Source: an uncultured Caldilineaceae bacterium | GTDB lineage: Bacteria; Chloroflexota; Anaerolineae; Caldilineales; Caldilineaceae | Assembly (NCBI GenBank): GCA_951812725.1 | Contig: OX638330.1 | Span: 1,054,001 to 1,118,000, forward strand | Direction of reading: 5' to 3' | DNA: 64,000 nucleotides | Shown: piece after piece, positions 1 through 64,000 of the stretch | How positions within the stretch are numbered: position 1 is the stretch's first letter | Layout of the letters: each line of letters begins with the position of its first letter | The notes under the pieces: generated by a model | Seen by the model: the letters and a program-made list of their open reading frames with translations, nothing else | Told to the model about the DNA's origin: nothing | The model's database searches: none | Translations under genes and position numbers: made by a program

Positions 1-436
1 CCTGAGCCAGCAGTTCTCCCGCCATCCTGAAAATCCCCAAATCCCGCAAATCCTGATTCAGACGGTCCGCCTGACACGCATACACGCTCGTAAACTCTCA
101 TGATCTCTCGTAAAACTCTTGCATTCTCTCGCCCAACGCCCGTACAAGCGCGACTGAGCCAGTCAGGCCCCGCCATCCTGAAAATCACAGCCCATCCACA
201 GAATCCCATAACCTGCAGTTCAGACAATCGCTCGTACGAGCGCACCTGTACCGCTGAACTCCTGCAGTTTTTTCGACATTGACGAGCAAGCTTTTTCCCT
301 TTAAAATGACCCAGACTACGCAGCAACCATTCCCGCAATTTCGATAAAAAACGAGGTTAGCACTCCTACGGTTGCGTCTGATTTTCCAGATTCGTGAAGG
401 CAATGGCGACAATTCCCACCGGAACAAAAAAATGAG
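1..436. repeat. Non-coding left edge with a ~151-bp imperfect direct repeat
   Basis: No convincing gene lies here. Two units start with TGAGCCAG (3 and 154) and share the exact 18-mer CCCGCCATCCTGAAAATC at 18-35 and 169-186, 151 bp apart. Each is followed by AATCC-type spacers and TTCAGAC. Between them CTCGTAAA-type words recur around 87-150. The first unit is probably cut by the window edge, so the array may continue to the left. The function is unknown. Confidence 0.5.
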
Positions 437-1678
437 GTGCCCGTGACAGGTCCTTTTCGTCTTGCCAATGAAGTTGATACAACCGGGTTCGGCGACACCG
501 GAATGCGCTTGGGGGACCTTGACGGCGACGGCGAGTTGGAAGCCGTCTTCTTCCAGGCCCGCGACTGCCACATTCCCCGCATGTCAGCCGGCGGCTACCG
601 GCACGAAAAACAGGTCCACTGCGTCACCGCCATGAAGCTCGACGGCGACGTCATGTGGCAGGAAGGCGCTCCCCTCGGCACCGGCCACTGGGCCATGCAC
701 GAAGTCGGCGCCGCCGTCAGCGATATCGACGGCGACGGCAAACAAGAGATAGTCTATGTAACCGAACGCGATGGCCGCAGCTATCTGCGCATCCTCGAAG
801 GCGACCGCGGCTACTTCCGCAAAGAAGTCGAGACCGGCCCCAACTGTGTCCTGCAGCTGTGTGACATCCGCGGTCTCGGCGCCAGGCGCGACATTCTCGT
901 TTCCACCTTCGTCAATCCCATCTACATCTATGCCGACGACCTCACTTGCCTCTGGAACTGCCACTTCTACGGCGGCGCCGGACATTCACACGACTTCCAC
1001 GACATCGACGGCGACGGCAAGGAGGAGGCCTTCATCGGCTACTGCTGCGTGCGCGCCGACGGGCTCAAAGTCTGGTGGCGTCCCGATCTGGAGCCCCACC
1101 TTGAGGAGATGACACGCGCCCCCCATGTCGATCACCTGCACGTACACGACATCGACGACGACGGCAGGCCTGAACTGCTGATGGTCGCCGGCAAAGATCT
1201 GGTCGTCCTTGACGCCGCCACCGGCGAAGACAGATTCATCTTCGAAGGCACCCACATCCAGACCTGCGCCGTGGGCAAATTCCTGCCCGACATGGAAGGA
1301 CAGCAGCTGTTTGTCACCGAGCGCCGTCTTCACGGCGATCAAGCCCACATCGGATTTCGCGGCTATCTCGTGGACTGCAAAGGAAACGAAATCTGGCGCA
1401 TGGAAAAGGCCGGCTACGGCAGAACTCTGCGGTTGGCAGGCAGCGAGGCAGACGTTATCTTTGCCGAGTGCCAGGGTAAGAAGCCTACACTCATCGACGG
1501 GCACGGCAAGATCATCCAGGAGCTGGATATGCCGCTGCATACCTACGCCGAAGACCGCTTCGACGACGGCGACACCGGCGTGCGCGCACTTTTCGAGATC
1601 GCCGATACCAACGGCGACGGCAAACTGGAACTGCTTGGTTACAACAGAACGCGCCTGTGGCATTGGGTGCAGGATTAG
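437..1678 (+). CDS. FG-GAP/VCBS-type beta-propeller protein, rhamnogalacturonan-lyase-like
   Basis: A 413-residue protein with a GTG start and a weak ribosome-binding site. It carries five Ca-binding DxDxDG loops (residues 27-33, 96-102, 189-195, 238-244 and 390-396), each at the turn of a repeated beta blade, as in FG-GAP/VCBS propellers and the PL11-type rhamnogalacturonan lyase fold. I see no signal peptide at this start, so it may be cytoplasmic or have an unrecognised upstream start. It precedes the solute-binding protein gene by about 85 bp and probably belongs to the same locus, suggesting a role in binding or cleaving a carbohydrate handled by the importer. Catalytic activity is inference; many such proteins only bind ligands or metal. 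Confidence 0.6.
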   Translation: MPVTGPFRLANEVDTTGFGDTGMRLGDLDGDGELEAVFFQARDCHIPRMSAGGYRHEKQVHCVTAMKLDGDVMWQEGAPLGTGHWAMHEVGAAVSDIDGDGKQEIVYVTERDGRSYLRILEGDRGYFRKEVETGPNCVLQLCDIRGLGARRDILVSTFVNPIYIYADDLTCLWNCHFYGGAGHSHDFHDIDGDGKEEAFIGYCCVRADGLKVWWRPDLEPHLEEMTRAPHVDHLHVHDIDDDGRPELLMVAGKDLVVLDAATGEDRFIFEGTHIQTCAVGKFLPDMEGQQLFVTERRLHGDQAHIGFRGYLVDCKGNEIWRMEKAGYGRTLRLAGSEADVIFAECQGKKPTLIDGHGKIIQELDMPLHTYAEDRFDDGDTGVRALFEIADTNGDGKLELLGYNRTRLWHWVQD

Positions 1679-1764
1679 CAGACACGTGTTGAAGGCTTTG
1701 TATCTCGTATTCGACGGTCAGCACTTGTAATTCTCGCAAGAACGCTCAATCAAGGAGAAAACGA

Positions 1765-3786
1765 ATGAAGAGCCTGAAAAACAGCAGTAAATGGATTTCA
1801 CGTCGCGAGTTCATGCGCATCTCGGGCGTCACGACCGCCGGATTGGTGGCGGTCGCATGCGGCGCCGGCGGCGAACCAGAGGAAGAAATGGCCGCCGAGT
1901 CTGCTGCTGACGAGGCCCCCGCTGAGGAAGCTGCCCCGGCGACGCCCGCCAGCATGTATAGCGAAGCCCCCATGCTGGCCGAAATGGTGGCCGCAGGAGA
2001 CCTTCCTCCCGTAGATGAACGGTTGCCCGCAAGTCCCGCAGTCTTGCAAGCCGTCGAGCAGGTTGGCCAGTACGGCGGCACAATTCGCCGCGGATTCAAG
2101 GGCGTCTCCGACCGCTGGGGCCCCACCAAGATGCAGAATGAGTCCCTCACCTGGTACAACATGGACCTGACGCTGCGCCCCAACATGGTCGAATCCTGGG
2201 AAACCAACGCTGACGCCACCGAGTGGACTTTCCATCTGCGCGAAGGATTGAAGTGGTCCGACGGCACCCCGTTCGACAGCGACAGCTTCACATGGTGGTA
2301 CGAGAACCATTTCTCCAACGAGGACCTGACCCCGGCCATCTCGATTCGCTGGGGAACGGGCACGCCGCGCGTGCCGATGGTAGTGTCGGCTCCCGACAAT
2401 AACACGGTGATGATGACGTTTGAACATCCCAAGCCGCTCTTCTCCTTCGACGTGGCCCGCTCGCACTGTTTTTCGCCTGGTCATTATATGAAGCAGTTTC
2501 ATATTGAACTGACCGATGACCAGGAAGCGCTGGAAGCGCAGATCGACGAGGCCGGCGTCGACTCCTGGGACCAGTACTATGTCGACCGCAACTGGTGGTA
2601 CCTGAACCCGGATCGGCCCAACATCGGCCCGTGGCTGTCGAAGAACGAGCTGTCCTCCGAACTCTTCCTGATGGAGCGCAACCCCTACTTCTGGCAGGTG
2701 GATGAGGAAGGCAAGCAACTGCCCTACATCGACAAAGTGACGCACCGCCTCTTCGACACCAACGACGTCTTCAATCTGCGCGTCATCAACGGCGAAGTCG
2801 ACTTCCAGGCACGGCATATCCAGACAGGCAACTTCACGCTCTACAAGGAAAATGAAGAAGCCGGCGAATACAGTGTCGTTATCGGCACCTCCACCCGCCA
2901 CGAAGTGGTAACCCCCAACCAGGGCGCGCAGGATCCGCGCGTCCGCGAACTGTTCGCGAACCGGGACGTACGCATTGCTATGTCCTTGGCCGTGGATCGC
3001 GAGGCACTGAACGAACTGGTGTGGGACGGCCTGCTGACCGAGCGTCAGTACAGCCCCCTGGAGCAATCGCCGCAATTCTATCAGAAACTGACCGATGCCT
3101 ACGCCGAATACGACCCGGATCGAGCCAATCAGCTTCTCGACGACGCCGGCTATTCCGAGCGCGACGCCGATGGCTTCAGGCTGTGGAAGGACGGCAGCGG
3201 CGAGACCCTGAGTTTCATCATCGAAGGAACCTCCCAGGCCGGTACGCCGGAGGAAGACTCGGTCCTTACCATCATCAAGTACTATGCCGAAATCGGCCTC
3301 AAGGCCACCTACAAGGGCATGGAGCGCTCACTGTATACCGAACACTGGTCGGCCAATACCCAGGATGCCGTCTACTGGGGCGGATACCGCGACCTGTTAC
3401 CCATTCTCACGCCTTCACCCTGGATCGGCACTGAGCTGGACCGACCTTGGGCCGGCGCCTACGGACGCTGGAAAGTCGACGAAAACGACGCCAACGGCGA
3501 ACCGCCGCCGGACGGCCACTTCCTTTGGAAAATCTGGGAAATCTGGGACCAGGTCAGCTCCGAACCGGATCCCGCCGTACGCGACGAGCAGTTCTACCAG
3601 ATCCTGGACATCTGGGCCGAGGAAATCCCGATCGTCGGCTACCTGGGACAGTCACCGGCGCTGATCATCATGAAGAACAAGATGCACAACTACATCTCCG
3701 GCCAACCGGTCAACGATGGGTTGGAAGACGAACACTTCCTCAATCCGCAGCTGCTCTTCTGGGAAGATCCTGAGAACCACATGTAG
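1765..3786 (+). CDS. ABC importer solute-binding lipoprotein (SBP_bac_5, Dpp/Opp family)
   Basis: A 673-residue extracytoplasmic substrate-binding protein with a good Shine-Dalgarno (AAGGAGA at 1752-1758). The N-terminus holds a twin-arginine motif (SRREFMR, residues 12-18), a hydrophobic stretch and a lipobox ending at Cys32, followed by an acidic Glu/Ala-rich linker, so it is likely a Tat-exported lipoprotein. The body has cluster-5 features such as the LREGLKWSDG motif and an alternating two-lobe layout of normal length. It is a close paralogue of the protein at 4677-6695: both share a linker beginning with AAGDLPPVDERLPA. Cluster-5 proteins bind peptides, oligosaccharides or opines; the ligand here is unknown. 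A perfect 12-bp inverted repeat follows the gene. Confidence 0.9.
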   Translation: MKSLKNSSKWISRREFMRISGVTTAGLVAVACGAGGEPEEEMAAESAADEAPAEEAAPATPASMYSEAPMLAEMVAAGDLPPVDERLPASPAVLQAVEQVGQYGGTIRRGFKGVSDRWGPTKMQNESLTWYNMDLTLRPNMVESWETNADATEWTFHLREGLKWSDGTPFDSDSFTWWYENHFSNEDLTPAISIRWGTGTPRVPMVVSAPDNNTVMMTFEHPKPLFSFDVARSHCFSPGHYMKQFHIELTDDQEALEAQIDEAGVDSWDQYYVDRNWWYLNPDRPNIGPWLSKNELSSELFLMERNPYFWQVDEEGKQLPYIDKVTHRLFDTNDVFNLRVINGEVDFQARHIQTGNFTLYKENEEAGEYSVVIGTSTRHEVVTPNQGAQDPRVRELFANRDVRIAMSLAVDREALNELVWDGLLTERQYSPLEQSPQFYQKLTDAYAEYDPDRANQLLDDAGYSERDADGFRLWKDGSGETLSFIIEGTSQAGTPEEDSVLTIIKYYAEIGLKATYKGMERSLYTEHWSANTQDAVYWGGYRDLLPILTPSPWIGTELDRPWAGAYGRWKVDENDANGEPPPDGHFLWKIWEIWDQVSSEPDPAVRDEQFYQILDIWAEEIPIVGYLGQSPALIIMKNKMHNYISGQPVNDGLEDEHFLNPQLLFWEDPENHM

Positions 3787-3806
3787 ACCATGTTGCCGTT
3801 CGCGCT

Positions 3807-3842
3807 GCTTGCAGAGGCGAAACAAAAACTGCCTCTGCAAGC
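3807..3842 (+). terminator. Perfect 12-bp hairpin downstream of the first solute-binding protein gene
   Basis: GCTTGCAGAGGC (3807-3818) and GCCTCTGCAAGC (3831-3842) are perfect reverse complements around a 12-nt loop. There is no U-tract, so this is either a factor-assisted terminator or a 3'-end stabilising hairpin that would raise binding-protein mRNA over the downstream transporter genes, a common arrangement for solute-binding protein genes. Confidence 0.55.
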
Positions 3843-3984
3843 GTCAGTTCGGCATGAAGAGGAGAAATTGGGACGGCGCAACGGGGCCCGTATGAATCAG
3901 AAACTGCTGCGTCGCCCTCCCACATAGAACCTTGCGCAAGAACATGCAAATCACACGCCCCACCTATTGAGACCAGCTTACTCT

Positions 3985-4494
3985 ATGTCTTCAACAAAGC
4001 AGCCAGCCAAACCGCGATTCACCTCGGTTAAATCGTACAAACACGCGGAGGGCCATCCCACCTTCTGGTATCCGCCAGAATGGCAACTACAGGAGACCGA
4101 TACGCCCCATCCTGCGGCCAGCCTCTACCCGGACCCCTCCGACGAAGCCACGTTTATCTCGATCACGGTCCAGGACATGGGCCAGCCACTGGCGCCTGAG
4201 GAAAGTTCGCTGCTGGCAGAGGGTATCGAAGAAGGGCTGAAGCAACTCGACAAGTGTGTCGTCGAGAAACTCGAAGAATTGGTCGACGTAGGCGACTGGG
4301 GTCAGGAGTGGGTCTGCACCTTCGTGCAGGATGGGACAACCCGCCAACGCCGGGCGCGACTCTTCTGCGCAGGCCCCTTTCTGTACTCGGTCGTAGTCCA
4401 AGGAGCCACAGAAGAACGATATGAGTACTGGCGAGGCATGATGGAGTGGGTCATGTTGACCGTACTCAATACATCAGTTGATATGAGCGATTAG
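3985..4494 (+). CDS. Small soluble protein of unknown function, PsbP/DcrB-like layout
   Basis: About 169 residues from ATG at 3985; an upstream in-frame TTG at 3967 would add six residues. The sequence begins with a region around 'FWYPPEW' typical of small proteins with a PsbP/DcrB-like fold, has a central amphipathic helix and ends with aromatic strands. There is no signal peptide. It lies between the two paralogous solute-binding protein genes in the same direction, so it may be co-transcribed, but no function can be assigned. The family assignment is a guess from pattern only. Confidence 0.55.
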   Translation: MSSTKQPAKPRFTSVKSYKHAEGHPTFWYPPEWQLQETDTPHPAASLYPDPSDEATFISITVQDMGQPLAPEESSLLAEGIEEGLKQLDKCVVEKLEELVDVGDWGQEWVCTFVQDGTTRQRRARLFCAGPFLYSVVVQGATEERYEYWRGMMEWVMLTVLNTSVDMSD

Positions 4495-4676
4495 GTCGCA
4501 CACGCTTTTGCCACAGTGCCAAAGCTCGGGCGATCCGACGGTCATGTCAGACATTCATCAGAATTTGCCGCAGCGGCATCCACCAGCCTCTGCATCTTCA
4601 ATCGGCACACAATAATCAGCACACAATTGCGAATAGCAACTCTCAGACACAACCCCAGCGAAAGGATTTCATCACA

Positions 4677-6695
4677 ATGACGAACGGAATGGATCGTAGG
4701 ACCTTCCTCCGGATGAGCGGTCTCTCAGCCGCGGCCGCAGTAGTCGCAGCTTGTGGCTCGCCTGACGCAGACGCCGAACCACAAGCAGCCGACGAAGCGC
4801 CCGCGGCCGAAGAGCCGGCCGCTGAAGCCGGACCGCCATCCAAGTACAACGAATCGCCCCTCCTGGCAGAGCGGGTCGCAGCTGGCGATTTACCCCCAGT
4901 TGACGAGCGCCTGCCCGCCAATCCTGTGGTCATCGAGCCGCTGGAAGAGATCGGCCAGTACGGCGGTACCACCCGCGTCGCCATCGGCAATCCCAACCAC
5001 CTCTTCGGCGACCCGCAGGCTGTGATGGGCACCGAGTTGATCCTGCGCATCGCGTCGGACTTCTCCTCAATCACCAGCGGCTTGGCCGAAAGCTGGGAAT
5101 TCAACGACGACGCCACCGAGCAGGTCCTGCACCTGCGCGAAGGCCTGATGTGGTCAGACGGCGAACCCTTCAGCGCCGACGATTTCATCTTCGCCTGGCA
5201 CGACCTCTGGCTCAACGAGGAGTACGCGCCCGGCGGCCCGCCAAGTCAGTGGAAGGCAGGCGCATCGTCTGCAGGCGACCCCTTGACGATGGAGAAAATC
5301 GACGATTACACCATCAAACTCACCTTCTCAAAGCCATATCCCTTGATCGTTCTCCACGAGACGTTCTATGCCGGATCCCAGGGCGGCCTGTGGCAGCCTG
5401 CTCACTATCTGAAACAGTTCCATCCCGACTTCGGCGATGCCGACGAAATAGCCGCGATGACCGAAGAAGCAGGCTTCGAAGATTGGCACCAGCTTCTGCG
5501 TGATAAGGGACGCGTGGGTTCGACAATTCCCGCCCAGGTCGGGTTGCCAGGCATGACGGCCTTCATTCGTGTCGACGACGCGCCGGACCATCACACCTAC
5601 CAGCGCAATCCCTACTACTGGAAAGTCGACACCGCCGGCAACCAACTGCCCTACATCGACAACACTATCGTATTCGTTATCGACAACCGTGAAGTTGCCA
5701 ACGCCAAGCTGATCGCCGGCGAGTTGGAATTCTCCGGCCGCCAGGCCGACCTGGCCAATATGGAACTGTACACGGCCAACCTGGAGTCGGCCGACCTGAA
5801 GATCAAACTGTGGAAGTCGACCTTCCCCGGCCGCACCATCATTGTGCCCAACCACACGCACAAAGATCCACAGGTGCGGGAATTCTTTACTAACAAGGAC
5901 GTGCGCCGCGCCATGTCGGTCGCCATCGACCGCGAAGAGATCAATGATGTCGTCTATTTCGGATTGGGCGAGCCGCGCCAATGGGCGGCCTGGCCGGAAT
6001 CCAAGTACTATGAGGAGGGCGACGGAGACCACTGGGCGCAGTTCGATCCCGACATGGCCACGGAGATGCTTGATCAAGCTGGTTATTCGGAGAAAGACTC
6101 CGACGGCTACCGCCTCTTCCCTGACGGCTCGCGCGTAAGCTGGATCATCCAGCTCGACACCGAGCAAGCCGATGTCCTTGACGTCTTTGAACTGGTTGTC
6201 GAGCAATGGCGCGAGGTCGGTCTGGATCCGTCGATCCGGCCTATTAACAGATCCCATCTGAACGAACTGGTAGCGGCTAACGATTTCGGAATGTCCGGCT
6301 GGGAAGGCGACATCTCCGACATTACCTGGGTCTGGTGCGGACGACTGAACCACCCCGGACAATGTAATACACCTTGGGGCAAAGGCTATGACGTCTGGCT
6401 GAAGGGCGATACCGAAAACGAGATCGCCGTGGAGCCGCCCGATGAGGTTGCCTGGGTCTTCCACCGCTGGCAGGAAATGATCGATGCCGTAACCGAAGAG
6501 GAGCACATTGCCATCGCCCGCGAGTTGTGGGACTGGTTCTACGACTATCTGCCCGGCTTCGGCACGGTAGGCATCCCCAAGCCGGTCGTTATGAAGAAGA
6601 ACCTGACCAACTTCCCCGACGACGGTGTGTGGGGCTACTCCGTAATTCGCGCAGTGCCTGTCCATCCGGAGCAGTTCTTCTACAAGCAGAGCTAA
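4677..6695 (+). CDS. Second ABC importer solute-binding lipoprotein (SBP_bac_5)
   Basis: A 672-residue protein, paralogous to 1765-3786 and of nearly equal length. ATG at 4677 follows AAAGGA at about 4661. Residues 6-12 (DRRTFLR) form a Tat motif and Cys26 ends the lipobox; an Ala/Glu-rich linker follows. The LREGLMWSDG segment and the overall cluster-5 pattern match dipeptide/oligopeptide-binding proteins. Permease genes start about 80 bp downstream, so this copy is the one directly linked to the translocator. Two binding proteins on one translocator may broaden the ligand range. Confidence 0.9.
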   Translation: MTNGMDRRTFLRMSGLSAAAAVVAACGSPDADAEPQAADEAPAAEEPAAEAGPPSKYNESPLLAERVAAGDLPPVDERLPANPVVIEPLEEIGQYGGTTRVAIGNPNHLFGDPQAVMGTELILRIASDFSSITSGLAESWEFNDDATEQVLHLREGLMWSDGEPFSADDFIFAWHDLWLNEEYAPGGPPSQWKAGASSAGDPLTMEKIDDYTIKLTFSKPYPLIVLHETFYAGSQGGLWQPAHYLKQFHPDFGDADEIAAMTEEAGFEDWHQLLRDKGRVGSTIPAQVGLPGMTAFIRVDDAPDHHTYQRNPYYWKVDTAGNQLPYIDNTIVFVIDNREVANAKLIAGELEFSGRQADLANMELYTANLESADLKIKLWKSTFPGRTIIVPNHTHKDPQVREFFTNKDVRRAMSVAIDREEINDVVYFGLGEPRQWAAWPESKYYEEGDGDHWAQFDPDMATEMLDQAGYSEKDSDGYRLFPDGSRVSWIIQLDTEQADVLDVFELVVEQWREVGLDPSIRPINRSHLNELVAANDFGMSGWEGDISDITWVWCGRLNHPGQCNTPWGKGYDVWLKGDTENEIAVEPPDEVAWVFHRWQEMIDAVTEEEHIAIARELWDWFYDYLPGFGTVGIPKPVVMKKNLTNFPDDGVWGYSVIRAVPVHPEQFFYKQS

Positions 6696-6777
6696 TAACA
6701 GCAAGCGTCGCAGGGCTGGTGGCCGGTACTGTCGCCGGTCACCAGTTCCCGCCCGCTGCCCACTACTTACCAATGTC

Positions 6778-7776
6778 ATGCGAGAATACGTCCTGCAGCG
6801 CGTCCTGCAGTTGATCCCAACGCTCTTCCTCATTTCCATAGTCAGCTTTACCATCATCCAGCTCCCGCCGGGTGACTACGTGACCACCTACGTGGCAAAC
6901 CTGGCCGCGGCCGGCGAGGAAGTGAGCGAAGCGGAAATCGAGGCGTTGGAGGAGCACTATGGGCTGAACCAGCCCGGTTACATTCAATACATAAAGTGGA
7001 TCACAAACTTTGTCCAGGGGGATATGGGGCTGTCCTTCTACTGGGACCGGCCCGTCAACAGGCTGATTGGCGAGCGGCTGATGCTGACGATGATCATGTC
7101 ATTCTTCACGCTGCTCTTTGTCTATGCCATGGCCATACCCATTGGCATCTATTCTGCCGTCCGACAGTATAGCCCCACTGACTACACCTTTACCTTCATA
7201 GGCTTCATCGGGTTGGCGACCCCCAATTTTCTGCTTGCTCTGATATTCATGTACATCGGCATCGAGTTTTTCGACGCCGATGCCGGCGGCCTGTTCTCCG
7301 TAGAGTATCTTGACGCACCCTGGAGCGTGGCCAAGGTCTGGGATATGTTGAAACACATGTGGCTGCCGGTTGTAATCGTTGGCACGTCGGGCACGGCCGG
7401 CACGATACGGGTGATGCGGGCCACGACACTGGATGAATTGGGGCGCCCCTATGTGGAGACGGCCCGCGCCAAGGGTCTGCGCGAAGGCCCAATGACGATG
7501 AAATATCCCGTCCGCGTGGCGCTCAACCCAATCTTGAGCACAATTGGCTGGCAACTTCCTCAAATCGTCTCCGGGACCGTCCTCGTGGCGCTGGTGCTGA
7601 ACCTGCCCACGACGGGGCCGCTCCTTTGGCGCGCCTTGATGTCCCAGGACCTCTACCTCGCCGCCAGCATGATCTTGATCTTGAGCTCACTCACGCTGGT
7701 CGGGACTCTGATCTCGGATATTCTTCTGGCATGGGTGGATCCGCGAATTCGTTACGGGGAACGGGGAACGACATGA
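6778..7776 (+). CDS. ABC importer permease, DppB/OppB type
   Basis: A 332-residue inner-membrane permease with about six hydrophobic segments. The N-terminus (MREYVLQRVLQLIPTL) is typical of DppB, and a cytoplasmic EAA-type loop lies in the C-terminal half (ETARAKGLRE followed by a conserved GP-x-x-M stretch). The length is normal. Its stop overlaps the next permease start (ATGA at 7773-7776), showing translational coupling. It should pair with the DppC-type subunit and the two ATPases downstream. Confidence 0.92.
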   Translation: MREYVLQRVLQLIPTLFLISIVSFTIIQLPPGDYVTTYVANLAAAGEEVSEAEIEALEEHYGLNQPGYIQYIKWITNFVQGDMGLSFYWDRPVNRLIGERLMLTMIMSFFTLLFVYAMAIPIGIYSAVRQYSPTDYTFTFIGFIGLATPNFLLALIFMYIGIEFFDADAGGLFSVEYLDAPWSVAKVWDMLKHMWLPVVIVGTSGTAGTIRVMRATTLDELGRPYVETARAKGLREGPMTMKYPVRVALNPILSTIGWQLPQIVSGTVLVALVLNLPTTGPLLWRALMSQDLYLAASMILILSSLTLVGTLISDILLAWVDPRIRYGERGTT

Positions 7777-8978
7777 CCGGGGCAATCAACCCAGGCACGG
7801 GGGCCGGGTCCGATGCGGTTTCCACTGCCTACGAAAGCGGCAACCTGTCAGATCTTCTCGAGGCCGAAGGAACGGTCGGCGAAGCCAGAACCCAGTTTCT
7901 CACGCCGCGCCAACTGATGTTGATCCGCTTCCGCCGCAACCGGATGGCGGTTGTCTCTATGTGGGCTCTTGCCCTCCTCTACTTTTCCGTGCTCTTTGCG
8001 CCGATGATCGCGCCCTACGACAGAGCGCATCGCTTTACCAAGCATCTCTATCTCCCGCCCAGGGAAATTCACATCCGCGGTGATGACGGTACCTGGCAGC
8101 GTCCGTTCGTATACGCAGTAAAGATCGAGACCAATAAGGAGACATTCACGCGCGACTTCGTCGAAGATCGCACGCAACAGTTTCCGATCCAGTTCTTCGT
8201 CAAAGGAGACCCTTACAAGCTCTGGGGCCTCTGGAAAATGGACTGGCATCTGTATGGGGTCGAGAACGCCGAGGAAATTGGACCGATATATCTCTTGGGC
8301 GGCGACAAGTTTGGCCGCGATATCTTTGGCCGCGTGCTTTTTGGTGGTCGAATTTCGTTGACGATAGGCCTGGTTGGCGTCTCGATCAGCCTGTTTATCG
8401 GTCTCCTTCTGGGAGGCCTTTCCGGCCTGTACGGCGGCGTCATCGACAACCTTATCCAGCGCCTGATCGAGTTTATCCGCTCCATCCCAACGATTCCGCT
8501 TTGGATGGGGCTGGCCGCCGCCCTTCCAGGTGACTGGCCGCAGATTCGCATTTACCTTGGCATTACGATTATCCTCTCGTTTATCAGTTGGACTTCGCTG
8601 GCGCGGGTTGTGCGAGGCAAATTTCTATCCCTGCGAGATGAAGATTTCGTTCTGGCCGCCCAGTCGGCCGGCGCCAACCAGTGGTACCTGATCTGGCAGC
8701 ATCTGGTCCCCTCCTTCATGAGTTATGTGTTGGTGGACGCAACGCTCGCCGTTCCCGGCATGATCATTGGCGAGACCGCGCTCAGCTTCCTGGGGTTGGG
8801 GCTGGTGTCGCCGACGGTTAGCTGGGGCGTAATGCTTAAGGACGCGCAGCAAATTGTTGAAATTGCCATCCATCCATGGATTCTGTGGCCGGCGATGTTC
8901 GTTGTCGTCACCGTGCTGGCCCTGAACTTCATTGGCGATGGCCTGCGCGACGCCGCCGACCCGTATGCCGACCTGTAA
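7773..8978 (+). CDS. ABC importer permease, DppC/OppC type, with enlarged extracytoplasmic loop
   Basis: A 401-residue permease starting at the ATGA overlap with the upstream gene. After an N-terminal cytoplasmic stretch and the first membrane segment (about residues 60-80) there is a roughly 100-residue hydrophilic stretch before the GTDxxGRD-like motif (GGDKFGRDIFGR), longer than in standard DppC (about 300 residues in total). The remaining membrane segments and the EAA loop (LAAQSAGA) are normal. The added loop would face outside and could contact the two binding proteins. Confidence 0.9.
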   Translation: MTGAINPGTGAGSDAVSTAYESGNLSDLLEAEGTVGEARTQFLTPRQLMLIRFRRNRMAVVSMWALALLYFSVLFAPMIAPYDRAHRFTKHLYLPPREIHIRGDDGTWQRPFVYAVKIETNKETFTRDFVEDRTQQFPIQFFVKGDPYKLWGLWKMDWHLYGVENAEEIGPIYLLGGDKFGRDIFGRVLFGGRISLTIGLVGVSISLFIGLLLGGLSGLYGGVIDNLIQRLIEFIRSIPTIPLWMGLAAALPGDWPQIRIYLGITIILSFISWTSLARVVRGKFLSLRDEDFVLAAQSAGANQWYLIWQHLVPSFMSYVLVDATLAVPGMIIGETALSFLGLGLVSPTVSWGVMLKDAQQIVEIAIHPWILWPAMFVVVTVLALNFIGDGLRDAADPYADL

Positions 8979-9031
8979 GAGATTTCGCTCCCAAACCGGC
9001 CCCGACAGCAGTTCATAGCGACCGCAATCAA

Positions 9032-10096
9032 ATGACAGTGCAACCGAACGATACGCTGCTCGAAGTAAAAGACCTGCAAACACACTTCTTTATGGCCGAG
9101 GGGGTCGCAAAGGCGGTCGACAGCACCACTTTTTCAATCGGCCGCGGGAAGGTCTTGGGCGTGGTCGGCGAAAGCGGCTGCGGCAAAAGCGTCACTGCCC
9201 GCTCCATCATGCGCATGGTGCGGCCACCCGGTCACACCGTCGACGGAGAAATCCTCTACTCCAGGGCGGCCGAAACTGGCCAGACTACCTCCGTCGATCT
9301 GCTGCAACTTCCCGCCACCGGCGCAGAGATGCGCTCGATCCGCGGCGGAGAGATCTCGATGATCTTCCAGGAGCCGCGCGCCTCGCTCAGCCCTGTCCAT
9401 CGGATCGGCGACCAGATCACAGAGAATATTCTCCTGCACCAACCCGTAACTCCGTCCGAGGCAGAACTAATTGCCATCGATATGCTGCAGCAGGTGCACA
9501 TTCCTTTGGCTGAACAGCGCATGGGCGCCTTTGCTCACCAGTTGAGCGGCGGCATGTGCCAAAGAGTGATGATCGCGATGGCGCTTTCTTGCCACCCCAA
9601 CCTCCTCATCGCCGATGAACCGACCACCGCACTGGACGTCACCACCGAAGCCCAGATTCTTGAACTTATGCAAGGACTGCAGGCCGAGTTGGACATGGCT
9701 ATAATGTTCATCACCCACGACCTGGGCGTCGTCGCCGATATGGCCGACGAAGTGGCCGTGATGTACCTTGGCAAAATCGTCGAACGCGGCGCGGCCGCCG
9801 ATATCTTCCGCGATCCTAAGCACCCCTACACGATCGCCCTGCTGGAGTCGCTGCCGCGCATGGACCAGAAGCGGGACTGGCTACAGACAATCCGGGGCGT
9901 TGTGCCGGACCCATACAGCACGCTCAACGGCTGCCCCTTTCATCCGCGCTGTGCCGACTCTATGCCTGGCGTTTGCGATGAGATTGTGCCCCAGCCCATC
10001 TCCCTGGAAGATGGGCGCGAGGTGCGCTGCCTTTTGTATACCGAACATGCCACCCAGGAAAGCCCCCAACTCGCAGAGGAAACCAGCCATCAATAG
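9032..10096 (+). CDS. ABC importer ATP-binding protein, OppD/DppD type
   Basis: A 354-residue ATPase. Walker A GESGCGKS is at 46-53, the signature LSGGM at 171-175 (followed by CQR rather than the usual RQR), and Walker B LLIADEP at 191-197. The C-terminal oligopeptide-transporter domain contains the CPFHPRC motif. ATG at 9032 was chosen because the protein then starts like other OppD proteins; there is no clear ribosome-binding site. It overlaps the next ATPase gene by about 50 bp. Confidence 0.92.
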
Positions 10097-11126
10097 CAAC
10101 GCAGACAGCTATCCACTGCTGGAAGTCAATGGGCTGAAGAAGCACTTTCCAATCTCCGCCGGGCTCTTCTCCAAAGTCGTCAGCCACATCAAAGCTGTGG
10201 ACGGCGTCGACTTCACGCTGCAAAAGGGCGAGACCCTGGGTCTGGTCGGCGAGAGCGGCTGCGGCAAAACGACCGTTGGCCGCCTGATCATGCGTCTGTA
10301 CGCGCCTACCGCGGGCGACATCAATTTCCGTCCCCACGGTGAGGAAGGTGCACAATATGACCTGGCGACCCTCGACAACAAGGCGCTGCGTCCCGTGCGG
10401 ACGCACTTGCAGATGATCTTCCAGGACCCGTACACGTCGTTGAACCCGCGCAAAACGATTCTGGACATCATCGGCGAGCCGCTGCGACTCAACGGCATGA
10501 GCAGGGGGTCCGAACTGGAGGATCGGGTGGTAGAGATGCTTCGCCTGGTCGGGCTGCGGCCGGAGTACATCACCCGTTACCCCCACGCCTTCAGCGGCGG
10601 ACAGCGTCAGCGCATTGGCATCGCCCGCGCCCTCATCCTCAACCCCACCCTTGTCATCGCTGACGAGCCAGTCTCCGCGCTCGACGTCTCAGTGCAGGCG
10701 CAAATCCTTAACCTCCTCAAGTTTCTCCAGCGGGAATTGGACCTGACCTACCTGTTCATCGCCCACGACCTTGGCGTCGTCAAGCATATCAGCGACCGTG
10801 TAGCGGTTATGTATGTGGGCAAGCTTGTCGAGCTCGCCGAGGCCGATGATCTCTACCGCAAGCCTCTGCATCCCTACACCGAGGCACTGCTTTCCGCAGT
10901 GCATGTAGCCGGCCCTGCGCATAGCCAGAGCGAACGCATCGTCCTGGAAGGCGAAGTAGCCGATCCCTCCAACCCGCCATCCGGCTGTTACTTTCATCCC
11001 CGCTGCCGCTACGCCCAGGAGCGCTGCCAGCAGGAGACGCCCGAACTTCGAAGCGCCGCCGAAAATCGCTACGTCGCTTGTCACTTTGCCGACGAGTTGG
11101 ACCTGGCAGGCGCCGGCACGACATGA
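10047..11126 (+). CDS. ABC importer ATP-binding protein, OppF/DppF type
   Basis: A 359-residue ATPase using ATG at 10047, inside the end of the upstream gene, the only plausible ATG before the conserved domain; translation is probably coupled. Walker A GESGCGKT is at 68-75, the signature is [10 protein letters not shown], Walker B is [11 protein letters not shown], and the C-terminal CYFHPRC motif marks the oligopeptide-transporter domain. It completes a full Dpp/Opp importer with the upstream genes. Confidence 0.92.
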
Positions 11127-11159
11127 ACCCAATAGCACACAACTGAGGAGAGAGCGAGG

Positions 11160-12317
11160 ATGAGCATGCGCCCCATAACTTCCGGGCCGAAGCATCACTG
11201 GTTCGGATACTACGATAAACTGCAGTTCGATCCCTCCAACCGTTATGTGTTGGGAATGGAGGTCGATTTCGAGCATCGCTCGCCAACCCCAGGGGACGTA
11301 ATCAGGGTCGGGATGATCGACCTGGCTGACGGCGACCGCTGGATTGAGCTGGGCGAGACGCGGGCGTGGTGCTGGCAGCAGGGCTGTATGCTACAGTGGA
11401 TTCCCGGATCCGACAGCGAGGTCATCTGGAATGACCGCGAGGACGATCGCTTCGTCTGCCATGTTCTGGATATCCATACGGGCAAGAAGCGTACATTGGG
11501 GTACCCGATCTATACGCTCTCTCCGGACGGACGCACTGCCATCGGCGCCGACTTCCGCCGCATCAACCATATGCGGCCCGGCTACGGCTACGCCGGCATC
11601 CCCGATTCGAACTTCGATACACTGGCGCCCGATGATGTCGGCATCCACAGAGTGGACCTGAAGACCTGCGAGGCATCACTAGTGATCTCGATCGAGCAGG
11701 TGGCAGCTATTCCATATCCTCACGGTGACATCAGCGCGGCTAAACACTATTTCAACCACCTTCTCTTCAATACCGACGGCTCGCGCTTCATATTCCTGCA
11801 CCGCTGGCGGTTCGGCGACGCGGGTTTCCATACACGAATGATGACCGCCGCGGCAGACGGAACTGACATTTACGGAGTGGATCAATACGGGCACACATCC
11901 CACTTCATCTGGCGCGACCCGGAACACATCCTGGCATGGGCCAGGCACCCTTCACACGCAGACGCCTTCTATATCTATCGGGACGGTACACAGGAGGTGG
12001 AGGTGATCGGCAAAGGGGTGATGACGTTGAACGGGCACTGCACCTATCTTGCCGACACAAACTGGATTTTGAACGATACCTACCCCGTCCCAAGGGACGA
12101 CGGGAAAGTCCAGGAGTTGTATCTCTATAGCGTGGAGAGTGGCCGGCGCCGCGAACTGGGCGAATTTGGCGCCGCAGCCGAGTATACAGGCGAATGGCGC
12201 TGCGATCTGCACCCGCGGTCCAGCCCGGATGGCAGCCTGATCACCATCGATTCAGCTCATGGCGGCAACGGTCGGCAGATCCACCTGATGGACATTTCCG
12301 CCTATCAGGCATCATAA
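11160..12317 (+). CDS. Beta-propeller protein, TolB/oligogalacturonate-lyase-like
   Basis: A 385-residue protein with a strong ribosome-binding site (GAGGAG at 11145-11150). It has repeated beta-blade units with WD/TolB-like 'SPDG' turns (for example LSPDGRTA and SSPDGSL) and scattered conserved-looking His residues (HFIW, NGHCTY, LHPRSS), the general layout of seven-bladed oligogalacturonate lyases (PL22) and related proteins. No signal peptide is seen, in keeping with a cytoplasmic enzyme acting on an imported oligosaccharide. It follows the ATPase gene by 33 bp and probably ends the transport operon. The lyase activity is inference. Confidence 0.6.
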   Translation: MSMRPITSGPKHHWFGYYDKLQFDPSNRYVLGMEVDFEHRSPTPGDVIRVGMIDLADGDRWIELGETRAWCWQQGCMLQWIPGSDSEVIWNDREDDRFVCHVLDIHTGKKRTLGYPIYTLSPDGRTAIGADFRRINHMRPGYGYAGIPDSNFDTLAPDDVGIHRVDLKTCEASLVISIEQVAAIPYPHGDISAAKHYFNHLLFNTDGSRFIFLHRWRFGDAGFHTRMMTAAADGTDIYGVDQYGHTSHFIWRDPEHILAWARHPSHADAFYIYRDGTQEVEVIGKGVMTLNGHCTYLADTNWILNDTYPVPRDDGKVQELYLYSVESGRRRELGEFGAAAEYTGEWRCDLHPRSSPDGSLITIDSAHGGNGRQIHLMDISAYQAS

Positions 12318-12369
12318 CGGAGCGCGCCCGAGCGAAATGCTGCCCGCGCGCGGATATGGGTTCGGGGAG

Positions 12370-12903
12370 CTACTTCCAGGTGTAGGTACCTTTTTCGTCC
12401 TGGGGAATCGAACTGAAGCTCTGCATCGCCTGGCCCCTCTCCGGCTTCAGACCGGTGCGGTCGGCAATCTCCTCGGCCAGCCCGGGAAGATAGGGCAGAT
12501 CCTCGCGGAATAGGACTGTCGAGTCTTCAGGCGTGTAGTGAACGTGCAAGTCCACGTCGCCCTCGCTTGCTTCCCTCCTGCCCACAATCACGTCCAGGCG
12601 CGTTATGTGCCCCCAATCCCACTTGCGAGAAATCGCCCAGAAGCGCAAGGGACTGTTGATGGCCAGACCGTCTTCCGAAACCTCGTAGACAGTCCCAAGG
12701 TCGATGATATGGCCGTAGAGGAGCAGTGCGCCCCAGATCAGAAATGTGTAGGCCATAGCCTCTACGAAAAAGATCCGGTTAATTCCCATTGTGAAAGTTA
12801 GAACTCCGGCTATCAGCAGGGCGGCTGCCGACACCATCGACTTTGGTCTGCCTCTAAATGTGATCGATTCCCGGACTTCGTCTGCCTGAAGAGATTCAGC
12901 CAT
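12370..12903 (-). CDS. Membrane protein with PH-like domain, unknown function
   Basis: A 177-residue protein. Two hydrophobic segments (about residues 24-42 and 48-66) are followed by a beta-rich soluble part of about 110 residues resembling bacterial PH-like (bPH_2) membrane proteins. It converges with the propeller gene and lies downstream of the ATPase-winged-helix gene, separated by a hairpin at 12942-12965. No partner is evident. Confidence 0.6.
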   Translation of the reverse strand: MAESLQADEVRESITFRGRPKSMVSAAALLIAGVLTFTMGINRIFFVEAMAYTFLIWGALLLYGHIIDLGTVYEVSEDGLAINSPLRFWAISRKWDWGHITRLDVIVGRREASEGDVDLHVHYTPEDSTVLFREDLPYLPGLAEEIADRTGLKPERGQAMQSFSSIPQDEKGTYTWK

Positions 12904-12941
12904 ATAGCAATTCTGCCTTGTTCAATGTTGCTGTTGTATGT

Positions 12942-12965
12942 GCTCCCTCTCAGCGAGAAGGGAGC
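12942..12965 (-). terminator. Hairpin between ATPase-wHTH gene and PH-like gene
   Basis: GCTCCC-TCTC pairs with GAGA-(A)-GGGAGC around an AGC loop, giving a 10-bp stem with a one-base bulge. No U-run follows on the minus strand. It is positioned to end transcription of the upstream minus-strand regulator gene. Confidence 0.35.
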
Positions 12966-13116
12966 GGACCGCGACCACCTGTCTGGCCGCGACCGAGCGA
13001 ATGTTTGTAGTATAGACGGAAGGCCAAAGCGACCAAAATTTGCCAACCTCCTGGGAACCCATTAGCGGATCCCGTCCTGGTTTGGCCACCCCAACCGGAT
13101 AACTCGAAGCGCCCGT

Positions 13117-14484
13117 TCAGTCTGAAACCAGTCGGTATCCCCGTCCCCTGACCGTAACGATGTAAACGGGATTGGAGGGGTCCGGTTCTACTTTCTGGCG
13201 CAATCGGCTCACCAGCTTTTCAATGCGGGCATCGTCTACTTCCCGCAGTCCGTCGTCGCCCCACACTTCCTGGACTATCTGGTACTTGTCAACAATTCTG
13301 TTGCTGTTCTGAAAAAGCAGTCTAATCAGCTGATATTCCAGGGCAGTGAGGTCGATTTGGCGGCCATTTATCGATACCTCGCCGCTCTCGCTATCCACGT
13401 CAACGCCATCGCCGCCGACGGTATCGGTCTGTTGCGCCATAACATACTCGGCGAAAAGACGGCAGAAGGCGCGCAGGTCCTCTTTCTTCTGAACCAGGAC
13501 GTGATATTTCATCAGCTGCGACAGGCTGGCTGGGTCAGCCTCCAGGCCGGAAAACAGGAACCTTAAGGTCTCCTGTTGTTCTGACGTGCAGCTGTCCCAG
13601 ATTTTCTCGCTCTCCATATTCAAGGTTGGGTCCTGGCGTAACTGTTCAATCAGGCCGCGATGGAATACAAATCGATCTGCCTTGCCTTTGCTGCCCTGAT
13701 CCATCGCCGCCACCGCATCACCCAAAATGCGGCTGACCCCTTCCAAATAGCCAGGGTGACCTCCGGTCCACTGGTACACGAAGGCGATGTCTTCTGCGGT
13801 CAGATCCAAACTGTGGCGCGCGGCGAAGCTTCTCATGTAGCGTTCCACATCATGGCTTGGGAGAGGCGCCAGGTGCCAGGGCTGGTGGGAGAACAGTTCT
13901 CCGAACTCGCTGCTGTGTTCGCCAGGCCGCAGCTCCGCCAAAGGCCAAACGGTCGCGGTCACAAAAACGAGCCGGTTGCCGTAGCGATCCTTCTTGGCCC
14001 GCAGGTTGAGGAACACTCTCGTGTCTATCCGCTGGAATGGTTCGTCGAACTCGTCGAACAGCAGAATCAGCTTGTACTGGCTTTCCTGAAGCGCGGCGGT
14101 CAATCCATTGCTGAAACTGAGGGGCACTTGAAAAACGTTGGCGGGCGCGACCAGGGCCTCGTAGGCGCTCTGTAGCTCTTGGTTTTTGGCCAGTACTTGG
14201 CTGCTCTCCTGCAAGCAGCGCAGCACCAACTCATAGAATCCCTGCTCCGTCATCTCCAACATCCGGTTGCAGTCAATATAGACCGGCAGGTATTCGCTGC
14301 CCTCCTCACCCAACTGGTGCAGCCAAACGTCTGCGTGAGCCAGCAACCGCATCAGCGAAGATTTGCCCACATTGCTGAAACCCGTTACCTCTACGCAGCG
14401 GGAACTATTGAGCAGCCCAACTATTGGCTCGATGTCGGTCTGCCGCATATAGCTCCCATCGGACAGACGCAACGTAGTTGTCAT
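13117..14484 (-). CDS. P-loop ATPase fused to a C-terminal OmpR/PhoB-type winged helix
   Basis: A 455-residue protein from ATG at 14484, which has GGAGG four bases upstream. Residues 35-43 (GFSNVGKSS) form Walker A and 138-147 (KLILLFDEFD) Walker B of an AAA/STAND-like NTPase. A helical middle region follows, and residues of about 360-455 form a winged-helix domain like response-regulator outputs (LTALEYQLIRLL, RIEKLVSRLRQKV, RGRGYRL). There is no receiver domain. It is probably an ATP-driven transcription regulator. Its start is 85 bp downstream of the MutL-like gene, so it may be the last gene, or the regulator, of the operon at 14570-19788. Confidence 0.8.
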   Translation of the reverse strand: MTTTLRLSDGSYMRQTDIEPIVGLLNSSRCVEVTGFSNVGKSSLMRLLAHADVWLHQLGEEGSEYLPVYIDCNRMLEMTEQGFYELVLRCLQESSQVLAKNQELQSAYEALVAPANVFQVPLSFSNGLTAALQESQYKLILLFDEFDEPFQRIDTRVFLNLRAKKDRYGNRLVFVTATVWPLAELRPGEHSSEFGELFSHQPWHLAPLPSHDVERYMRSFAARHSLDLTAEDIAFVYQWTGGHPGYLEGVSRILGDAVAAMDQGSKGKADRFVFHRGLIEQLRQDPTLNMESEKIWDSCTSEQQETLRFLFSGLEADPASLSQLMKYHVLVQKKEDLRAFCRLFAEYVMAQQTDTVGGDGVDVDSESGEVSINGRQIDLTALEYQLIRLLFQNSNRIVDKYQIVQEVWGDDGLREVDDARIEKLVSRLRQKVEPDPSNPVYIVTVRGRGYRLVSD

Positions 14485-14569
14485 AGGACCTCCAGTTGAG
14501 AGCCTTCCCCGGCCCAATTTCCTTTGCGGTGAAATGTATTGACCATTGTCGCCAACTTGGTATCCTGCG

Positions 14570-15868
14570 TCAAGCGATGGCAAAACCGCTTCCACCCTCA
14601 AAGAGAATATCGGCCGACAACACCTGCAGCGCCGCTTCCGGGGAGGTCTGGCCAATCCCGGATACTGCAGGGACAAGGCCCAGCGGGTCCCACCAGTATG
14701 CTGGCCCAGCCGCGGTCCGATCCGTTCCGGCGGTGGCAGGCGGCTGCGAAGGGCGCGGCCACTGCGCCGGCCAGTCTCCGCTGACCAATCGGAGGGGTGG
14801 CCATTCAGCCAGAACCTCCGGTCGTTCTCCGGGTTGTACACAATTTATCCGCAGCCCTGTGTATTCCTCCCCGGCTGTCTCCCAGGCCCGCACGTGCAGC
14901 CAACGGTCCGCGCCCGCATAGAGCCCATGAAGTTCCGGCAGCTGATGGCGCCGCATCCAAAGTCGAACGGCTTGGGCAAAAGCCCACTGCGTACTTGGCA
15001 GTGCAGTCGAACTGTCAACCCATCCGCCGATTCTTCTCATAGCAGGCATGCGCAAGGACTGCTGCCAGTGATACCGCTCCAGCACATTTCGCAGAGCTGT
15101 TTCACTGTTGCTACCTGCGGCGGAGAGCACATTATCGGCCACCACGGCCGCGCCCCCGTCCGTCCGTTCCTGCCATCGTGCCAGTGCAGCACTGCCAGAT
15201 TGGCTATTGCCCGCATAACAGAACAGCGGTCTGTCATCGTCAGGCAGCTGGACCGCGGCTTCTATCACGCGGCGGCTCAGGGCCAGCACCTGTTCCTGGC
15301 TGCGGAAGCCGATCTGTTCGTAGCCGCCCACGATCAGAACTACGTCAGGACGAAGCGCCCTAAGTTCCCTTGCCAGTGCACCCGTGCTTTGGTGGGGACC
15401 GGGCAAATAGGTGGCAATCGGCCTGCAAAGAGCCCCGGCGAGCGCCGCCTCACCTGCAGCAAGACTCCCGCCTCCGGACAGTCCGGCCATCCACACCCGC
15501 AGTAGTGGCATCAAGTCCGCGACCGCGAATGCCTGGCCGACACCTTCCACAAATGCAGGACCGGACGAGTGCAGACGAGGGCGATCCTGTTCAGCATCCC
15601 AAAGCGAGATGCTGAACTGCTTTTCCAAACGGTTGACTGCCTGGACGAGGGCTCCAACGCATTCGTCGGGACTGGTCTGCGCGGGCAGATCAACAGTCTG
15701 CCACCCAACCATTCGGTTGATCCCTTCCACAGGTTCAATCAAAACGGCCACTGCGCGCTGCGGCTCCGCAGCTAGTGCCAGAATGCTTTTGGGCGCGAAG
15801 TCCGCCAGCGATGCCGCCGAAGGTCCCCTACCTGAAACGGGGGACGGGGAAACCGGTGTTACGCTCAT
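14570..15868 (-). CDS. MutL/GlmL-like protein, possibly actin-like ATPase fold
   Basis: A 432-residue protein starting at the ATGA overlap with the upstream gene (15865-15868). It has a RPDVVLIVGGYE stretch (173-184), an LFCYAGN stretch (215-221) and VVADNVLS (242-249). These resemble the conserved blocks of the MutL/GlmL family (named from glutamate mutase operons, Hsp70/actin-like fold), which carry an LxxGGxxG block and a VxYAGN block. The usual N-terminal DIGSTxTK phosphate loop is not obvious, so this copy may be divergent or inactive as an ATPase. No glutamate mutase genes lie nearby; its partners are the membrane proteins of the same operon. Family call from pattern only. Confidence 0.55.
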   Translation of the reverse strand: MSVTPVSPSPVSGRGPSAASLADFAPKSILALAAEPQRAVAVLIEPVEGINRMVGWQTVDLPAQTSPDECVGALVQAVNRLEKQFSISLWDAEQDRPRLHSSGPAFVEGVGQAFAVADLMPLLRVWMAGLSGGGSLAAGEAALAGALCRPIATYLPGPHQSTGALARELRALRPDVVLIVGGYEQIGFRSQEQVLALSRRVIEAAVQLPDDDRPLFCYAGNSQSGSAALARWQERTDGGAAVVADNVLSAAGSNSETALRNVLERYHWQQSLRMPAMRRIGGWVDSSTALPSTQWAFAQAVRLWMRRHQLPELHGLYAGADRWLHVRAWETAGEEYTGLRINCVQPGERPEVLAEWPPLRLVSGDWPAQWPRPSQPPATAGTDRTAAGPAYWWDPLGLVPAVSGIGQTSPEAALQVLSADILFEGGSGFAIA

Positions 15869-16755
15869 GAACCGGCTCCGCGTACTGCCGCCCACAGCAT
15901 CTGCCACAGTTCGCTGCGGGGAACTTCAAACAGGAAGTAGTCCAGACGAGCCAGCGCCAGCGAAAAACGAGCTGCAGCAAGTCGAGCAAAGACAAAGCCA
16001 GCGGCCAGCCACAAAGCCCGGCGACCAATGCCTCCCCACACGTGCATTACCTTCAGTGTCAGCGTTTTGTACGGAATGTCCTGTTTCTGGGCGGCGGTCT
16101 GGGAATCCTTCAATCCGGAAGGCCGACGCGGTGCAGGGGGGCGCCCACTCGCGCCTGAGGCGCGGCCAAGCTGCAGGTGGATCAGGACGCCGCCGGTAAT
16201 CAGCAACGTAATGAATCTGACCAGCCACGACGCCTCTTCAGCTGCGGGACGAGCGTCGCCGGCAGTCGCCACAGCTGCTAGCGGGGTCTGTAACGCCGCA
16301 GCGAGTTGGGGCCAGAGCGTTCCCTGAACTGCGCCGCTTACGCCAACCCCCAAACCGACGCCGACAAGAACGGCTGCCGGTACTACCGCCAGCAGGCGCA
16401 GAACCCGGCTTCCGCCCGGCCCTTGGGGCCGACGACGAAGCAGCTCCACACCCCCTGCCCACATGAGCAGCCCCAGTATCAGGGGCAGCCAACTCTTCAG
16501 CAGGGTCGCCTCCGGCGCGGTAAGCCAGGACACGGGATCGTTGATTACAGGCGCGAACAGCCTCGGCCAGAGAACATTGCGCCAAGCCAGCACCGCTATG
16601 TATCCCAACCCGGCGCCTACCAGAATGTACTGGCCCAGGCGCGCCAGAAAATTGTCCCTGATCAAATAACTGGCGATGGTCAGAGAAATGAATAGGCCCA
16701 AAACCAAGCCGGCATCTTGCAGGGCGGCGGGCAGGCCGCTGCTGAATGGGCTCAC
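15865..16755 (-). CDS. Polytopic membrane protein of unknown function
   Basis: A 296-residue protein with GTG start inside a GTGA overlap with the upstream gene, and an ATGA overlap with the downstream one. It contains about five to six hydrophobic segments (around residues 14-32, 42-58, 88-106, 120-142, 178-195 and 240-262). A Pro/Arg-rich cytoplasmic-looking loop sits near residues 200-222. No family recognised. The overlaps on both sides show it is part of one transcript with the zinc-ribbon and MutL-like proteins. Confidence 0.65.
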   Translation of the reverse strand: MSPFSSGLPAALQDAGLVLGLFISLTIASYLIRDNFLARLGQYILVGAGLGYIAVLAWRNVLWPRLFAPVINDPVSWLTAPEATLLKSWLPLILGLLMWAGGVELLRRRPQGPGGSRVLRLLAVVPAAVLVGVGLGVGVSGAVQGTLWPQLAAALQTPLAAVATAGDARPAAEEASWLVRFITLLITGGVLIHLQLGRASGASGRPPAPRRPSGLKDSQTAAQKQDIPYKTLTLKVMHVWGGIGRRALWLAAGFVFARLAAARFSLALARLDYFLFEVPRSELWQMLWAAVRGAGS

Positions 16756-18158
16756 GTCATCCTCCGCTCAGTCAGCCCGGCCACATTTCCGAGCACGATG
16801 ACGAAAAGCAGAATACCGATTCCCCAGTTCTGGCCGTTGGTCAGTCTAGAAGTGCGGGCCTGCTCGGCGATGCTGCGCGTGCGCTCCAATCGGCGAAAAT
16901 AAGCGCTGCCTCCGTCCCAGCCACTCACCAGCCCCACCAGTTGCCCGCTGTGCAAATAGGGACGCAGCGCAGGGTCGGCAACCGCGCTGGTTACCGCGAT
17001 AACTGTACCGTCGTTTATAGGCTGCACCTGCTCAAGCCAACGCCGTGCGTCCTCGGCGTGGGCGGCGATCACCAGGGTTAGCACCGGCCCCGTTTCGGTA
17101 AGCCCGGCGAGACTGAACCGTTCTCTGAGTTCAACCCAGCCCGGGTCGACAGGCAAGGTTCGAGAAGGGGCAACGCCGAGAAGAGGCAGAGAGGCCGCGC
17201 CCCCGGGAATAAAGCCTCCCTCAATGATCTGGTTGGCAGTAACCTGCGCGCGGGCCGGCCGTCGGACTGATTCCTCAGCCTTGGCGATTACACGTCGCGC
17301 CACTGCCGGCCCTCCGGGCAACTGGCTGACGACAATCAGCGTCGTCCTTTTGTGGAGCAGATGCTCAATCACTGGCCGAGCCACAAGGTCCATTTCGCCA
17401 GCGGTCGCGGCGTCGTATGCCCAGTACACCAATACGGGGCTGTTCGGAGTCAAAGAATCTATATGTTGATGCGCCTGCTCCAGTCCGGGAAAAGTGTGGG
17501 GTCCGGTGCCGCCAGTGGGCGTTTGCGCTCCCCACAGTAGCGCGCCGGTCAATCCGAGAAGCAGGATCCATTCCAGCCAGGGCTGCCTTTGCAGTCCGCT
17601 TCCGCCAACTGCTGGCTCAGCCGCGGTGGGACCCATATCCGGGTTCGCACCAACTGCCGTTGGCAGATCCTCGGCATATAGCTGGCGCAACTGTCGGCGC
17701 TCTTCTTCACTTACGTTCAGTCCACTGGTCAACGACTGTGAGAGGCTGCGCGAGGGATCGGACTCCCTGGAGCCAGAGCTCGCGAATGCCATCGGATCCG
17801 CGGGTTCGAGCAGCCCCCCAAGGTCCGTTAAGAGGGGATCAGTCTGTGACGCAGCAGTCTGCGACTCCCCCTCGCCGGAAACTTCGCCGCCATCCTCTTC
17901 TTCACCGCTCGAATGCGGCCACGTGCGAGCGTAAGTAGGGTCCGAAGTCCGGGCGTCTGGGTGGTTCCCGGTTTCTTCCACGTCTGCCGGGGGAGGCGCT
18001 TCTTCCTGGTCTGCAGCGCCGGCGCCTGCCTCATCTGTCGTCTCGCCCGCGGGCGCGGACGGCAACTGCGCGCGCGCCAGATTTGTGCCGCAATGGACAC
18101 AAAACTGAGCATCGATTGGGTTGCTGAGTCCGCAGTGTGGACAGTCGGACTTCGCCAT
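16752..18158 (-). CDS. Zinc-ribbon membrane protein of unknown function
   Basis: A 468-residue protein from ATG at 18158. The N-terminus is a zinc ribbon with Cys6, Cys9, Cys20 and Cys23 (CPHC and CVHC knuckles). An acidic, low-complexity linker of about 150 residues rich in Glu, Asp, Ser and Pro follows, then a membrane segment (WILLLGLTGALLWG), an alpha/beta-looking domain of about 230 residues (containing VYWAYDAATAGEMD and VIEHLL) and a C-terminal membrane helix. The two helices would place the alpha/beta domain on the far side from the ribbon. No named family recognised. Confidence 0.65.
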   Translation of the reverse strand: MAKSDCPHCGLSNPIDAQFCVHCGTNLARAQLPSAPAGETTDEAGAGAADQEEAPPPADVEETGNHPDARTSDPTYARTWPHSSGEEEDGGEVSGEGESQTAASQTDPLLTDLGGLLEPADPMAFASSGSRESDPSRSLSQSLTSGLNVSEEERRQLRQLYAEDLPTAVGANPDMGPTAAEPAVGGSGLQRQPWLEWILLLGLTGALLWGAQTPTGGTGPHTFPGLEQAHQHIDSLTPNSPVLVYWAYDAATAGEMDLVARPVIEHLLHKRTTLIVVSQLPGGPAVARRVIAKAEESVRRPARAQVTANQIIEGGFIPGGAASLPLLGVAPSRTLPVDPGWVELRERFSLAGLTETGPVLTLVIAAHAEDARRWLEQVQPINDGTVIAVTSAVADPALRPYLHSGQLVGLVSGWDGGSAYFRRLERTRSIAEQARTSRLTNGQNWGIGILLFVIVLGNVAGLTERRMT

Positions 18159-18244
18159 TGGCGCTGCGTTCTCCAAGTCAGTCTGCTACGATCGAGAGTC
18201 GAAGATATCCCAAAGTGTGCCTTGCCGGGTTCCCCTATTGAATC

Positions 18245-18874
18245 CTATTTCACGCTATTCACGATCAGGCGGATGCTGATGAACAGTACGGCCAGCGCAC
18301 CGCCTATCAGAACGCCCCGCATCGCGGCCATCACTGGCCAGGAGAGCAGCCAGTCGACCAGATCGACCAGTGCATCCGGCATAAACTGGAAGAAAAAGGG
18401 TGTCTGCACCAGGAGCATCAGCAGGGCGCCGGCCAGAATCCACAGGCCGCCAGGCCGATTTATGCGAAGATAGAGGTAGGCCGCGCTCAGTAGAAAGAAA
18501 CCCGTCAGCGCGTACAGCGTTGCCTGTCCCGGAGCCAACACTGCGTCAAAGACCCACTCTGTGAGCGGGCCGATAGACCCTTCTGGCGATGAGACGCCGG
18601 CCCCAAAAACGAGCGCGAAAACGACCAGGAGCAGCAGACTGAGCAGCCACTCTCCCTTTCCGCGTTGGACCCTGACCAGGTGATACCAGAGAGCGTTGGC
18701 AATGCCCAGTAGCAGCGCGAACGCACCCAGCAGCATTGCCCAGCCATAGAGCGTGGTCGCAGCGGCAAGCGGCGTGATCGCCAAACCGAAGCGGGCGGAT
18801 ATAACCAACAATGCGCACGCAAGAGCAACCAGAAGGCCGATTCGATTTGTCCAGCCTGGGCGAGGAGAGAACAC
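18245..18874 (-). CDS. Polytopic membrane protein of unknown function
   Basis: A 209-residue protein with GTG start and about six hydrophobic segments, nearly all membrane-embedded, with a short conserved-looking loop between the third and fourth. The upstream gene ends six bases before its start, and the zinc-ribbon gene starts about 85 bases after its stop. No recognised domain. Confidence 0.65.
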   Translation of the reverse strand: MFSPRPGWTNRIGLLVALACALLVISARFGLAITPLAAATTLYGWAMLLGAFALLLGIANALWYHLVRVQRGKGEWLLSLLLLVVFALVFGAGVSSPEGSIGPLTEWVFDAVLAPGQATLYALTGFFLLSAAYLYLRINRPGGLWILAGALLMLLVQTPFFFQFMPDALVDLVDWLLSWPVMAAMRGVLIGGALAVLFISIRLIVNSVK

Positions 18875-18880
18875 TTGCAG

Positions 18881-19510
18881 TTATCCGAAGAATGCGGCGA
18901 TCAGAAGCGCGAGCGCCAGCAGCCCGCTAGCCCAAAGCTCTCCCTTCTGCAACCAGGTCTTCTCCCCCGGTGCCGCGGGTTCGGGCATGATCTCCTCTGT
19001 GACCAAGGCAGGAAGCAACTCGAAATCCGCGCCTTCTAAGCCGGGTGATGCCGACAAAGATGTAGACCAATCCAGGCCCGGCGGCAGTGCGCTGTGATCA
19101 CGCTGGTGCCCTGCGAGGTTTAGCGCAGCGGTGTAGAGAGCGCCGTCTGCGCCCGCAAAAAGGACGGTACGCTCGGCATCATCGAAACCTTCCGTAGGGC
19201 CTTCTGGACCGCCCGCTACACCAGAGTCCGAGTCGGCTACAACCACGTGTCCATAAGCGGCAGCTCCCGGCAGCCAAACATGCATGGCAACCAGCCAGAG
19301 CCAACCCTCGCCCCCGGCAACGATTGTCGGGTGCTGCGGCCCCAGATTCTGGCCGGCGATGCGATTCAGAGCGAGCAGATTAAGCCAGCTATTCCGATAT
19401 AGCGAGTCCTGGCCAAGCGCGAAGAGGGGTGTTTCGCCGTTCTCGTTTGCGGTGTCAGCAAGCTGTCGCCATGCCGAGGACAACTGTTCGGGATCCGGAA
19501 AATGGTTCAC
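18881..19510 (-). CDS. Tail-anchored protein of unknown function
   Basis: A 209-residue protein, GTG start in a GTGA overlap with the upstream gene. The soluble part is Gly/Ala/Asp-rich with a beta-looking block (GEGWLWLVAMHVWLPG and VLFAGADGALYTAAL), and the only membrane segment is the last 20 residues, followed by a very short tail, so the soluble part would face the cytoplasm. No family recognised. Confidence 0.65.
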   Translation of the reverse strand: MNHFPDPEQLSSAWRQLADTANENGETPLFALGQDSLYRNSWLNLLALNRIAGQNLGPQHPTIVAGGEGWLWLVAMHVWLPGAAAYGHVVVADSDSGVAGGPEGPTEGFDDAERTVLFAGADGALYTAALNLAGHQRDHSALPPGLDWSTSLSASPGLEGADFELLPALVTEEIMPEPAAPGEKTWLQKGELWASGLLALALLIAAFFG

Positions 19511-19788
19511 AGTTCAGTTTCCTGCTCGCGAGTTGGGCAGCATTCATTCTTCAACAGGTCCTCCAACCTTTCCGTCAGCGCAGAAGGCCCGCCCGGGTGG
19601 GAGAGAAGCTTGCCCCATGCACCAAGTCCGTCCGCGCCAAGAAGCGCGGCCAGCGGCTGTATTGTCAAGAGCATCTGTCCGAATGCGAATGCCAGAGGAC
19701 GGTGCCCAGCCAGAAAGAGAATCGCCGGTAGAACCATCCTCCGCTGACGAATTTCGAAAAGAACCTCGTCAACAGTCTCGTTGTTCAT
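19507..19788 (-). CDS. Small hydrophobic protein, first gene of the six-gene operon
   Basis: A 93-residue protein from ATG at 19788 with a GGGAGGG sequence about 12 bases upstream. It begins with a charged helix (DEVLFEIRQRR) and has one or two weakly hydrophobic stretches around residues 17-45. It overlaps the next gene by four bases. No family is recognised, but the conserved position at the head of the overlapping operon argues that it is real. Confidence 0.55.
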   Translation of the reverse strand: MNNETVDEVLFEIRQRRMVLPAILFLAGHRPLAFAFGQMLLTIQPLAALLGADGLGAWGKLLSHPGGPSALTERLEDLLKNECCPTREQETEL

Positions 19789-19995
19789 GAAATATATAGT
19801 CCCTCCCGGTCTCCGGAAAGAGTGACAGCTACATGGAAATATGCGCAGAATTGTACCACAGAGACAATTGCGGGCCAGACCAGGCTTTGCCTCCCCAGTG
19901 TCCCCCGAACTTGCGTTTGTACGGGAATCCATTGTTTACTTGAACCTTGTAACAAGACAAAATCCAGGCAATGATCGCATATGAGGAGAACTCAA

Positions 19996-20769
19996 ATGAG
20001 TCAAAATGTGCTTGCTGCACAGATGTATACCGTGCGAGATTTTACAAAAACCACTGAAGGATTCATAGACTCGATCGCCAAGGTCGGCGAAATCGGTTAC
20101 ACCGCGGCGCAAATATCGGCAATAGGCCCGGTCCCACCGGCTGACGTCAAGAAGATCTGCGACGATCACGGTATTACGATTGTGAACACACACATCCCCT
20201 GGCAGCGCCTTCAGGAGGATATTTCCGCCGTGATTGAAGAGCATCACCTTTGGCAGTGCAAGCACGTGGCAGTAGGCAGTATGCCGTTCCATTTTATCGA
20301 ATCCGGTGAAGAGGGGCTACATCAGTTCATCAAGGAAGCGACCGAGGTGGGGCGCACACTGCACGAGGCTGGGCTGACTTTCAGCTACCACAATCATAGC
20401 TTTGAATTCATGCGCTACGGCGATAAGTGCGGGCTGGAGATTCTTTTTGACGAGACCGACCCGCGCTATGTGCAGGCCGAGCTCGACACGTACTGGATAC
20501 AGTTTGGGGGCGGCGACGTGTGCGACTGGATCTTGCGGCTCAAGGACCGCATGCCAGTTATCCACTTCAAAGACATGGCGATGGCTGGCTGGCGGGATCA
20601 TTTGATGAAGGAAGTAGGGGAAGGAAATCTGAACTGGCCGGCAATCCTCAACGCTTGCCGTGAAGCAAATGTAGAGTGGTATGCTGTGGAGCAGGATATT
20701 TGCCCCGGCGACCCATTCGAGAGCCTGGCGATAAGCTACCGTAATCTGGTCAATATGGGGCTGTCCTGA
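19996..20769 (+). CDS. Sugar phosphate isomerase/epimerase (AP-endonuclease-2/IolE-like TIM barrel)
   Basis: A 257-residue protein from ATG at 19996, preceded by AGGAG at 19984-19988; an upstream ATG at 19981 would overlap that site. It is a TIM-barrel of the xylose-isomerase-like family with the metal-binding pattern YHNHSFEF, ELDTYW and HFKDM, and an EQD motif near the end. Members interconvert keto-sugars or inosose derivatives. It heads the plus-strand catabolic cluster. An 11-bp palindrome CTTGTAACAAG at 19946-19956 may be an operator. Confidence 0.85.
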   Translation: MSQNVLAAQMYTVRDFTKTTEGFIDSIAKVGEIGYTAAQISAIGPVPPADVKKICDDHGITIVNTHIPWQRLQEDISAVIEEHHLWQCKHVAVGSMPFHFIESGEEGLHQFIKEATEVGRTLHEAGLTFSYHNHSFEFMRYGDKCGLEILFDETDPRYVQAELDTYWIQFGGGDVCDWILRLKDRMPVIHFKDMAMAGWRDHLMKEVGEGNLNWPAILNACREANVEWYAVEQDICPGDPFESLAISYRNLVNMGLS

Positions 20770-21181
20770 GAAACTGGCTACAAGGGGCCGGTGGTCAGCA
20801 TGCTATGACATGTCTGGCCTCCGACTTCCTCCTTCCCCGCTCTTTCCACGCTTAATTCCAATTGACATGACCGTACTGCTGTTTACGCAACTGTCATTCA
20901 ACGAAAGTCAGCCTTCGGGCTGGTTCAGTACCTGGAAGAGACGTATTCAGCTCTCGAATGCCCGCCTCACCCAACCGCTGAATGGAGGCTACACCAAGGC
21001 AGCTTTCCGACCTGTTTCGTTCTAGTCGCGCAAAACGGCCGTGAGCAGCACTCTGTCCCAAGTGACTATCTCTGTCTATGCTTTCGAAATCCGAGACAGG
21101 CCCACTTGGCCAACCGCTTTGTAGCCCCTCTGCAGCCATGATACAATTTCTTCGTCCGTAAATGGCAGCGAAAGAAGACAA
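20770..21181. other. Intergenic region, no gene seen; holds promoter for the SDR gene
   Basis: Short open frames here have no protein-like composition. The only recognisable signal is the promoter near the right end, listed separately. Confidence 0.5.
21119..21147 (+). promoter_or_regulatory. Probable sigma-70 promoter with extended -10 for the SDR gene
   Basis: TTGTAG (21119-21124), a 17-bp spacer and TACAAT (21142-21147). The bases TGA just before the -10 give the extended TGn element. Transcription would begin near 21154, about 28 bases before the ATG at 21182. Confidence 0.5.
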
Positions 21182-22069
21182 ATGAGAGTACTGATCACCG
21201 GCGCCAGCGGTAAGTTGGGGGCGTACGTAATCCGCCAACTTGCGGAGAAGTATGAACTGGCGCTGATGTCTCGCAGTCGCCCCGCGTCCGAGTTTGCACA
21301 ATTTCCCTGGATCGAAGGCGATCTGAGCGTTTGGGAGGACTGCCGGCGGGCGGTGGTCGGCATAGATGCCATCCAGCACATCGGCGCCCAGCCCTGGCCG
21401 ACCGATCATCCTTCAATGCAGGAGCGGGTGAAAGAGGCGAATGTGCCCTTTGACTCTACCTTCAGGAGCAACATGCTGGGCACCTACTACCTGATGCAAG
21501 CTGCGGTAGAGGCTGGCGTGAAGACCGTTGTGATGGCCGGAAGCAACTGTGCCCTGGGTCACGGATTCCGCATCAGCGAAAATCCATTTCCAATCGACTT
21601 CCTACCCATCGACGAGACACATCCCACCTATCCCGAAGACTCCTACAGCTTCTCAAAGCGGGCAGGGGAAGATCTTCTGGCGTCATTCAGCCGGGCCTAT
21701 GGCATTCGTACTTATGTAACCAGAATCGCTGGTGTCTGTCCGCCGGAACGCCGCCAACAGATGGCAGCTGGAGCCAAGCCGGCCAGCGGCTGGAATCCAT
21801 GGCTCTACTGCTGGGTAGGGAGCGAGGATGTCGCCAGCGCGCATCGCCTCCTGATGGAAGCCGCGTCTGACCTGCCCGTCCATGACGTTTATTTCCTGAA
21901 TGCCGACGATACGACCGCTCTCGAATCGACAAGAGAACTGGTGGAACAGTTCAACCCACCTCTGGCGCCTCTGGCCGCGGAGTTGGAGGGCCACCAGTCA
22001 TTCTTGAATTGCGACAAACTCAAGCGGGCGGTAGGTTGGCGCCATTGTACGTCATGGCGACAGCCGTAG
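21182..22069 (+). CDS. NAD(P)-dependent epimerase/dehydrogenase (extended SDR)
   Basis: A 295-residue Rossmann-fold protein. GASGKLGAYV near the N-terminus is the nucleotide-binding GxxGxxG motif; YSFSKRAGEDLL supplies the Tyr-x-x-x-Lys catalytic pair. The length fits nucleotide-sugar or sugar-acid dehydrogenases of the extended SDR class. Neighbours are sugar isomerase and Gfo/Idh genes, so a role in oxidising a sugar or uronate is likely; the substrate is unknown. Confidence 0.88.
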   Translation: MRVLITGASGKLGAYVIRQLAEKYELALMSRSRPASEFAQFPWIEGDLSVWEDCRRAVVGIDAIQHIGAQPWPTDHPSMQERVKEANVPFDSTFRSNMLGTYYLMQAAVEAGVKTVVMAGSNCALGHGFRISENPFPIDFLPIDETHPTYPEDSYSFSKRAGEDLLASFSRAYGIRTYVTRIAGVCPPERRQQMAAGAKPASGWNPWLYCWVGSEDVASAHRLLMEAASDLPVHDVYFLNADDTTALESTRELVEQFNPPLAPLAAELEGHQSFLNCDKLKRAVGWRHCTSWRQP

Positions 22070-22140
22070 CCCTTTTCTGATTGTTTTGCAGCTCTGTCCG
22101 ACAACTTAACGTCCTTACACACCATGACGAGAACACTACA

Positions 22141-23250
22141 ATGACCGACACAGTACGTTTGGGAATCATCGGAACCGGCAGCATCTCTATTCGCGGGCTG
22201 TTGCCCCACCTGACCATGGATGATGTGCAGGACCGGGTCAACGTCACCGCCGTGTGCGACCCAGTCGTGGACAGGGCCGAGGCCGCCGCCAATAGGTTTG
22301 GCGTGCCAAACTTCTATGCCAGCGCCGAAGAACTACTGGACTCCGGCACCGTGGACGCAGTGTCGATCGCCACGCCCATCGGCCTCCACTTTGAGCAGGG
22401 AATGCAGTGCGTCGATGCCGGCCTCCACATCCATTTCAACAAGTCGATGACCACCACCGTGGACGAAGCCGATCAGCTTATCGCCGCGGCCGCAGCCAAA
22501 GGAGTCAAGGTCGTCTCCTGTCCTGGCGAAATGCTGCGGCCGGCCCATCAACGTGTCAAAGAGATGATTGGGGAGGGTGCCCTGGGAATGCTGACCTGGG
22601 CGGTTACTGGCGCTGCCTTCGGCCGCTACCACGAAAATGAGCGAGTACGCGGGGGCGACGATCCGTTGACCAACGTCAACCCCGCCTGGTACTTCCGCAA
22701 GCCCGGCGGCGGGCCGCTCTACGACATGACGGTCTACGGCCTCCACGCCATGACGGGAATCCTTGGACCCGCCAAAGGCGTAACCGCCTTTTCAGGCGTA
22801 CGTGTGAAAGAGCGGGAGTTTTACGGCGAGATGCTGCCGACCGACATGGATGACAATACACTGATGGTCCTCGACTTTGGCGACAGCCTGTTTGCCTTCG
22901 TCTACGGTGTGGCCGCAGGCGGTCTCCCCAATATGGGCCGGCCGCTGATTTTCGGCACTGAAGGTGTCATCAACGGCGGCATGCTGAATGGCCAACCGTT
23001 TGACTATCCGGGCCGAGAGCTGGAAGAAGCGATCGACCTGAACGCATCGCTGCCGCACGTGGTGGGCGACCACCGCGGCCTTGAGGAGGCCCACGTCTAC
23101 GAGGACGTGATGCAGCTCGTCGATTGGATCCGGGATGACACCCCTACCACATCGACCCCAGAGCACGCCCGTCACGTCATCGAAATATTTGATGGTGCCT
23201 ACCGATCGGCGCAGTCGGGTACCGCCCAGGCCTTGCGGACGACTTTCTAG
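22141..23250 (+). CDS. Gfo/Idh/MocA family oxidoreductase with altered EKP motif
   Basis: A 369-residue NAD(P)-dependent oxidoreductase from ATG at 22141. The Rossmann motif GIIGTGSIS is at the N-terminus, and the C-terminal alpha/beta domain is typical of the family. The conserved Glu-Lys-Pro motif is changed here to Asn-Lys-Ser (HFNKSM), keeping the Lys but not the flanking residues, unlike the other two Gfo/Idh proteins in this window. It is in line with the SDR gene 70 bp upstream, so probably the same pathway. Confidence 0.85.
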   Translation: MTDTVRLGIIGTGSISIRGLLPHLTMDDVQDRVNVTAVCDPVVDRAEAAANRFGVPNFYASAEELLDSGTVDAVSIATPIGLHFEQGMQCVDAGLHIHFNKSMTTTVDEADQLIAAAAAKGVKVVSCPGEMLRPAHQRVKEMIGEGALGMLTWAVTGAAFGRYHENERVRGGDDPLTNVNPAWYFRKPGGGPLYDMTVYGLHAMTGILGPAKGVTAFSGVRVKEREFYGEMLPTDMDDNTLMVLDFGDSLFAFVYGVAAGGLPNMGRPLIFGTEGVINGGMLNGQPFDYPGRELEEAIDLNASLPHVVGDHRGLEEAHVYEDVMQLVDWIRDDTPTTSTPEHARHVIEIFDGAYRSAQSGTAQALRTTF

Positions 23251-23378
23251 CTATGGAGTCAGCGCAGCCTTCCTACCACAGTATTGTCCAAAATACGACT
23301 CGGAACCTTTCGGACCAGCGTGGCCGCAATGTCCCTCCAGCGTAATTTGTCCGAGCAAAATGCCCTGAAGTGTGTTAT

Positions 23379-23410
23379 TATACACATAGAATCGGATTTC
23401 AATGTGTATA
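23379..23410 (+). promoter_or_regulatory. Perfect 9-bp inverted repeat, probable VapB operator
   Basis: TATACACAT (23379-23387) and ATGTGTATA (23402-23410) are exact reverse complements separated by 14 bp, ending directly against the AAGGAG ribosome-binding site. A further TGTGT at 23371 pairs with ACACA at 23382. TAGAAT at 23387-23392 could be the -10 box between the arms. Palindromes bound by ribbon-helix-helix antitoxins are expected here. Confidence 0.6.
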
Positions 23411-23423
23411 AGGAGCAGTTGGC

Positions 23424-23648
23424 ATGCGCACCAATGTAGTACTTAACGACGAATTGATGGAGAAGGCAATGAGTTATACAGGACTGACCACGAAGAGGGC
23501 CGTCATTGAAGAAGCCCTGCGCTTACTCGTGCGCCTGAAGTCGCAGGAAGAAGTGCTGAACTTGCGCGGAAAACTACACTGGGAAGGCGACTTGGAGGCT
23601 ATGAGACTCAATATGACCGAAATGGAATCGTCTATTGTGGATAGTTGA
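23424..23648 (+). CDS. vapB: VapB-type antitoxin
   Basis: A 74-residue protein with AAGGAG eleven bases before its ATG. The N-terminal sequence RTNVVLNDELMEKAMSYTG is a ribbon-helix-helix DNA-binding segment of the VapB/DUF2191 class, followed by EEALRLLVRLKSQEE and a short acidic C-terminus that should wrap the toxin. It overlaps the toxin gene by 14 bp. It would neutralise VapC and repress its own promoter through the palindrome upstream. Confidence 0.85.
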   Translation: MRTNVVLNDELMEKAMSYTGLTTKRAVIEEALRLLVRLKSQEEVLNLRGKLHWEGDLEAMRLNMTEMESSIVDS

Positions 23649-24042
23649 TTCTTCGGTCTGGATCGATTTCTTCAACGGTAAGTCGACACCTCAGACCGAC
23701 CTCCTGTCACAAGTCATCGGGCGGCAGGAAATTGGTCTGGGTGACATAAATCTGTGCGAAGTATTGCAGGGCTTTCGTGCACAGTCAGAGTTTGAAAGTG
23801 CTAGGGAGGCCCTTTTGCGCTTTTCTGTTTTCCCAATTGGCGGTGTGGAGATCGCAATCAAAGCTGCTGATTACTACCGCAGCCTGCGCCGTCAAGGTAT
23901 TACAGTCCGCAAAACTGTCGATTGTTTGCTCGCCACTTTCGTAATAGAAAACGGCCACTCTCTCTTACATAACCATCGGGATTTCGACCACTTTGCTGAG
24001 CATTTTGGCATGACAGTGATCGAAATGAGCTCCAATTCATAG
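23635..24042 (+). CDS. vapC: VapC-type PIN-domain toxin (ribonuclease)
   Basis: A 135-residue PIN-domain endoribonuclease with TTG start inside the end of vapB. The acidic active site is intact: Asp5 (VDSSVWIDF), Glu42 (INLCEVLQG), Asp96 (TVDCLLATF) and Asp116/118 (HRDFDHF). Known VapC enzymes cut tRNA or rRNA when the antitoxin is lost. The pair lies inside a sugar-catabolism cluster, between two Gfo/Idh genes, suggesting insertion. Confidence 0.88.
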   Translation: MWIVDSSVWIDFFNGKSTPQTDLLSQVIGRQEIGLGDINLCEVLQGFRAQSEFESAREALLRFSVFPIGGVEIAIKAADYYRSLRRQGITVRKTVDCLLATFVIENGHSLLHNHRDFDHFAEHFGMTVIEMSSNS

Positions 24043-24064
24043 GTTTCTCTCTGGAGAACAGTTT

Positions 24065-25210
24065 ATGTCAAAATCGTTTCGCATCGGCGTCATTGGCTTT
24101 GCCCATATGCACATTAATCATCTGGTCGAGCGCTTCGCCGCCCACCCCCAGGCCGAACTGGCGGCCTGCGCGGACACGCCCGCACTGGTCCCGGAACTGC
24201 GATCCGTCCACTACACCCGCGCCTGGAATCTGCGCCATGCACTCGACGACTTGGGTTTCCCAAAGGCGTATGACGACTACCAGGAGATGCTGGAGCAGGA
24301 GAATATCGATATCGTCATCTGCTGCTCCGAAAACGCGCAACATCCAGCCGTGGTGGAGGCCTGCGCGCAGCATGGTGTGCATGTCATAGTCGAGAAGCCG
24401 ATGGCCGCCTCTCTTCGGGACGGCCTATGCATGGCCCGGGCTGCACGGGCCGCCGGCATCGAACTGATAGTCAACTGGCCCACCACGTGGCAACCGGCTT
24501 CCCACAAAGCGAAGGAACTGATCGACAGTGGCGCAATCGGGCGAGTGCTGACGGTCAAATTTCGGGGCGGCCACCTGGGTCCACTGGGGGCGGGCGTCTC
24601 CCATCCCGGCGGCGACGAGGACAACCAGGCCCGGCCGCGCAAGCTCTCCGGCGTTGAAAGAGGCGCAACTTGGTGGCATCAGAGCGCGGCCGGCGGCGGG
24701 GTCATGCTCGACTACTGCTGTTACGGCTCACTGGTGGCCCGCTGGCTGGTGGGTGAACCTGCAACCGGCGTGATAGCAATGCGGGCCAACCTGAATAGCC
24801 AGTGGGGCGATGCCGAAGACAATGCCGCCATGATTGTCCGCTTCCCACACGCAATGGCACTCTGTGAAGCGTCATGGACGACGCTTGACCACGGTGTTTC
24901 CCCCGGGCCTATCGTCTACGGGACGGAAGGTACCCTGGTGATCGATAAGGAGAAACCCGGCGAAACCCCCAATGTACGGATCGAGAGGGGCGCAGGTCGA
25001 ACCGAGTTACATAACTGCGACCCGCTGCCGGCCGACCGGTCCGACATCGCTCAGGAGTTCATCCACCGGCTGCAGACAGGCGACTCTCTACATCAAACCC
25101 TGGATCTGGACTTTAATCTGGAAGTGATGGCGATACTTGATGCCGGCGTGCGCTCCGCCGACAGCGGCCGGCTCGAACAAGTCGACACAGTTGCCTGGCA
25201 ACTGGGCTAG
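24065..25210 (+). CDS. Gfo/Idh/MocA family oxidoreductase
   Basis: A 381-residue protein. The Rossmann fold at the N-terminus (GVIGFAHMHINHL) has a less standard GxGxxG, while the conserved EKP motif is intact (VIVEKPMAAS). The C-terminal substrate domain is of normal size. It starts 22 bp after vapC stops and its stop is 22 bp before the next start, so it is probably co-transcribed with the PhyH gene. Confidence 0.87.
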   Translation: MSKSFRIGVIGFAHMHINHLVERFAAHPQAELAACADTPALVPELRSVHYTRAWNLRHALDDLGFPKAYDDYQEMLEQENIDIVICCSENAQHPAVVEACAQHGVHVIVEKPMAASLRDGLCMARAARAAGIELIVNWPTTWQPASHKAKELIDSGAIGRVLTVKFRGGHLGPLGAGVSHPGGDEDNQARPRKLSGVERGATWWHQSAAGGGVMLDYCCYGSLVARWLVGEPATGVIAMRANLNSQWGDAEDNAAMIVRFPHAMALCEASWTTLDHGVSPGPIVYGTEGTLVIDKEKPGETPNVRIERGAGRTELHNCDPLPADRSDIAQEFIHRLQTGDSLHQTLDLDFNLEVMAILDAGVRSADSGRLEQVDTVAWQLG

Positions 25211-25232
25211 GATCGAGAGAGGGGATAGGACA

Positions 25233-26018
25233 ATGGATATTCAATCTGCCTTGCTTGCTCTCGGCGTGCGCGATGACACTCTGACTGCCGCCGAGAAAAA
25301 TGCGCTCGATGAAAACGGCTACTTGCCTCTGCCTGGCACTCTGACGCCGGCCCAGGTCCAAGCGTTACGAACGCGCTTACAGGAACTGGAAGAGGATGAG
25401 GGCGAGGACGCCGGCAAGGAGGTGCATCAGGAGGCCGGAACCGCCCGCCTTGCGAATCTGGCGAACAAAGACCCGATCTTCGATCTCATCTGGACCAACC
25501 AGAAAGTGTTGGCGGCCATGTCCCATGTGCTGGAAGGTGACCTCAAACTGTCCTCCCTCAACGCGCGCGCTTCCCTGCCCGGACATGGACTGCAGGCGCT
25601 GCATTGCGATGGCTCACTGAGCCTCAAGGGCTTCGCGATGTCATCGGAGGAAGGCGACCGGCGCTATTACGCATGCAACTCGATCTGGCTGTTGAGCGAC
25701 TTCACGCCTGAGAACGGGGCCACGCGGCTTGTACCTGGGTCTCACAGGTCTGGCCTGGAGCCCAGCCAAGACATGGATGACCCCCGAGAGCCACACCCGG
25801 ATGAGATTCTGGTGCTGGGCAAAGCCGGAACGGTCTTCGTCTTCAACGCTTTTACTTGGCACGGCGGAACTGTCAACCGCTCGGACACCCCCCGGCGAGC
25901 GCTCCACTGCTATTTCGTAAGGCGCGGCCTCCCCCCTCAGACGGATCAGCAGGGCCTCCTGCGACCGGAAACGGCTGCGCGGCTTAGCGAAGCGCAGAAG
26001 GTCGTACTGGGTGTGTAG
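25233..26018 (+). CDS. Phytanoyl-CoA dioxygenase (PhyH) family Fe(II)/2-oxoglutarate oxygenase
   Basis: A 261-residue protein. The iron ligands are His114 and Asp116 (LHCDG) and His200 (TWHGG), and Arg211/212 after TP can bind 2-oxoglutarate. The length fits bacterial PhyH proteins, which hydroxylate varied small substrates. ATG at 25233 has a purine-rich ribosome-binding site (GGGATAGGA). Its link to two sugar dehydrogenases suggests an uncommon sugar- or polyol-derived substrate, which is inference. Confidence 0.87.
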   Translation: MDIQSALLALGVRDDTLTAAEKNALDENGYLPLPGTLTPAQVQALRTRLQELEEDEGEDAGKEVHQEAGTARLANLANKDPIFDLIWTNQKVLAAMSHVLEGDLKLSSLNARASLPGHGLQALHCDGSLSLKGFAMSSEEGDRRYYACNSIWLLSDFTPENGATRLVPGSHRSGLEPSQDMDDPREPHPDEILVLGKAGTVFVFNAFTWHGGTVNRSDTPRRALHCYFVRRGLPPQTDQQGLLRPETAARLSEAQKVVLGV

Positions 26019-26066
26019 GTCGGCACGGCTTTACACTTGCCAGCCCGGCTGCGTCTTCAGATAAGA

Positions 26067-27623
26067 CTACGTCTCAACGCTGCTCTGGAGCCCGCGCCGC
26101 AGCCCGCGCCGCAGGTGTCTCAGCACAGTGAGGACCTCCGAACCACCGAGCAGTATGTATAAGCCGAAAAATGCAAAACCACCCCCACTTGCGCTTGCCA
26201 GAATGAAGAGCGCCGGCGGCATTCGCAGTTGGTGAAGCAGCAGCACAACCGCGCACAACCCCAGGCTACCCACCAGCGCGCGTCCTAGCGTCACCCCCAG
26301 CAACCGTACGTCCACGCCGTCGACCCGAAGATTCAGCGCAAACAGCGCCCCGGCAAGGGCCAGCGCCGCAATCGAAGTGGCCCACGCCAATCCGGCGATT
26401 CCGTACGGCCCCACCAGGACCACGCTCAGCCCTGCATTCAATACCATCCAGCCCAGCGTAGCCCACATGGGCACATGCGTGTTGTGCTGGGCGAAAAAGG
26501 TCAATGTAAGTACGTCGTAGGAAGCCTCTCCCAGCAGGCGCAGCGAAAAGATCGCCATCAGCGTGTATACCACGGCGGTCGATTCCGGACCGAACTCTCC
26601 CCTTTCAAGCAGAAAGGCTACCGCCGGCCTCCCCAGCACCAGCAGACCCACCGCCGATGGAATCAGTAGCAGCCACGTGGCGCGCAACCCCTGCGTAACG
26701 GTCTGGCGAAGCCGCTGGCCCGACCCTGTGTTGTGATGTTCGGCCATCGTCGGAAAGATGACTTGGGAAATAGCCGCGCCGAACAGCGACTTCGGCATCG
26801 ACAACATGACCAGCATCGCGTAATAGAATGCTGCAATGCTGCCCCCCTGTAGAGGTGAAGCCAGTCGTATGAAGACCAGGTCCACTGCTTGGAAGGCGCC
26901 GAGGGTCACGATGCGCGGCCCCATCAGCCGGGCTACTTCCCGCACACCTTCCAGCTTCAGGCTGATCTGTAACCGCAGGCGGATACGCTGTCGTGCCAGC
27001 GCGGGCAGTTGCACGATAATGGTCAACGTCGCGCCAATAACGCTCCCCCACGCCATGCCATAAACGCCCCAAATCGGGACAAGCGCGACCAAGCCCACGA
27101 TCTGTCCCAGGTCGATCAAAACTCGCCCCAGCGCAGGAGCCAGAAAGTGTTGGTGGGAATGGAGCACACTACCCAACACGCCGGACACACTGATCAACGC
27201 CGCGGCCAGCAGGAAGATGCGCATCATCCGCATAGTGAGCAGCTGCGTTTCCGCGGGGAAATGAGGAGCCAGCGCCACGCGGATAAGCCATGGCGCAGCC
27301 GCAATGGCCAGAAGACAGGCCGTGCCCACGACGATTACAGTCAGAGTCAGGACCGTACTGGCAAGGGATTCAGCTTCGCGGCGTCGGGATTGGGTCAGGT
27401 AGCCCGAGTAGACGGGGATAAATGCAGCGGAGAGCGCGCCTGCTGCCAGTAGAGCCAGTAGAAGCTCAGGCAGCTGATTGGCCGTCGCAAAGGCATCTAC
27501 TTCCGGGCCGGTGCCGAACAGCCTGGTTGTCAGCAGCAACTTGACAAAGCCGGTAATCTTGTCCAGCCCGAAAATGAAGAAGACGAGGAAGGAGGAGCGA
27601 ACCAGATGCGGCGCGCGCGACAT
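26067..27623 (-). CDS. murJ: Lipid II flippase MurJ (MviN family)
   Basis: A 518-residue multi-pass membrane protein from ATG at 27623; an upstream TTG at 27656 adds eleven residues that do not look conserved. It has about 14 hydrophobic segments and the family start (LVRSSFLVFF, then KLLLTTRLFGTG). MurJ moves the peptidoglycan precursor lipid II across the membrane. Downstream of the LysM protein gene on the same strand. Confidence 0.9.
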   Translation of the reverse strand: MSRAPHLVRSSFLVFFIFGLDKITGFVKLLLTTRLFGTGPEVDAFATANQLPELLLALLAAGALSAAFIPVYSGYLTQSRRREAESLASTVLTLTVIVVGTACLLAIAAAPWLIRVALAPHFPAETQLLTMRMMRIFLLAAALISVSGVLGSVLHSHQHFLAPALGRVLIDLGQIVGLVALVPIWGVYGMAWGSVIGATLTIIVQLPALARQRIRLRLQISLKLEGVREVARLMGPRIVTLGAFQAVDLVFIRLASPLQGGSIAAFYYAMLVMLSMPKSLFGAAISQVIFPTMAEHHNTGSGQRLRQTVTQGLRATWLLLIPSAVGLLVLGRPAVAFLLERGEFGPESTAVVYTLMAIFSLRLLGEASYDVLTLTFFAQHNTHVPMWATLGWMVLNAGLSVVLVGPYGIAGLAWATSIAALALAGALFALNLRVDGVDVRLLGVTLGRALVGSLGLCAVVLLLHQLRMPPALFILASASGGGFAFFGLYILLGGSEVLTVLRHLRRGLRRGLQSSVET

Positions 27624-27677
27624 GAAACGTCTTACCGGGTCATCGGCAACCAGCAACCAGGCCGTTGAGGCTTGGGA

Positions 27678-27699
27678 GGGGACCCGTTCCTCGGTCCCC
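27678..27699 (-). terminator. GC-rich hairpin between LysM-PA14 gene and murJ
   Basis: GGGGACC (27678-27684) pairs with GGTCCCC (27693-27699) around an 8-base loop, and the stem extends with one bulge into GGGA/TTCCC. It lies between the stop of the upstream minus-strand gene and the murJ start; no U-run. A weak terminator or processing site. Confidence 0.35.
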
Positions 27700-27720
27700 T
27701 TCCCACTTTGTCAACTCCGC

Positions 27721-29952
27721 TTATCTGAGATTCCACGTACCGTCATCCAGCGCACGCAGTGAGTGGAGAGCGAAATCAATCTTCGTAGCCTCGTTTGCGT
27801 GTCCATCCAAACATGAGGGTACAGGGTCACTAAGAAGCAGGAAGCCTTTTTCGTACTGCTGGAACACGGCGCAGAAACCCCTTTCCTCAGCCGTCGCCCA
27901 GCCAATGTCGGTATAGACATCGTCTTCCTCTTCCCACAGATAGCCGAATCCGCGCACGGGGGCCTGGAGACCTTCCGGTGGTGTGCCCCGTTCACTGGTG
28001 AAATCCTGATCGTCCCAATCATCCGCAAATCGATCCCAATCTCCTGCAGTGACAAACACGAACACCGCATCATCGTCCTGCCGCCAGATCATGTGCCCTC
28101 TCTGGAACGGCTGCCAGGATGACCACAAGGTTCCACCAGTCGCGGATGGGCAGCCGAACTGCGCATGGTCCCAGAGATGACTCAGCCTTTCGTGAACCTG
28201 AAATTCACAGGCAATCTCCCACGTGCCGTCATCCAGTGCCTCAATCGTGTCTGAAGCGAACAGAGTCTCTGAAACCAGGTTCACTGTATCGTCGTAACAG
28301 GAAGCGACAGGGTCGCCGGTGTGTAAGGAGCCGTCTTCGAAGTTCTGGATCAAGGCACAAACGCCCTTCTCCACATCTGTTGCCCAGCCCAGGTCCGTAT
28401 AGACTTCGTCATTCGTCTCCCAGAGATAGCCAAAGCCGCGCACCGGTGTGTGCATGCCTTCCGGCTCCGTGCCCCGGGTCCCTGTATAGACTTGGCTGTT
28501 CCAATCATCCGAAAAACGAGTCCACTCCCCTTCATCCGTGAACGTAAATACGGCATCATCGTCCTGCCGCCAGAGCATATATCCCTTTTGGAACGGCTGC
28601 CAGGCAGTCCAGAGGGTTGACCCTGCAGCAACCGGGCACCCGAGCGCGTCCGAATCCCAGAGTGACTGCAATCTTCCGTGGGTCTCATTCTTGCAGACCA
28701 TATTCCAGGTCCCGCCAGTGAGAGCCTGCAGCGCGTTTTCTGCGAACAAAGTCTCTGACGCAAAATTATGCGAATTCTCTTGGCATGATTCTACAAGGTC
28801 GCCAATCAGCAGGACGCCTTTCTCGAACTGCTGGGTCCGGAGGCAAAATCCCTTCTCCGCGGCCTCTGCCCAACCGAGGTCGCCGAAGACATCGTCATTT
28901 GTTTCCCACAGATGGCCGAATCCCCGCACGGGAGACTGTAAACCTGTTGGCGGGTCGCCCCGATTATTGCTGAGATCCTGGTCGTCCCAATCGTCGCTGT
29001 GCTGGGCCCAGTCCCCATCGTCCGCAAATACGAATAAGTTATCACTGTCCTGCCGCCAGATCATGTGGCCGGTTTCGAATGGCTGCCACGCCGCCCACAC
29101 GGTCTGCGCTGCCGCACTCGCGCATCCGAGCGCAGAATGTTCCCAAAACGAATTCAGGCTTTCGTGGGGTTGAATCTCACAATCGGGCGTTTCTACAACT
29201 ACCTTCTCCCACGAAACAGTAATTGATGCCATTCCGGTGCCTTCGAAGTACTCGACTTTTATCGTATGGCTGCCTTCCGTGAGCTCCGTGTCGCGTACAG
29301 TCGTGGTGGCTGGGTGAACATTCCAGTCTTCCAGCACGACCACATCATCAACGTAAATCCTGACGCCGTCATCGGCAACTGCAGTGAACCGGTAGGTACC
29401 GGCTTCAAACGTACTGGTGGCAGTCCAGGAGGCGCTGAAACTGTCGCTGGATATGGTGGTGTCCGGGCTGCCCGACTCCCAGTCAAAGTCGATGGCCGCG
29501 TCCTGTCTCGTCAAGACCGCATCGCCGCTTAAGTCTTGCGTGTTGTAATAGGAACCAGTCCAACTGGCGGCAGTACCTGCCGTTTGTGCTGCGGTTGGCG
29601 AGGAAGGCGGCTGTACTGTAGTTGGCGAGGGGGGCGGCAACGTTGAAGCCGCGCTTGTGGTGTGAGGGATACACAGCTCTTGGTCGATCAACACTTGATC
29701 GGTAGTGCTGAGATGGTTAATTTGGGCCAGGGCAGAGAGCGAGACGCCAGCGCCTTCGGCAATACTGGTGAGTGTTTCTCCGGCCGCGACCGTATGCGTG
29801 CTTGCGCAATCCGAACCGTCTGAGGCGTGCTGAGGGCTCTCAATCGTGCCCGCTGCAGCGACCTGCGACAGCAAAGCAATAAGCAGTGCCGCCAACACCA
29901 CAGAGCAACGCGCCGGCCTGAACCAGACTTTGGCTAAGGTAAATGAGTGCAT
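27721..29952 (-). CDS. Secreted LysM-PA14 protein with three long tandem repeats
   Basis: A 743-residue exported protein. A signal peptide covers about residues 1-34, LysM (peptidoglycan-binding) 52-96, a Pro/Ser/Thr-rich linker 100-128 and a PA14 domain 131-250, with the carbohydrate-binding DDGVRIYVDD motif. Residues 260-743 are three repeats of about 160 residues, each with a pattern of FWEHS/LWDS, GCP-A, WQPF, MIWRQD, DDW, PVRGFG-LWE, LGWA and a Cys near SC. The repeats are Trp-rich and diverged, likely cell-surface glycan or protein recognition. Co-directional with murJ. Confidence 0.8.
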   Translation of the reverse strand: MHSFTLAKVWFRPARCSVVLAALLIALLSQVAAAGTIESPQHASDGSDCASTHTVAAGETLTSIAEGAGVSLSALAQINHLSTTDQVLIDQELCIPHTTSAASTLPPPSPTTVQPPSSPTAAQTAGTAASWTGSYYNTQDLSGDAVLTRQDAAIDFDWESGSPDTTISSDSFSASWTATSTFEAGTYRFTAVADDGVRIYVDDVVVLEDWNVHPATTTVRDTELTEGSHTIKVEYFEGTGMASITVSWEKVVVETPDCEIQPHESLNSFWEHSALGCASAAAQTVWAAWQPFETGHMIWRQDSDNLFVFADDGDWAQHSDDWDDQDLSNNRGDPPTGLQSPVRGFGHLWETNDDVFGDLGWAEAAEKGFCLRTQQFEKGVLLIGDLVESCQENSHNFASETLFAENALQALTGGTWNMVCKNETHGRLQSLWDSDALGCPVAAGSTLWTAWQPFQKGYMLWRQDDDAVFTFTDEGEWTRFSDDWNSQVYTGTRGTEPEGMHTPVRGFGYLWETNDEVYTDLGWATDVEKGVCALIQNFEDGSLHTGDPVASCYDDTVNLVSETLFASDTIEALDDGTWEIACEFQVHERLSHLWDHAQFGCPSATGGTLWSSWQPFQRGHMIWRQDDDAVFVFVTAGDWDRFADDWDDQDFTSERGTPPEGLQAPVRGFGYLWEEEDDVYTDIGWATAEERGFCAVFQQYEKGFLLLSDPVPSCLDGHANEATKIDFALHSLRALDDGTWNLR

Positions 29953-30314
29953 TTTTCAGTCCCGTATGGATATGGGCTGTCGTCAGTGAACGAAAGCATG
30001 TACAACTTGATATCTAAAATTCTGCAACGTTTTGGGTTGGAAGTCAAGAGAATATGCCCCACTCGTGCCTATCTCTATCAGCCCCGCTCCAGACAGTAAT
30101 CCAGAACATTACACTGGAGTTTGGGAAACTGCCCATCTGAAGGCCCAATAACTGGCTTGGACAGCAAACTGGGTAAGATGCCTACGATCCGACTACGAAA
30201 CGAGATGCCGCCTTCGAATGGCCTTCTCGCTGATGGCTCCCGCCCTTATGCTATAATGGCGATATCCCAAAGCGGGACGAGTCTGAATCCAGCCAAACCT
30301 GGAGTTATTGGCCA
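29953..30314. other. Divergent intergenic region
   Basis: No gene is seen between the LysM-PA14 gene (minus) and the DUF2905 gene (plus). It contains the extended -10 promoter listed next. Confidence 0.5.
30248..30264 (+). promoter_or_regulatory. Extended -10 promoter for the DUF2905-methyltransferase pair
   Basis: TGC precedes a perfect TATAAT at 30252-30257. The -35 region is not consensus, which fits an extended -10 promoter. Transcription would begin near 30264, about 50 bases before the ATG at 30315. Confidence 0.5.
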
Positions 30315-30521
30315 ATGGCGAAGTGGTTCATCTTACTGGGTGCCATACTCCTTTTCATTGGGGCGATTCTGCAGTTTGCGCCCTGGCTCTTGGGCTGGTT
30401 TGGAAAGCTGCCGGGCGATATCCGTGTCGAGACAGGGTCATTGAAACTCTTTGTTCCTATCACGTCCATGTTACTCGTTAGCCTCGTCCTGACTCTTCTG
30501 CTGAATCTTCTGAATCGCTAA
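30315..30521 (+). CDS. DUF2905 family membrane protein
   Basis: A 68-residue protein with two membrane helices separated by the conserved loop GKLPGDIRVE, the hallmark of DUF2905. Function unknown. It ends three bases before the methyltransferase start. Confidence 0.9.
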   Translation: MAKWFILLGAILLFIGAILQFAPWLLGWFGKLPGDIRVETGSLKLFVPITSMLLVSLVLTLLLNLLNR

Positions 30522-30524
30522 ACT

Positions 30525-31301
30525 GTGAGCATTTCGTCAATGGACTCTGCACAACTGCTTAAAGAATGGAAAGCCGAGGAAGAGAAGCAAATCATAGGGT
30601 GGGACTTTTCTTATCTCGATGGACGGATGGTGTTGGGGGAACCTGCTTGGTCCTACACAGAGCGCGCACGAGAATTGATGAGAGGCGCGACGTCCGTGCT
30701 GGACATCGCCACAGGTGGTGGGGAGCGTCTTCTTTCCATGCGGGACGACTGGCCCGAAACAGTAGTGGTGACAGAGGGCTATCCCCCAAACGTGAAATTA
30801 GCCACGGACCGGCTGGATCCGCTGGGCGTACGCGTCGTCGAAGCCGAAAATGACGAGTATAGCCCAATGCCATTTGAGGATGGTGAGTTTACGCTGGTAT
30901 TGAATCGTCATGGGGCCCTTTACGTCGATGAGATCGCGCGCATCCTTGCTGCCGGTAGCCGCCTTCTGACCAGACAAGTGCACGGGATGTGGGCGCACGA
31001 TCTGCTCGCCGCCTTTGGCGTGCAGCCGCAGTGGCCGGATGCAACGCCGCAAAAGTACGTGCCGTGGCTGCAATCCGCAGGATTCGACGTTGTCGACGTC
31101 CGGGAATGGTCTGGAAAGTTGGCCTTCATCGATGTCGGGGCGGTCGTCTACTATCTCAAGGCCGTTCCATGGCATGTGCCGGGCTTTTCCGTCGAATCGC
31201 ATGCCCGCGAGTTGCTGGCCCTGCAGGAACAGCTGGACGAAAAGGGTCAACTTGCGTTCGAAGCTGGGAACTATCTTATTGAGGCAGTGAAGCCGGCATG
31301 A
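30525..31301 (+). CDS. Class I SAM-dependent methyltransferase
   Basis: A 258-residue protein with GTG start, three bases after the DUF2905 stop (ATG at 30540 is an alternative). Motif I is LDIATGGGERL, and the post-motif acidic and NRHGAL segments fit methyltransferase domain 11/25. The substrate is unknown. Confidence 0.85.
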   Translation: MSISSMDSAQLLKEWKAEEEKQIIGWDFSYLDGRMVLGEPAWSYTERARELMRGATSVLDIATGGGERLLSMRDDWPETVVVTEGYPPNVKLATDRLDPLGVRVVEAENDEYSPMPFEDGEFTLVLNRHGALYVDEIARILAAGSRLLTRQVHGMWAHDLLAAFGVQPQWPDATPQKYVPWLQSAGFDVVDVREWSGKLAFIDVGAVVYYLKAVPWHVPGFSVESHARELLALQEQLDEKGQLAFEAGNYLIEAVKPA

Positions 31302-31395
31302 ACTGATCTGTTGAATGTCCCGACAAACGTTAAGACCGCCAATGCCGCACGGCCCAAACTACGCAGCCGCGGCCTGGACCATGTTAAAGTCACTG

Positions 31396-32362
31396 ATGCC
31401 GCGTACTCAGGTGGCTGCTGCGGTTGGAACGTCGGATGAGCCACCGTTCTTAGCCTTTTTGGAGCTACGCAGCCGCAACTGATTCGCAAACCTGAATGAG
31501 GCGAACAAAGGAGTTTGCTCTATCCGCACTCCCTGTTTATGGGCGGTCGGGCGCCAGCGCCCTCCCTTGTGCAGGGGCTGCGCCCCCGCAACGCCCCCCT
31601 CCAAAACCATCGCTTACCGACCGTGTGTGCTCATTCAAGCGGCACCGCTCCACCAACGTGGCTGCCCCAACCGAATACGCAATCAGATAGCCTGAATGGC
31701 GGCAGCGATAGACGGCTGGTCAAGCCAGGCACAGTATATGGCTCGGTAGCTACGCCTTTTCCACAAAATTCGGCCAGGGCATCGGTGCATAAGTCCTGGC
31801 ACTGGTAGCGGCTGCCGGTCTGGCCGCCAGCTTCCACACAATCATCTTCGCTTACGGCCGCAAAATATATTTTCTCTCTCGCTCCGGCTATCTTCCGCAA
31901 TTGCTCTCGCTGACTCTGCCAGATCGCAAGACACCTAGTGTGGCCCAGGATGGTGGCGCGGTGATTGGATACTGTGTTGCGCTGCTGACCTGGTTTGGCG
32001 AAGGGTGGCTCGGCAAAGAGGCGACGGTGGGAGCTGTACTGCTGAATATGGCGGCATTTGGCGCGGTCAATGAATACATCACGCTGATGACCGCGTTCGT
32101 CCGACTACGGCACTGCTTCCCGCCGACAAAGCGACCGTGCGTCAGCCCTCTGGGAAATGCCGGTGCAACTCCAGCAGCCGTGATCGCACTGATCACGCTT
32201 TTTGTTCCCCTTCTTAACCCCGACTACCGGCCGGGCGTCCATGGCTGCACAGTCTGGATTGCCGCAGGACTGCTATGCTTCTGTCTGAATGGGCGCAAGA
32301 AGTTGGTCCACTGGCCTGAAGAGGAATTTGCCGTGGAACATTCGACGCCCGCCAATGGCTGA
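31396..32362 (+). pseudogene. APC-superfamily (ethanolamine/amino-acid permease-like) pseudogene, split by an element
   Basis: Two parts of one permease read in the same frame either side of the element at 31461-31753. The left part ends VGTSDEPPFLAF (codons up to 31458); the right part resumes at 31754-31762 with AFSTKFGQGIGA, then an in-frame TAA at 31790-31792, then the family signature SFHTIIFAYGRK, GAVIGY, KRPCVSPLGNAG and NPDYRPGV to the stop at 32360. The 5' half of the gene (several membrane helices) is missing upstream of about 31396. The in-frame stop, the insertion and the lost N-terminus each make it non-functional. Confidence 0.8.
31461..31753. mobile_element. MITE copy 1 (293 bp) inside the permease pseudogene
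   Basis: Ends are GGAGCTAC and GTAGCTAC, related by inverted symmetry with inner AGCC matches. The flanks are GCCTTTTT (31453-31460) and GCCTTTTC (31754-31761), an 8-bp direct repeat with one mismatch, so it inserted by transposition and has aged. The core has CGGTCGG (31544-31550) pairing with CCGACCG (31617-31623), enclosing hairpins GGGCGC/GCGCCC and GGGGC-TGC-GCCCC. It carries no gene. About 290 bp is shared with the copies at 49806 and 53791. Confidence 0.88.
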
Positions 32363-32394
32363 TTCAAGGATTTTCGAACCCTTGCAAGCACCCG

Positions 32395-33579
32395 CTACTG
32401 ATATTTCTGCAGGATTCGCCGGGCGACGCTCATTTTGTGGACTTCGTCCGGGCCGTCGTAAATGCGGGAAGCTCTTTCGTGGCGGTACCAGAAAGCAACA
32501 GGTGTGTCGTCGCTCATTCCCAGACCGCCCAGAGCTTGTAGCGCGCGGTCCAGTACCCGCATCAGCACTCCCGCTACGTAAAACTTGATCAACGAAATCT
32601 CTTCTCGGGCCGCGTAAACCCCTTCCGTGTCGATCTTGTGGGCAGTGTCCAACACCATCAGCCGGGCTGCGTTAATCTCAGCACGGCTCTCGGCTACCCA
32701 TGCCTGTACCATCCCTTGCGAGCCCAACAGCCGCCCTGGGGCAACCTCTCGCTGCGCTGCACGGCTACACATGATATCGAAGGCGCGTTCGCAGATCCCG
32801 ATCCAGCGCATGCAATGGTGGATTCGGCCCGGTCCCAAGCGCAGCTGGGCCAGAGCAAAACCCTTGCCCTCTTCACCGATGAGGTTTTCCACCGGCACCC
32901 GCACGTCTTCGAACCAGATTTCCGAGTGGCTGTTCCAGCCGCCGTGGGCCTCTCCCATCACCGAGATATTTCGTTCAATATGAAAGCCTGCGGTATCCAG
33001 CGGCACTATTATCTGGCTGGCGCGCTGGTGGCGGCTGGTCGCATCCGGATTGGTCACAGCCATCAGAATCGCAAATGACGCCCCGTCTGCTGCGGTCGTG
33101 AACCACTTGTGTCCGTTGATGACGAACTCGTCGCCGTCGCGCACTGCGGTCGAACTCATCCATGTTGGATTGGACCCGGCATGCTCCGGTTCGGTCATGG
33201 CAAAGCAGGAACGGATTTCTCCGCGGGTGAGAGGTTGCAGGTATCGGTCTTTTTGCGCCGGGGTCCCGGCGTGAATGAGCAACTCCATATTGCCCATATC
33301 AGGTGCTTGGCAGCCAAAGACGTAGTGTCCGCCGGGTGTACGCCCCAAAACCTCGCTAACTCGTCCGAACTCGGCCAGCGTCAACCCCTGGCCGCCGTAC
33401 TCAACCGGCAGGGCTAGCCCCCACAGCCCGGCCTCTTTAGCGACCTCCCTTTTCTGGTCAAGCAAAGGCTCAACCTCGGCCCAAGGACGGCTGATCAGCA
33501 GCTTCTCCAGCGGTACAACCTCTTCGTCAATGAAACGGCGGACCCGAAGAAGAATATTGGGAAGTATATCGGTCGTCAT
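32395..33579 (-). CDS. Acyl-CoA dehydrogenase, ACAD10/11-like
   Basis: A 394-residue flavoenzyme of normal length with the family blocks CFAMTEPEHAGSN and FVINGHKWFTT in the FAD-binding half and QALGGLGMSDD in the C-terminal helical domain. The catalytic-base position reads DGPDEVHK, the ACAD10/11-type variant, rather than the usual EGT. It would oxidise an acyl-CoA; the chain length is unknown. Followed on the same strand by an SDR gene; together they may degrade a fatty or hydroxy acid. Confidence 0.88.
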   Translation of the reverse strand: MTTDILPNILLRVRRFIDEEVVPLEKLLISRPWAEVEPLLDQKREVAKEAGLWGLALPVEYGGQGLTLAEFGRVSEVLGRTPGGHYVFGCQAPDMGNMELLIHAGTPAQKDRYLQPLTRGEIRSCFAMTEPEHAGSNPTWMSSTAVRDGDEFVINGHKWFTTAADGASFAILMAVTNPDATSRHQRASQIIVPLDTAGFHIERNISVMGEAHGGWNSHSEIWFEDVRVPVENLIGEEGKGFALAQLRLGPGRIHHCMRWIGICERAFDIMCSRAAQREVAPGRLLGSQGMVQAWVAESRAEINAARLMVLDTAHKIDTEGVYAAREEISLIKFYVAGVLMRVLDRALQALGGLGMSDDTPVAFWYRHERASRIYDGPDEVHKMSVARRILQKYQ

Positions 33580-33661
33580 GATTCAACCTTATTCACGGTC
33601 AGAAACTGGCGCGTCTGAGGGTCCCGGCCTTGGAAAGAGGCTGCACAATAGGTCACGTCCT

Positions 33662-34450
33662 TCATTCACCCAAACCAGCATCTATCCACTGGCCGCCGTC
33701 TACCAGAAAAGTGGCTCCGGTCGTAAAACTGCTGGCTTCCGACGCCAGGTAGAGGGCAATTCCGGTCAATTCGCTGGTTTCGGCAATCCTCTTCTGCGGT
33801 ATAGCCTTTAGCACGGTCTTTTTAAGTTCGGGGTTGTCCCAGATCGCGCGACTGAAGTCCGTCCTGACGAAGCCTGGCGCGATCGCGTTGACCTGGATGC
33901 CTTCGTCGGCCAGCTCCGCGGCCAAAACCTCTGTGAGCATCAGGACGCCGGCCTTGCTGACGCAGTACACGCCCATTCCCGGCTGCGGACGCCTGCCGGC
34001 AATTGAAGCAAGATTGATAATCCTGCCGCCGCTTCGTTTCATCATCTCAGCACTGCATGCCTTGGCCATACGAAAGTAGCCGATCACGTTCACATCGAGG
34101 ATCTTGTGCCAGTGGCTCTCCTCCGCCGAAAGGATCGGCCCAAAATGGGGATTGGTGGCCGCGTTGTTAACCAATATGTCGACGCCACCAAAGGCGCGCA
34201 CCGCCTCTCGCACCAGCGAATCAACTGCCTGCACGTCGCCCGTATGCGCTGCAACTGCCAGGGCGCGACCGCCTTCAGCCCGAATCGAGTCGGCCACTTC
34301 GTCCAGCGCCGCCTGCTTGCGGCTGCTCAGCACGACCGCGGCCCCCATCGCCGCATAGCAGCGGCCAATCGCCGCGCCAATGCCCCTGGAGGCGCCGGTA
34401 ATCACCGCGACCTTGCCCTCAAGATCGAAATTTGGGAGATGCGCCAACAA
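33662..34450 (-). CDS. SDR family oxidoreductase (classical, beta-ketoacyl-ACP-reductase-like)
   Basis: A 262-residue classical [15 protein letters not shown] is the cofactor-binding motif, NNAATN the structural NNAG-type motif, and YCVSKAG supplies the catalytic Tyr and Lys. The start is TTG (34450 or 34447) just after AGGAGAG. It lies 80 bp upstream of the acyl-CoA dehydrogenase gene on the same strand. Confidence 0.88.
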
Positions 34451-34741
34451 CTCTCTCCTGACGTGAACAGCCGCACAGAATCTTGCTTCTGAATATGGGG
34501 AATGGCATTTTCAGTATAGCACCGGGGTGGGTCGTGGACAATCCACTTGGGCTATGGGGGGTCTGACCTGGACTTGTAAGTAGTTGAAGAATGGCCTTGG
34601 TTTGCAGGGTAGGTGGATCCACAGGAGGTCGAGGAAAAGGACTGCCCAGTGTGCAGAGACGCACCTGAAACGAATGCAACTGAGGTGGCTACTTGGCCGA
34701 AGTGAAGTGCGTGACTATCTATAGCTAATAGCACACTGACG

Positions 34742-35593
34742 TTACGGGCTTCGATAAACGTGCGCCGGGTCCAACACTGACTTCTCGTTATCCAGTTCTT
34801 CGGTCAAAACGCCATCCTGCAGCGGTGTGCACTTTGAGTCAGTCAAAACGAAGAGCAGAGGATCAACCCTGTACTGTGCCAGGCCAACTTCGAGCGCATC
34901 CCGGGCGCGGAAGAGTCGGACAACGGCATTCCCCAAACTCCCCACCCGGACCAGTCCTCGTTCCTCCAGCAACGCCCCAAGCTTGTTGAGGTCATTGCCC
35001 CCAAAACCAGGCTTCGGACCATATACAAATGTGGGAAGCGGACGCCGTGAGCCGTCCCGGTCCTGCACCCTTGCCTCTACTTCGCGCCAGCGTCGATAAG
35101 GGACCTGGACCAACTGTTCCACCAAGTGAAAGAAGGTACAGCGCAGGTAGGGCACGCCCACAAGAAGAATGTGGGCATCCAACTCATAGAGCTTCCAGAA
35201 CGGACCGTCTGCCGCCCATGCCGATGGCCCGTGACAGGCGGTAAACTCCTCTGCCTGCGCTCCCAGGGCAGCGACGGAATGGAGCAAGTGGCAACTTCGA
35301 CGCGCACCCGGCCTTCTCCGGGTTACCTCGGTAAGGCGGCCCATCTCCGAGGGGTCATGGGCTGGGTCGAAAACGGGATTGGCGTTCCTTCCATGAGTAA
35401 ATGTGAAGGTTGGCACAATGAGAGTTCCTGCTGGACCGAGCACGTCCAAAGCGGCATCAACGAGGGAATCGGCCCCGCCTTCTACAAATCCTATGCTGCT
35501 CATCGAACTGTGCACCATGACGTTCGCGCCGGCCGGCAGACCCAGCGCTCGCAATGCCGCAGCTATCTCTTCCCGCGTCTGAACCTTCCGCAT
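34742..35593 (-). CDS. Aminoglycoside N(3)-acetyltransferase-like protein (AAC(3) family)
   Basis: A 283-residue acetyl-CoA-dependent N-acetyltransferase of the AAC(3) family. ATG at 35593 has AGGAG eight bases upstream; the nearby GTG at 35602 is too close to it. MVHSSMSSIG is the first acyl-CoA-pocket block, and RRSCHLLHSVAALG holds the His typical of the active-site region. Many environmental members acetylate other amines, so antibiotic resistance cannot be inferred. It is transcribed away from the gat operon. Confidence 0.82.
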   Translation of the reverse strand: MRKVQTREEIAAALRALGLPAGANVMVHSSMSSIGFVEGGADSLVDAALDVLGPAGTLIVPTFTFTHGRNANPVFDPAHDPSEMGRLTEVTRRRPGARRSCHLLHSVAALGAQAEEFTACHGPSAWAADGPFWKLYELDAHILLVGVPYLRCTFFHLVEQLVQVPYRRWREVEARVQDRDGSRRPLPTFVYGPKPGFGGNDLNKLGALLEERGLVRVGSLGNAVVRLFRARDALEVGLAQYRVDPLLFVLTDSKCTPLQDGVLTEELDNEKSVLDPAHVYRSP

Positions 35594-35695
35594 CAGGGGC
35601 ACTCCTTCCAGCCATTCTGGTTATCGGCTTCCCGTATGTTGTATCCCACCGATTCGCTTCTGTCAATGGCATTCTGTTGTCATGTATACTGGTAT

Positions 35696-35724
35696 TTGAC
35701 ACCAACAACGACTCCAACTATACT
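35696..35724 (+). promoter_or_regulatory. Near-consensus sigma-70 promoter upstream of gatC
   Basis: Perfect TTGACA (35696-35701), exactly 17 bp, then TATACT (35719-35724). This is the strongest promoter match seen in the window. Transcription would begin near 35731 and cross a structured leader before gatC. Confidence 0.8.
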
Positions 35725-35730
35725 CTTGCC

Positions 35731-35918
35731 ATGCATATTGATACGCCCAGCCAGGTGAAGCAATCTCAAATTGTAGCGAACGATGCAGCAGGCGCAGCAC
35801 CGCGCGTGCTGCGGTAGCAAGTAACGCTGGTTACACTGCGCCGTAGGCACCGACAAAAAGTCACGGCGCTGGGGGGAACGCTCGGATGCGTCGTGGACTT
35901 TTCCCACGGCGTTTTTTT
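35731..35918 (+). ncRNA. Structured gatC leader or small RNA ending in an intrinsic terminator
   Basis: About 188 nt between the promoter and a terminator. Hairpins: CGCAGCAC/GTGCTGCG (35793-35813), GTAAC/GTTAC (35821-35834), GCGCCGT...ACGGCGC enclosing GAC/GTC (35838-35869) and the terminator stem. The word CACGGCG occurs in both the third hairpin (35862-35868) and the terminator (35905-35911), so the two stems can swap partners. This is what an attenuator would need. No T-box motif or other known riboswitch core was seen; an independent small RNA is the alternative. Confidence 0.5.
35889..35918 (+). terminator. Intrinsic terminator 40 bp before gatC
   Basis: CGTCGTGG (35889-35896), loop ACTTTTC, CCACGGCG (35904-35911) with one G-U pair, then seven U (35912-35918). 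A complete rho-independent terminator lying after the gat promoter and before its start. Confidence 0.8.
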
Positions 35919-35958
35919 GTGGACTGTCCCAACTTCTTTTCCACGCCGCGAGATAATT

Positions 35959-36258
35959 GTGAAATTGACGAGAGATGAGGTTCGGCACGTTGCTGAACTG
36001 GCAAAACTGCAACTTAGCGACGCCGAACTTGACGAATATGCCGGTCAACTCGGGCAGATTCTGACATATGCTCAACAGGTCCAGTCTGTGGATACCAGCG
36101 CCGTTCCTCCAACGCCACACATTCTTCCACTCAGCAATGTGCTGGCGGATGACATGTCGCAGACTTGCCTTTCGGCCGCACAGGCTGTCGACAACGCCCC
36201 CGATGCTGATGAAGGCTATTTTCGGGTAATCGCCGTGTTTGACGACAACGGAGCCTAA
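35959..36258 (+). CDS. gatC: Asp-tRNA(Asn)/Glu-tRNA(Gln) amidotransferase subunit C
   Basis: A 99-residue protein from GTG at 35959, the normal size of GatC. Starts upstream would lie inside the terminator hairpin. The family pattern is clear: VRHVAELAKLQLSDAE at the N-terminus, LGQILTYAQQVQSVDT, then VLADDMSQT near the C-terminus. GatC stabilises the GatA-GatB complex that amidates mischarged Glu-tRNA or Asp-tRNA. gatA follows 61 bp later; gatB is absent from the window. Confidence 0.9.
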   Translation: MKLTRDEVRHVAELAKLQLSDAELDEYAGQLGQILTYAQQVQSVDTSAVPPTPHILPLSNVLADDMSQTCLSAAQAVDNAPDADEGYFRVIAVFDDNGA

Positions 36259-36319
36259 AGGGTAACAGGATGATGGCTGACCAGGCGCTTTACTACCTCG
36301 GGCGAGGAGGCCCAAAAGC

Positions 36320-37798
36320 GTGATAGGCTGCCGCGATGCGACGAAACAGTTGACTTCGATGGGAGTGGCCGACGCGCGCGCAGGTTTGGTGGCAGGTCAA
36401 TTTACCTCCGTCGACCTGACGCAGGCATTTCTGCAACGGATCGAGCGCGTGGATGGTTCGCTTCATGCCTTTCTGCGAACAACCCCTACCACTGCGCTGG
36501 CCGCGGCCGCGGAGGCCGATCGCGCACGTGCTGACGGGGACAGTCGACCCTTGTTGGGCGTTCCGCTTGCAATAAAAGACGTGCTGATGACCAAGGGTGT
36601 CGAGACGACCGCCGGCAGCCGCATTCTGGAGGGCTTTGTCCCGCCCTATTCCGCGACCGCTGTAGAAAAACTGGAAGCGGCCGGCGCGATTCTACTGGGC
36701 AAGACCAACACCGATGAGTTTGCAATGGGGTCCAGCACTGAGAACAGCGGCTATGGCCCGACCCGGAATCCCTGGGACCTCGAGCGTGTGCCGGGCGGCA
36801 GCAGTGGCGGCTCCGCGGCGGCAGTGGCCGCAGATGAAGCGCCGGCTGCTCTGGGAACCGATACCGGCGGCAGTGTACGACAGCCCGCTGCGTTGTGCGG
36901 CGTAGTCGGTTTGAAGCCCTCCTACGGCCGCGTTAGCCGCTATGGCCTAATCGCCTACGGCAGCAGCCTGGACCAGATCGGGCCAATTACCAAGACGGTT
37001 GCAGATGCCGCGCTGCTGCTGGAAGTGATGGCCGGCGCCGACCACCGCGACAGCACAACCATGCCTGTAGACGTGCCAAATTTCTCTGCAGCGCTAAACC
37101 GCGACATCGCAGGGCTGCGTGTAGGAATCCCTCACGAATATTTCGTCGAAGGAATCCAGGCGGAGGTCGAGGAATCGGTACGTTCGGCCATCGAGCAGCT
37201 GGCTGACCTGGGGGCGGAAATCGTCCCAATCCACCTGCCCAACACGGAGTTGGCCCTACCTGTCTATTATCTGGTCGTCACGGCAGAGGCCAGCGCCAAC
37301 CTCGCCCGCTTCGATGGCATTCGCTTCGGCCTAAGCGTCGATGGCGAAACGATATTTGACCACTTCCGTCAAACACGCGGCGCCGGTTTTGGCCCGGAGG
37401 TAAAACGGCGCATCATGCTGGGAACCTATGCGTTGAGCACCGGTTACTACGACGCCTACTATCTGAAAGCGCAACAAGTGCGTACTCTGATCAAGCAGGA
37501 CTTCGACAGTGCATTTGCCGAGGTTGATGTAATTGTCTCGCCCACGTCGCCGACCACTGCCTTCCGGATCGGCGAAAAAGTTGACGATCCTCTGGCGATG
37601 ATTCTGACCGACATTTTCACAACCAGCGCCAATCTGGCCGGTCTCTGCGGGATCAGTATCCCTTGCGGCTTCGATGCCGGCGGACTTCCCATTGGTCTGC
37701 AACTGCTAGGCCCTTCCTTGGGCGAAGAGAAAATATTGCAGGCTGCCTACGCCTACGAACAGAGCACGGAATGGCGTCTGCGGAGGCCGGAACTGTGA
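36320..37798 (+). CDS. gatA: Asp-tRNA(Asn)/Glu-tRNA(Gln) amidotransferase subunit A
   Basis: A 492-residue amidase-signature protein of normal GatA length, GTG start with AGGAGG at 36305-36310. The Ser-cisSer-Lys triad is present: Lys86 (LAIKDV), Ser161 (GGSSGGS) and Ser185 (DTGGSVRQP), with the family spacing. It releases ammonia from glutamine for transfer to the mischarged tRNA. gatC is directly upstream in one operon. Confidence 0.93.
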   Translation: MIGCRDATKQLTSMGVADARAGLVAGQFTSVDLTQAFLQRIERVDGSLHAFLRTTPTTALAAAAEADRARADGDSRPLLGVPLAIKDVLMTKGVETTAGSRILEGFVPPYSATAVEKLEAAGAILLGKTNTDEFAMGSSTENSGYGPTRNPWDLERVPGGSSGGSAAAVAADEAPAALGTDTGGSVRQPAALCGVVGLKPSYGRVSRYGLIAYGSSLDQIGPITKTVADAALLLEVMAGADHRDSTTMPVDVPNFSAALNRDIAGLRVGIPHEYFVEGIQAEVEESVRSAIEQLADLGAEIVPIHLPNTELALPVYYLVVTAEASANLARFDGIRFGLSVDGETIFDHFRQTRGAGFGPEVKRRIMLGTYALSTGYYDAYYLKAQQVRTLIKQDFDSAFAEVDVIVSPTSPTTAFRIGEKVDDPLAMILTDIFTTSANLAGLCGISIPCGFDAGGLPIGLQLLGPSLGEEKILQAAYAYEQSTEWRLRRPEL

Positions 37799-38048
37799 CG
37801 GACATCTGCGAACTGAGCAGGGAAAATCCGACTTCCGTGACGGCTGGCGAGAACCACACGCGGCCAACGGACTTCGATGCAGGTCGCGGCGCAGCCTATG
37901 CATCCTGCCGGCAACGGTTCAGTTAAGTCGCTGACCGTTGTGGAATCGGCAGCAAAGACTTCTTCCCTCTTACAGGAAGTTTGAATACTCCCCGGACCTT
38001 TTCCATTAATTGCATACACCGGTGCCAGCCGGAAACGACACTTTAGAA

Positions 38049-39323
38049 ATGAATACAATTCTTATGAGATCACCTGAAGCCCCAACCGCCATTGGCCCGT
38101 CTGAGCCTCAAGAAAACCCTGTCGAAACCACGGGTTTGCGGCGTTCCTTGGAGAGCCGTCTGAGTAGCCGTGTGCAGCGGGTTCCACCCTCTCCCATTCG
38201 ACGCTACTTCGATCTGACTACCACGATGGACGACGTGATTAGCTTGGGCATTGGCGAGCCGGACTATGTAACGCCGCCATCCGTCCTCAGTGCCGGTACA
38301 GACAGCCTTCTGCAGGGCAATACTTCCTACACGTCCAATGCTGGAATGTTGGAACTGCGTGAAGCCGTGGCCAATATGCTGTCGGAACGCTATGGCGCGC
38401 CGGCCTATGATGCTGCAACCGAAGCGCTCATCACAGTCGGCGTAAGCGAAGCAATGTACATAGCGATGCAGGCGTTGCTCGACCCGGGAGACGAAGTGCT
38501 CGTCCCGCAACCCTGCTTTGTGTCCTATACTGCCGACGTGATTCTTGCCGGCGGAACGGTTGTCGACATCCCAACCTACGCTGCCAACAATTTTGTTCTG
38601 ACCCCTGCGCAACTCGAAGATGCAATCACGCCCAGGACGAAAGTACTGCTAATCGGCTATCCTTGCAATCCGACTGGCGCCGTGATGAATCGTGAAGAGC
38701 TGTCAGCAATTGCCCAGGTCGCTCAAAAGCACGACCTAATCGTCATCTCCGACGAAATCTACGATCGCCTGGTCTATGATGGCCATGAGCACGTGATGTT
38801 CGCCGCCCTGCCGGGTATGGCGGAGCGGACGATTCATCTTGGAGGAATGAGCAAGGATTACGCCATGACGGGTTGGCGTATCGGATATGCCACAGGTCCT
38901 GCCGAACTGCTCGGCGCTATGCGTCGAATCCACCAATACCTGATCATGTCGGCGCCCTCAGGTGGCCAGGCCGCGGCGCTGCGTGCCCTGATAGACCCCT
39001 CGGCAGAAGAGGCCGTGCAGGAAATGGTGGCTAGTTACGGCGAACGCCGCCGATTTCTCGTCGACGGCCTCAATGAGATCGGGCTGGACTGCTTCGAACC
39101 CAAAGGCGCCTTCTACGCCTTCCCAAGCGTCCGCCGCACAGGCATGGACGAGTATGAGTTTGCAGACAGACTGCTTCGCGAAGAACGCGTGGCTGTGATT
39201 CCAGGCAGCGGCTTCGGCGCCGGCGGAGAGGGACATGTGCGCTGCGCATATCCGGTCGAAATGTCGAAACTGGAGCTTGCTCTGGAGCGGATGTATCGTT
39301 TCGTGCGGCGTTACGGCGTATAG
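38049..39323 (+). CDS. PLP-dependent class I/II aminotransferase (AspC/PatA-like)
   Basis: A 424-residue fold-type I aminotransferase from ATG at 38049 (an upstream TTG at 38010 is possible). The conserved blocks are SLGIGEPDYVTP, YPCNPTG (204-210), SDEIYDR (234-240) and the Schiff-base Lys269 (GGMSKDY), followed by GWRIGY and a C-terminal Arg in VRCAYP. It is probably an aspartate/aromatic-type aminotransferase; the exact substrate cannot be told from sequence. It lies 250 bp after gatA and may have its own promoter. Confidence 0.9.
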   Translation: MNTILMRSPEAPTAIGPSEPQENPVETTGLRRSLESRLSSRVQRVPPSPIRRYFDLTTTMDDVISLGIGEPDYVTPPSVLSAGTDSLLQGNTSYTSNAGMLELREAVANMLSERYGAPAYDAATEALITVGVSEAMYIAMQALLDPGDEVLVPQPCFVSYTADVILAGGTVVDIPTYAANNFVLTPAQLEDAITPRTKVLLIGYPCNPTGAVMNREELSAIAQVAQKHDLIVISDEIYDRLVYDGHEHVMFAALPGMAERTIHLGGMSKDYAMTGWRIGYATGPAELLGAMRRIHQYLIMSAPSGGQAAALRALIDPSAEEAVQEMVASYGERRRFLVDGLNEIGLDCFEPKGAFYAFPSVRRTGMDEYEFADRLLREERVAVIPGSGFGAGGEGHVRCAYPVEMSKLELALERMYRFVRRYGV

Positions 39324-39402
39324 CAATGACGGAAGAATGATGTCAGCTCAGCGAGCACGGACCACAATGCACTCCGTGCCGTCGGGGAAGAGGTCAGACA
39401 TG

Positions 39403-40860
39403 CTAGCTGCTGGCAGGGGTCGGCGTCGAGGTCGGACTCGGCGTCGGCGTTGGACTTGAAGCGGGATCTGAAGTGGGAGAGGGCGTGGCGGTCGGCGTGG
39501 CGGTTGGTTCGGGAGCACGCACACTCGGCATGAATAGGTGTGAAGGCAGTGAAGACATCGTGAGTAACATCGCAGCCGTGGCGTCAATTCGGCCATGTCC
39601 AAATTTGTCATCCTGACCGGCGTCACCCAGGTCGACCGCGCTCTGCTTGATTATCTCCTCCACCTGTGCAGATGACAGACTAGGAGCGGCCGACAGCACC
39701 AGCGCTGCCAGTCCTGCACCGTGGGGTGTCGCCAGGCTGGTTCCATATACGGCCCTGTACTCGTCATGTGACGGGGGGAAGGGGCTGTAAATGCTGACCC
39801 CCGGCGCGGCGATGTCTATAAAACTGCCCGCGCTGGAAAACCAGGCATGGTCGTCTTCTCGGTCCGAGGCTGCGACAGCGATGACCCCGTTATGAGCGGC
39901 AGGGTACGTGACCGGATTCCCCTCCTCAAACAGATTGCCAGCCGCTGCAAAGATCAGAACTCCTTCGTTAGCCGCGTAATTGACCGCGCTCTGCATACCC
40001 AATGAAGGCCCAAAGCTTATTATGCTGATATTGACGATGTCGGCGCCCTTCTCGGCTACCCAATAGAGGGCACATGTAAGATCGCTGCTAACGCCCTGAC
40101 CCCGGCCGTCCAATACTTTCACGGGCAGGATGTTGGCAGCCCAGGCAAGGCCGGCAATACCCGTATCGTTGTTGGTAGCAGCCGCAGCGACACCGGCCAC
40201 CTGCGTTCCATGACCGTAGTCGTCGTCTACAGCAGTGTCATCACCGACGAAATTGTATCCGTCCAAGATGCGCGAGGCGAACTCCGGATGGTCCAAATCG
40301 ATGCCGGAATCAATCACCGCGATGGTCACTCTATCTCCCGATGAAACCTTCCAGGCGCCTGTGGCCTCGATTTTGGTAAGCGCCCACTGCTGGTCGAACA
40401 GAGGGTCGTTAGGCGCGTCCGTCTCGTCCATTGAAGTAACTGGAATCGACCGGAATTCAGGCATAGACTCCCGACTATGGAGGCGCTGGTCCTCTGTCAC
40501 TGCTGCCAACCCATCAGTTGCCGCAAAAATCCGAAAGTCGGGTTCGGCGTACTCGACCGCAGGATCCAGCATAAACGTTTCTGCTGCCTCCAATTCGGTG
40601 CCGGGTCTGACAGTATGAACATGGACCGAGCCGCAAGTTACCAGAGCCGGCTTCAGATCGAACTCTTCCGCCTTGTCGGTCATCGAAACCGCCGACGCAC
40701 CAGGACGAAACTTGATCAGGATGCGTCCGGTTACGTAGGGATCTTTTCGGCCAATCAAGTGGGGAGACTGCGGGACCTCTGAACAGGAAACTAACAGAAA
40801 CTGCAGGAGAAAGATGCTGAGGCAGATGAAAGCTGAATTAATGCGGAAAGTGGTGACCAT
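39403..40860 (-). CDS. Subtilisin-like serine protease (S8), lipoprotein with Thr/Pro-rich tail
   Basis: A 485-residue protein from ATG at 40860. A hydrophobic segment ends in a lipobox at Cys26. Residues of about 42-110 look like a fervidolysin-type propeptide; the catalytic domain holds Asp184 (VIDSGID), His217 (YGHGTQ), the oxyanion Asn289 (AAAGN) and Ser355 (GTSLATPH). The last 35 residues are a Thr/Pro/Ser repeat (TPTATPSPTS type), common in Chloroflexota surface proteins and likely a cell-wall spacer. The enzyme should act outside the cell. Confidence 0.9.
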   Translation of the reverse strand: MVTTFRINSAFICLSIFLLQFLLVSCSEVPQSPHLIGRKDPYVTGRILIKFRPGASAVSMTDKAEEFDLKPALVTCGSVHVHTVRPGTELEAAETFMLDPAVEYAEPDFRIFAATDGLAAVTEDQRLHSRESMPEFRSIPVTSMDETDAPNDPLFDQQWALTKIEATGAWKVSSGDRVTIAVIDSGIDLDHPEFASRILDGYNFVGDDTAVDDDYGHGTQVAGVAAAATNNDTGIAGLAWAANILPVKVLDGRGQGVSSDLTCALYWVAEKGADIVNISIISFGPSLGMQSAVNYAANEGVLIFAAAGNLFEEGNPVTYPAAHNGVIAVAASDREDDHAWFSSAGSFIDIAAPGVSIYSPFPPSHDEYRAVYGTSLATPHGAGLAALVLSAAPSLSSAQVEEIIKQSAVDLGDAGQDDKFGHGRIDATAAMLLTMSSLPSHLFMPSVRAPEPTATPTATPSPTSDPASSPTPTPSPTSTPTPASS

Positions 40861-41329
40861 GGAATCGCCGAATTGACGCGCCAATACAATGACAATCAGA
40901 CTGTTAAACGATGCGAGCGCTAAGCTCTTGCCTCGGACAAGCTCTGAACGCTCCAGCGATGTTCCACAGGCCAGACCGATTATATCATAGGATGAAAATG
41001 ATTCTCCAACACACCTGAGCAGGGGCACTCTCCCTGCCCGACCCCTGCCTATTACCCAGGCTTCAAATTAGCCTTAGGACAGCGTCAATCTAGCCGTGCA
41101 GACCACTTTCGCATGCGCTGGGTCTCTTTCTTGGAAATGCAACTGCAATCCGGAGGCGACGCTTGAACGGCTATCGCTCAAGTCGGAAACGGACATCTCC
41201 GAATGAAAGCAAGCCGCGCCACATTGACGTGTTCATAAGAGTCGAGTACTATTTTCATGGGTTCTCCACATCTTTCTCGGTGCACCAGGAAGATCGACCA
41301 TTCCACTTTCAGCATCTACTACTACTACT
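40861..41329. other. Divergent intergenic region, no gene seen
   Basis: No convincing coding sequence in 469 bp between the subtilase and amidohydrolase genes. It includes a promoter candidate for the right-hand gene (41224-41252) and an ACT-trinucleotide run ending at the amidohydrolase start. Confidence 0.5.
41224..41252 (+). promoter_or_regulatory. Probable sigma-70 promoter for the D-aminoacylase-like gene
   Basis: TTGACG (41224-41229), 17-bp spacer, TACTAT (41247-41252); five and four of six consensus bases. It would give a leader of about 70 nt. Confidence 0.5.
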
Positions 41330-42967
41330 ATGACTGACAAAACCGTTCTAATTCGAAATGCACGCATTGTCGACGGCACAGGCTCGCCTTGGCGCAACGG
41401 CGATGTCACCCTGACAGGGGATCGTATCGCCGCAATTGCTCCACCCGGCGCCATTCCAACCGAGAACTGTGACGAGATCGTGGACGCCAGCGGCCTTGTA
41501 GTCTGCCCCGGATTCATCGACATTCTCAGTCACTCGATCCTGTCGCTGATGGTGGACGGGCGCAGCGTTTCCAAAATCTCCCAGGGCGTAACGACGGAGG
41601 TTATGGGTGAGGGATGGACTCCTGCTCCCTTTGGCGGCAGGATCAACGACGATCTGCCTATTCATCAGTTTACACAGCTGCTGGATCCCGCCTGGGCCGA
41701 ACGCATGACCAGCTGGAAACGCTTCCGAGACTGGCTGGAGGCAATGACCACACACGGCGTATCGCCAAATATTGGATCCTTCCTCGGCGGCGGAACTCTG
41801 CGACAGTATGCCATGGGCATGGATATGCGCGCGCCCACTGCCGACGAAATGGCGGCAATGAAGCGGGTCATCGCCGAGGCCATGGAGGACGGCGCGTTCG
41901 GCGTATCCTTCGCACTAATCTACCCGCCCTCAAGCTACGCCAATACCGACGAGGTAGTGGAGCTTGCCAAATCCTTCCGTCCCTTCAATGGCATCTACAT
42001 CACCCATCTGCGTTCGGAAGCGGACGCCTTTCTGGAAGGGCTGGAGGAGGCACTCTTGATCGGACGTGAGGCCGACGTCCCGGTCGAGATCTACCATCTG
42101 AAAGCGGCTGGAAGCCGCAACTGGCACAAACTCGCATCTGCAATGGAGCGCATTACCGAGGCTCGGTCCCAGGGAATCGATGTCACCGCCGACATGTACA
42201 CCTACCCCGCCGCTGGCACCGGCCTTACGTCCGTGCTGCCGCCTTGGGCTGCGGCCGGGGACAAGCTCTATGAGAATGTGCGCGACGCGTCCATGCGGGC
42301 CAAAATCAAGGAGGCGGCCCTGCATCCAACCGGCGACTGGGAGGCCATGGCCGATCTGGTTGGTCCACACGGTGTTATGCCGGTGGGCTTTCTGAAACCG
42401 GAAAACCAGCAGTATGTGGGAAAGCGACTTTCGGAGATTGCAGCTGATATGGGCGTAGACTGGCCGGACGCGGCAATGGACCTTCTCGCTTCCGAGGGCC
42501 AGCGCATCAGCACCTTCTATTTCGTGATGAGCGAAGAGAATCTGCGGAAGCAGTTGCAACAGCCTTGGATTACCATCTCCACCGATGCCGGTGGCATGGA
42601 CCCGGACTGGGCCGCTCCAACCGGCCCCTATCATCCTCGCGCTTACGGCACCTACAGCCGCGTGTTGAGCAAATATGTGCGCGCAGAGAAGGTCATTCCG
42701 TTGGAAGACGCGGTGAGAAAGATGTCCTCGGCGCTGTGCGACAGGCTCGGTCTGCGAGACAGAGGCCAGCTGCGCGAGGGCTTCTTCGCAGACGTGGTCA
42801 TTTTCGACCCTGAGACTGTAGGGGACAAGGCCACCTTTGCCGACCCCCACCAGCTTTCCGTCGGCGTACGCGACGTCTGGGTCAACGGCGAACGGGTCTG
42901 GAAGGACGGCGCACATACAGGCGCGACGCCTGGCCGCATCGTCACAGGCACCGGGCGGCGCGTCTAA
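41330..42967 (+). CDS. N-acyl-D-amino-acid deacylase-like amidohydrolase
   Basis: A 545-residue metal-dependent amidohydrolase (D-aminoacylase family). The start follows a CTA-trinucleotide repeat without a clear ribosome-binding site. The first His of the HxH motif is replaced (GFIDILSHS), and the zinc-ligand Cys seen in Alcaligenes D-aminoacylase is not present in GVTTEVMGEG. Later ligands are intact: ITHLRSEAD (His) and VEIYHLKAAG (His), and a candidate catalytic Asp in ISTDAGGMD. This altered-site subfamily probably uses another metal arrangement or substrate. Confidence 0.85.
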   Translation: MTDKTVLIRNARIVDGTGSPWRNGDVTLTGDRIAAIAPPGAIPTENCDEIVDASGLVVCPGFIDILSHSILSLMVDGRSVSKISQGVTTEVMGEGWTPAPFGGRINDDLPIHQFTQLLDPAWAERMTSWKRFRDWLEAMTTHGVSPNIGSFLGGGTLRQYAMGMDMRAPTADEMAAMKRVIAEAMEDGAFGVSFALIYPPSSYANTDEVVELAKSFRPFNGIYITHLRSEADAFLEGLEEALLIGREADVPVEIYHLKAAGSRNWHKLASAMERITEARSQGIDVTADMYTYPAAGTGLTSVLPPWAAAGDKLYENVRDASMRAKIKEAALHPTGDWEAMADLVGPHGVMPVGFLKPENQQYVGKRLSEIAADMGVDWPDAAMDLLASEGQRISTFYFVMSEENLRKQLQQPWITISTDAGGMDPDWAAPTGPYHPRAYGTYSRVLSKYVRAEKVIPLEDAVRKMSSALCDRLGLRDRGQLREGFFADVVIFDPETVGDKATFADPHQLSVGVRDVWVNGERVWKDGAHTGATPGRIVTGTGRRV

Positions 42968-43030
42968 CTTCGTTTAGCGACGCCCTTGTCAACAGGGATC
43001 AGTTGTCGTTGGATTTTGAGCTACTGCCTA

Positions 43031-44020
43031 ATGTATATTTCTGACACAATCGAGAGATATCTGGAAGCCGCCGATACTGGCACAGCCAATACGCGCCGAA
43101 CTTACCGCACGGCCATGAATCTCTTTCAGAAGTATCTGGTGGAGAAGGAGGTCCCGCCGGATGCCAGCGAACCGGAGGACCTGGACGTAGATCGGCTGCT
43201 GGCCTTCGCCACCTGGCTTCTGGAGGAGGCTAATATAGGCCAGCGAACTCTCTATACTTATCTGGCTGCCTTGGTTTCCTGGGTGACATATCTGCAGGTG
43301 AGGGGCTGGCTTCCTTTCAACGCCCAGGAACTTGCTCGTTTGCGAGATGGGATCAAGCGGATACGCAGAAATCAGCGTCCTCCGGAACTCCTGCCTTACC
43401 CCCCGCGCCCCGAAGAATTGGAGTTGCTGGTCACTGCCGCGCACGAGACTGTGCTGCGGCGTCCTGGCGACCTGCGCGAACAACTTGCCAAACTGCGGGA
43501 TGTCGCAATCGTGGAGGCGCTGCGTTGTTCAGGTCTGCGTGTGGGTGAACTGGTTACCATTACGCGGAAGCAGTTGGAAGACCAGGATAGGGCGGTATGG
43601 GTCGTCGGCAAACGCAACAAAATCCGCCGGGTCTACTTCGATGACAGGGCCTGGGACGCGATTCACCGCTATCTGCAAGCAAGACAGCCGCTCGACGGGG
43701 CCACCCGTCGTCCTCTGTCCGAACTACCGGTCTTTTCCCGCCATGACAGGAGAGCCGGCTCCAAAGTGTTACCCTTAACAACGCAGACAGTTCAGAATAC
43801 GATTCGCCGCCTGGCCGAGCGCGCCGGGCTTGGCGCAAAGGGCATCACGCCCCACGCCTTACGTCACTACTTCGCCACCCGCATCTACCAGACCACGCAC
43901 GACCTGGCAGTCACCCAGACTGCGTTGGGACACGCAAGTCCCAACACGACCCGCATTTACGCCAAGCTGGAAGACAACGCGGTACGAAACGCGCATCGGG
44001 ACGCCTTCGAGTCGAAGTAA
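43031..44020 (+). CDS. Tyrosine recombinase/integrase (XerC/D type)
   Basis: A 329-residue phage-integrase-family protein from ATG at 43031. It has an N-terminal SAM-like core-binding domain (residues 5-100) and a catalytic domain with every active-site residue: Arg160, Lys184, His265, Arg268, His291 and nucleophile Tyr300 (HASPNTTRIYAK). It is likely catalytically competent. No phage or integron genes are nearby, so it may be a Xer-type or orphan element recombinase. Confidence 0.9.
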   Translation: MYISDTIERYLEAADTGTANTRRTYRTAMNLFQKYLVEKEVPPDASEPEDLDVDRLLAFATWLLEEANIGQRTLYTYLAALVSWVTYLQVRGWLPFNAQELARLRDGIKRIRRNQRPPELLPYPPRPEELELLVTAAHETVLRRPGDLREQLAKLRDVAIVEALRCSGLRVGELVTITRKQLEDQDRAVWVVGKRNKIRRVYFDDRAWDAIHRYLQARQPLDGATRRPLSELPVFSRHDRRAGSKVLPLTTQTVQNTIRRLAERAGLGAKGITPHALRHYFATRIYQTTHDLAVTQTALGHASPNTTRIYAKLEDNAVRNAHRDAFESK

Positions 44021-44057
44021 GCATTGAAGCGCGGCTCGCGGCAAACGCCCAATGGCT

Positions 44058-44828
44058 TTACGCGTCCGGGCTGTCAGTATGTCGTCGCGACATGAGCAGC
44101 CAATAGGGTACGAATCCGTAATACCAGGCGAGTAACAGGGCGATGCGCAAGCCGTGGATGCCATCGCGCCAACCCTGCAATTTGACCAGACGGCGGCGAA
44201 ACTCGCGTAGAGGCTGAAGGACAAGGTTGTGCGGCCGTGGTCGAATCCCCTGCTCGGCCAGGATCCTGGCCTCGTAATGGGCGTAAATCCGCTGTTTTTG
44301 ATGAAACTGCTGCCAGTCTCCGTAATTGTAGTGCAGCAGGGGCTCTTTAATTCTGCCCTCCTCACCCTCCAGTATGACGATCTCGTGGACTTCGCGCCGC
44401 AAATCGTAGCGGGCTGCGAGCCGCCGCAAAAGGCGCAACTGATAGTCAGGTGAAAAGCCTCCCGCCCGCATCTCATGGCCCACGATAAAGTTGCGGCGGG
44501 GGATCCAGAAGCCGTCGCAACTGGTGTCCTGACTTGCGCGCAAGACCTCCTGCGCCAGCGCGGGTGTAGCCCGTTCGTCGGCGTCAATGAAAAGAATCCA
44601 CTCACTGTCAATGCTGTCGAGAACAGCCTGCCGTTGGCGCCCGTAGTCGTCAAAGGGACGCGCGATCACGCGCGCGCCGGCCTCCTGCGCTATGCGGCAA
44701 GTATCATCTTGACTGCACGAATCCCACACGACAACCGCGTCGGTCCAGCCCCTTAGCGCGGCAACGCAGTCCCCAATCTGGTCGGCTTCATTTTTTGTGA
44801 GGACAACCGCAGTCAGGCGCAATGGCAT
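44058..44828 (-). CDS. Family 2 glycosyltransferase, WaaE/KdtX-like
   Basis: A 256-residue glycosyltransferase from ATG at 44828; upstream in-frame starts (ATG 44885, TTG 44894) exist but the domain begins at LTAVVLTKNE. It has a GT-A fold with the metal-binding DADER motif and the EVHE-type segment (RREVHEI), characteristic of WaaE-like enzymes of cell-envelope glycan assembly. A hydrophobic segment (LRIALLLAWYYGFVPYWLL) at the end probably tethers it to the membrane. Co-directional with the next glycosyltransferase. Confidence 0.87.
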   Translation of the reverse strand: MPLRLTAVVLTKNEADQIGDCVAALRGWTDAVVVWDSCSQDDTCRIAQEAGARVIARPFDDYGRQRQAVLDSIDSEWILFIDADERATPALAQEVLRASQDTSCDGFWIPRRNFIVGHEMRAGGFSPDYQLRLLRRLAARYDLRREVHEIVILEGEEGRIKEPLLHYNYGDWQQFHQKQRIYAHYEARILAEQGIRPRPHNLVLQPLREFRRRLVKLQGWRDGIHGLRIALLLAWYYGFVPYWLLMSRRHTDSPDA

Positions 44829-44900
44829 TGCAGCAATCACCGTTGACGAATGGCAAGAACAACTGAATGTGCGCTCGATTTGCATCCGAGCCAACTTCCG

Positions 44901-45905
44901 CTATCTACCCAAGTCCAGGACCTTTGCATATGCGTCCAGCTGTTCCTTCAGTCGATCGCCCGACTGGTGGCCACGGGCAAAACGGCGTCTGGCGACTAAC
45001 CCGTTCCAGGCCACGCCGAGGCGCACAAGCAGACGCAGGTAGATTCTGAAACGCCTTGAATAGAGTTGGGAATGCAGTCCAAAGAAGCGGAAGCGGCTGG
45101 CCCAAAGCCGCTCAAACGATTGCCAGCGGTTCTGGCGGCTGCTGCGGCCTTCATAATGAATTATCTGCGCGGTGGGCACGGCATAGGTGGGCAAGCCAGC
45201 CTCCTTCATGCGCAGACACCAGTCCATTTCCTCGCAATACATGAAGTAGCCTTCATCCAGCAGTCCGGCCGCTCTGATGCCTTCGCCGCGTGCCATCAAC
45301 GCAGCACCAAGCACGAAGTCAACCGCAAACGGCATGACCCCAAGCCACTGGCTGCGAGGATAACGTCCGTTGAAGCGGCTCTGTAGCAATAGATTGAACA
45401 GACGACTAAAGCCGGGCAGCTCCGCCACCGGGTAAAGATCGAGGGCGACCTGCGCCAGATCCGGAAAGGCGAAACCGGCATGCTGCAGGCTGCCGTCTTC
45501 GTAGTGGAGACGGGGACCGCATGCTCCTGCCGTTGGATTGTCCCGCATAAACGCGGCCATCTTCCCCAACGCGTCATCCACAACCTCTGTGTCCGGATTG
45601 AGGAGAAGCACAAGATCAGGGGCAGAGGCCGTGCGCTCCTCAATCGCCGAACCGAATCCCAACTCTCTTAGTGCCAGATTATTGGCACGCGTAAAACCAA
45701 GGTTTTCGGTCGAGGCTATGAGATGTGCCTGCGGGAACGCTTCTGCTACCATCTGCGCGCTGCCGTCATGACTGGCGTTGTCGACGACAGAGACATTCAC
45801 GGCCAACCAGTCTTCGCTCTGCCGGGCAGAGGCATAGACGCTTTGCAGGCAGCGGCGCAGAAGATCGCGCACGTTGTAGGAGACGACAATAACTTCTACG
45901 CGCAT
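44901..45905 (-). CDS. Family 2 glycosyltransferase, rhamnosyltransferase-like
   Basis: A 334-residue protein. VIVVSYNVRDLLRRCL at the N-terminus is the nucleotide-sugar fold, LNPDTEV replaces the usual DxD, and DEGYFMYCEEMDWCLRM is the conserved acceptor-site block of rhamnosyltransferase-type enzymes. A membrane-adjacent C-terminus follows. It acts in polysaccharide or glycan synthesis, probably with the upstream-transcribed partner at 44058. Confidence 0.88.
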   Translation of the reverse strand: MRVEVIVVSYNVRDLLRRCLQSVYASARQSEDWLAVNVSVVDNASHDGSAQMVAEAFPQAHLIASTENLGFTRANNLALRELGFGSAIEERTASAPDLVLLLNPDTEVVDDALGKMAAFMRDNPTAGACGPRLHYEDGSLQHAGFAFPDLAQVALDLYPVAELPGFSRLFNLLLQSRFNGRYPRSQWLGVMPFAVDFVLGAALMARGEGIRAAGLLDEGYFMYCEEMDWCLRMKEAGLPTYAVPTAQIIHYEGRSSRQNRWQSFERLWASRFRFFGLHSQLYSRRFRIYLRLLVRLGVAWNGLVARRRFARGHQSGDRLKEQLDAYAKVLDLGR

Positions 45906-45961
45906 TAGTTCAAGAAATGAGTGAACGGCAATGAATGAACGGTAATAGGACGCAACTGCTA

Positions 45962-47281
45962 TTATTCTGCGCCGACATTGACTGTGATGCGGTCAATCAA
46001 ATCGTTGTGGTGGCCGTAAGCCTCGTGAATCAACCCGCCCCACCAGAGAATGTTGGTTCCTGGAGGAGGTGCATCAAATCGAATGCAGCCGTTAACCAAG
46101 CCGGCGTCGCCTGGCATCAAGTACCACGCCGCCTCTTCTTCAAATTCAAGCCACTCCAGGTCCTCCTGACGGCCAATCGCCCATCGAAAGGGGAAGTTTA
46201 TACCGGCCGTGCCAAAGTTGATGCCGAATCGAAACACACCTGCCTGCTCAAACCAGTATTTGTCACGATTTTCCGGCAGGTCCGCTACATAGTTGAAGTT
46301 TTGATAGGTGCGGTCTTCGGCGAAAAGATACTCTTGACCTGGCCAGGGGCCATTTGTGCGAATCGGGACTTCACCTTCATTCTTCACGATTGCAGAGAAA
46401 CATAGCTTCTGGCCCAGAGGCACGCTCACCACCCGATTTATCTCCAGGGCCCAGTCGATTTCTCCCTGCACAACATCGGCGCGCGGCCTGCCCCCCATCT
46501 CTATTGTCAGAGCGCGGGTCACCCGCACACGATTACCGGCAAGGTCGTTGGCCTCACCGACGACCAGGTACTCGCCGTCGGGAGGCGGCTCCGCGTTCAG
46601 GTCAACGCCGCCGAAATATTTGTACGTGTGGTTGCCTGGTTCTTCAGGTTCAATTGTATTTGCGCCTTCGGCGATATGCACCTTGACCCCAGGTCTCTCC
46701 GGGTCAAGAAGAAAAACCTGAATGTTGTGGACCTCTTTAGACAGATTATAGGAAATGCTCACCCAGTCGTCCCGCATACCGTCCAGATTGGGGCGAAAGA
46801 CTGTCGGCACGACGGCAAAACCATCCAGGCGCGGTAATTCAGTGTCACCGTTCTCCAGGGTAATTGTGCCTTTAACAGTTTCGGTGCTGGCATTGTCGTC
46901 GGTGGCCTGCACAACCCAGTTATATTGTCCGTCCGCCAACACCCTGCTGAGAATTTCGTTAGTGCCCCCTTCAAACTCCTCGACCTCCGGCTCGTCCATC
47001 ACGCCGCCCCACTGCACTCTATAGCTGCCTGGAGAGCGGCGGCGGTCCTTGCGAAAGTAGAACCGATCGCCTTCGTCGTTCTCGAAAAAGATACTTACAT
47101 AGGCAGAGCGGCTAAGATTGTAGCGGATCTCGGTCACATCGGTATCGCCGTCGGCATTGGGCGAAATCTGATCCGGCGCCACCGTTACATCGCGTAGAAG
47201 CGGCCCGAGATTAAAATTTAGCCGTCCACAGCCGGACAAAAGCAGTGCCAAGAGTGTGATGTATAGTGCATTCTTGTTCAT
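45962..47281 (-). CDS. Lipoprotein with FlgD-Ig-like repeats
   Basis: A 439-residue lipoprotein. The signal peptide ends in LLLSGC with Cys18. Two beta-sandwich segments of about 90-100 residues follow (SPNADGDTD and RPNLDGMRDD are Ca/Ig-like FlgD-type repeat starts, with PDGEY and ADGQYNW turns), and a C-terminal beta domain of about 190 residues with no recognised family. It should sit outside the membrane. Upstream of two glycosyltransferase genes on the same strand. Confidence 0.75.
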   Translation of the reverse strand: MNKNALYITLLALLLSGCGRLNFNLGPLLRDVTVAPDQISPNADGDTDVTEIRYNLSRSAYVSIFFENDEGDRFYFRKDRRRSPGSYRVQWGGVMDEPEVEEFEGGTNEILSRVLADGQYNWVVQATDDNASTETVKGTITLENGDTELPRLDGFAVVPTVFRPNLDGMRDDWVSISYNLSKEVHNIQVFLLDPERPGVKVHIAEGANTIEPEEPGNHTYKYFGGVDLNAEPPPDGEYLVVGEANDLAGNRVRVTRALTIEMGGRPRADVVQGEIDWALEINRVVSVPLGQKLCFSAIVKNEGEVPIRTNGPWPGQEYLFAEDRTYQNFNYVADLPENRDKYWFEQAGVFRFGINFGTAGINFPFRWAIGRQEDLEWLEFEEEAAWYLMPGDAGLVNGCIRFDAPPPGTNILWWGGLIHEAYGHHNDLIDRITVNVGAE

Positions 47282-47314
47282 AGCAACAAAAGAAAGGGTG
47301 CCAAAAAAGCCGGG

Positions 47315-48592
47315 TTATGCAAGTGCTTCCAGCACTTTGGTCACGCCGTCAATAGTCTCCTCCACATCGGCATTGCGCATGGCCGGGCTGACATGTATCG
47401 TAACCGCCCGGCCCAGCAGATCGAGTGAACGCGGGCACATATCCGGAGAATAGGCCAGTTCCCTCTTGGCCCAGCGCCAAGGACCGCCGCCGTCCGTCCA
47501 GGCGCGCCGCGACAGCACCGGAAACCAGTGAGCATACACGTGGAAATCGCGCTGCTCTGGCCGGTAAAGGACTCCGGCGGAAATGTTCTCCGCGTTCAGA
47601 CCGTGCGCGACCGCCTGGGCCCTCGCGGGTGTCTCAAGGAACATGGCGAGGGAGATGGCGCTATCGCCTTCCGGGTCCGGAATCTCTCGAAAGGTTACAC
47701 CTTTGCCTGCCGCGGTCGGTTCGATGCCGGCCATAAGCATCTCTTTCCTGGCCCGCGCGGCGGCTACGATGCCCTGCAACCTTCCCAACTGCACCAGTCC
47801 GATGGCCGCAGGAATCTCCGCCATCCTGAAGTTCGCTCCCCACAGCACCTCTTCTTCGGGCAGATCCAACCGATTCGAAGCGGCCACGTCGTGAAACATG
47901 AACGCTCGTTGCCAAACCTGACGGTCGCTCGTCGTGACCATGCCGCCTTCGCCGGTCGTAATTATCTTGCTGAACTGCAAGCTGAAGCAGCCGACGTCGC
48001 CAATAGAGCCGAGCCTGCGTCCCTGGAAGCTGGCCCCATTGCCCTGGGCGCAGTCTTCGATTATGCGCAACCCGTGACGGCCGGCAATGTCCTGAATGGC
48101 ATCCATCCGTGCCGGCGCGCCTCGCATGTGGACCGGCATGATCGCCTTAGTGTGCGGGCTGATCTTGCGCTCAACATCGTCCGGATCCAGTGTCAGCGAC
48201 TCGTCTATCTCGGCAATAATGGGTATGCCGCCGACCGCCATTACTGAAGTGGCCGATGCCATCCACGTGAAGGCAGGCACGATTACCTCATCGCCAGGGC
48301 CGATGCCGATGCCCTGCAGACCGCATATCAGTGCCGCCGTGCCCGACGTGACCGCCAAGGCATGGGCCGAACCGACCGACTGTGCAAACTCCTCCTCCAA
48401 CTTATCTGCACGCGATTCGCCTTCCTCACTGCTGAAAAAGCGGAAAAGCTGTTTGGCGCGCAGCACGTCGAGTACGGCCTGCTCCTCAGCGTCGTCGAGG
48501 GCTTGTCCGCCCGCTGCCATGTACGGCTCCATCCGCTCGCGAGCGGGTGTTCCTCCGTCTATGGCCAGTAATGGAGCAGCAGATGTTGACAT
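47315..48592 (-). CDS. DegT/DnrJ/EryC1/StrS family aminotransferase
   Basis: A 425-residue PLP-dependent aminotransferase of the nucleotide-sugar type. The fold-type I blocks VTSGTAALIC, FTWMASA, IEDCAQGNGA and Schiff-base Lys209 (FSLQFSKII) are present. These enzymes aminate keto-sugars of antibiotics and surface glycans, which fits the glycosyltransferases nearby, although AHBA- or glutamine:scyllo-inosamine-type members exist. The sugar is not known. Confidence 0.9.
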   Translation of the reverse strand: MSTSAAPLLAIDGGTPARERMEPYMAAGGQALDDAEEQAVLDVLRAKQLFRFFSSEEGESRADKLEEEFAQSVGSAHALAVTSGTAALICGLQGIGIGPGDEVIVPAFTWMASATSVMAVGGIPIIAEIDESLTLDPDDVERKISPHTKAIMPVHMRGAPARMDAIQDIAGRHGLRIIEDCAQGNGASFQGRRLGSIGDVGCFSLQFSKIITTGEGGMVTTSDRQVWQRAFMFHDVAASNRLDLPEEEVLWGANFRMAEIPAAIGLVQLGRLQGIVAAARARKEMLMAGIEPTAAGKGVTFREIPDPEGDSAISLAMFLETPARAQAVAHGLNAENISAGVLYRPEQRDFHVYAHWFPVLSRRAWTDGGGPWRWAKRELAYSPDMCPRSLDLLGRAVTIHVSPAMRNADVEETIDGVTKVLEALA

Positions 48593-48720
48593 GGATAGTC
48601 CTCCAATTGGGGACAGAAAGCGCGGTGAAATAGTCTTTGGAAGTCAAGAAGTCGATCCCCTGTTACACTTTCGCCCTTGGCCTCCAGCAACCGCGATCAG
48701 TATAACATAGCGCCAAACTG

Positions 48721-48749
48721 TTGACAGTCTGCAGGAGTCGTGTTTTACT
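48721..48749 (+). promoter_or_regulatory. Probable sigma-70 promoter for the Gfo/Idh gene at 48796
   Basis: Perfect TTGACA (48721-48726), 17-bp spacer, TTTACT (48744-48749; four of six consensus bases). The leader would be about 40 nt. Confidence 0.5.
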
Positions 48750-48795
48750 TCCCCAACTGTATCGACAGTATACGCAAAATATGGGAGCTGAAAAT

Positions 48796-49776
48796 ATGGA
48801 CAAGACTCGCTGGGGTATTCTGGGAACGGGGCGCATCGCCGGTGACTTTGCCACCGGTCTGGCCGCAGAGGAAGACGCAGAAGTCGTCGCCGTCGGCTCC
48901 CGCTCTCAGGAAACTGCCGACAGGTTCGCCGATCGCTTCGGCATTCCAAACCGGCATCCCACCTACGACGCGCTTGCGGCCGACCCCATGGTGGATATCA
49001 TCTACATCGCCACCCCTCACCCACTGCACAAAGAGAATACGATCAGTTGCCTGCGCGCCGGCAAGGCCGTGCTATGTGAGAAACCGTTCGCGATCAATAG
49101 CGCCGAGGCCCAGGAGATGATCGACTGCGCACGCGCCAAAGGCGTTTACCTGATGGAGGCGATGTGGACGCGTTTTCTGCCTCATATTCGTGAAATGGTC
49201 CGTCGCATCGAAGAAGGACAAATAGGCGACATCCGTCTGTTTCAGGCAGATTTCTGCTATCGCGCACCGCTGAATCCAGAACGTCGCACATTTAACCCGG
49301 CCCTTGGCGGCGGCGCGTTGCTGGATGTGGGCGTATACCCGATTTCGCTGGCCCATCATTTGCTGGGTGAACCTGCCCACGTCGCGTCGCTGGCGCATCT
49401 GGGTGTGACCGGCGTGGACGAGATTGCGGGCATGCTCTTCAAGTACCAGAGCGGCGCTTTGGCTGTAATGTCCACTGCTGTCCGAGCCAACTCGCCCGAT
49501 TCGCTACTCATTAGTGGGACTGAGGGAGAGATACGCGCACACGACCGCTGGTGGAAGCCATCCGGTTTCACGATAACCCGTGACGGCCGCGAACCGGAGA
49601 CAGTGCGCCCTGACATCATCGGCAATGGCTGGAACTACCAGGCCGTAGAATGCGGCCGCTGCCTCAGGGAAGGACTGACTGAACACGACCTGATGCCCCT
49701 TGACGAGTCACTGGCGATCATGCGCCTGATGGATGGCTTGCGGCAGGAGTGGGGTCTACGTTATCCAATGGAGTAA
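48796..49776 (+). CDS. Gfo/Idh/MocA family oxidoreductase
   Basis: A 326-residue protein from ATG at 48796, with GGGAG about eight bases upstream. GILGTGRIAGDFA is the Rossmann motif, the EKP motif is canonical (LCEKPFAINS), and a trans-dihydrodiol-dehydrogenase-like GGGALLDVGVYP block follows. Likely an NADP-dependent sugar or dihydrodiol-type dehydrogenase; the substrate is not known. Between the DegT aminotransferase and the MITE copy 2. Confidence 0.87.
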   Translation: MDKTRWGILGTGRIAGDFATGLAAEEDAEVVAVGSRSQETADRFADRFGIPNRHPTYDALAADPMVDIIYIATPHPLHKENTISCLRAGKAVLCEKPFAINSAEAQEMIDCARAKGVYLMEAMWTRFLPHIREMVRRIEEGQIGDIRLFQADFCYRAPLNPERRTFNPALGGGALLDVGVYPISLAHHLLGEPAHVASLAHLGVTGVDEIAGMLFKYQSGALAVMSTAVRANSPDSLLISGTEGEIRAHDRWWKPSGFTITRDGREPETVRPDIIGNGWNYQAVECGRCLREGLTEHDLMPLDESLAIMRLMDGLRQEWGLRYPME

Positions 49777-49805
49777 GTGCGAAGCCGGATCAGGAATACC
49801 CTTCA

Positions 49806-50091
49806 GTAACTACGCAGCCGCAACTGATTCGCAACCCTGAACGAGGCGAGTGAAGGTACTTACTCTCTCCTCATTCTCTGTTTTTTGGGCGGTCGGGCCT
49901 TCGGCCCTCCCTTGTGCAGGGGCTGCGCCCCCGCAACGCCCCCCTACAAAACCATGCCTCACCGACCGTGTGCCTTCATCGCAACGTGTCGGCTGGCGAG
50001 CATGACGGCGGCTGTACACCGGTTGTGTCACCAAGCCACTGAAGGGTTCCAGGGAAGACTGGCTGGTCAAGTACTGTGGCTTAGTAGTTAC
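49806..50091. mobile_element. MITE copy 2 (286 bp), intact ends
   Basis: The ends GTAACTAC and GTAGTTAC are exact reverse complements; the terminal 17 bases match at 14 positions. The flanks are ACCCTTCA on both sides (49798-49805 and 50092-50099), a perfect 8-bp direct repeat. The core is the same branched fold with variable hairpin GGGCC-TTC-GGCCC. It sits between two convergent genes and disrupts none. GTAA ends with an 8-bp target duplication are the published pattern of the IS66 family; no transposase is in the window. Confidence 0.9.
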
Positions 50092-50112
50092 ACCCTTCAA
50101 GAGAAGATTACA

Positions 50113-50976
50113 CTAGGCACTACTTTCTTCTTGCCTAACCGCCTGCAGACAATAATGCAGGCTACCCCGCAATAATTCGACAACCCTGCTGTCCGGAGCA
50201 CCTGCCTCCAGTGCATCCGGTTGCAGTTCTAACGAAATGGAGTGACCGTAACCGTCCGCGGCCATCCTGGCCAGCAACGCGTCCAGTCTCAAATTGCCGT
50301 CCTCGGGCCGTCGGTGTTCGCTACCGTCGAAGTTGCTAAGGTGGACATGCTTTACCCGCTGCCCCCAGAAGTTGTAGGCCTCGACAGGGTCCAGCCCCCA
50401 TGTGCCCAGGTGTGTTGTATCCAAAGTGATGTGCGGAAATCGGGTAATATCGCCGAGCGTCGCCTGGCTGTGCGGGTTCCAGCGCGCGGGGTTGACGCGC
50501 ACGCCCATAAACCGCTGGGCCGGCAAGTTTTCAATGCACAAGAGGACATCGGTTCTGGCCTGGAGCTCAGCATAGCTCTCGGTGAGCCAATCTGCGTACT
50601 GGCGGTTTAAGGTATCAAATGGGTTGGGCAGCAACAGGCTGCGACTAGCAGTCTGCAGAAAGGCAGCTCCGTAACGTGTGGGTAGGTGGTGAACGACTAC
50701 CTGCGCGTCCAGTTCAACTGCCAGTTCGGCGGTGCGGGCGATGGCGCCGACCTCGGTCTCGCCCCAGCCTTGGCAGTTGCGGCTGAACGGACTATGGAGA
50801 GCCGGGATCGTGAGCGCGTGGCTGTCCATCAGGTAGCGCAAATAGTCGAGCTGGCGCGTGTCCCAGCGGTGATCTACCATCATTTCGATACCTTCAAAGC
50901 CGGCTTCGGCCGCCAGCGCAAAGACGCGGTCGATACTGTAGTTGTAAAGTGAACCAGTGGAAAAGATGAAACGCAT
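50113..50976 (-). CDS. Sugar phosphate isomerase/epimerase (AP-endonuclease-2 family)
   Basis: A 287-residue TIM-barrel protein from ATG at 50976 (an upstream TTG at 50994 is possible). Metal-binding pattern: EIMM-like EGIEMMVDH, VVHHLP, CIENLP, LDTTHLG and HLSNFDG. Related to the isomerase at 19996 but only distantly. It may act on a sugar produced by the neighbouring Gfo/Idh dehydrogenase; substrate unknown. Confidence 0.85.
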   Translation of the reverse strand: MRFIFSTGSLYNYSIDRVFALAAEAGFEGIEMMVDHRWDTRQLDYLRYLMDSHALTIPALHSPFSRNCQGWGETEVGAIARTAELAVELDAQVVVHHLPTRYGAAFLQTASRSLLLPNPFDTLNRQYADWLTESYAELQARTDVLLCIENLPAQRFMGVRVNPARWNPHSQATLGDITRFPHITLDTTHLGTWGLDPVEAYNFWGQRVKHVHLSNFDGSEHRRPEDGNLRLDALLARMAADGYGHSISLELQPDALEAGAPDSRVVELLRGSLHYCLQAVRQEESSA

Positions 50977-51050
50977 GGCAAATTCTCTGGACAAACGTAG
51001 CCTGCGGCTGCGCCATCGAAGAAGGCAATTGAACAGGTGCCGCTCCAGCG

Positions 51051-51896
51051 TCAGCCTGGAAACGCGCGCGCCGCGAACTGTGAAAGTGATGTCGGACGGC
51101 GGCCCAGCAACCAGCCCAGGACGTTGCCGTTTCCGACCAGGCCGTGGCGGTCATAGTAGCGAAACATCGCAGCTAGTGCCTCTATTGTTTCACCGGGCAT
51201 CCCGCTGGCACTTGCAGACTTCTCCCAACTCTCGAGAGGCACTTGAACGGCATTAACAGGTCGCCGCAATTGGTTCGCTAGGGCATGTGCTATCTCCTCC
51301 GAAGACAAATTCTCCGGTCCAGCCAACTCGTAGATCGCCCCGGCATGGCATGATTCTGTGAGAACCTTTGCTGCGGTCCAGGCAACATCAGCCAGATCGA
51401 CCAATGCAAAGCGAGCCTGGATATTGTAAGGTACAGTATACTGGCCGGTTGTGGCTATCTGTTCCCGGTAGGCAAGCACGTTTTGCATGTACGCGCATGG
51501 CTGCAGAACAGTGAAAGGCAGGCCGCTGCGGAAGATCTCCTCTTCGACACGCAGCTTTTGCCAGTGGTGGGGCATCTCTTCCGTCTGCGGGTGGAGAACC
51601 GAGTGGTAGACGAAGCGTCCTATACCGGCCCGCTCCGCGGCCTGCAAGGCCAACCTTCCGACTTCGATTTCGCGTGTATACATGTTGGGGCAGATGAGAT
51701 AAATTGCATCGACTCCAACGCACGCTTCCCGCCACAGGCCGGCATCCTCCAGATCACCGACAACGGTATCGGTAACTTTGAGATTCTGGGCCTGTTCATG
51801 GCGTCGTAACCAAGCGCGCACCGGCCGGCCGGTCTGGGCCAGCGCATCAGTGACCGCATGGCCGGTCTTGCCTGCGGCCCCGGTAACCAGAATCAT
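51051..51896 (-). CDS. NmrA/SDRa5-type NAD(P)-binding protein
   Basis: A 281-residue atypical SDR. TGAAGKTGHAV is the cofactor loop, and VLQPCAYMQN is a typical NmrA/QOR-like block; the catalytic Tyr-x-x-x-Lys is not evident, as in NmrA relatives. ATG at 51896 overlaps the Uma2 stop by four bases (ATGA), so the two proteins are made together. Confidence 0.82.
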   Translation of the reverse strand: MILVTGAAGKTGHAVTDALAQTGRPVRAWLRRHEQAQNLKVTDTVVGDLEDAGLWREACVGVDAIYLICPNMYTREIEVGRLALQAAERAGIGRFVYHSVLHPQTEEMPHHWQKLRVEEEIFRSGLPFTVLQPCAYMQNVLAYREQIATTGQYTVPYNIQARFALVDLADVAWTAAKVLTESCHAGAIYELAGPENLSSEEIAHALANQLRRPVNAVQVPLESWEKSASASGMPGETIEALAAMFRYYDRHGLVGNGNVLGWLLGRRPTSLSQFAARAFPG

Positions 51897-52480
51897 GCGG
51901 AAAAAATCTCATTCACGAGGACAGCAAAGCCCGCCAACACTTCTGATCTTGCAATTTCATCTTCGCCGAAGCTTCCAAGCAAACGGTAGGATCCATCTCG
52001 CAGAACATGAATCTCAGCCGTCCGCTCCCGGGGATCGATAATCCAGTACTCGGGCACGCCCGCCTCTGCGTAAATCTCGTACTTCAGTCTGACGTCATGG
52101 GACGGATTGGATGGCGACAACACTTCCATCACCAAGTCAGGCGCGCCCTGGATGTTTAGTTCGCCAACGACGGGGAGACTCTCTCGACGGATTACCACAA
52201 TGTCAGGCTGGACGGGATCTCCCAATTTATCGGGGAGAATTACATCAATGGGAGCGGCGAAGGCTGTGCCCAGTTTCGACTCTTGGAGATATCCTTCCAG
52301 AAAAAACGCAAGGCGGGTGATAACTCGCTGGTGCAAGGGTCGCGGCGCCGCTGACTTATAGAGTTCTCCCCGAATTACTTCGTAGCGCTTGCCATCTTCT
52401 GGGAGAAGGGCATAGTCGTCATACGTCCACTCCCCCTGCGCCGGAAGCTGCTCAGTCTGCGAGGCATATGTGGCTGTCAT
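51893..52480 (-). CDS. Uma2 (DUF820) family putative nuclease
   Basis: A 195-residue PD-(D/E)XK-type protein from ATG at 52480 with AGGAG close upstream. Conserved pattern: YEVIRGELY, VQPDIVVI (Asp), APDLVMEVLSPS (Glu) and KYEIYAEAGVPEYWIID. DUF820 genes are abundant in cyanobacteria and Chloroflexota; the substrate is unknown. Confidence 0.88.
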   Translation of the reverse strand: MTATYASQTEQLPAQGEWTYDDYALLPEDGKRYEVIRGELYKSAAPRPLHQRVITRLAFFLEGYLQESKLGTAFAAPIDVILPDKLGDPVQPDIVVIRRESLPVVGELNIQGAPDLVMEVLSPSNPSHDVRLKYEIYAEAGVPEYWIIDPRERTAEIHVLRDGSYRLLGSFGEDEIARSEVLAGFAVLVNEIFSA

Positions 52481-52537
52481 TGACTCCTGAACTCGGCGCA
52501 CTATGCCCCTCCTTTTCCAAACCCGTGGGCGCACATT

Positions 52538-52572
52538 CAGTGGCTGGTAACCTTACCGATTACCAGCCACTG
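52538..52572 (-). terminator. Perfect 13-bp hairpin downstream of the NMT1-type binding protein gene
   Basis: CAGTGGCTGGTAA (52538-52550) and TTACCAGCCACTG (52560-52572) are exact reverse complements with a nine-base loop. On the minus strand it follows the binding-protein stop at 52604. There is no U-run; a strong stem can stop polymerase or protect the 3' end. Confidence 0.6.
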
Positions 52573-52603
52573 CTGACTCGTCGCAATCTGGCGATACGAT
52601 TGT

Positions 52604-53746
52604 CTATTCGCCTCCCTCAACCAGTTCTACTTCAATGGGTGTGTAGCTATCTCCCATCGTGTCGCCATCCAACAGTCCGAGAGCCGCCTCCGCCAAGTCT
52701 GAGCGGAAGGCACCGTCACTGGGCGCCTCAGCTATTACGCCGCCGTCTACGGAAACCTGCACGGTCTGATCCCAAAGAGTCTGGTCCATCACGCCGATTC
52801 CTGCCGGGGAAGGCCAGATCAGCTTATTGATCTCATTCAACTGCCAGCTCATATGGCTTAGGCCAAGTGTGGGACCGTTGTCGAGAACGACCTGGACGCA
52901 AGCGTCAAAGCTGTCGCGGCAGAACTGCCAGCCCTTGAAGCTAGCTGCCAGGAAGCGCACTGCGATGTCCTCATTGCCCTCCTCCGCCAACCAGGATTCC
53001 CGCGCGAAAACATGATCCTGTAGCATGGCCGTGCCCACGTCGTTGAAGTCGATGACCACAAGGTCAGACGGCTGATAAAGTTCGCCGGTCTCGGAGTTGA
53101 CCGCCTCCAGAACCTGGGCGTACTCGTTGTAGATCATCGCCTGCGCGGCGTCGAGTTCCCGGTTGAGCAGGGCCAGCATATCGAAACTCTGCTGAATGAC
53201 AGTGACATCGTCAGGGTTGTTCGGGTCAATGCCCTCAGCACGCATGGCTACGAACAGCTCATGCTCATTGCCGAAACCCCAGGTTCCGACTTTCTTGCCC
53301 GCCATGTCGGCAATGGTTGCAACCGGCGCGTCGGCCCAGGAGACCTCCAACGTTCCGCTGCGCTGGAATACCTGCGCAATATTGACCAGGTCGGCGCCTT
53401 CCGCACGCGAGGCCAACACTTTGGGTACCCAAGCCAGGCCGAACTCGGCTTGGCCGGAGGCGACCACCTGCTGCGGCACAATGTCGACCGCGCCTTCAAG
53501 GATGGTCACATCCAAGCACTGCTCTTCGTAAAAGCCTTGATCAACGGCGGCAAAGTAGCCTGCAAACTGGGACTGGGTCACCCACTGGAGCTGCAAACTG
53601 ACCGGAGTGAGTTCGGCGCATCCGTCTTCAGCCATGGCCTCGTCACCGCCGGAGTCCATCGCCGGAGCTGCCGGAGCGACGCATGCCCCCAGCATCAGGA
53701 TGAGCAGCGTGAAACCCGTCAGCAACCGTGCATTTCGATTTCTCAT
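52604..53746 (-). CDS. NMT1/SsuA-like ABC substrate-binding lipoprotein
   Basis: A 380-residue exported binding protein with AGGAGG upstream of the ATG. The signal peptide ends at lipobox Cys22 (LMLGAC). The NMT1/THI5 pattern is clear: VSLQLQWVTQSQFAGYF, then DQGFYEEQCLDVTI and DLVVIDFNDVG. These proteins bind pyrimidine (thiamine-precursor), sulfonate or hydantoin-type ligands. With the permeases and ATPase at 54087-58839 and the enzymes at 58836-61193 it likely imports a pyrimidine-like compound. MITE copy 3 separates it from the permease gene. Confidence 0.9.
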   Translation of the reverse strand: MRNRNARLLTGFTLLILMLGACVAPAAPAMDSGGDEAMAEDGCAELTPVSLQLQWVTQSQFAGYFAAVDQGFYEEQCLDVTILEGAVDIVPQQVVASGQAEFGLAWVPKVLASRAEGADLVNIAQVFQRSGTLEVSWADAPVATIADMAGKKVGTWGFGNEHELFVAMRAEGIDPNNPDDVTVIQQSFDMLALLNRELDAAQAMIYNEYAQVLEAVNSETGELYQPSDLVVIDFNDVGTAMLQDHVFARESWLAEEGNEDIAVRFLAASFKGWQFCRDSFDACVQVVLDNGPTLGLSHMSWQLNEINKLIWPSPAGIGVMDQTLWDQTVQVSVDGGVIAEAPSDGAFRSDLAEAALGLLDGDTMGDSYTPIEVELVEGGE

Positions 53747-53790
53747 GAGATCCTCCTGAGGAACTGTGATTGAAAAAAGAGTCGTAAAAT

Positions 53791-54079
53791 GGTTCTACTC
53801 AGCCGCAACTGCTTCGCAAACCTGAATGAGTGAGCAAAGATGTTCTTTCCCCCCGCATTGTATTATGGGCGGTCGGCCGCAAGCGGCCTCCCTTGTGCAG
53901 GGGCTGCGCCCCCGCAACGCCCCCCTCCAAAACCATCGCTCACCGACCGTGTGTGCTCATTCCAGCAATGCCGCTCCTCCAACCTGGCTGCCGCCAACTG
54001 AATACGAATCAGATAGCCTGAATGGCGGCAAGGATAAAGGGCTGGTCAGGACAGGCACTGTAAATGGCTTAGTAGCTAC
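53791..54079. mobile_element. MITE copy 3 (289 bp) inside the ABC transporter operon
   Basis: Ends GGTTCTAC and GTAGCTAC. The flanks are CGTAAAAT at 53783-53790 and at 54080-54087, a perfect 8-bp direct repeat whose right copy touches the permease stop codon (54087-54089 on the minus strand). The variable hairpin reads GGCCGC-AA-GCGGCC. No gene is broken, but the element separates the permease and binding-protein genes of one minus-strand operon. Confidence 0.9.
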
Positions 54080-54086
54080 CGTAAAA

Positions 54087-55031
54087 TTACGCCCGAAAAG
54101 TCTGATGCCACGGTAAAGCCAACCGTTCTGCCAACAAAATAACCAGATAGATGGCGATGCCAAGTAAACATGCTACGAGTATCGCGGCCCATGCCGTCGC
54201 AAATCGGAATAACGCCGCCTCTTGGGTGATGAAAACTCCCAAAGCAATGCGTGGACCGCCGAAGTATTCGCCCACAATCGCTCCGATCATCGCCAGCGCT
54301 CCCGCCACTTTCAGGCCGCTGAACAGTGATGGAAGTGCGTTGGGAATCCGCAGTTTCATCAGAATTTCGGAATCGCTGGCCGCATACGAGTGCATCAGTT
54401 CCAACGAACGGTTGTCGACCGAAGTCAGCCCGCGCACTGTATTGATCATGATCGGAAAGAAGATCATTATCGTTACAATCGCCATTTTGGAAAATGGGTT
54501 GTCGATGCCGAACCAGTTGTTCATGATCGGCGCAAACGCGATGATCGGCATAGAGTTGGCGGCGATGGCAAAGGGCAGCAAAGCCTCACGCGATGCGGTC
54601 CAGCGTGTTGTAGCAAGCGCTACCGCGATGCCTGCCACTGTTCCCATCGCCATCCCTCCCAGCGCTTCTTTCAACGTGAACCAACTTGCCGCCAGGATTG
54701 GCATGAGGTTGCTGCCCCGCACTATGAAGACGTTGCGGCTGCCGAGGGGGAAATTCAGCCATCGTGCTGCCTCCAGGACCGCCTGCCGTTCAGGCGTCAG
54801 TCCACCAGGCAGGACAACAAGAAACCGGTTATCCAGAGAGGCTTCCTCTTCTGCATCGCCTGAGGTCGCGGACCCGACGACGACAACCTGAGCAAGATTT
54901 CCAACTATGGCCGTTGGCTTTGGCAAAAGAAACTGCTGGATGTTGAAGGCTGTCACCAGCCCTTCCCACAGGATGACAAGCGCAACCAGAATGAGAATCG
55001 GCGCCCAGATGCGTTGCCTGCGCTCGCTCAT
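54087..55031 (-). CDS. ABC permease, SsuC/TauC-type, with a large extracytoplasmic insert
   Basis: A 314-residue permease. The first membrane segment (PILILVALVILWEGL) and the family NxQxFLLPKP block are followed by about 75 hydrophilic residues (roughly 50-125) before the second membrane segment, longer than in SsuC/TauC (about 250-260 in total). The EAA-type loop (SLELMHSYAASDSEILMKLRIP) and remaining segments are normal. It overlaps the ATPase gene by four bases (ATGA at 55028-55031). Confidence 0.88.
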   Translation of the reverse strand: MSERRQRIWAPILILVALVILWEGLVTAFNIQQFLLPKPTAIVGNLAQVVVVGSATSGDAEEEASLDNRFLVVLPGGLTPERQAVLEAARWLNFPLGSRNVFIVRGSNLMPILAASWFTLKEALGGMAMGTVAGIAVALATTRWTASREALLPFAIAANSMPIIAFAPIMNNWFGIDNPFSKMAIVTIMIFFPIMINTVRGLTSVDNRSLELMHSYAASDSEILMKLRIPNALPSLFSGLKVAGALAMIGAIVGEYFGGPRIALGVFITQEAALFRFATAWAAILVACLLGIAIYLVILLAERLALPWHQTFRA

Positions 55032-55831
55032 GCCGGCTTCCTTTCCGGCTCCTGGCCCCCTTCGCTGATGCGAAGCTCCTCTCGCACTTGCGTTTCCAGC
55101 TCGAAGAAGCGCACGCTGCTGCGCGTATCCGCATTGCGAGGCTGAGGCAGGTCAATGGCGATATCGGCGGTTATGCGGCCGGGCCGGGCGGACATGACGA
55201 TCACCCGCGTCGAAAGGAAGACAGCTTCGGTGATGCTGTGTGTGACGAAAAGCACGGTAGTATCGGTCTTGCGCCAAATGCTGAGAAGCTCCAGATTCAG
55301 CCGCTCGCGCGTCATCTCGTCCAGCGCGCCGAATGGCTCGTCCATCAGTAGAATCGAAGGTTCGAATGAGAGCGCACGGGCGATGGCCACTCGTTGTTGC
55401 ATCCCCCCCGAGAGCTGCCAGGGGTAGTGTGAAGCAAAGTCGGTAAGCTCCACCAGCTCCAACATAGCCTGCGTGCGCAACTCTTTTTCCGAGCGGCTGT
55501 ACTGCATCAACTCCAGCGGCAACTGTACATTCTTGGCAACGGTGCGCCAGTCGTAAAGTGTCGCGGCCTGGAAGACAATGCCGTAGTCCTGATCGAGCCT
55601 GGCCTGGCTGGCGCTCTTCCCGTTGACGGTGGCGACTCCGAATGAGGGTTGAATCAGATCGCCTACAACGCGCAGCAGCGTCGACTTTCCGCAGCCCGAC
55701 GGCCCGATAAGCGAGATGAATTCGTTCTTCTCAATCTGCAGATTGATCTCTTTAAGCGCGTGCACCTGGTCAGATGCGCCTTCTCCAAAGATCTTTTCGA
55801 CATTGTCGAGAATAACGACGGGTCCGGTCAT
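55028..55831 (-). CDS. ABC transporter ATP-binding protein, SsuB/TauB type
   Basis: A 267-residue ATPase: Walker A GPSGCGKST (43-51), signature LSGGMQQRVAIARAL, Walker B ILLMDEPFGALDE and a switch His in LFVTHS. It belongs to the nitrate/taurine/sulfonate/pyrimidine class. It starts the downstream half of the operon and overlaps the permease gene. Confidence 0.93.
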   Translation of the reverse strand: MTGPVVILDNVEKIFGEGASDQVHALKEINLQIEKNEFISLIGPSGCGKSTLLRVVGDLIQPSFGVATVNGKSASQARLDQDYGIVFQAATLYDWRTVAKNVQLPLELMQYSRSEKELRTQAMLELVELTDFASHYPWQLSGGMQQRVAIARALSFEPSILLMDEPFGALDEMTRERLNLELLSIWRKTDTTVLFVTHSITEAVFLSTRVIVMSARPGRITADIAIDLPQPRNADTRSSVRFFELETQVREELRISEGGQEPERKPA

Positions 55832-56412
55832 GTCAGACCTTTCCGTGGAAGGAGCGGCTGGAACGTGCGAATACAGTAAAGGCCAGAGGCGGCGTCGAGC
55901 CCAGCCGTGGTGTCGATTCTAGCACACGACGGCAATGAGAGACAAGCAGAAAGACGCTATCAGACAGTCCGACGCCAGTGCGAATTCGAGCGTATGCTTC
56001 CCGGCCACGGAGCGCGCGTCAAGGGCGGCCTCAAATTCCTGTCGCCCCCCTATCTTGGCTCTCAAACTTTCAGCCTGAACAGCCAAAGTCCGTGCGACTG
56101 TCGTAACCCGGTCTACAATCCCAATGGGAAGCTATAGACCTGTCAACACCGCTTTTCTCTGCCGAGGAAAGCGAGTCTCTCATAATACTGGTGTGGTCCA
56201 TAGCCGGGCAGGCGCGGTCTGAACTGGCCGCGCCCAGACGCGCCACTCTTTTGTATGGACAACAGTGTCTTTTCGCTGAGATACTATCCTCTTCGACTGT
56301 GTGTTATGATCCGGGAACACTGGGCTGGACGGATCCTACGCCCTGTCGACCCGACAATGGTTACTTACACCTGGAAACTTTCGCCCCACCTTTGCAAGGG
56401 AGAGATACCGCA
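55832..56412. other. Divergent intergenic region, no gene seen
   Basis: The region between the ATPase gene (minus) and the sulfatase gene (plus). It has no credible coding sequence and only weak promoter-like patches (TACTAT at 56282-56287 without a good -35), so no promoter is called. Confidence 0.5.
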
Positions 56413-57900
56413 ATGCCCGACAGATTGCCACACATTCTGATTTTCAACCCGGATCAGTGGCGGGGAGACGTCCTGGGACATGCTGGCAACCCCGCCGCAA
56501 AGACGCCTGTTCTCGACCAATTTGCGCAAACCGAGGGCGTTTCCTTCACCAACGCCTTCTGCCAGAATCCGGTCTGCACGCCCAGCCGCTGCTCGTTCAT
56601 GACCGGCTGGTATCCGCACGTGCGTGGCCATCGCACAATGTTCCACATGTTGCGTCCTGACGAACCCATGCTCCTACGGACCTTGCGACAGAATGGTTAT
56701 CACGTTTGGTGGGGCGGCAAGAACGATGTCGTGCCGGGGCAAAACGGTTACGCCGACTACTGTGATGTGAAGTTTGCACCGCCGCAGCCGGAGCGCCTCA
56801 TGCCGAATCCGCACAGGTTGACAGAGTGGAGAGGCGACCCTGACGGCGACAACTTCTATTCCTTCTACGTTGGCCGTAGTGAGATTCCCGCGGGTGAAAC
56901 GGTTGCCTACGATTCCGACTGGGCGATGGTAGAAGGCGCCATCGAGCAGATCGCAAATACGCCCCCGGACCAGCCGCTCTGCATTTACCTGCCCCTGTCC
57001 TACCCGCACCCACCCTACGCGGTCGAGGACCCCTGGTACAGCCAGATCGACCCGGCCCGCATTCCAGAGCGCACACCGACGCCAAACGAAGCAAACGGCG
57101 GATGGGCCGGCTTACCCAGCCTGATGAAGGGCATTTACGAAGGCCAGCAGATGCAGGGCTGGTCGGAAGAACGTCTGCGGGAGCTGCGGCGCACATACTA
57201 CGGCATGTGCGCGCGGGTGGATCACCAGTTCGGCTTGGTCCTGGAGGCGCTGAAGAATGCCGGCATGTACGATGACACGCTGGTATTCTTTTTTTCGGAT
57301 CATGGTGACTTCACCGGAGATTATGGTCTGGTCGAGAAGACCCAGAACACCTTTCAAGACTGTCTGACCCGCGTTCCGTTGCTGGTCAAACCACCTTCGG
57401 GAACGCCGGTTACGCCCCATGTTTCCAATGCAATGGTGGAATTGATAGATTTTCCTGCAACGGTGTATGCACTGACCGGAATCGAGGCAGGGTACGACCA
57501 CTTCGGCCACTCACTGCTTCCCTTGCTCGCAGGAGAAACCGAGACGCACCGCGATGCCGTATTCTGCGAGGGCGGACGTAGGCGCGGTGAGCGTCAGTGC
57601 ATGGAACTGGAGAGCAATGCCAGCCCCGAGTTTCTCTATTGGCCGCGGTTGCGCCTGCAGGTGGCCGAAGGGCCTGAACACACCAAAGCAGTAATGTGCC
57701 GTACGCAGAATCACAAATATGTACGACGATTCTACGAGCAGGACGAACTCTACGACCTGCAAACAGACCCACGCGAGACGCGCAATCTCATCGATGACGC
57801 TGCTTACGCCGAAGTGCTGGCGTCGCTAAAGGAGCGTATGTTGCAGTGGTTTATGGAGACCAGCGATGTAGTGCCGCATGAACCGGACAGGCGGCAATGA
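56413..57900 (+). CDS. Type I sulfatase (arylsulfatase/choline-sulfatase-like)
   Basis: A 495-residue sulfatase from ATG at 56413. Cys55 in CTPSR is the residue converted to formylglycine; VGHNVAH-like metal ligands are replaced here by NPDQWRGD at the N-terminus, and FFFSDHGD supplies the second metal-binding Asp and His. No signal peptide is seen, so it may be cytoplasmic. It lies on the opposite strand between the two halves of the importer/dihydropyrimidinase operon, with a 22-bp gap to the permease stop. Confidence 0.9.
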   Translation: MPDRLPHILIFNPDQWRGDVLGHAGNPAAKTPVLDQFAQTEGVSFTNAFCQNPVCTPSRCSFMTGWYPHVRGHRTMFHMLRPDEPMLLRTLRQNGYHVWWGGKNDVVPGQNGYADYCDVKFAPPQPERLMPNPHRLTEWRGDPDGDNFYSFYVGRSEIPAGETVAYDSDWAMVEGAIEQIANTPPDQPLCIYLPLSYPHPPYAVEDPWYSQIDPARIPERTPTPNEANGGWAGLPSLMKGIYEGQQMQGWSEERLRELRRTYYGMCARVDHQFGLVLEALKNAGMYDDTLVFFFSDHGDFTGDYGLVEKTQNTFQDCLTRVPLLVKPPSGTPVTPHVSNAMVELIDFPATVYALTGIEAGYDHFGHSLLPLLAGETETHRDAVFCEGGRRRGERQCMELESNASPEFLYWPRLRLQVAEGPEHTKAVMCRTQNHKYVRRFYEQDELYDLQTDPRETRNLIDDAAYAEVLASLKERMLQWFMETSDVVPHEPDRRQ

Positions 57901-57921
57901 GGTTGACTTGTGGTTTCGGCG

Positions 57922-58839
57922 TTACGATTCTGAGACCTGCCTCTGCACGACAAGACGTTCCAACAACGAGATGACGAGGAAAAAGACCATGCCTGTGAGT
58001 GAGGCAAACAGAATCGAGGCCCACAATTTCTCCGGCCCAGTGGCGTAGTACTGGTTGAAGTTGAGGATCACCCGGCCCAGGCCGTCGGCAATTCCGCTGG
58101 GCAATTCGCCAATGATGGCGCCTACTACGCTTGCCGTAGCCGATACTTTGAGGGCGGTGAAAATGTAGGGCAAGGCTGCGGGAACACGCAGCTTCCACAG
58201 TATGTCCCATGACGATGCCGCGTACGAGTGCATCAGCTCGACTGCGGTGGGCTCCGGTGACCTCAACCCCTGTAGCGTGTTGATCGTCACTGGGAAAAAG
58301 GTCAGATAAGCGGCGATAACCGCCACGGAGAACCAACTGCCGCCTAACCATATGACAACCATTGGCGCAATTGCCAGCAGGGGAACGGTCTGCGATGCCA
58401 CCACATAGGGCAGCATTCCCCGCTCCAGCAGCCCCGAGTGCGCGAAGGCAACGCCAAGGGCAAAGCCGAGGCCCCCGCCGATAAGGAACCCAGCCACGGC
58501 CTCCTGCAGAGTAAAGAGCGAGGCCCGCAATAAAATTGTCAGCAGGATTGTGTCACTGCCCCGCCGCGGCGGCTGGAAAATCGTCGCCAGGATGTCCCAC
58601 AAGTGGGGCATGGCACGGTCGTCAGCGCGCACCGGCAACTTCACCTCGCACAGACCGACTGACCCGCACAGCACGCCCATCGGCTTGTCAACTTCTGCCA
58701 CTACAGGTACTGTCCCCCGCAGGAAAGCGCCCCCTGGTGCGCCGAGCAGCTTATATGCTTCCCAAAACAACCCCAGCAGCAGAATGATGACTATGAAATA
58801 GCCGATCGCGTTGAGTTTCGGAACTCCGGCCGGCTTCAC
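57922..58839 (-). CDS. ABC permease, SsuC-type, second permease of the locus
   Basis: A 305-residue permease with GTG start in a GTGA overlap with the dihydropyrimidinase gene, GGAGG four bases before. As in the other permease, the first membrane segment is followed by about 60 hydrophilic residues containing two Cys (GVLCGSVGLCE) before the second segment. The EAA-type loop (VELMHSYAASSWDILWKLRVP) is normal. It is a paralogue of 54087-55031 and the two may form a heterodimeric channel. Confidence 0.88.
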   Translation of the reverse strand: MKPAGVPKLNAIGYFIVIILLLGLFWEAYKLLGAPGGAFLRGTVPVVAEVDKPMGVLCGSVGLCEVKLPVRADDRAMPHLWDILATIFQPPRRGSDTILLTILLRASLFTLQEAVAGFLIGGGLGFALGVAFAHSGLLERGMLPYVVASQTVPLLAIAPMVVIWLGGSWFSVAVIAAYLTFFPVTINTLQGLRSPEPTAVELMHSYAASSWDILWKLRVPAALPYIFTALKVSATASVVGAIIGELPSGIADGLGRVILNFNQYYATGPEKLWASILFASLTGMVFFLVISLLERLVVQRQVSES

Positions 58840-60242
58840 AATACCTCCGCGAACGGCTTGCGCCGCAAGAAGCGCCCGCTGCCAGCGGCGCCCAACCAGC
58901 TGTCACCGTCGACAATTACCTGACCGCGCAGAAGGACCTTATCGGCCCAGCCCCGCACGTGCATGCCCTCGTAAACGTTGTAGTCGGTACGCATGTGGTG
59001 CGTTGTCGCCGAGATCGTGTGTTCCTTGTCTGCATCCCAGACGACGATGTCAGCGTCGGAGCCAACCGCGATTGTGCCTTTACGGGGATATAGTCCGAAG
59101 ATTTTGGCCGGGTTGGTGCTTGTAATCTCGACAAACCGGTTGGCGTTGTAGTGGCCGCCGCCCACGCCAGCATGCCACATCACCGGCATTCGATCCTCGA
59201 TGCCGGGCATGCCGTTGGGGATCTGGTGAAAGCCTTCCCGGCCCAACTCTTTACCGGCAATGCGACCGTCAACACCGCCCTCATACCAGAATGGGCAGTG
59301 ATCGGTGGAGATTGCCTGCAGCCCATCGTTCGCCAGCTCCTTCCAGAGAATGGCTGCATCCTTGGGCTGCCGTACCGGCGGCGAGCAGACGTATTTGGCG
59401 CCCTCGTAACCGGGCTTGGCAAGGTCCTCTTCGAAGACAAACAGATACTGCGTACAGGTTTCACCCATCACGTCGAAGCCTTTGGCCCTGCCCAGCGCAA
59501 GTTGCTCGACCGCCTCTTCGCAGGTTACGTGGACGACATATAGAGAAGCGCCGCTGATGCCAGCCAGGGCAACCGCCCGTCCAGTCGCCTCGGCTTCAGC
59601 CATTGCGGGATGGGCCGTAGCATGGTACTTAGGTGCCGTCTTGCCTTCGTTCAGAAGCCGCGTCGTCAAGTCGGCAATCACATCTCCATTCTCCGCGTGG
59701 ACCATGACCAGCAGACCATGCTCAGCCGCAACCTGCATCGCGCGAAACAGAGTCGTGTCGTCGACTTGGAATAGCCCCTTATACGCCATGAACAGCTTGA
59801 GACTGGTAATACCCTCATCGACAACAGATGGGATCTCCGCCATCACATCATCGCGCAGGTCAGTGATCGCAACGTGAAATCCGTAATCTATCGCAGCTTT
59901 CCCTTCCGCCTTGGCGTGCCAGGTTTCTATCCCCTCCTTGAGCGAGCCGCCCACCGGCTGGATGACAAAGTCAATGTGGGTAGTGGTTGCGCCAAAGGCC
60001 GCGGCGCGATGGCCTGTAAAAAAGTCGTCCGAGGAGACAGTGCCGCCGAATGGCAGCTCCAGATGTGTATGCACGTCGATGCCGCCGGGCAGGAGGAGCT
60101 TTCCTGTGGCGTCGATCACCTCTGCGCCCTCAGTGGGCAACTCTAGCCCGATCAGCGCTATCTTTTCGTCCTCGATCAGTAGGTCGGCCTGCACGCTGTC
60201 AGCGGCTGTGACGATAGTTCCGTTCTTAATCACTGTTGGCAT
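58836..60242 (-). CDS. Dihydropyrimidinase/D-hydantoinase
   Basis: A 468-residue cyclic amidohydrolase from ATG at 60242 (GGAGG about nine bases upstream). His58 and His60 (DVHTH), the carboxylated Lys149 (SLKLFMAYKG) and later His blocks (MVHAENGD, YVVHVTCEEA, STDHCPFWY) bind the two zincs; the substrate loop region is of normal length. It opens dihydrouracil or hydantoin rings. The neighbouring nitrilase-fold enzyme provides the next step. Confidence 0.92.
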   Translation of the reverse strand: MPTVIKNGTIVTAADSVQADLLIEDEKIALIGLELPTEGAEVIDATGKLLLPGGIDVHTHLELPFGGTVSSDDFFTGHRAAAFGATTTHIDFVIQPVGGSLKEGIETWHAKAEGKAAIDYGFHVAITDLRDDVMAEIPSVVDEGITSLKLFMAYKGLFQVDDTTLFRAMQVAAEHGLLVMVHAENGDVIADLTTRLLNEGKTAPKYHATAHPAMAEAEATGRAVALAGISGASLYVVHVTCEEAVEQLALGRAKGFDVMGETCTQYLFVFEEDLAKPGYEGAKYVCSPPVRQPKDAAILWKELANDGLQAISTDHCPFWYEGGVDGRIAGKELGREGFHQIPNGMPGIEDRMPVMWHAGVGGGHYNANRFVEITSTNPAKIFGLYPRKGTIAVGSDADIVVWDADKEHTISATTHHMRTDYNVYEGMHVRGWADKVLLRGQVIVDGDSWLGAAGSGRFLRRKPFAEVL

Positions 60243-60320
60243 ATCAAGCTCCTCCGCGACCAACCAGCCCAAGCTGGGTTCATCATTAGTCAAATGCGAG
60301 CCACGCTCTCTCCGTTGCAA

Positions 60321-61193
60321 TCATGCTGCTACGATCTTGTCGTACATGTCCGGCCGCCGGTCGCGCAGGAACTGCCAAGTGTCCCGCACCTCCTTAATCA
60401 GATCCAAGTCCAGATCGCGGATGACCAACTCCTCCGCGTAGGGATCTGCCTGGCCCGGAAGATCTTCGCGTTCGCCCAGCGTCGTCACGAACTCGCCCCG
60501 CGGCGTGCAGAAATAGCTCTGGCCGTAAAAGTCGTTTTCCCCCAACTCTGCTTCAACGCCGACACGGTTGATGGTGCCGACGAAATAGCCATTGGCGATA
60601 GCGTGACTGGTCTGCTCGATGCGCCACAGGTGCTGCGAAAGACCGCGTGAGGTGGCGGACGGTATGAATACAATTTCCGCGCCATTAAGACCTAACATGC
60701 GCGCGCCTTCCGGGAAATGACGGTCGTAGCATATGTATACCCCAACCTTGCCCACGGCCGTGTCAAAAACAGGGTAGCCGAGATTCCCCGGGCGGAAGTA
60801 GAACTTCTCCCAAAAGCCTGGCAAATGAGGCAAGTGCGTCTTGCGGTATTTGCCCAGGTAGCTGCCGTCGGCATCGATAACGGCCGCGGTGTTGTAGTAG
60901 AGGCCTGGCTGGTCCTCTTCATATAGAGGGACGATCAGCACCATTTTCGTTTCAGCAGCCAGGTTCTGCATCCGTTCTGTGATCGGGCCGCCAGGAATGC
61001 GTTCGGCCAGACCGTACCACTGTGGGTCCTGCACCTGGCAGAAATATGGACCGTGAAAGAGCTCCTGGAAGCAGAAAATCTGCACGCCCTGTTCTGCGGC
61101 CTGGCGGGCGTACATCTCGTGCTTCTGGATCATAGACTCCTGGTCGCCGCTCCACGAAGCCTGAAGCAGCGCACCGCGGATGATGCGGGACAT
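60321..61193 (-). CDS. Nitrilase-superfamily hydrolase, beta-ureidopropionase/N-carbamoylase-like
   Basis: A 290-residue C-N hydrolase. ATG at 61193 has AGGAGG eight bases before it. The catalytic triad is Glu44 (FQELF), Lys118 (YRKTHLPH) and Cys155 (YICYDRHFPEG). Its order next to dihydropyrimidinase fits hydrolysis of N-carbamoyl-beta-alanine or an N-carbamoyl amino acid. It is the probable first gene of the minus-strand operon. Confidence 0.9.
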   Translation of the reverse strand: MSRIIRGALLQASWSGDQESMIQKHEMYARQAAEQGVQIFCFQELFHGPYFCQVQDPQWYGLAERIPGGPITERMQNLAAETKMVLIVPLYEEDQPGLYYNTAAVIDADGSYLGKYRKTHLPHLPGFWEKFYFRPGNLGYPVFDTAVGKVGVYICYDRHFPEGARMLGLNGAEIVFIPSATSRGLSQHLWRIEQTSHAIANGYFVGTINRVGVEAELGENDFYGQSYFCTPRGEFVTTLGEREDLPGQADPYAEELVIRDLDLDLIKEVRDTWQFLRDRRPDMYDKIVAA

Positions 61194-61315
61194 TGGAGGT
61201 CCTCCTGTCACTCTGGCAAGAAAGTGATTTGCAAAAGTCAGAAGCGCTTAAATCCGGTTTGGGCCCTGTCGGGGTCTGCAGGCACTGGTCGCGTAGACTT
61301 ACCTCAACCGAATCT

Positions 61316-62143
61316 CTAGTCAAGTTCCTCGAGCATGTGGGCAAACCCCATCGTACGCAACTCCTGAGTCACGTAGTGGAGGACGCTCTCTTCCATCGCG
61401 CGCGGGTAGCCCACATTCCACTGCTCGCAGATAGCCGGGCCGTAATCGCGCATATTTCTGGCCAGACGCAACGGAAATCGAGCCGCCTCTTCAAGCGGCA
61501 GATTGGTCAGTGTCACGGCCTCTTCCACACGCCTACGGTGGTCAGGTAGAAGAAAACTGTTCAGAGCCTTAACGCCCCGGTCCTTCCGCCGTCCGCTTGC
61601 CGCGCAGAGTACGTTTGTGAGATGCAGAAGGATAATCGAGTTGCCCGCCGCGGCGACCAGTTTTTCGTTGCGGCCCACGACAACGGGCAGCATAGCAACA
61701 CAACGCCAGAATTCTGGAATCTCTCTGCGCAATAGCTCCTCGGCCCCTTCCCGAGTGAGAGCACACCCAGGATTCGGCTGCCACACCAGTGAATTTTCCT
61801 CTCTGTAGAGAACACGCGTCTCGCCCTCAGTCACTTCGGCGTACGCACCACTGTGCAGCCAAACATCCAAACGCATGGCTTCGTCGGTCATGGCATTGAC
61901 CATCCGGCCGTCGAACATCAGGCGTATGAAGACCAGCGGACGGATCTGACCCAGCCAACTATCGACCTCCCCGCGAAACTCGTCGAGCGCGTTGTCATCG
62001 ATCAGCAGATGGGCATCCACGTCGCTCCACCGGTCAGCCATCTCTTTTCCGAAACTGCCGCCCAGCCACGCAGCGCGAACACGGGAATCGGCTTCGACTT
62101 TGGCGGCGAGCGCGTCAATGAAACAGTCCTGCGCCGTCGTCAT
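61316..62143 (-). CDS. Nucleotidyltransferase-domain protein, possibly aminoglycoside-nucleotidyltransferase-like
   Basis: A 275-residue protein. LGGSFGKEMADRWSDVDAHLL is a GS-x(9-12)-D-x-D nucleotidyltransferase motif; the C-terminal helical part resembles the aminoglycoside/streptomycin nucleotidyltransferase region. Overlaps the molybdenum-enzyme gene by four bases (ATGA at 62140-62143), so it is co-expressed with it, an unusual pairing. Substrate unknown. Confidence 0.75.
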   Translation of the reverse strand: MTTAQDCFIDALAAKVEADSRVRAAWLGGSFGKEMADRWSDVDAHLLIDDNALDEFRGEVDSWLGQIRPLVFIRLMFDGRMVNAMTDEAMRLDVWLHSGAYAEVTEGETRVLYREENSLVWQPNPGCALTREGAEELLRREIPEFWRCVAMLPVVVGRNEKLVAAAGNSIILLHLTNVLCAASGRRKDRGVKALNSFLLPDHRRRVEEAVTLTNLPLEEAARFPLRLARNMRDYGPAICEQWNVGYPRAMEESVLHYVTQELRTMGFAHMLEELD

Positions 62144-64000
62144 ACCATTTCTCTTGCTGAAGCCTCCGTCACCAGCTCGAAGAGCCGGTTGGGGCTGAGC
62201 GGAATTTCGCGCACTTCCAGTCCGATGTCGCCGAAGGCACTGTCGATCGCCTGGGCAAAGAGCGCGCCTACCGGAATCGCGCCGGCCTCGCCTGCCCCCT
62301 TCACCCCCAGAGGATTCAACGGCGAAGGCGTCACTACGTGATCGCTCACAATGTTCGGTACATCAAGTGCTGTGGGAAGTAGGTAGTCCATCAAAGACGC
62401 GTTGAGCAGCGCGCCGTTTTCGTCAAAATGCAACTGCTCATAGAAAGCATTGCCGATCCCCTGCGCCACACCGCCCTGGATCTGGCCGTCCAGAATCAGA
62501 GGATTGATCACCTTGCCGCAATCATGCACGACTACATATTTCTCGATCTCAAGATTGAATGTATCTGGGTCCACTCTCAGGATCACTGCGTGGACGCCGG
62601 AAGCAGTCGCGCCCCGTTCCGGTCCAAAATACTCTGTGGCCTCCAGCCCCGGTTCCGTCCCGGGCTTGACTCCGCCGCGCATGGGGTTTGCCTCAACTGC
62701 CAGTTGACCGAGTGAGATCGAGGTCTGCGGCACACCCTTGACCTGGACCCGCCCTTCAATCAACTCCAGGTCCTCTTCTGCGGCCTCCAGTTTTTCTCCC
62801 GCCACCTTCAATATCTTCTCTCGAACCTTGGAGGCGGCCGCGTGCATTGCGTTGCCGGCCACCACCGCACCGCGGCTGGCAAACGTGCCCGCCCCCCAGT
62901 AAAAGAGGTCCGTGTCGCCGGTCACGATGTGTATGTCAGAGACTTTCACGCCGATCTGGTCGGCAATAACCTGGGCAAAGCTGGTGTAATGGCCCTGGCC
63001 CTGCGTCCCAATGCCCGTTGCTACGCTTATTTTGCCGCTCGATTCGACCGTCACCCTCGCGCCCTCGTACGGCCCGATTCCCGTGCCCTCAACGTAGCTG
63101 ACGACGCCAATGCCGACCCGCTCGCCCGCGGCTCTCCGCTTCGGCTGTTCCTCCCGCACGAACGCCTCGTACCCGACCAGGTCAAGGGCACGGTCCAGGG
63201 CCGGCTCATAGTTGCCGCTGTCGTAGATCAGCTGCGTAAAATCCTGAAATACGATGTCGTTTGCGTAGGGAAACTGCTCGGGTTGGATGTAGTTCTTGCG
63301 ACGAATCTCCATCGGGTCAATCGCCAGCTCTTTGGCGGCAATGTCCAACAGCCGCTCCATCACAAAAACGCCGTGTTGACGACCGGCGCCCCGGTAGGGC
63401 GTTACGATCGGTTTGTTGGTGAAAATACTTGTGAACTCGGAATGATAGTTGGGCACAACATAAGGGCCCAGAAGGGTACATTGGCTGCTCACGGGAACGG
63501 TTAGGCCATAGGGCGCGTAGGCGCCGGCGTCGTGCAGAAATACATCCTTCACGCCAAGTACCGTGCCGTCCTCCTTGAGAGCGATTGTGGCATCGTGCAC
63601 CTGCCCCCGTTCCTGCGTCGTGGCATAGAAATTCTCTTCCCGGTCCTCGATCCACTTCAGCGGGCGGCCCAACTGCATCGTGGCCCAGGCCAGCAGGACC
63701 TCCTCCGGATAAAACATCATGATCTTGGGACCGAAGCCCCCGCCGATGAACGGGGCAATAACCCTAACCTGGTGCTCGGACAGCCCCAGCATTGCCGCCA
63801 GCCCATTGCGGATGGCGATGGGCGCCTGGGTCGTGTCCCAGATCGTCATATGCTGACTCTTTTCCTCCCAGTTGGCGACGATGCCCCGGTTTTCCATTGC
63901 CGCCGCCGTGCCTCGGTCGTAACTGAAACGGCGCCGGACGATCAGGTCGGCATCGGCCTCCGCCTGCACCCAGTTTCCTTTGGCCTGGGTCACCCGCGCG
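62140..64000 (-). CDS. Molybdenum hydroxylase large subunit (xanthine dehydrogenase/CoxL family), partial
   Basis: At least 619 residues, continuing past the window edge; the N-terminal alpha/beta-hammerhead part is missing, so the true start lies outside. Molybdopterin-binding blocks are present: PFIGGGFGPK, TPYRGAGRQHGVFVMERLLD, and QGQGHYTSFAQV, and the catalytic Glu lies in GVKGAGEAGA. The cofactor is molybdopterin cytosine dinucleotide in relatives. The substrate is not known; carbon monoxide dehydrogenase's AYxCSFR loop is not seen. Confidence 0.88.
   Translation of the reverse strand, partial: ARVTQAKGNWVQAEADADLIVRRRFSYDRGTAAAMENRGIVANWEEKSQHMTIWDTTQAPIAIRNGLAAMLGLSEHQVRVIAPFIGGGFGPKIMMFYPEEVLLAWATMQLGRPLKWIEDREENFYATTQERGQVHDATIALKEDGTVLGVKDVFLHDAGAYAPYGLTVPVSSQCTLLGPYVVPNYHSEFTSIFTNKPIVTPYRGAGRQHGVFVMERLLDIAAKELAIDPMEIRRKNYIQPEQFPYANDIVFQDFTQLIYDSGNYEPALDRALDLVGYEAFVREEQPKRRAAGERVGIGVVSYVEGTGIGPYEGARVTVESSGKISVATGIGTQGQGHYTSFAQVIADQIGVKVSDIHIVTGDTDLFYWGAGTFASRGAVVAGNAMHAAASKVREKILKVAGEKLEAAEEDLELIEGRVQVKGVPQTSISLGQLAVEANPMRGGVKPGTEPGLEATEYFGPERGATASGVHAVILRVDPDTFNLEIEKYVVVHDCGKVINPLILDGQIQGGVAQGIGNAFYEQLHFDENGALLNASLMDYLLPTALDVPNIVSDHVVTPSPLNPLGVKGAGEAGAIPVGALFAQAIDSAFGDIGLEVREIPLSPNRLFELVTEASAREMV

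What the first reader, a model, noticed from the sequence alone, without database searches (positions are those of the whole stretch)
31453..54087. Three-copy family of ~290-bp miniature elements with terminal inverted repeats and 8-bp target duplications
Copies at 31461-31753, 49806-50091 and 53791-54079 align along their length. Copy 2 has exact 8-bp inverted ends (GTAACTAC/GTAGTTAC) and each copy is flanked by an 8-bp direct repeat: GCCTTTTT/GCCTTTTC, ACCCTTCA twice, CGTAAAAT twice. This shows the exact element boundaries. GTAA-type ends with an 8-bp duplication are known for the IS66 family, so a MITE mobilised by an IS66-type transposase is inferred. None of the copies encodes a protein.
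Basis: partly seen in the sequence, partly recalled or inferred. Interest (0 to 1): 0.8.

Follow-up and report, generated by a model that had tools for sequence, protein, structure and literature searches.

The report
Replication-oriented cloverleaf core inside IS66 miniatures
Three short non-coding elements in this window, with the ends and flanking repeats of mobile DNA, carry a 38-base core that occurs 432 times in the genome of a likely Caldilineaceae bacterium; most sampled copies face one way relative to the chromosome's strand asymmetry and stay intact while their surroundings decay, so the core, predicted to fold like a cloverleaf, likely acts as a direction signal during DNA replication or segregation.

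Summary
All three copies have GTAA-type or related ends and 8-bp target duplications (two exact, one 7 of 8). The IS66 inference holds: the genome has six identical 1,569-bp single-gene IS66 elements whose ends equal the right end of copy 2 over 14 bases, and one class of MITE right arm carries an inverted 54-nt relic of the transposase gene's 3' end. The family is far larger than three: a 38-base core (up to 3 mismatches) occurs 432 times in the 5.95-Mb genome. The core is the surprise. About 56 bases long, it is predicted to fold as a three-way junction whose two hairpins co-vary between copies and species. It is almost invariant (0.24% mismatches in 43 copies) although their target duplications (7.3%) and, in 76 copies, the arms (9.7%) have decayed. 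It follows GC skew: 111 of 121 sampled copies at home, 97 of 100 listed copies in a second complete chromosome, independent of gene direction at home. Draft relatives vary (29 of 40; 8 of 14; 6 of 6). I read it as an IS66-spread, replication-polar DNA signal kept by selection. Its reader and the origin's place are unknown; another polar repeat keeps insertion or purging biases open.

The parts
31453..31460 (.). left target duplication of copy 1 (GCCTTTTT)
   Evidence: 7 of 8 match with 31754-31761
31461..31753 (+). MITE copy 1, 154-class right arm
31541..31597 (+). conserved core of copy 1 (predicted three-way junction)
31754..31761 (.). right target duplication of copy 1 (GCCTTTTC)
49798..49805 (.). 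left target duplication of copy 2 (ACCCTTCA)
49806..50091 (+). MITE copy 2, 146-class right arm; right end identical over 14 bases to the IS66 end
49887..49942 (+). conserved core of copy 2
50092..50099 (.). right target duplication of copy 2 (ACCCTTCA)
53783..53790 (.). left target duplication of copy 3 (CGTAAAAT)
53791..54079 (+). MITE copy 3, 154-class right arm
53867..53923 (+). conserved core of copy 3
54080..54087 (.). right target duplication of copy 3 (CGTAAAAT)

Best explanation
This is a high-copy family of IS66-type miniature elements, with ends that match the genome's own IS66 insertion sequence, whose shared core of about 56 bases stays nearly unchanged while its surroundings decay and mostly faces one way relative to strand skew, so that it likely works as a directional DNA signal during chromosome replication or segregation. 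Shown: ends, target duplications, the matching IS66, copy number, core invariance against decayed arms and target duplications, co-variation of its two hairpins, and orientation that follows GC skew but not gene direction at home. Inferred: an IS66 transposase moved the elements in trans; GC skew marks the replication strand; the core is read as a folded single strand or by a directional DNA machine; selection keeps intact, correctly facing copies. Unknown: the reader of the signal and which skew switch is the origin.
For: IS66; target duplications. Core copies: 432, control 0. Polarity at home: 111 of 121 cores in 81 stretches agree with local GC skew (one stretch, L178, reads all N). Second complete chromosome (G061): 164 places counted, 100 listed; 53 of 56 forward places lie in one arc and 44 of 44 reverse in the other, and the 3 exceptions sit where skew is locally negative; 13 of 13 cores in 20 fetched stretches agree with their stretch's skew. 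Not gene-driven at home: 459 ORFs in core direction against 478 opposite. Constraint: in 43 sampled copies, target duplications differ at 25 of 344 sites but cores at 4 of 1,634; nearest-neighbour arms differ at 1,679 of 17,370 sites, their cores at 11 of 2,888 (76 copies); 30 sampled cores without recognisable ends have 12 mismatches in 1,140 sites and 29 of 30 agree with skew. Of 50 end pairs with at least 6 of 8 matching flanking bases, 50 hold a core. Structure: the same three-way fold is predicted for three variants as DNA; the two hairpins pair in 97.2% of 246 cells with 17 cells changed on both sides, each more than in any of 500 shuffles.
Against: Bias is weaker in two draft relatives: 29 of 40 in G010, 8 of 14 in G013. 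One complete genome of the genus (G004) shows neither core nor this transposase, so the genus does not need it. A second C-rich repeat is also polar (16 of 17 scoreable stretches). In G061 long ORFs lean the core's way (62 against 42 of at least 300 aa; 82 against 74 of at least 150 aa). Folding z-scores of home variants are modest (-0.9 and -0.5 as DNA), and two of five co-variation measures do not beat the shuffles (reached by 75 and 218 of 500). The six IS66 copies are too few (2 one way, 4 the other) to show that insertion itself is unbiased. No reader protein is known.
Confidence: 0.5

Rival explanations
1. The polarity arises at insertion: the transposition complex picks the target at the fork or on lagging-strand DNA in a fixed orientation, and the core is conserved because it is needed for transposition or is homogenised by gene conversion.
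For: 50 of 50 end pairs with at least 6 of 8 matching flanking bases carry a core; core variants differ between species; another repeat is polar too.
Against: Among 76 copies compared, no arm pair is closer than 3.4%, so these copies do not look recent, yet their cores are intact, also where ends are no longer recognisable. Conversion would have to stop sharply at the core edge while leaving three P2 hairpin types side by side. Draft relatives hold misfacing copies.
Confidence: 0.25
2. Passive purging: a GC-rich hairpin element facing the wrong way stalls forks or is unstable, so only one orientation survives; the core has no function.
For: Sampled copies with both ends agree with skew in 51 of 58 cases, copies that lost one or both ends in 60 of 63, a trend in the expected direction that I did not test for significance.
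Against: It does not explain why the core sequence, linkers included, stays almost invariant after insertion.
Confidence: 0.15
3. The core is a structured RNA (small RNA, attenuator or terminator) and its orientation merely follows genes.
For: Stable RNA fold and co-variation; a lean of long ORFs in the core's direction in G061 (62 against 42).
Against: No co-orientation with genes at home (459 against 478 ORFs; neighbour contexts mixed); no Rfam match at the copies.
Confidence: 0.07

Closest known systems
IS66-family MITEs (non-autonomous derivatives of IS66 insertion sequences)
   Same: GTAA-type ends, 8-bp target duplications, no coding capacity, matching autonomous IS66 in the same genome, relic of the transposase gene in one arm class.
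   Different: Hundreds of core copies, an invariant structured core unrelated to the IS in each of 50 end pairs tested, multi-core arrays, and orientation tied to strand skew.
KOPS and other architecture-imparting sequences (AIMS)
   Same: Strand-polar, many copies, found on both arms. Definition seen in the abstract and passages of PMC5993296.
   Different: AIMS are 8-bp motifs whose number and bias rise towards the terminus; here about 56 bases, structured, carried by mobile elements; a gradient could not be judged from the capped listing.
Bordetella repetitive element BRE (PMC3110155, passages seen)
   Same: GC-rich intergenic repeat of about 90 bp, tandem copies at some loci, features of mobile elements.
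   Different: Its authors report that it is not co-oriented with the replication fork; 44 full-length copies in Bordetella; no IS66 ends mentioned in the passages seen.
BrickBuilt, a minisatellite-bearing MITE of Porphyromonas gingivalis (PMC4596501, abstract seen)
   Same: MITE with internal tandem repeats.
   Different: 19 copies; 23-nt tandem unit; no replication polarity mentioned in the abstract.
REP/RAYT systems (recalled)
   Same: Hairpin repeats in hundreds of copies.
   Different: No Y1 transposase (PF01797) found in this genome; the elements have inverted-repeat ends and target duplications.

Membership tests
IS66-derived MITE | Terminal inverted repeats matching an IS66 element | tested here: met
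   First 14 bases of the resident IS66 end identical to the right end of copy 2 and to both right-arm consensus ends; left consensus 13 of 14
IS66-derived MITE | 8-bp target duplication | tested here: met
   34 of 81 exact, 20 of 81 with one mismatch, 27 of 81 with two or more
IS66-derived MITE | No transposase gene in the element, autonomous partner in the genome | tested here: met
   No ORF of 100 aa or more in the three copies; six IS66 copies
IS66-derived MITE | Internal sequence derived from the parent IS | tested here: inconclusive
   One arm class carries an inverted 54-nt relic; the left-arm consensus matches the IS only at its end; the three cores have no match to the IS better than E 0.38
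IS66-derived MITE | Mobilised in trans by the IS66 transposase | not testable with these tools
   Needs a transposition assay
AIMS/KOPS | Strand-biased distribution | tested here: met
   111 of 121 at home; 97 of 100 listed in G061; weaker in G010 (29 of 40) and G013 (8 of 14); 6 of 6 in G014
AIMS/KOPS | 8-bp motif | tested here: not met
   Conserved over 38 bases at 97-100%; core octamers are not the most polar octamers elsewhere in the genome
AIMS/KOPS | Abundance and bias rise towards the terminus | tested here: inconclusive
   100 listed G061 copies by distance from the 0.08-Mb switch: 14, 26, 16, 14, 16, 14; the listing is capped (100 of 164, one-mismatch places stop at 5.01 Mb), so the first bin is an undercount, and the terminus is not placed
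REP/RAYT | Y1 (RAYT) transposase in the genome | tested here: not met
   PF01797: no match in the own genome
Known structured RNA family | Match to an Rfam model | tested here: not met
   Window scan up to E 5: 5 weak matches below their gathering scores, none at the copies

The most novel reading that the evidence does not exclude
A mobile, self-spreading chromosome signal: an IS66-type miniature element has seeded hundreds of copies of a folded, three-way-junction DNA motif that gives the chromosome arms their polarity and is kept by selection at each site, with co-varying versions in different species of the genus.
Probability: 0.35. Interest if true: 0.9.

Novelty: new variant of a known kind. 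Interest (0 to 1): 0.75.

Why it matters
How chromosome-wide polar signals arise and spread is open, because known ones (KOPS, AIMS) are 8-bp motifs too short to trace. Here the candidate signal is long, structured and datable copy by copy through its target duplications, with a known type of vehicle and with a natural absence (G004). That makes selection against wrongly facing copies directly testable, and it offers a possible case of transposons supplying chromosome architecture.

Tried and rejected
REP/RAYT mobilisation: rejected, no Y1 transposase match. Rfam RNA: none at the copies. Gene-driven orientation: rejected at home, with a lean of long ORFs in G061 noted. Plasmid or phage relatives: no match in the plasmid or phage records; no exact pattern match in viral contigs. 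Core octamers as the genome's most polar octamers (KOPS-like): not so; the polar octamer CCTCCGTG comes mostly from one region (23 of the first 30 contexts printed lie in positions 1-20,000). An outer stem (CGGTCGG/CCGACCG) that I first suspected is not well kept (84% of cells, no double changes); the inner stem GGGCG/CGCCC is predicted instead. Core from the IS: no match better than E 0.38. Origin placement: dnaA and parS-like sites lie nearer the positive-to-negative skew switch, whereas rpoB direction in G061 and the usual skew convention favour the other; rRNA genes are mixed; no cluster of three DnaA boxes in 500 bases in the stretches held; left open. Core-less MITEs as a control: none among 50 end pairs. 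Literature: the titles listed (lists capped at 10-12 where more papers matched) show no paper on this family.

Full report
WHERE IT IS. The window is positions 1,054,001-1,118,000 of a single-contig 5.95-Mb genome. Of 40 loci that encode relatives of its IS66 transposase, the 10 at 72-91% identity (best segment; two of them partial) all lie in Caldilineaceae MAGs of the Chloroflexota, and the other 30 are at 61% or less.

THE OBSERVATION. The three elements, their ends and their 8-bp flanking repeats are as described, except that copy 2 shares only the first ~165 bp and the right tip well with the others. The family is large: 432 cores with up to 3 mismatches, 0 for the reversed pattern.

THE IS66 LINK. 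PF03050 finds six matches in the genome. They are identical 1,569-bp elements with 15-bp perfect terminal inverted repeats GTAACTACTAAGCCT and 8-bp duplications, 5 of 6 exact and 1 of 6 with 7/8. The 496-aa protein has DDE_Tnp_IS66, zf-IS66 and DUF6444 domains and passes NCBI's IS66 model. The MITE right-end consensus is identical to this end over 14 bases, the left end at 13 of 14, and the 154-class right arm carries an inverted 54-nt relic of the transposase gene's 3' end. The core has no match to the IS (best E 0.38). Among 153 copies with enough flank (156 gathered, of which 121 from unbiased stretches and 35 only from loci, the latter listed for perfect cores), 81 have both ends; 54 of these have 7 or 8 matching flanking bases, 27 fewer. 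In the genus, 15 of 17 genomes have a match to the transposase, many only fragments; G004 and G009 have none.

THE CORE. At fixed offset, without gaps, conservation is 97-100% over 38 bases, 53-97% over the next 26, and 34-91% beyond or more than 20 bases upstream (154 copies); gaps make the outer figures somewhat too low. Allowing 8 substitutions in 81 stretches (one all N), 121 cores were found: 110 perfect, 6 with one, 4 with two and 1 with six mismatches. That this is not survivorship by the search is supported: all 50 end pairs with at least 6 of 8 matching flanking bases contain a core. Target duplications serve as a clock: 25 of 344 sites differ in 43 copies, against 4 of 1,634 core sites. 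Because two flanks diverge independently, neutral decay would predict about half the flank figure, some 59 core changes. One caution: one of the six identical, hence recent, IS66 copies already has a 7/8 duplication, so part of the 7.3% may be there from the start. A second measure agrees: nearest-neighbour arms differ by 9.7% and in no case by less than 3.4%, cores by 0.38% (76 copies; this set includes copies listed for perfect cores). Sampled cores with no recognisable ends are still nearly intact (12 of 1,140 sites, 30 copies).

FOLD. The minimum-energy DNA fold of three variants is the same three-way junction: GGGCG/CGCCC closing two hairpins; the RNA fold is the same for two and slightly different for the third. 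Against shuffles the home variants are unremarkable (z -0.9 and -0.5 as DNA; -1.2 and -0.9 as RNA), a relative's variant is strong (-3.55 as DNA), and the complementary strand of the home core folds better (-1.76 as DNA, -3.09 as RNA). Across 21 sequences from the genus (20 distinct) the two hairpins pair in 97.2% of 246 cells with 17 cells changed on both sides; these two measures and the covariation score exceed all 500 shuffles, while the number of pairs with double changes (3) and of further pair types (9) are reached by 75 and 218 of 500. Within 44 sequences chosen for diversity there are again 17 such cells, with two measures reached by 169 of 500 shuffles. The closing stem was not tested for co-variation. 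Single-sided changes favour neither strand clearly, so whether DNA or RNA folds, and which strand, is open.

POLARITY. At home, core direction agrees with local GC skew (flanks without the element) in 111 of 121 cases; where skew exceeds 0.04 in size, in 95 of 100. In OY282376.1 (G061; its positions coincide with those of genus member G012), 164 cores were counted and 100 listed: all but 3 fit two arcs that meet near 0.08 and 2.73 Mb, where skew changes sign; the 3 exceptions lie where skew is locally negative. In draft relatives: G010 29 of 40, G013 8 of 14 and G014 6 of 6. Tandem cores are not independent, so I give no p-values. Gene direction does not explain it at home (459 against 478 ORFs; 100 of 121 cores lie outside ORFs of 150 aa or more); in G061 ORFs lean slightly the core's way (82 against 74; 62 against 42 for long ones). 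The skew-to-replication step is inference. The direction relative to the fork is unresolved: dnaA and parS-like sites lie nearer the positive-to-negative switch, while rpoB in G061 and convention favour the other; rRNA genes are mixed.

DISTRIBUTION. With up to 3 mismatches: 11 of 61 genomes, all 11 among the 17 of the genus. With a covariance model: 16 of 396 class genomes, 14 of them in the genus; the other two are weak (E about 2e-4 and 4e-4) and the lines printed for them show at most a similar hairpin. G004, complete, has none in either search. Combining both calls, 16 of 17 genus genomes carry it, some weakly (for example G007 with 4 matches).

READING. The vehicle is an ordinary IS66 MITE. 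What is not ordinary is that its cargo outlasts the vehicle, keeps its sequence and mostly keeps one facing. Selection for a polar signal explains all three together; insertion bias plus gene conversion, or passive purging, explain less. The weaker bias in G010 and G013, the second polar repeat and the absence in G004 keep my confidence at one half. The six IS66 copies are identical and so recent, while the MITEs look old: the IS66 in the genome today may be a relative of the one that spread them.

PRINT. The titles listed by searches for Caldilineaceae with MITE, IS66 MITEs, and strand-biased MITEs or repeats (lists capped) show no paper on this. PMC10969869 (a MITE review, term search of the main text) has no occurrence of IS66, replication or orientation. 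PMC3189936 (passages) lists two IS66 entries, both degenerate. AIMS are defined in PMC5993296 (abstract and passages). PMC3110155 (passages) reports a repeat not co-oriented with the fork.

Noticed in passing
G000 stretches L075, L093, L114, L194 and others (window genome 1-20,000; 5.40 Mb; 5.85 Mb; 5.93 Mb): A second C-rich repeat (around TCCGTGGACAAAA) occurs in 18 of the stretches, in arrays at some; its direction agrees with GC skew in 16 of 17 scoreable stretches.
   Followed up: partly
G000 213,391-214,274 and other loci: Arrays of up to five cores between one pair of IS66-type ends (1,131 bp), units about 208-215 bp, spacers with TGACCAC minisatellites; also half cores in spacers.
   Followed up: partly
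window 31357-31370: A 14-base exact match to the MITE left end of copy 2 lies about 90 bp before copy 1 (E 0.22, may be chance).
   Followed up: no
G000 0.5-2.0 Mb: GC skew and core direction flip together several times, as if this part had been rearranged by inversions.
   Followed up: no
G000 4.85 Mb and G061 5.20 Mb: In G000 dnaA lies beside a recA-like reading frame, not in a typical origin cluster, and the origin could not be placed.
   Followed up: partly
G004 (complete relative): The one genus genome in which no core was found also has no match to this IS66 transposase.
   Followed up: partly
G000 six IS66 copies (1.18, 3.12, 3.41, 3.88, 4.02, 4.55 Mb): They are identical and so recent, whereas among 76 MITE copies compared none is closer than 3.4% to another in the arms.
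   Followed up: partly
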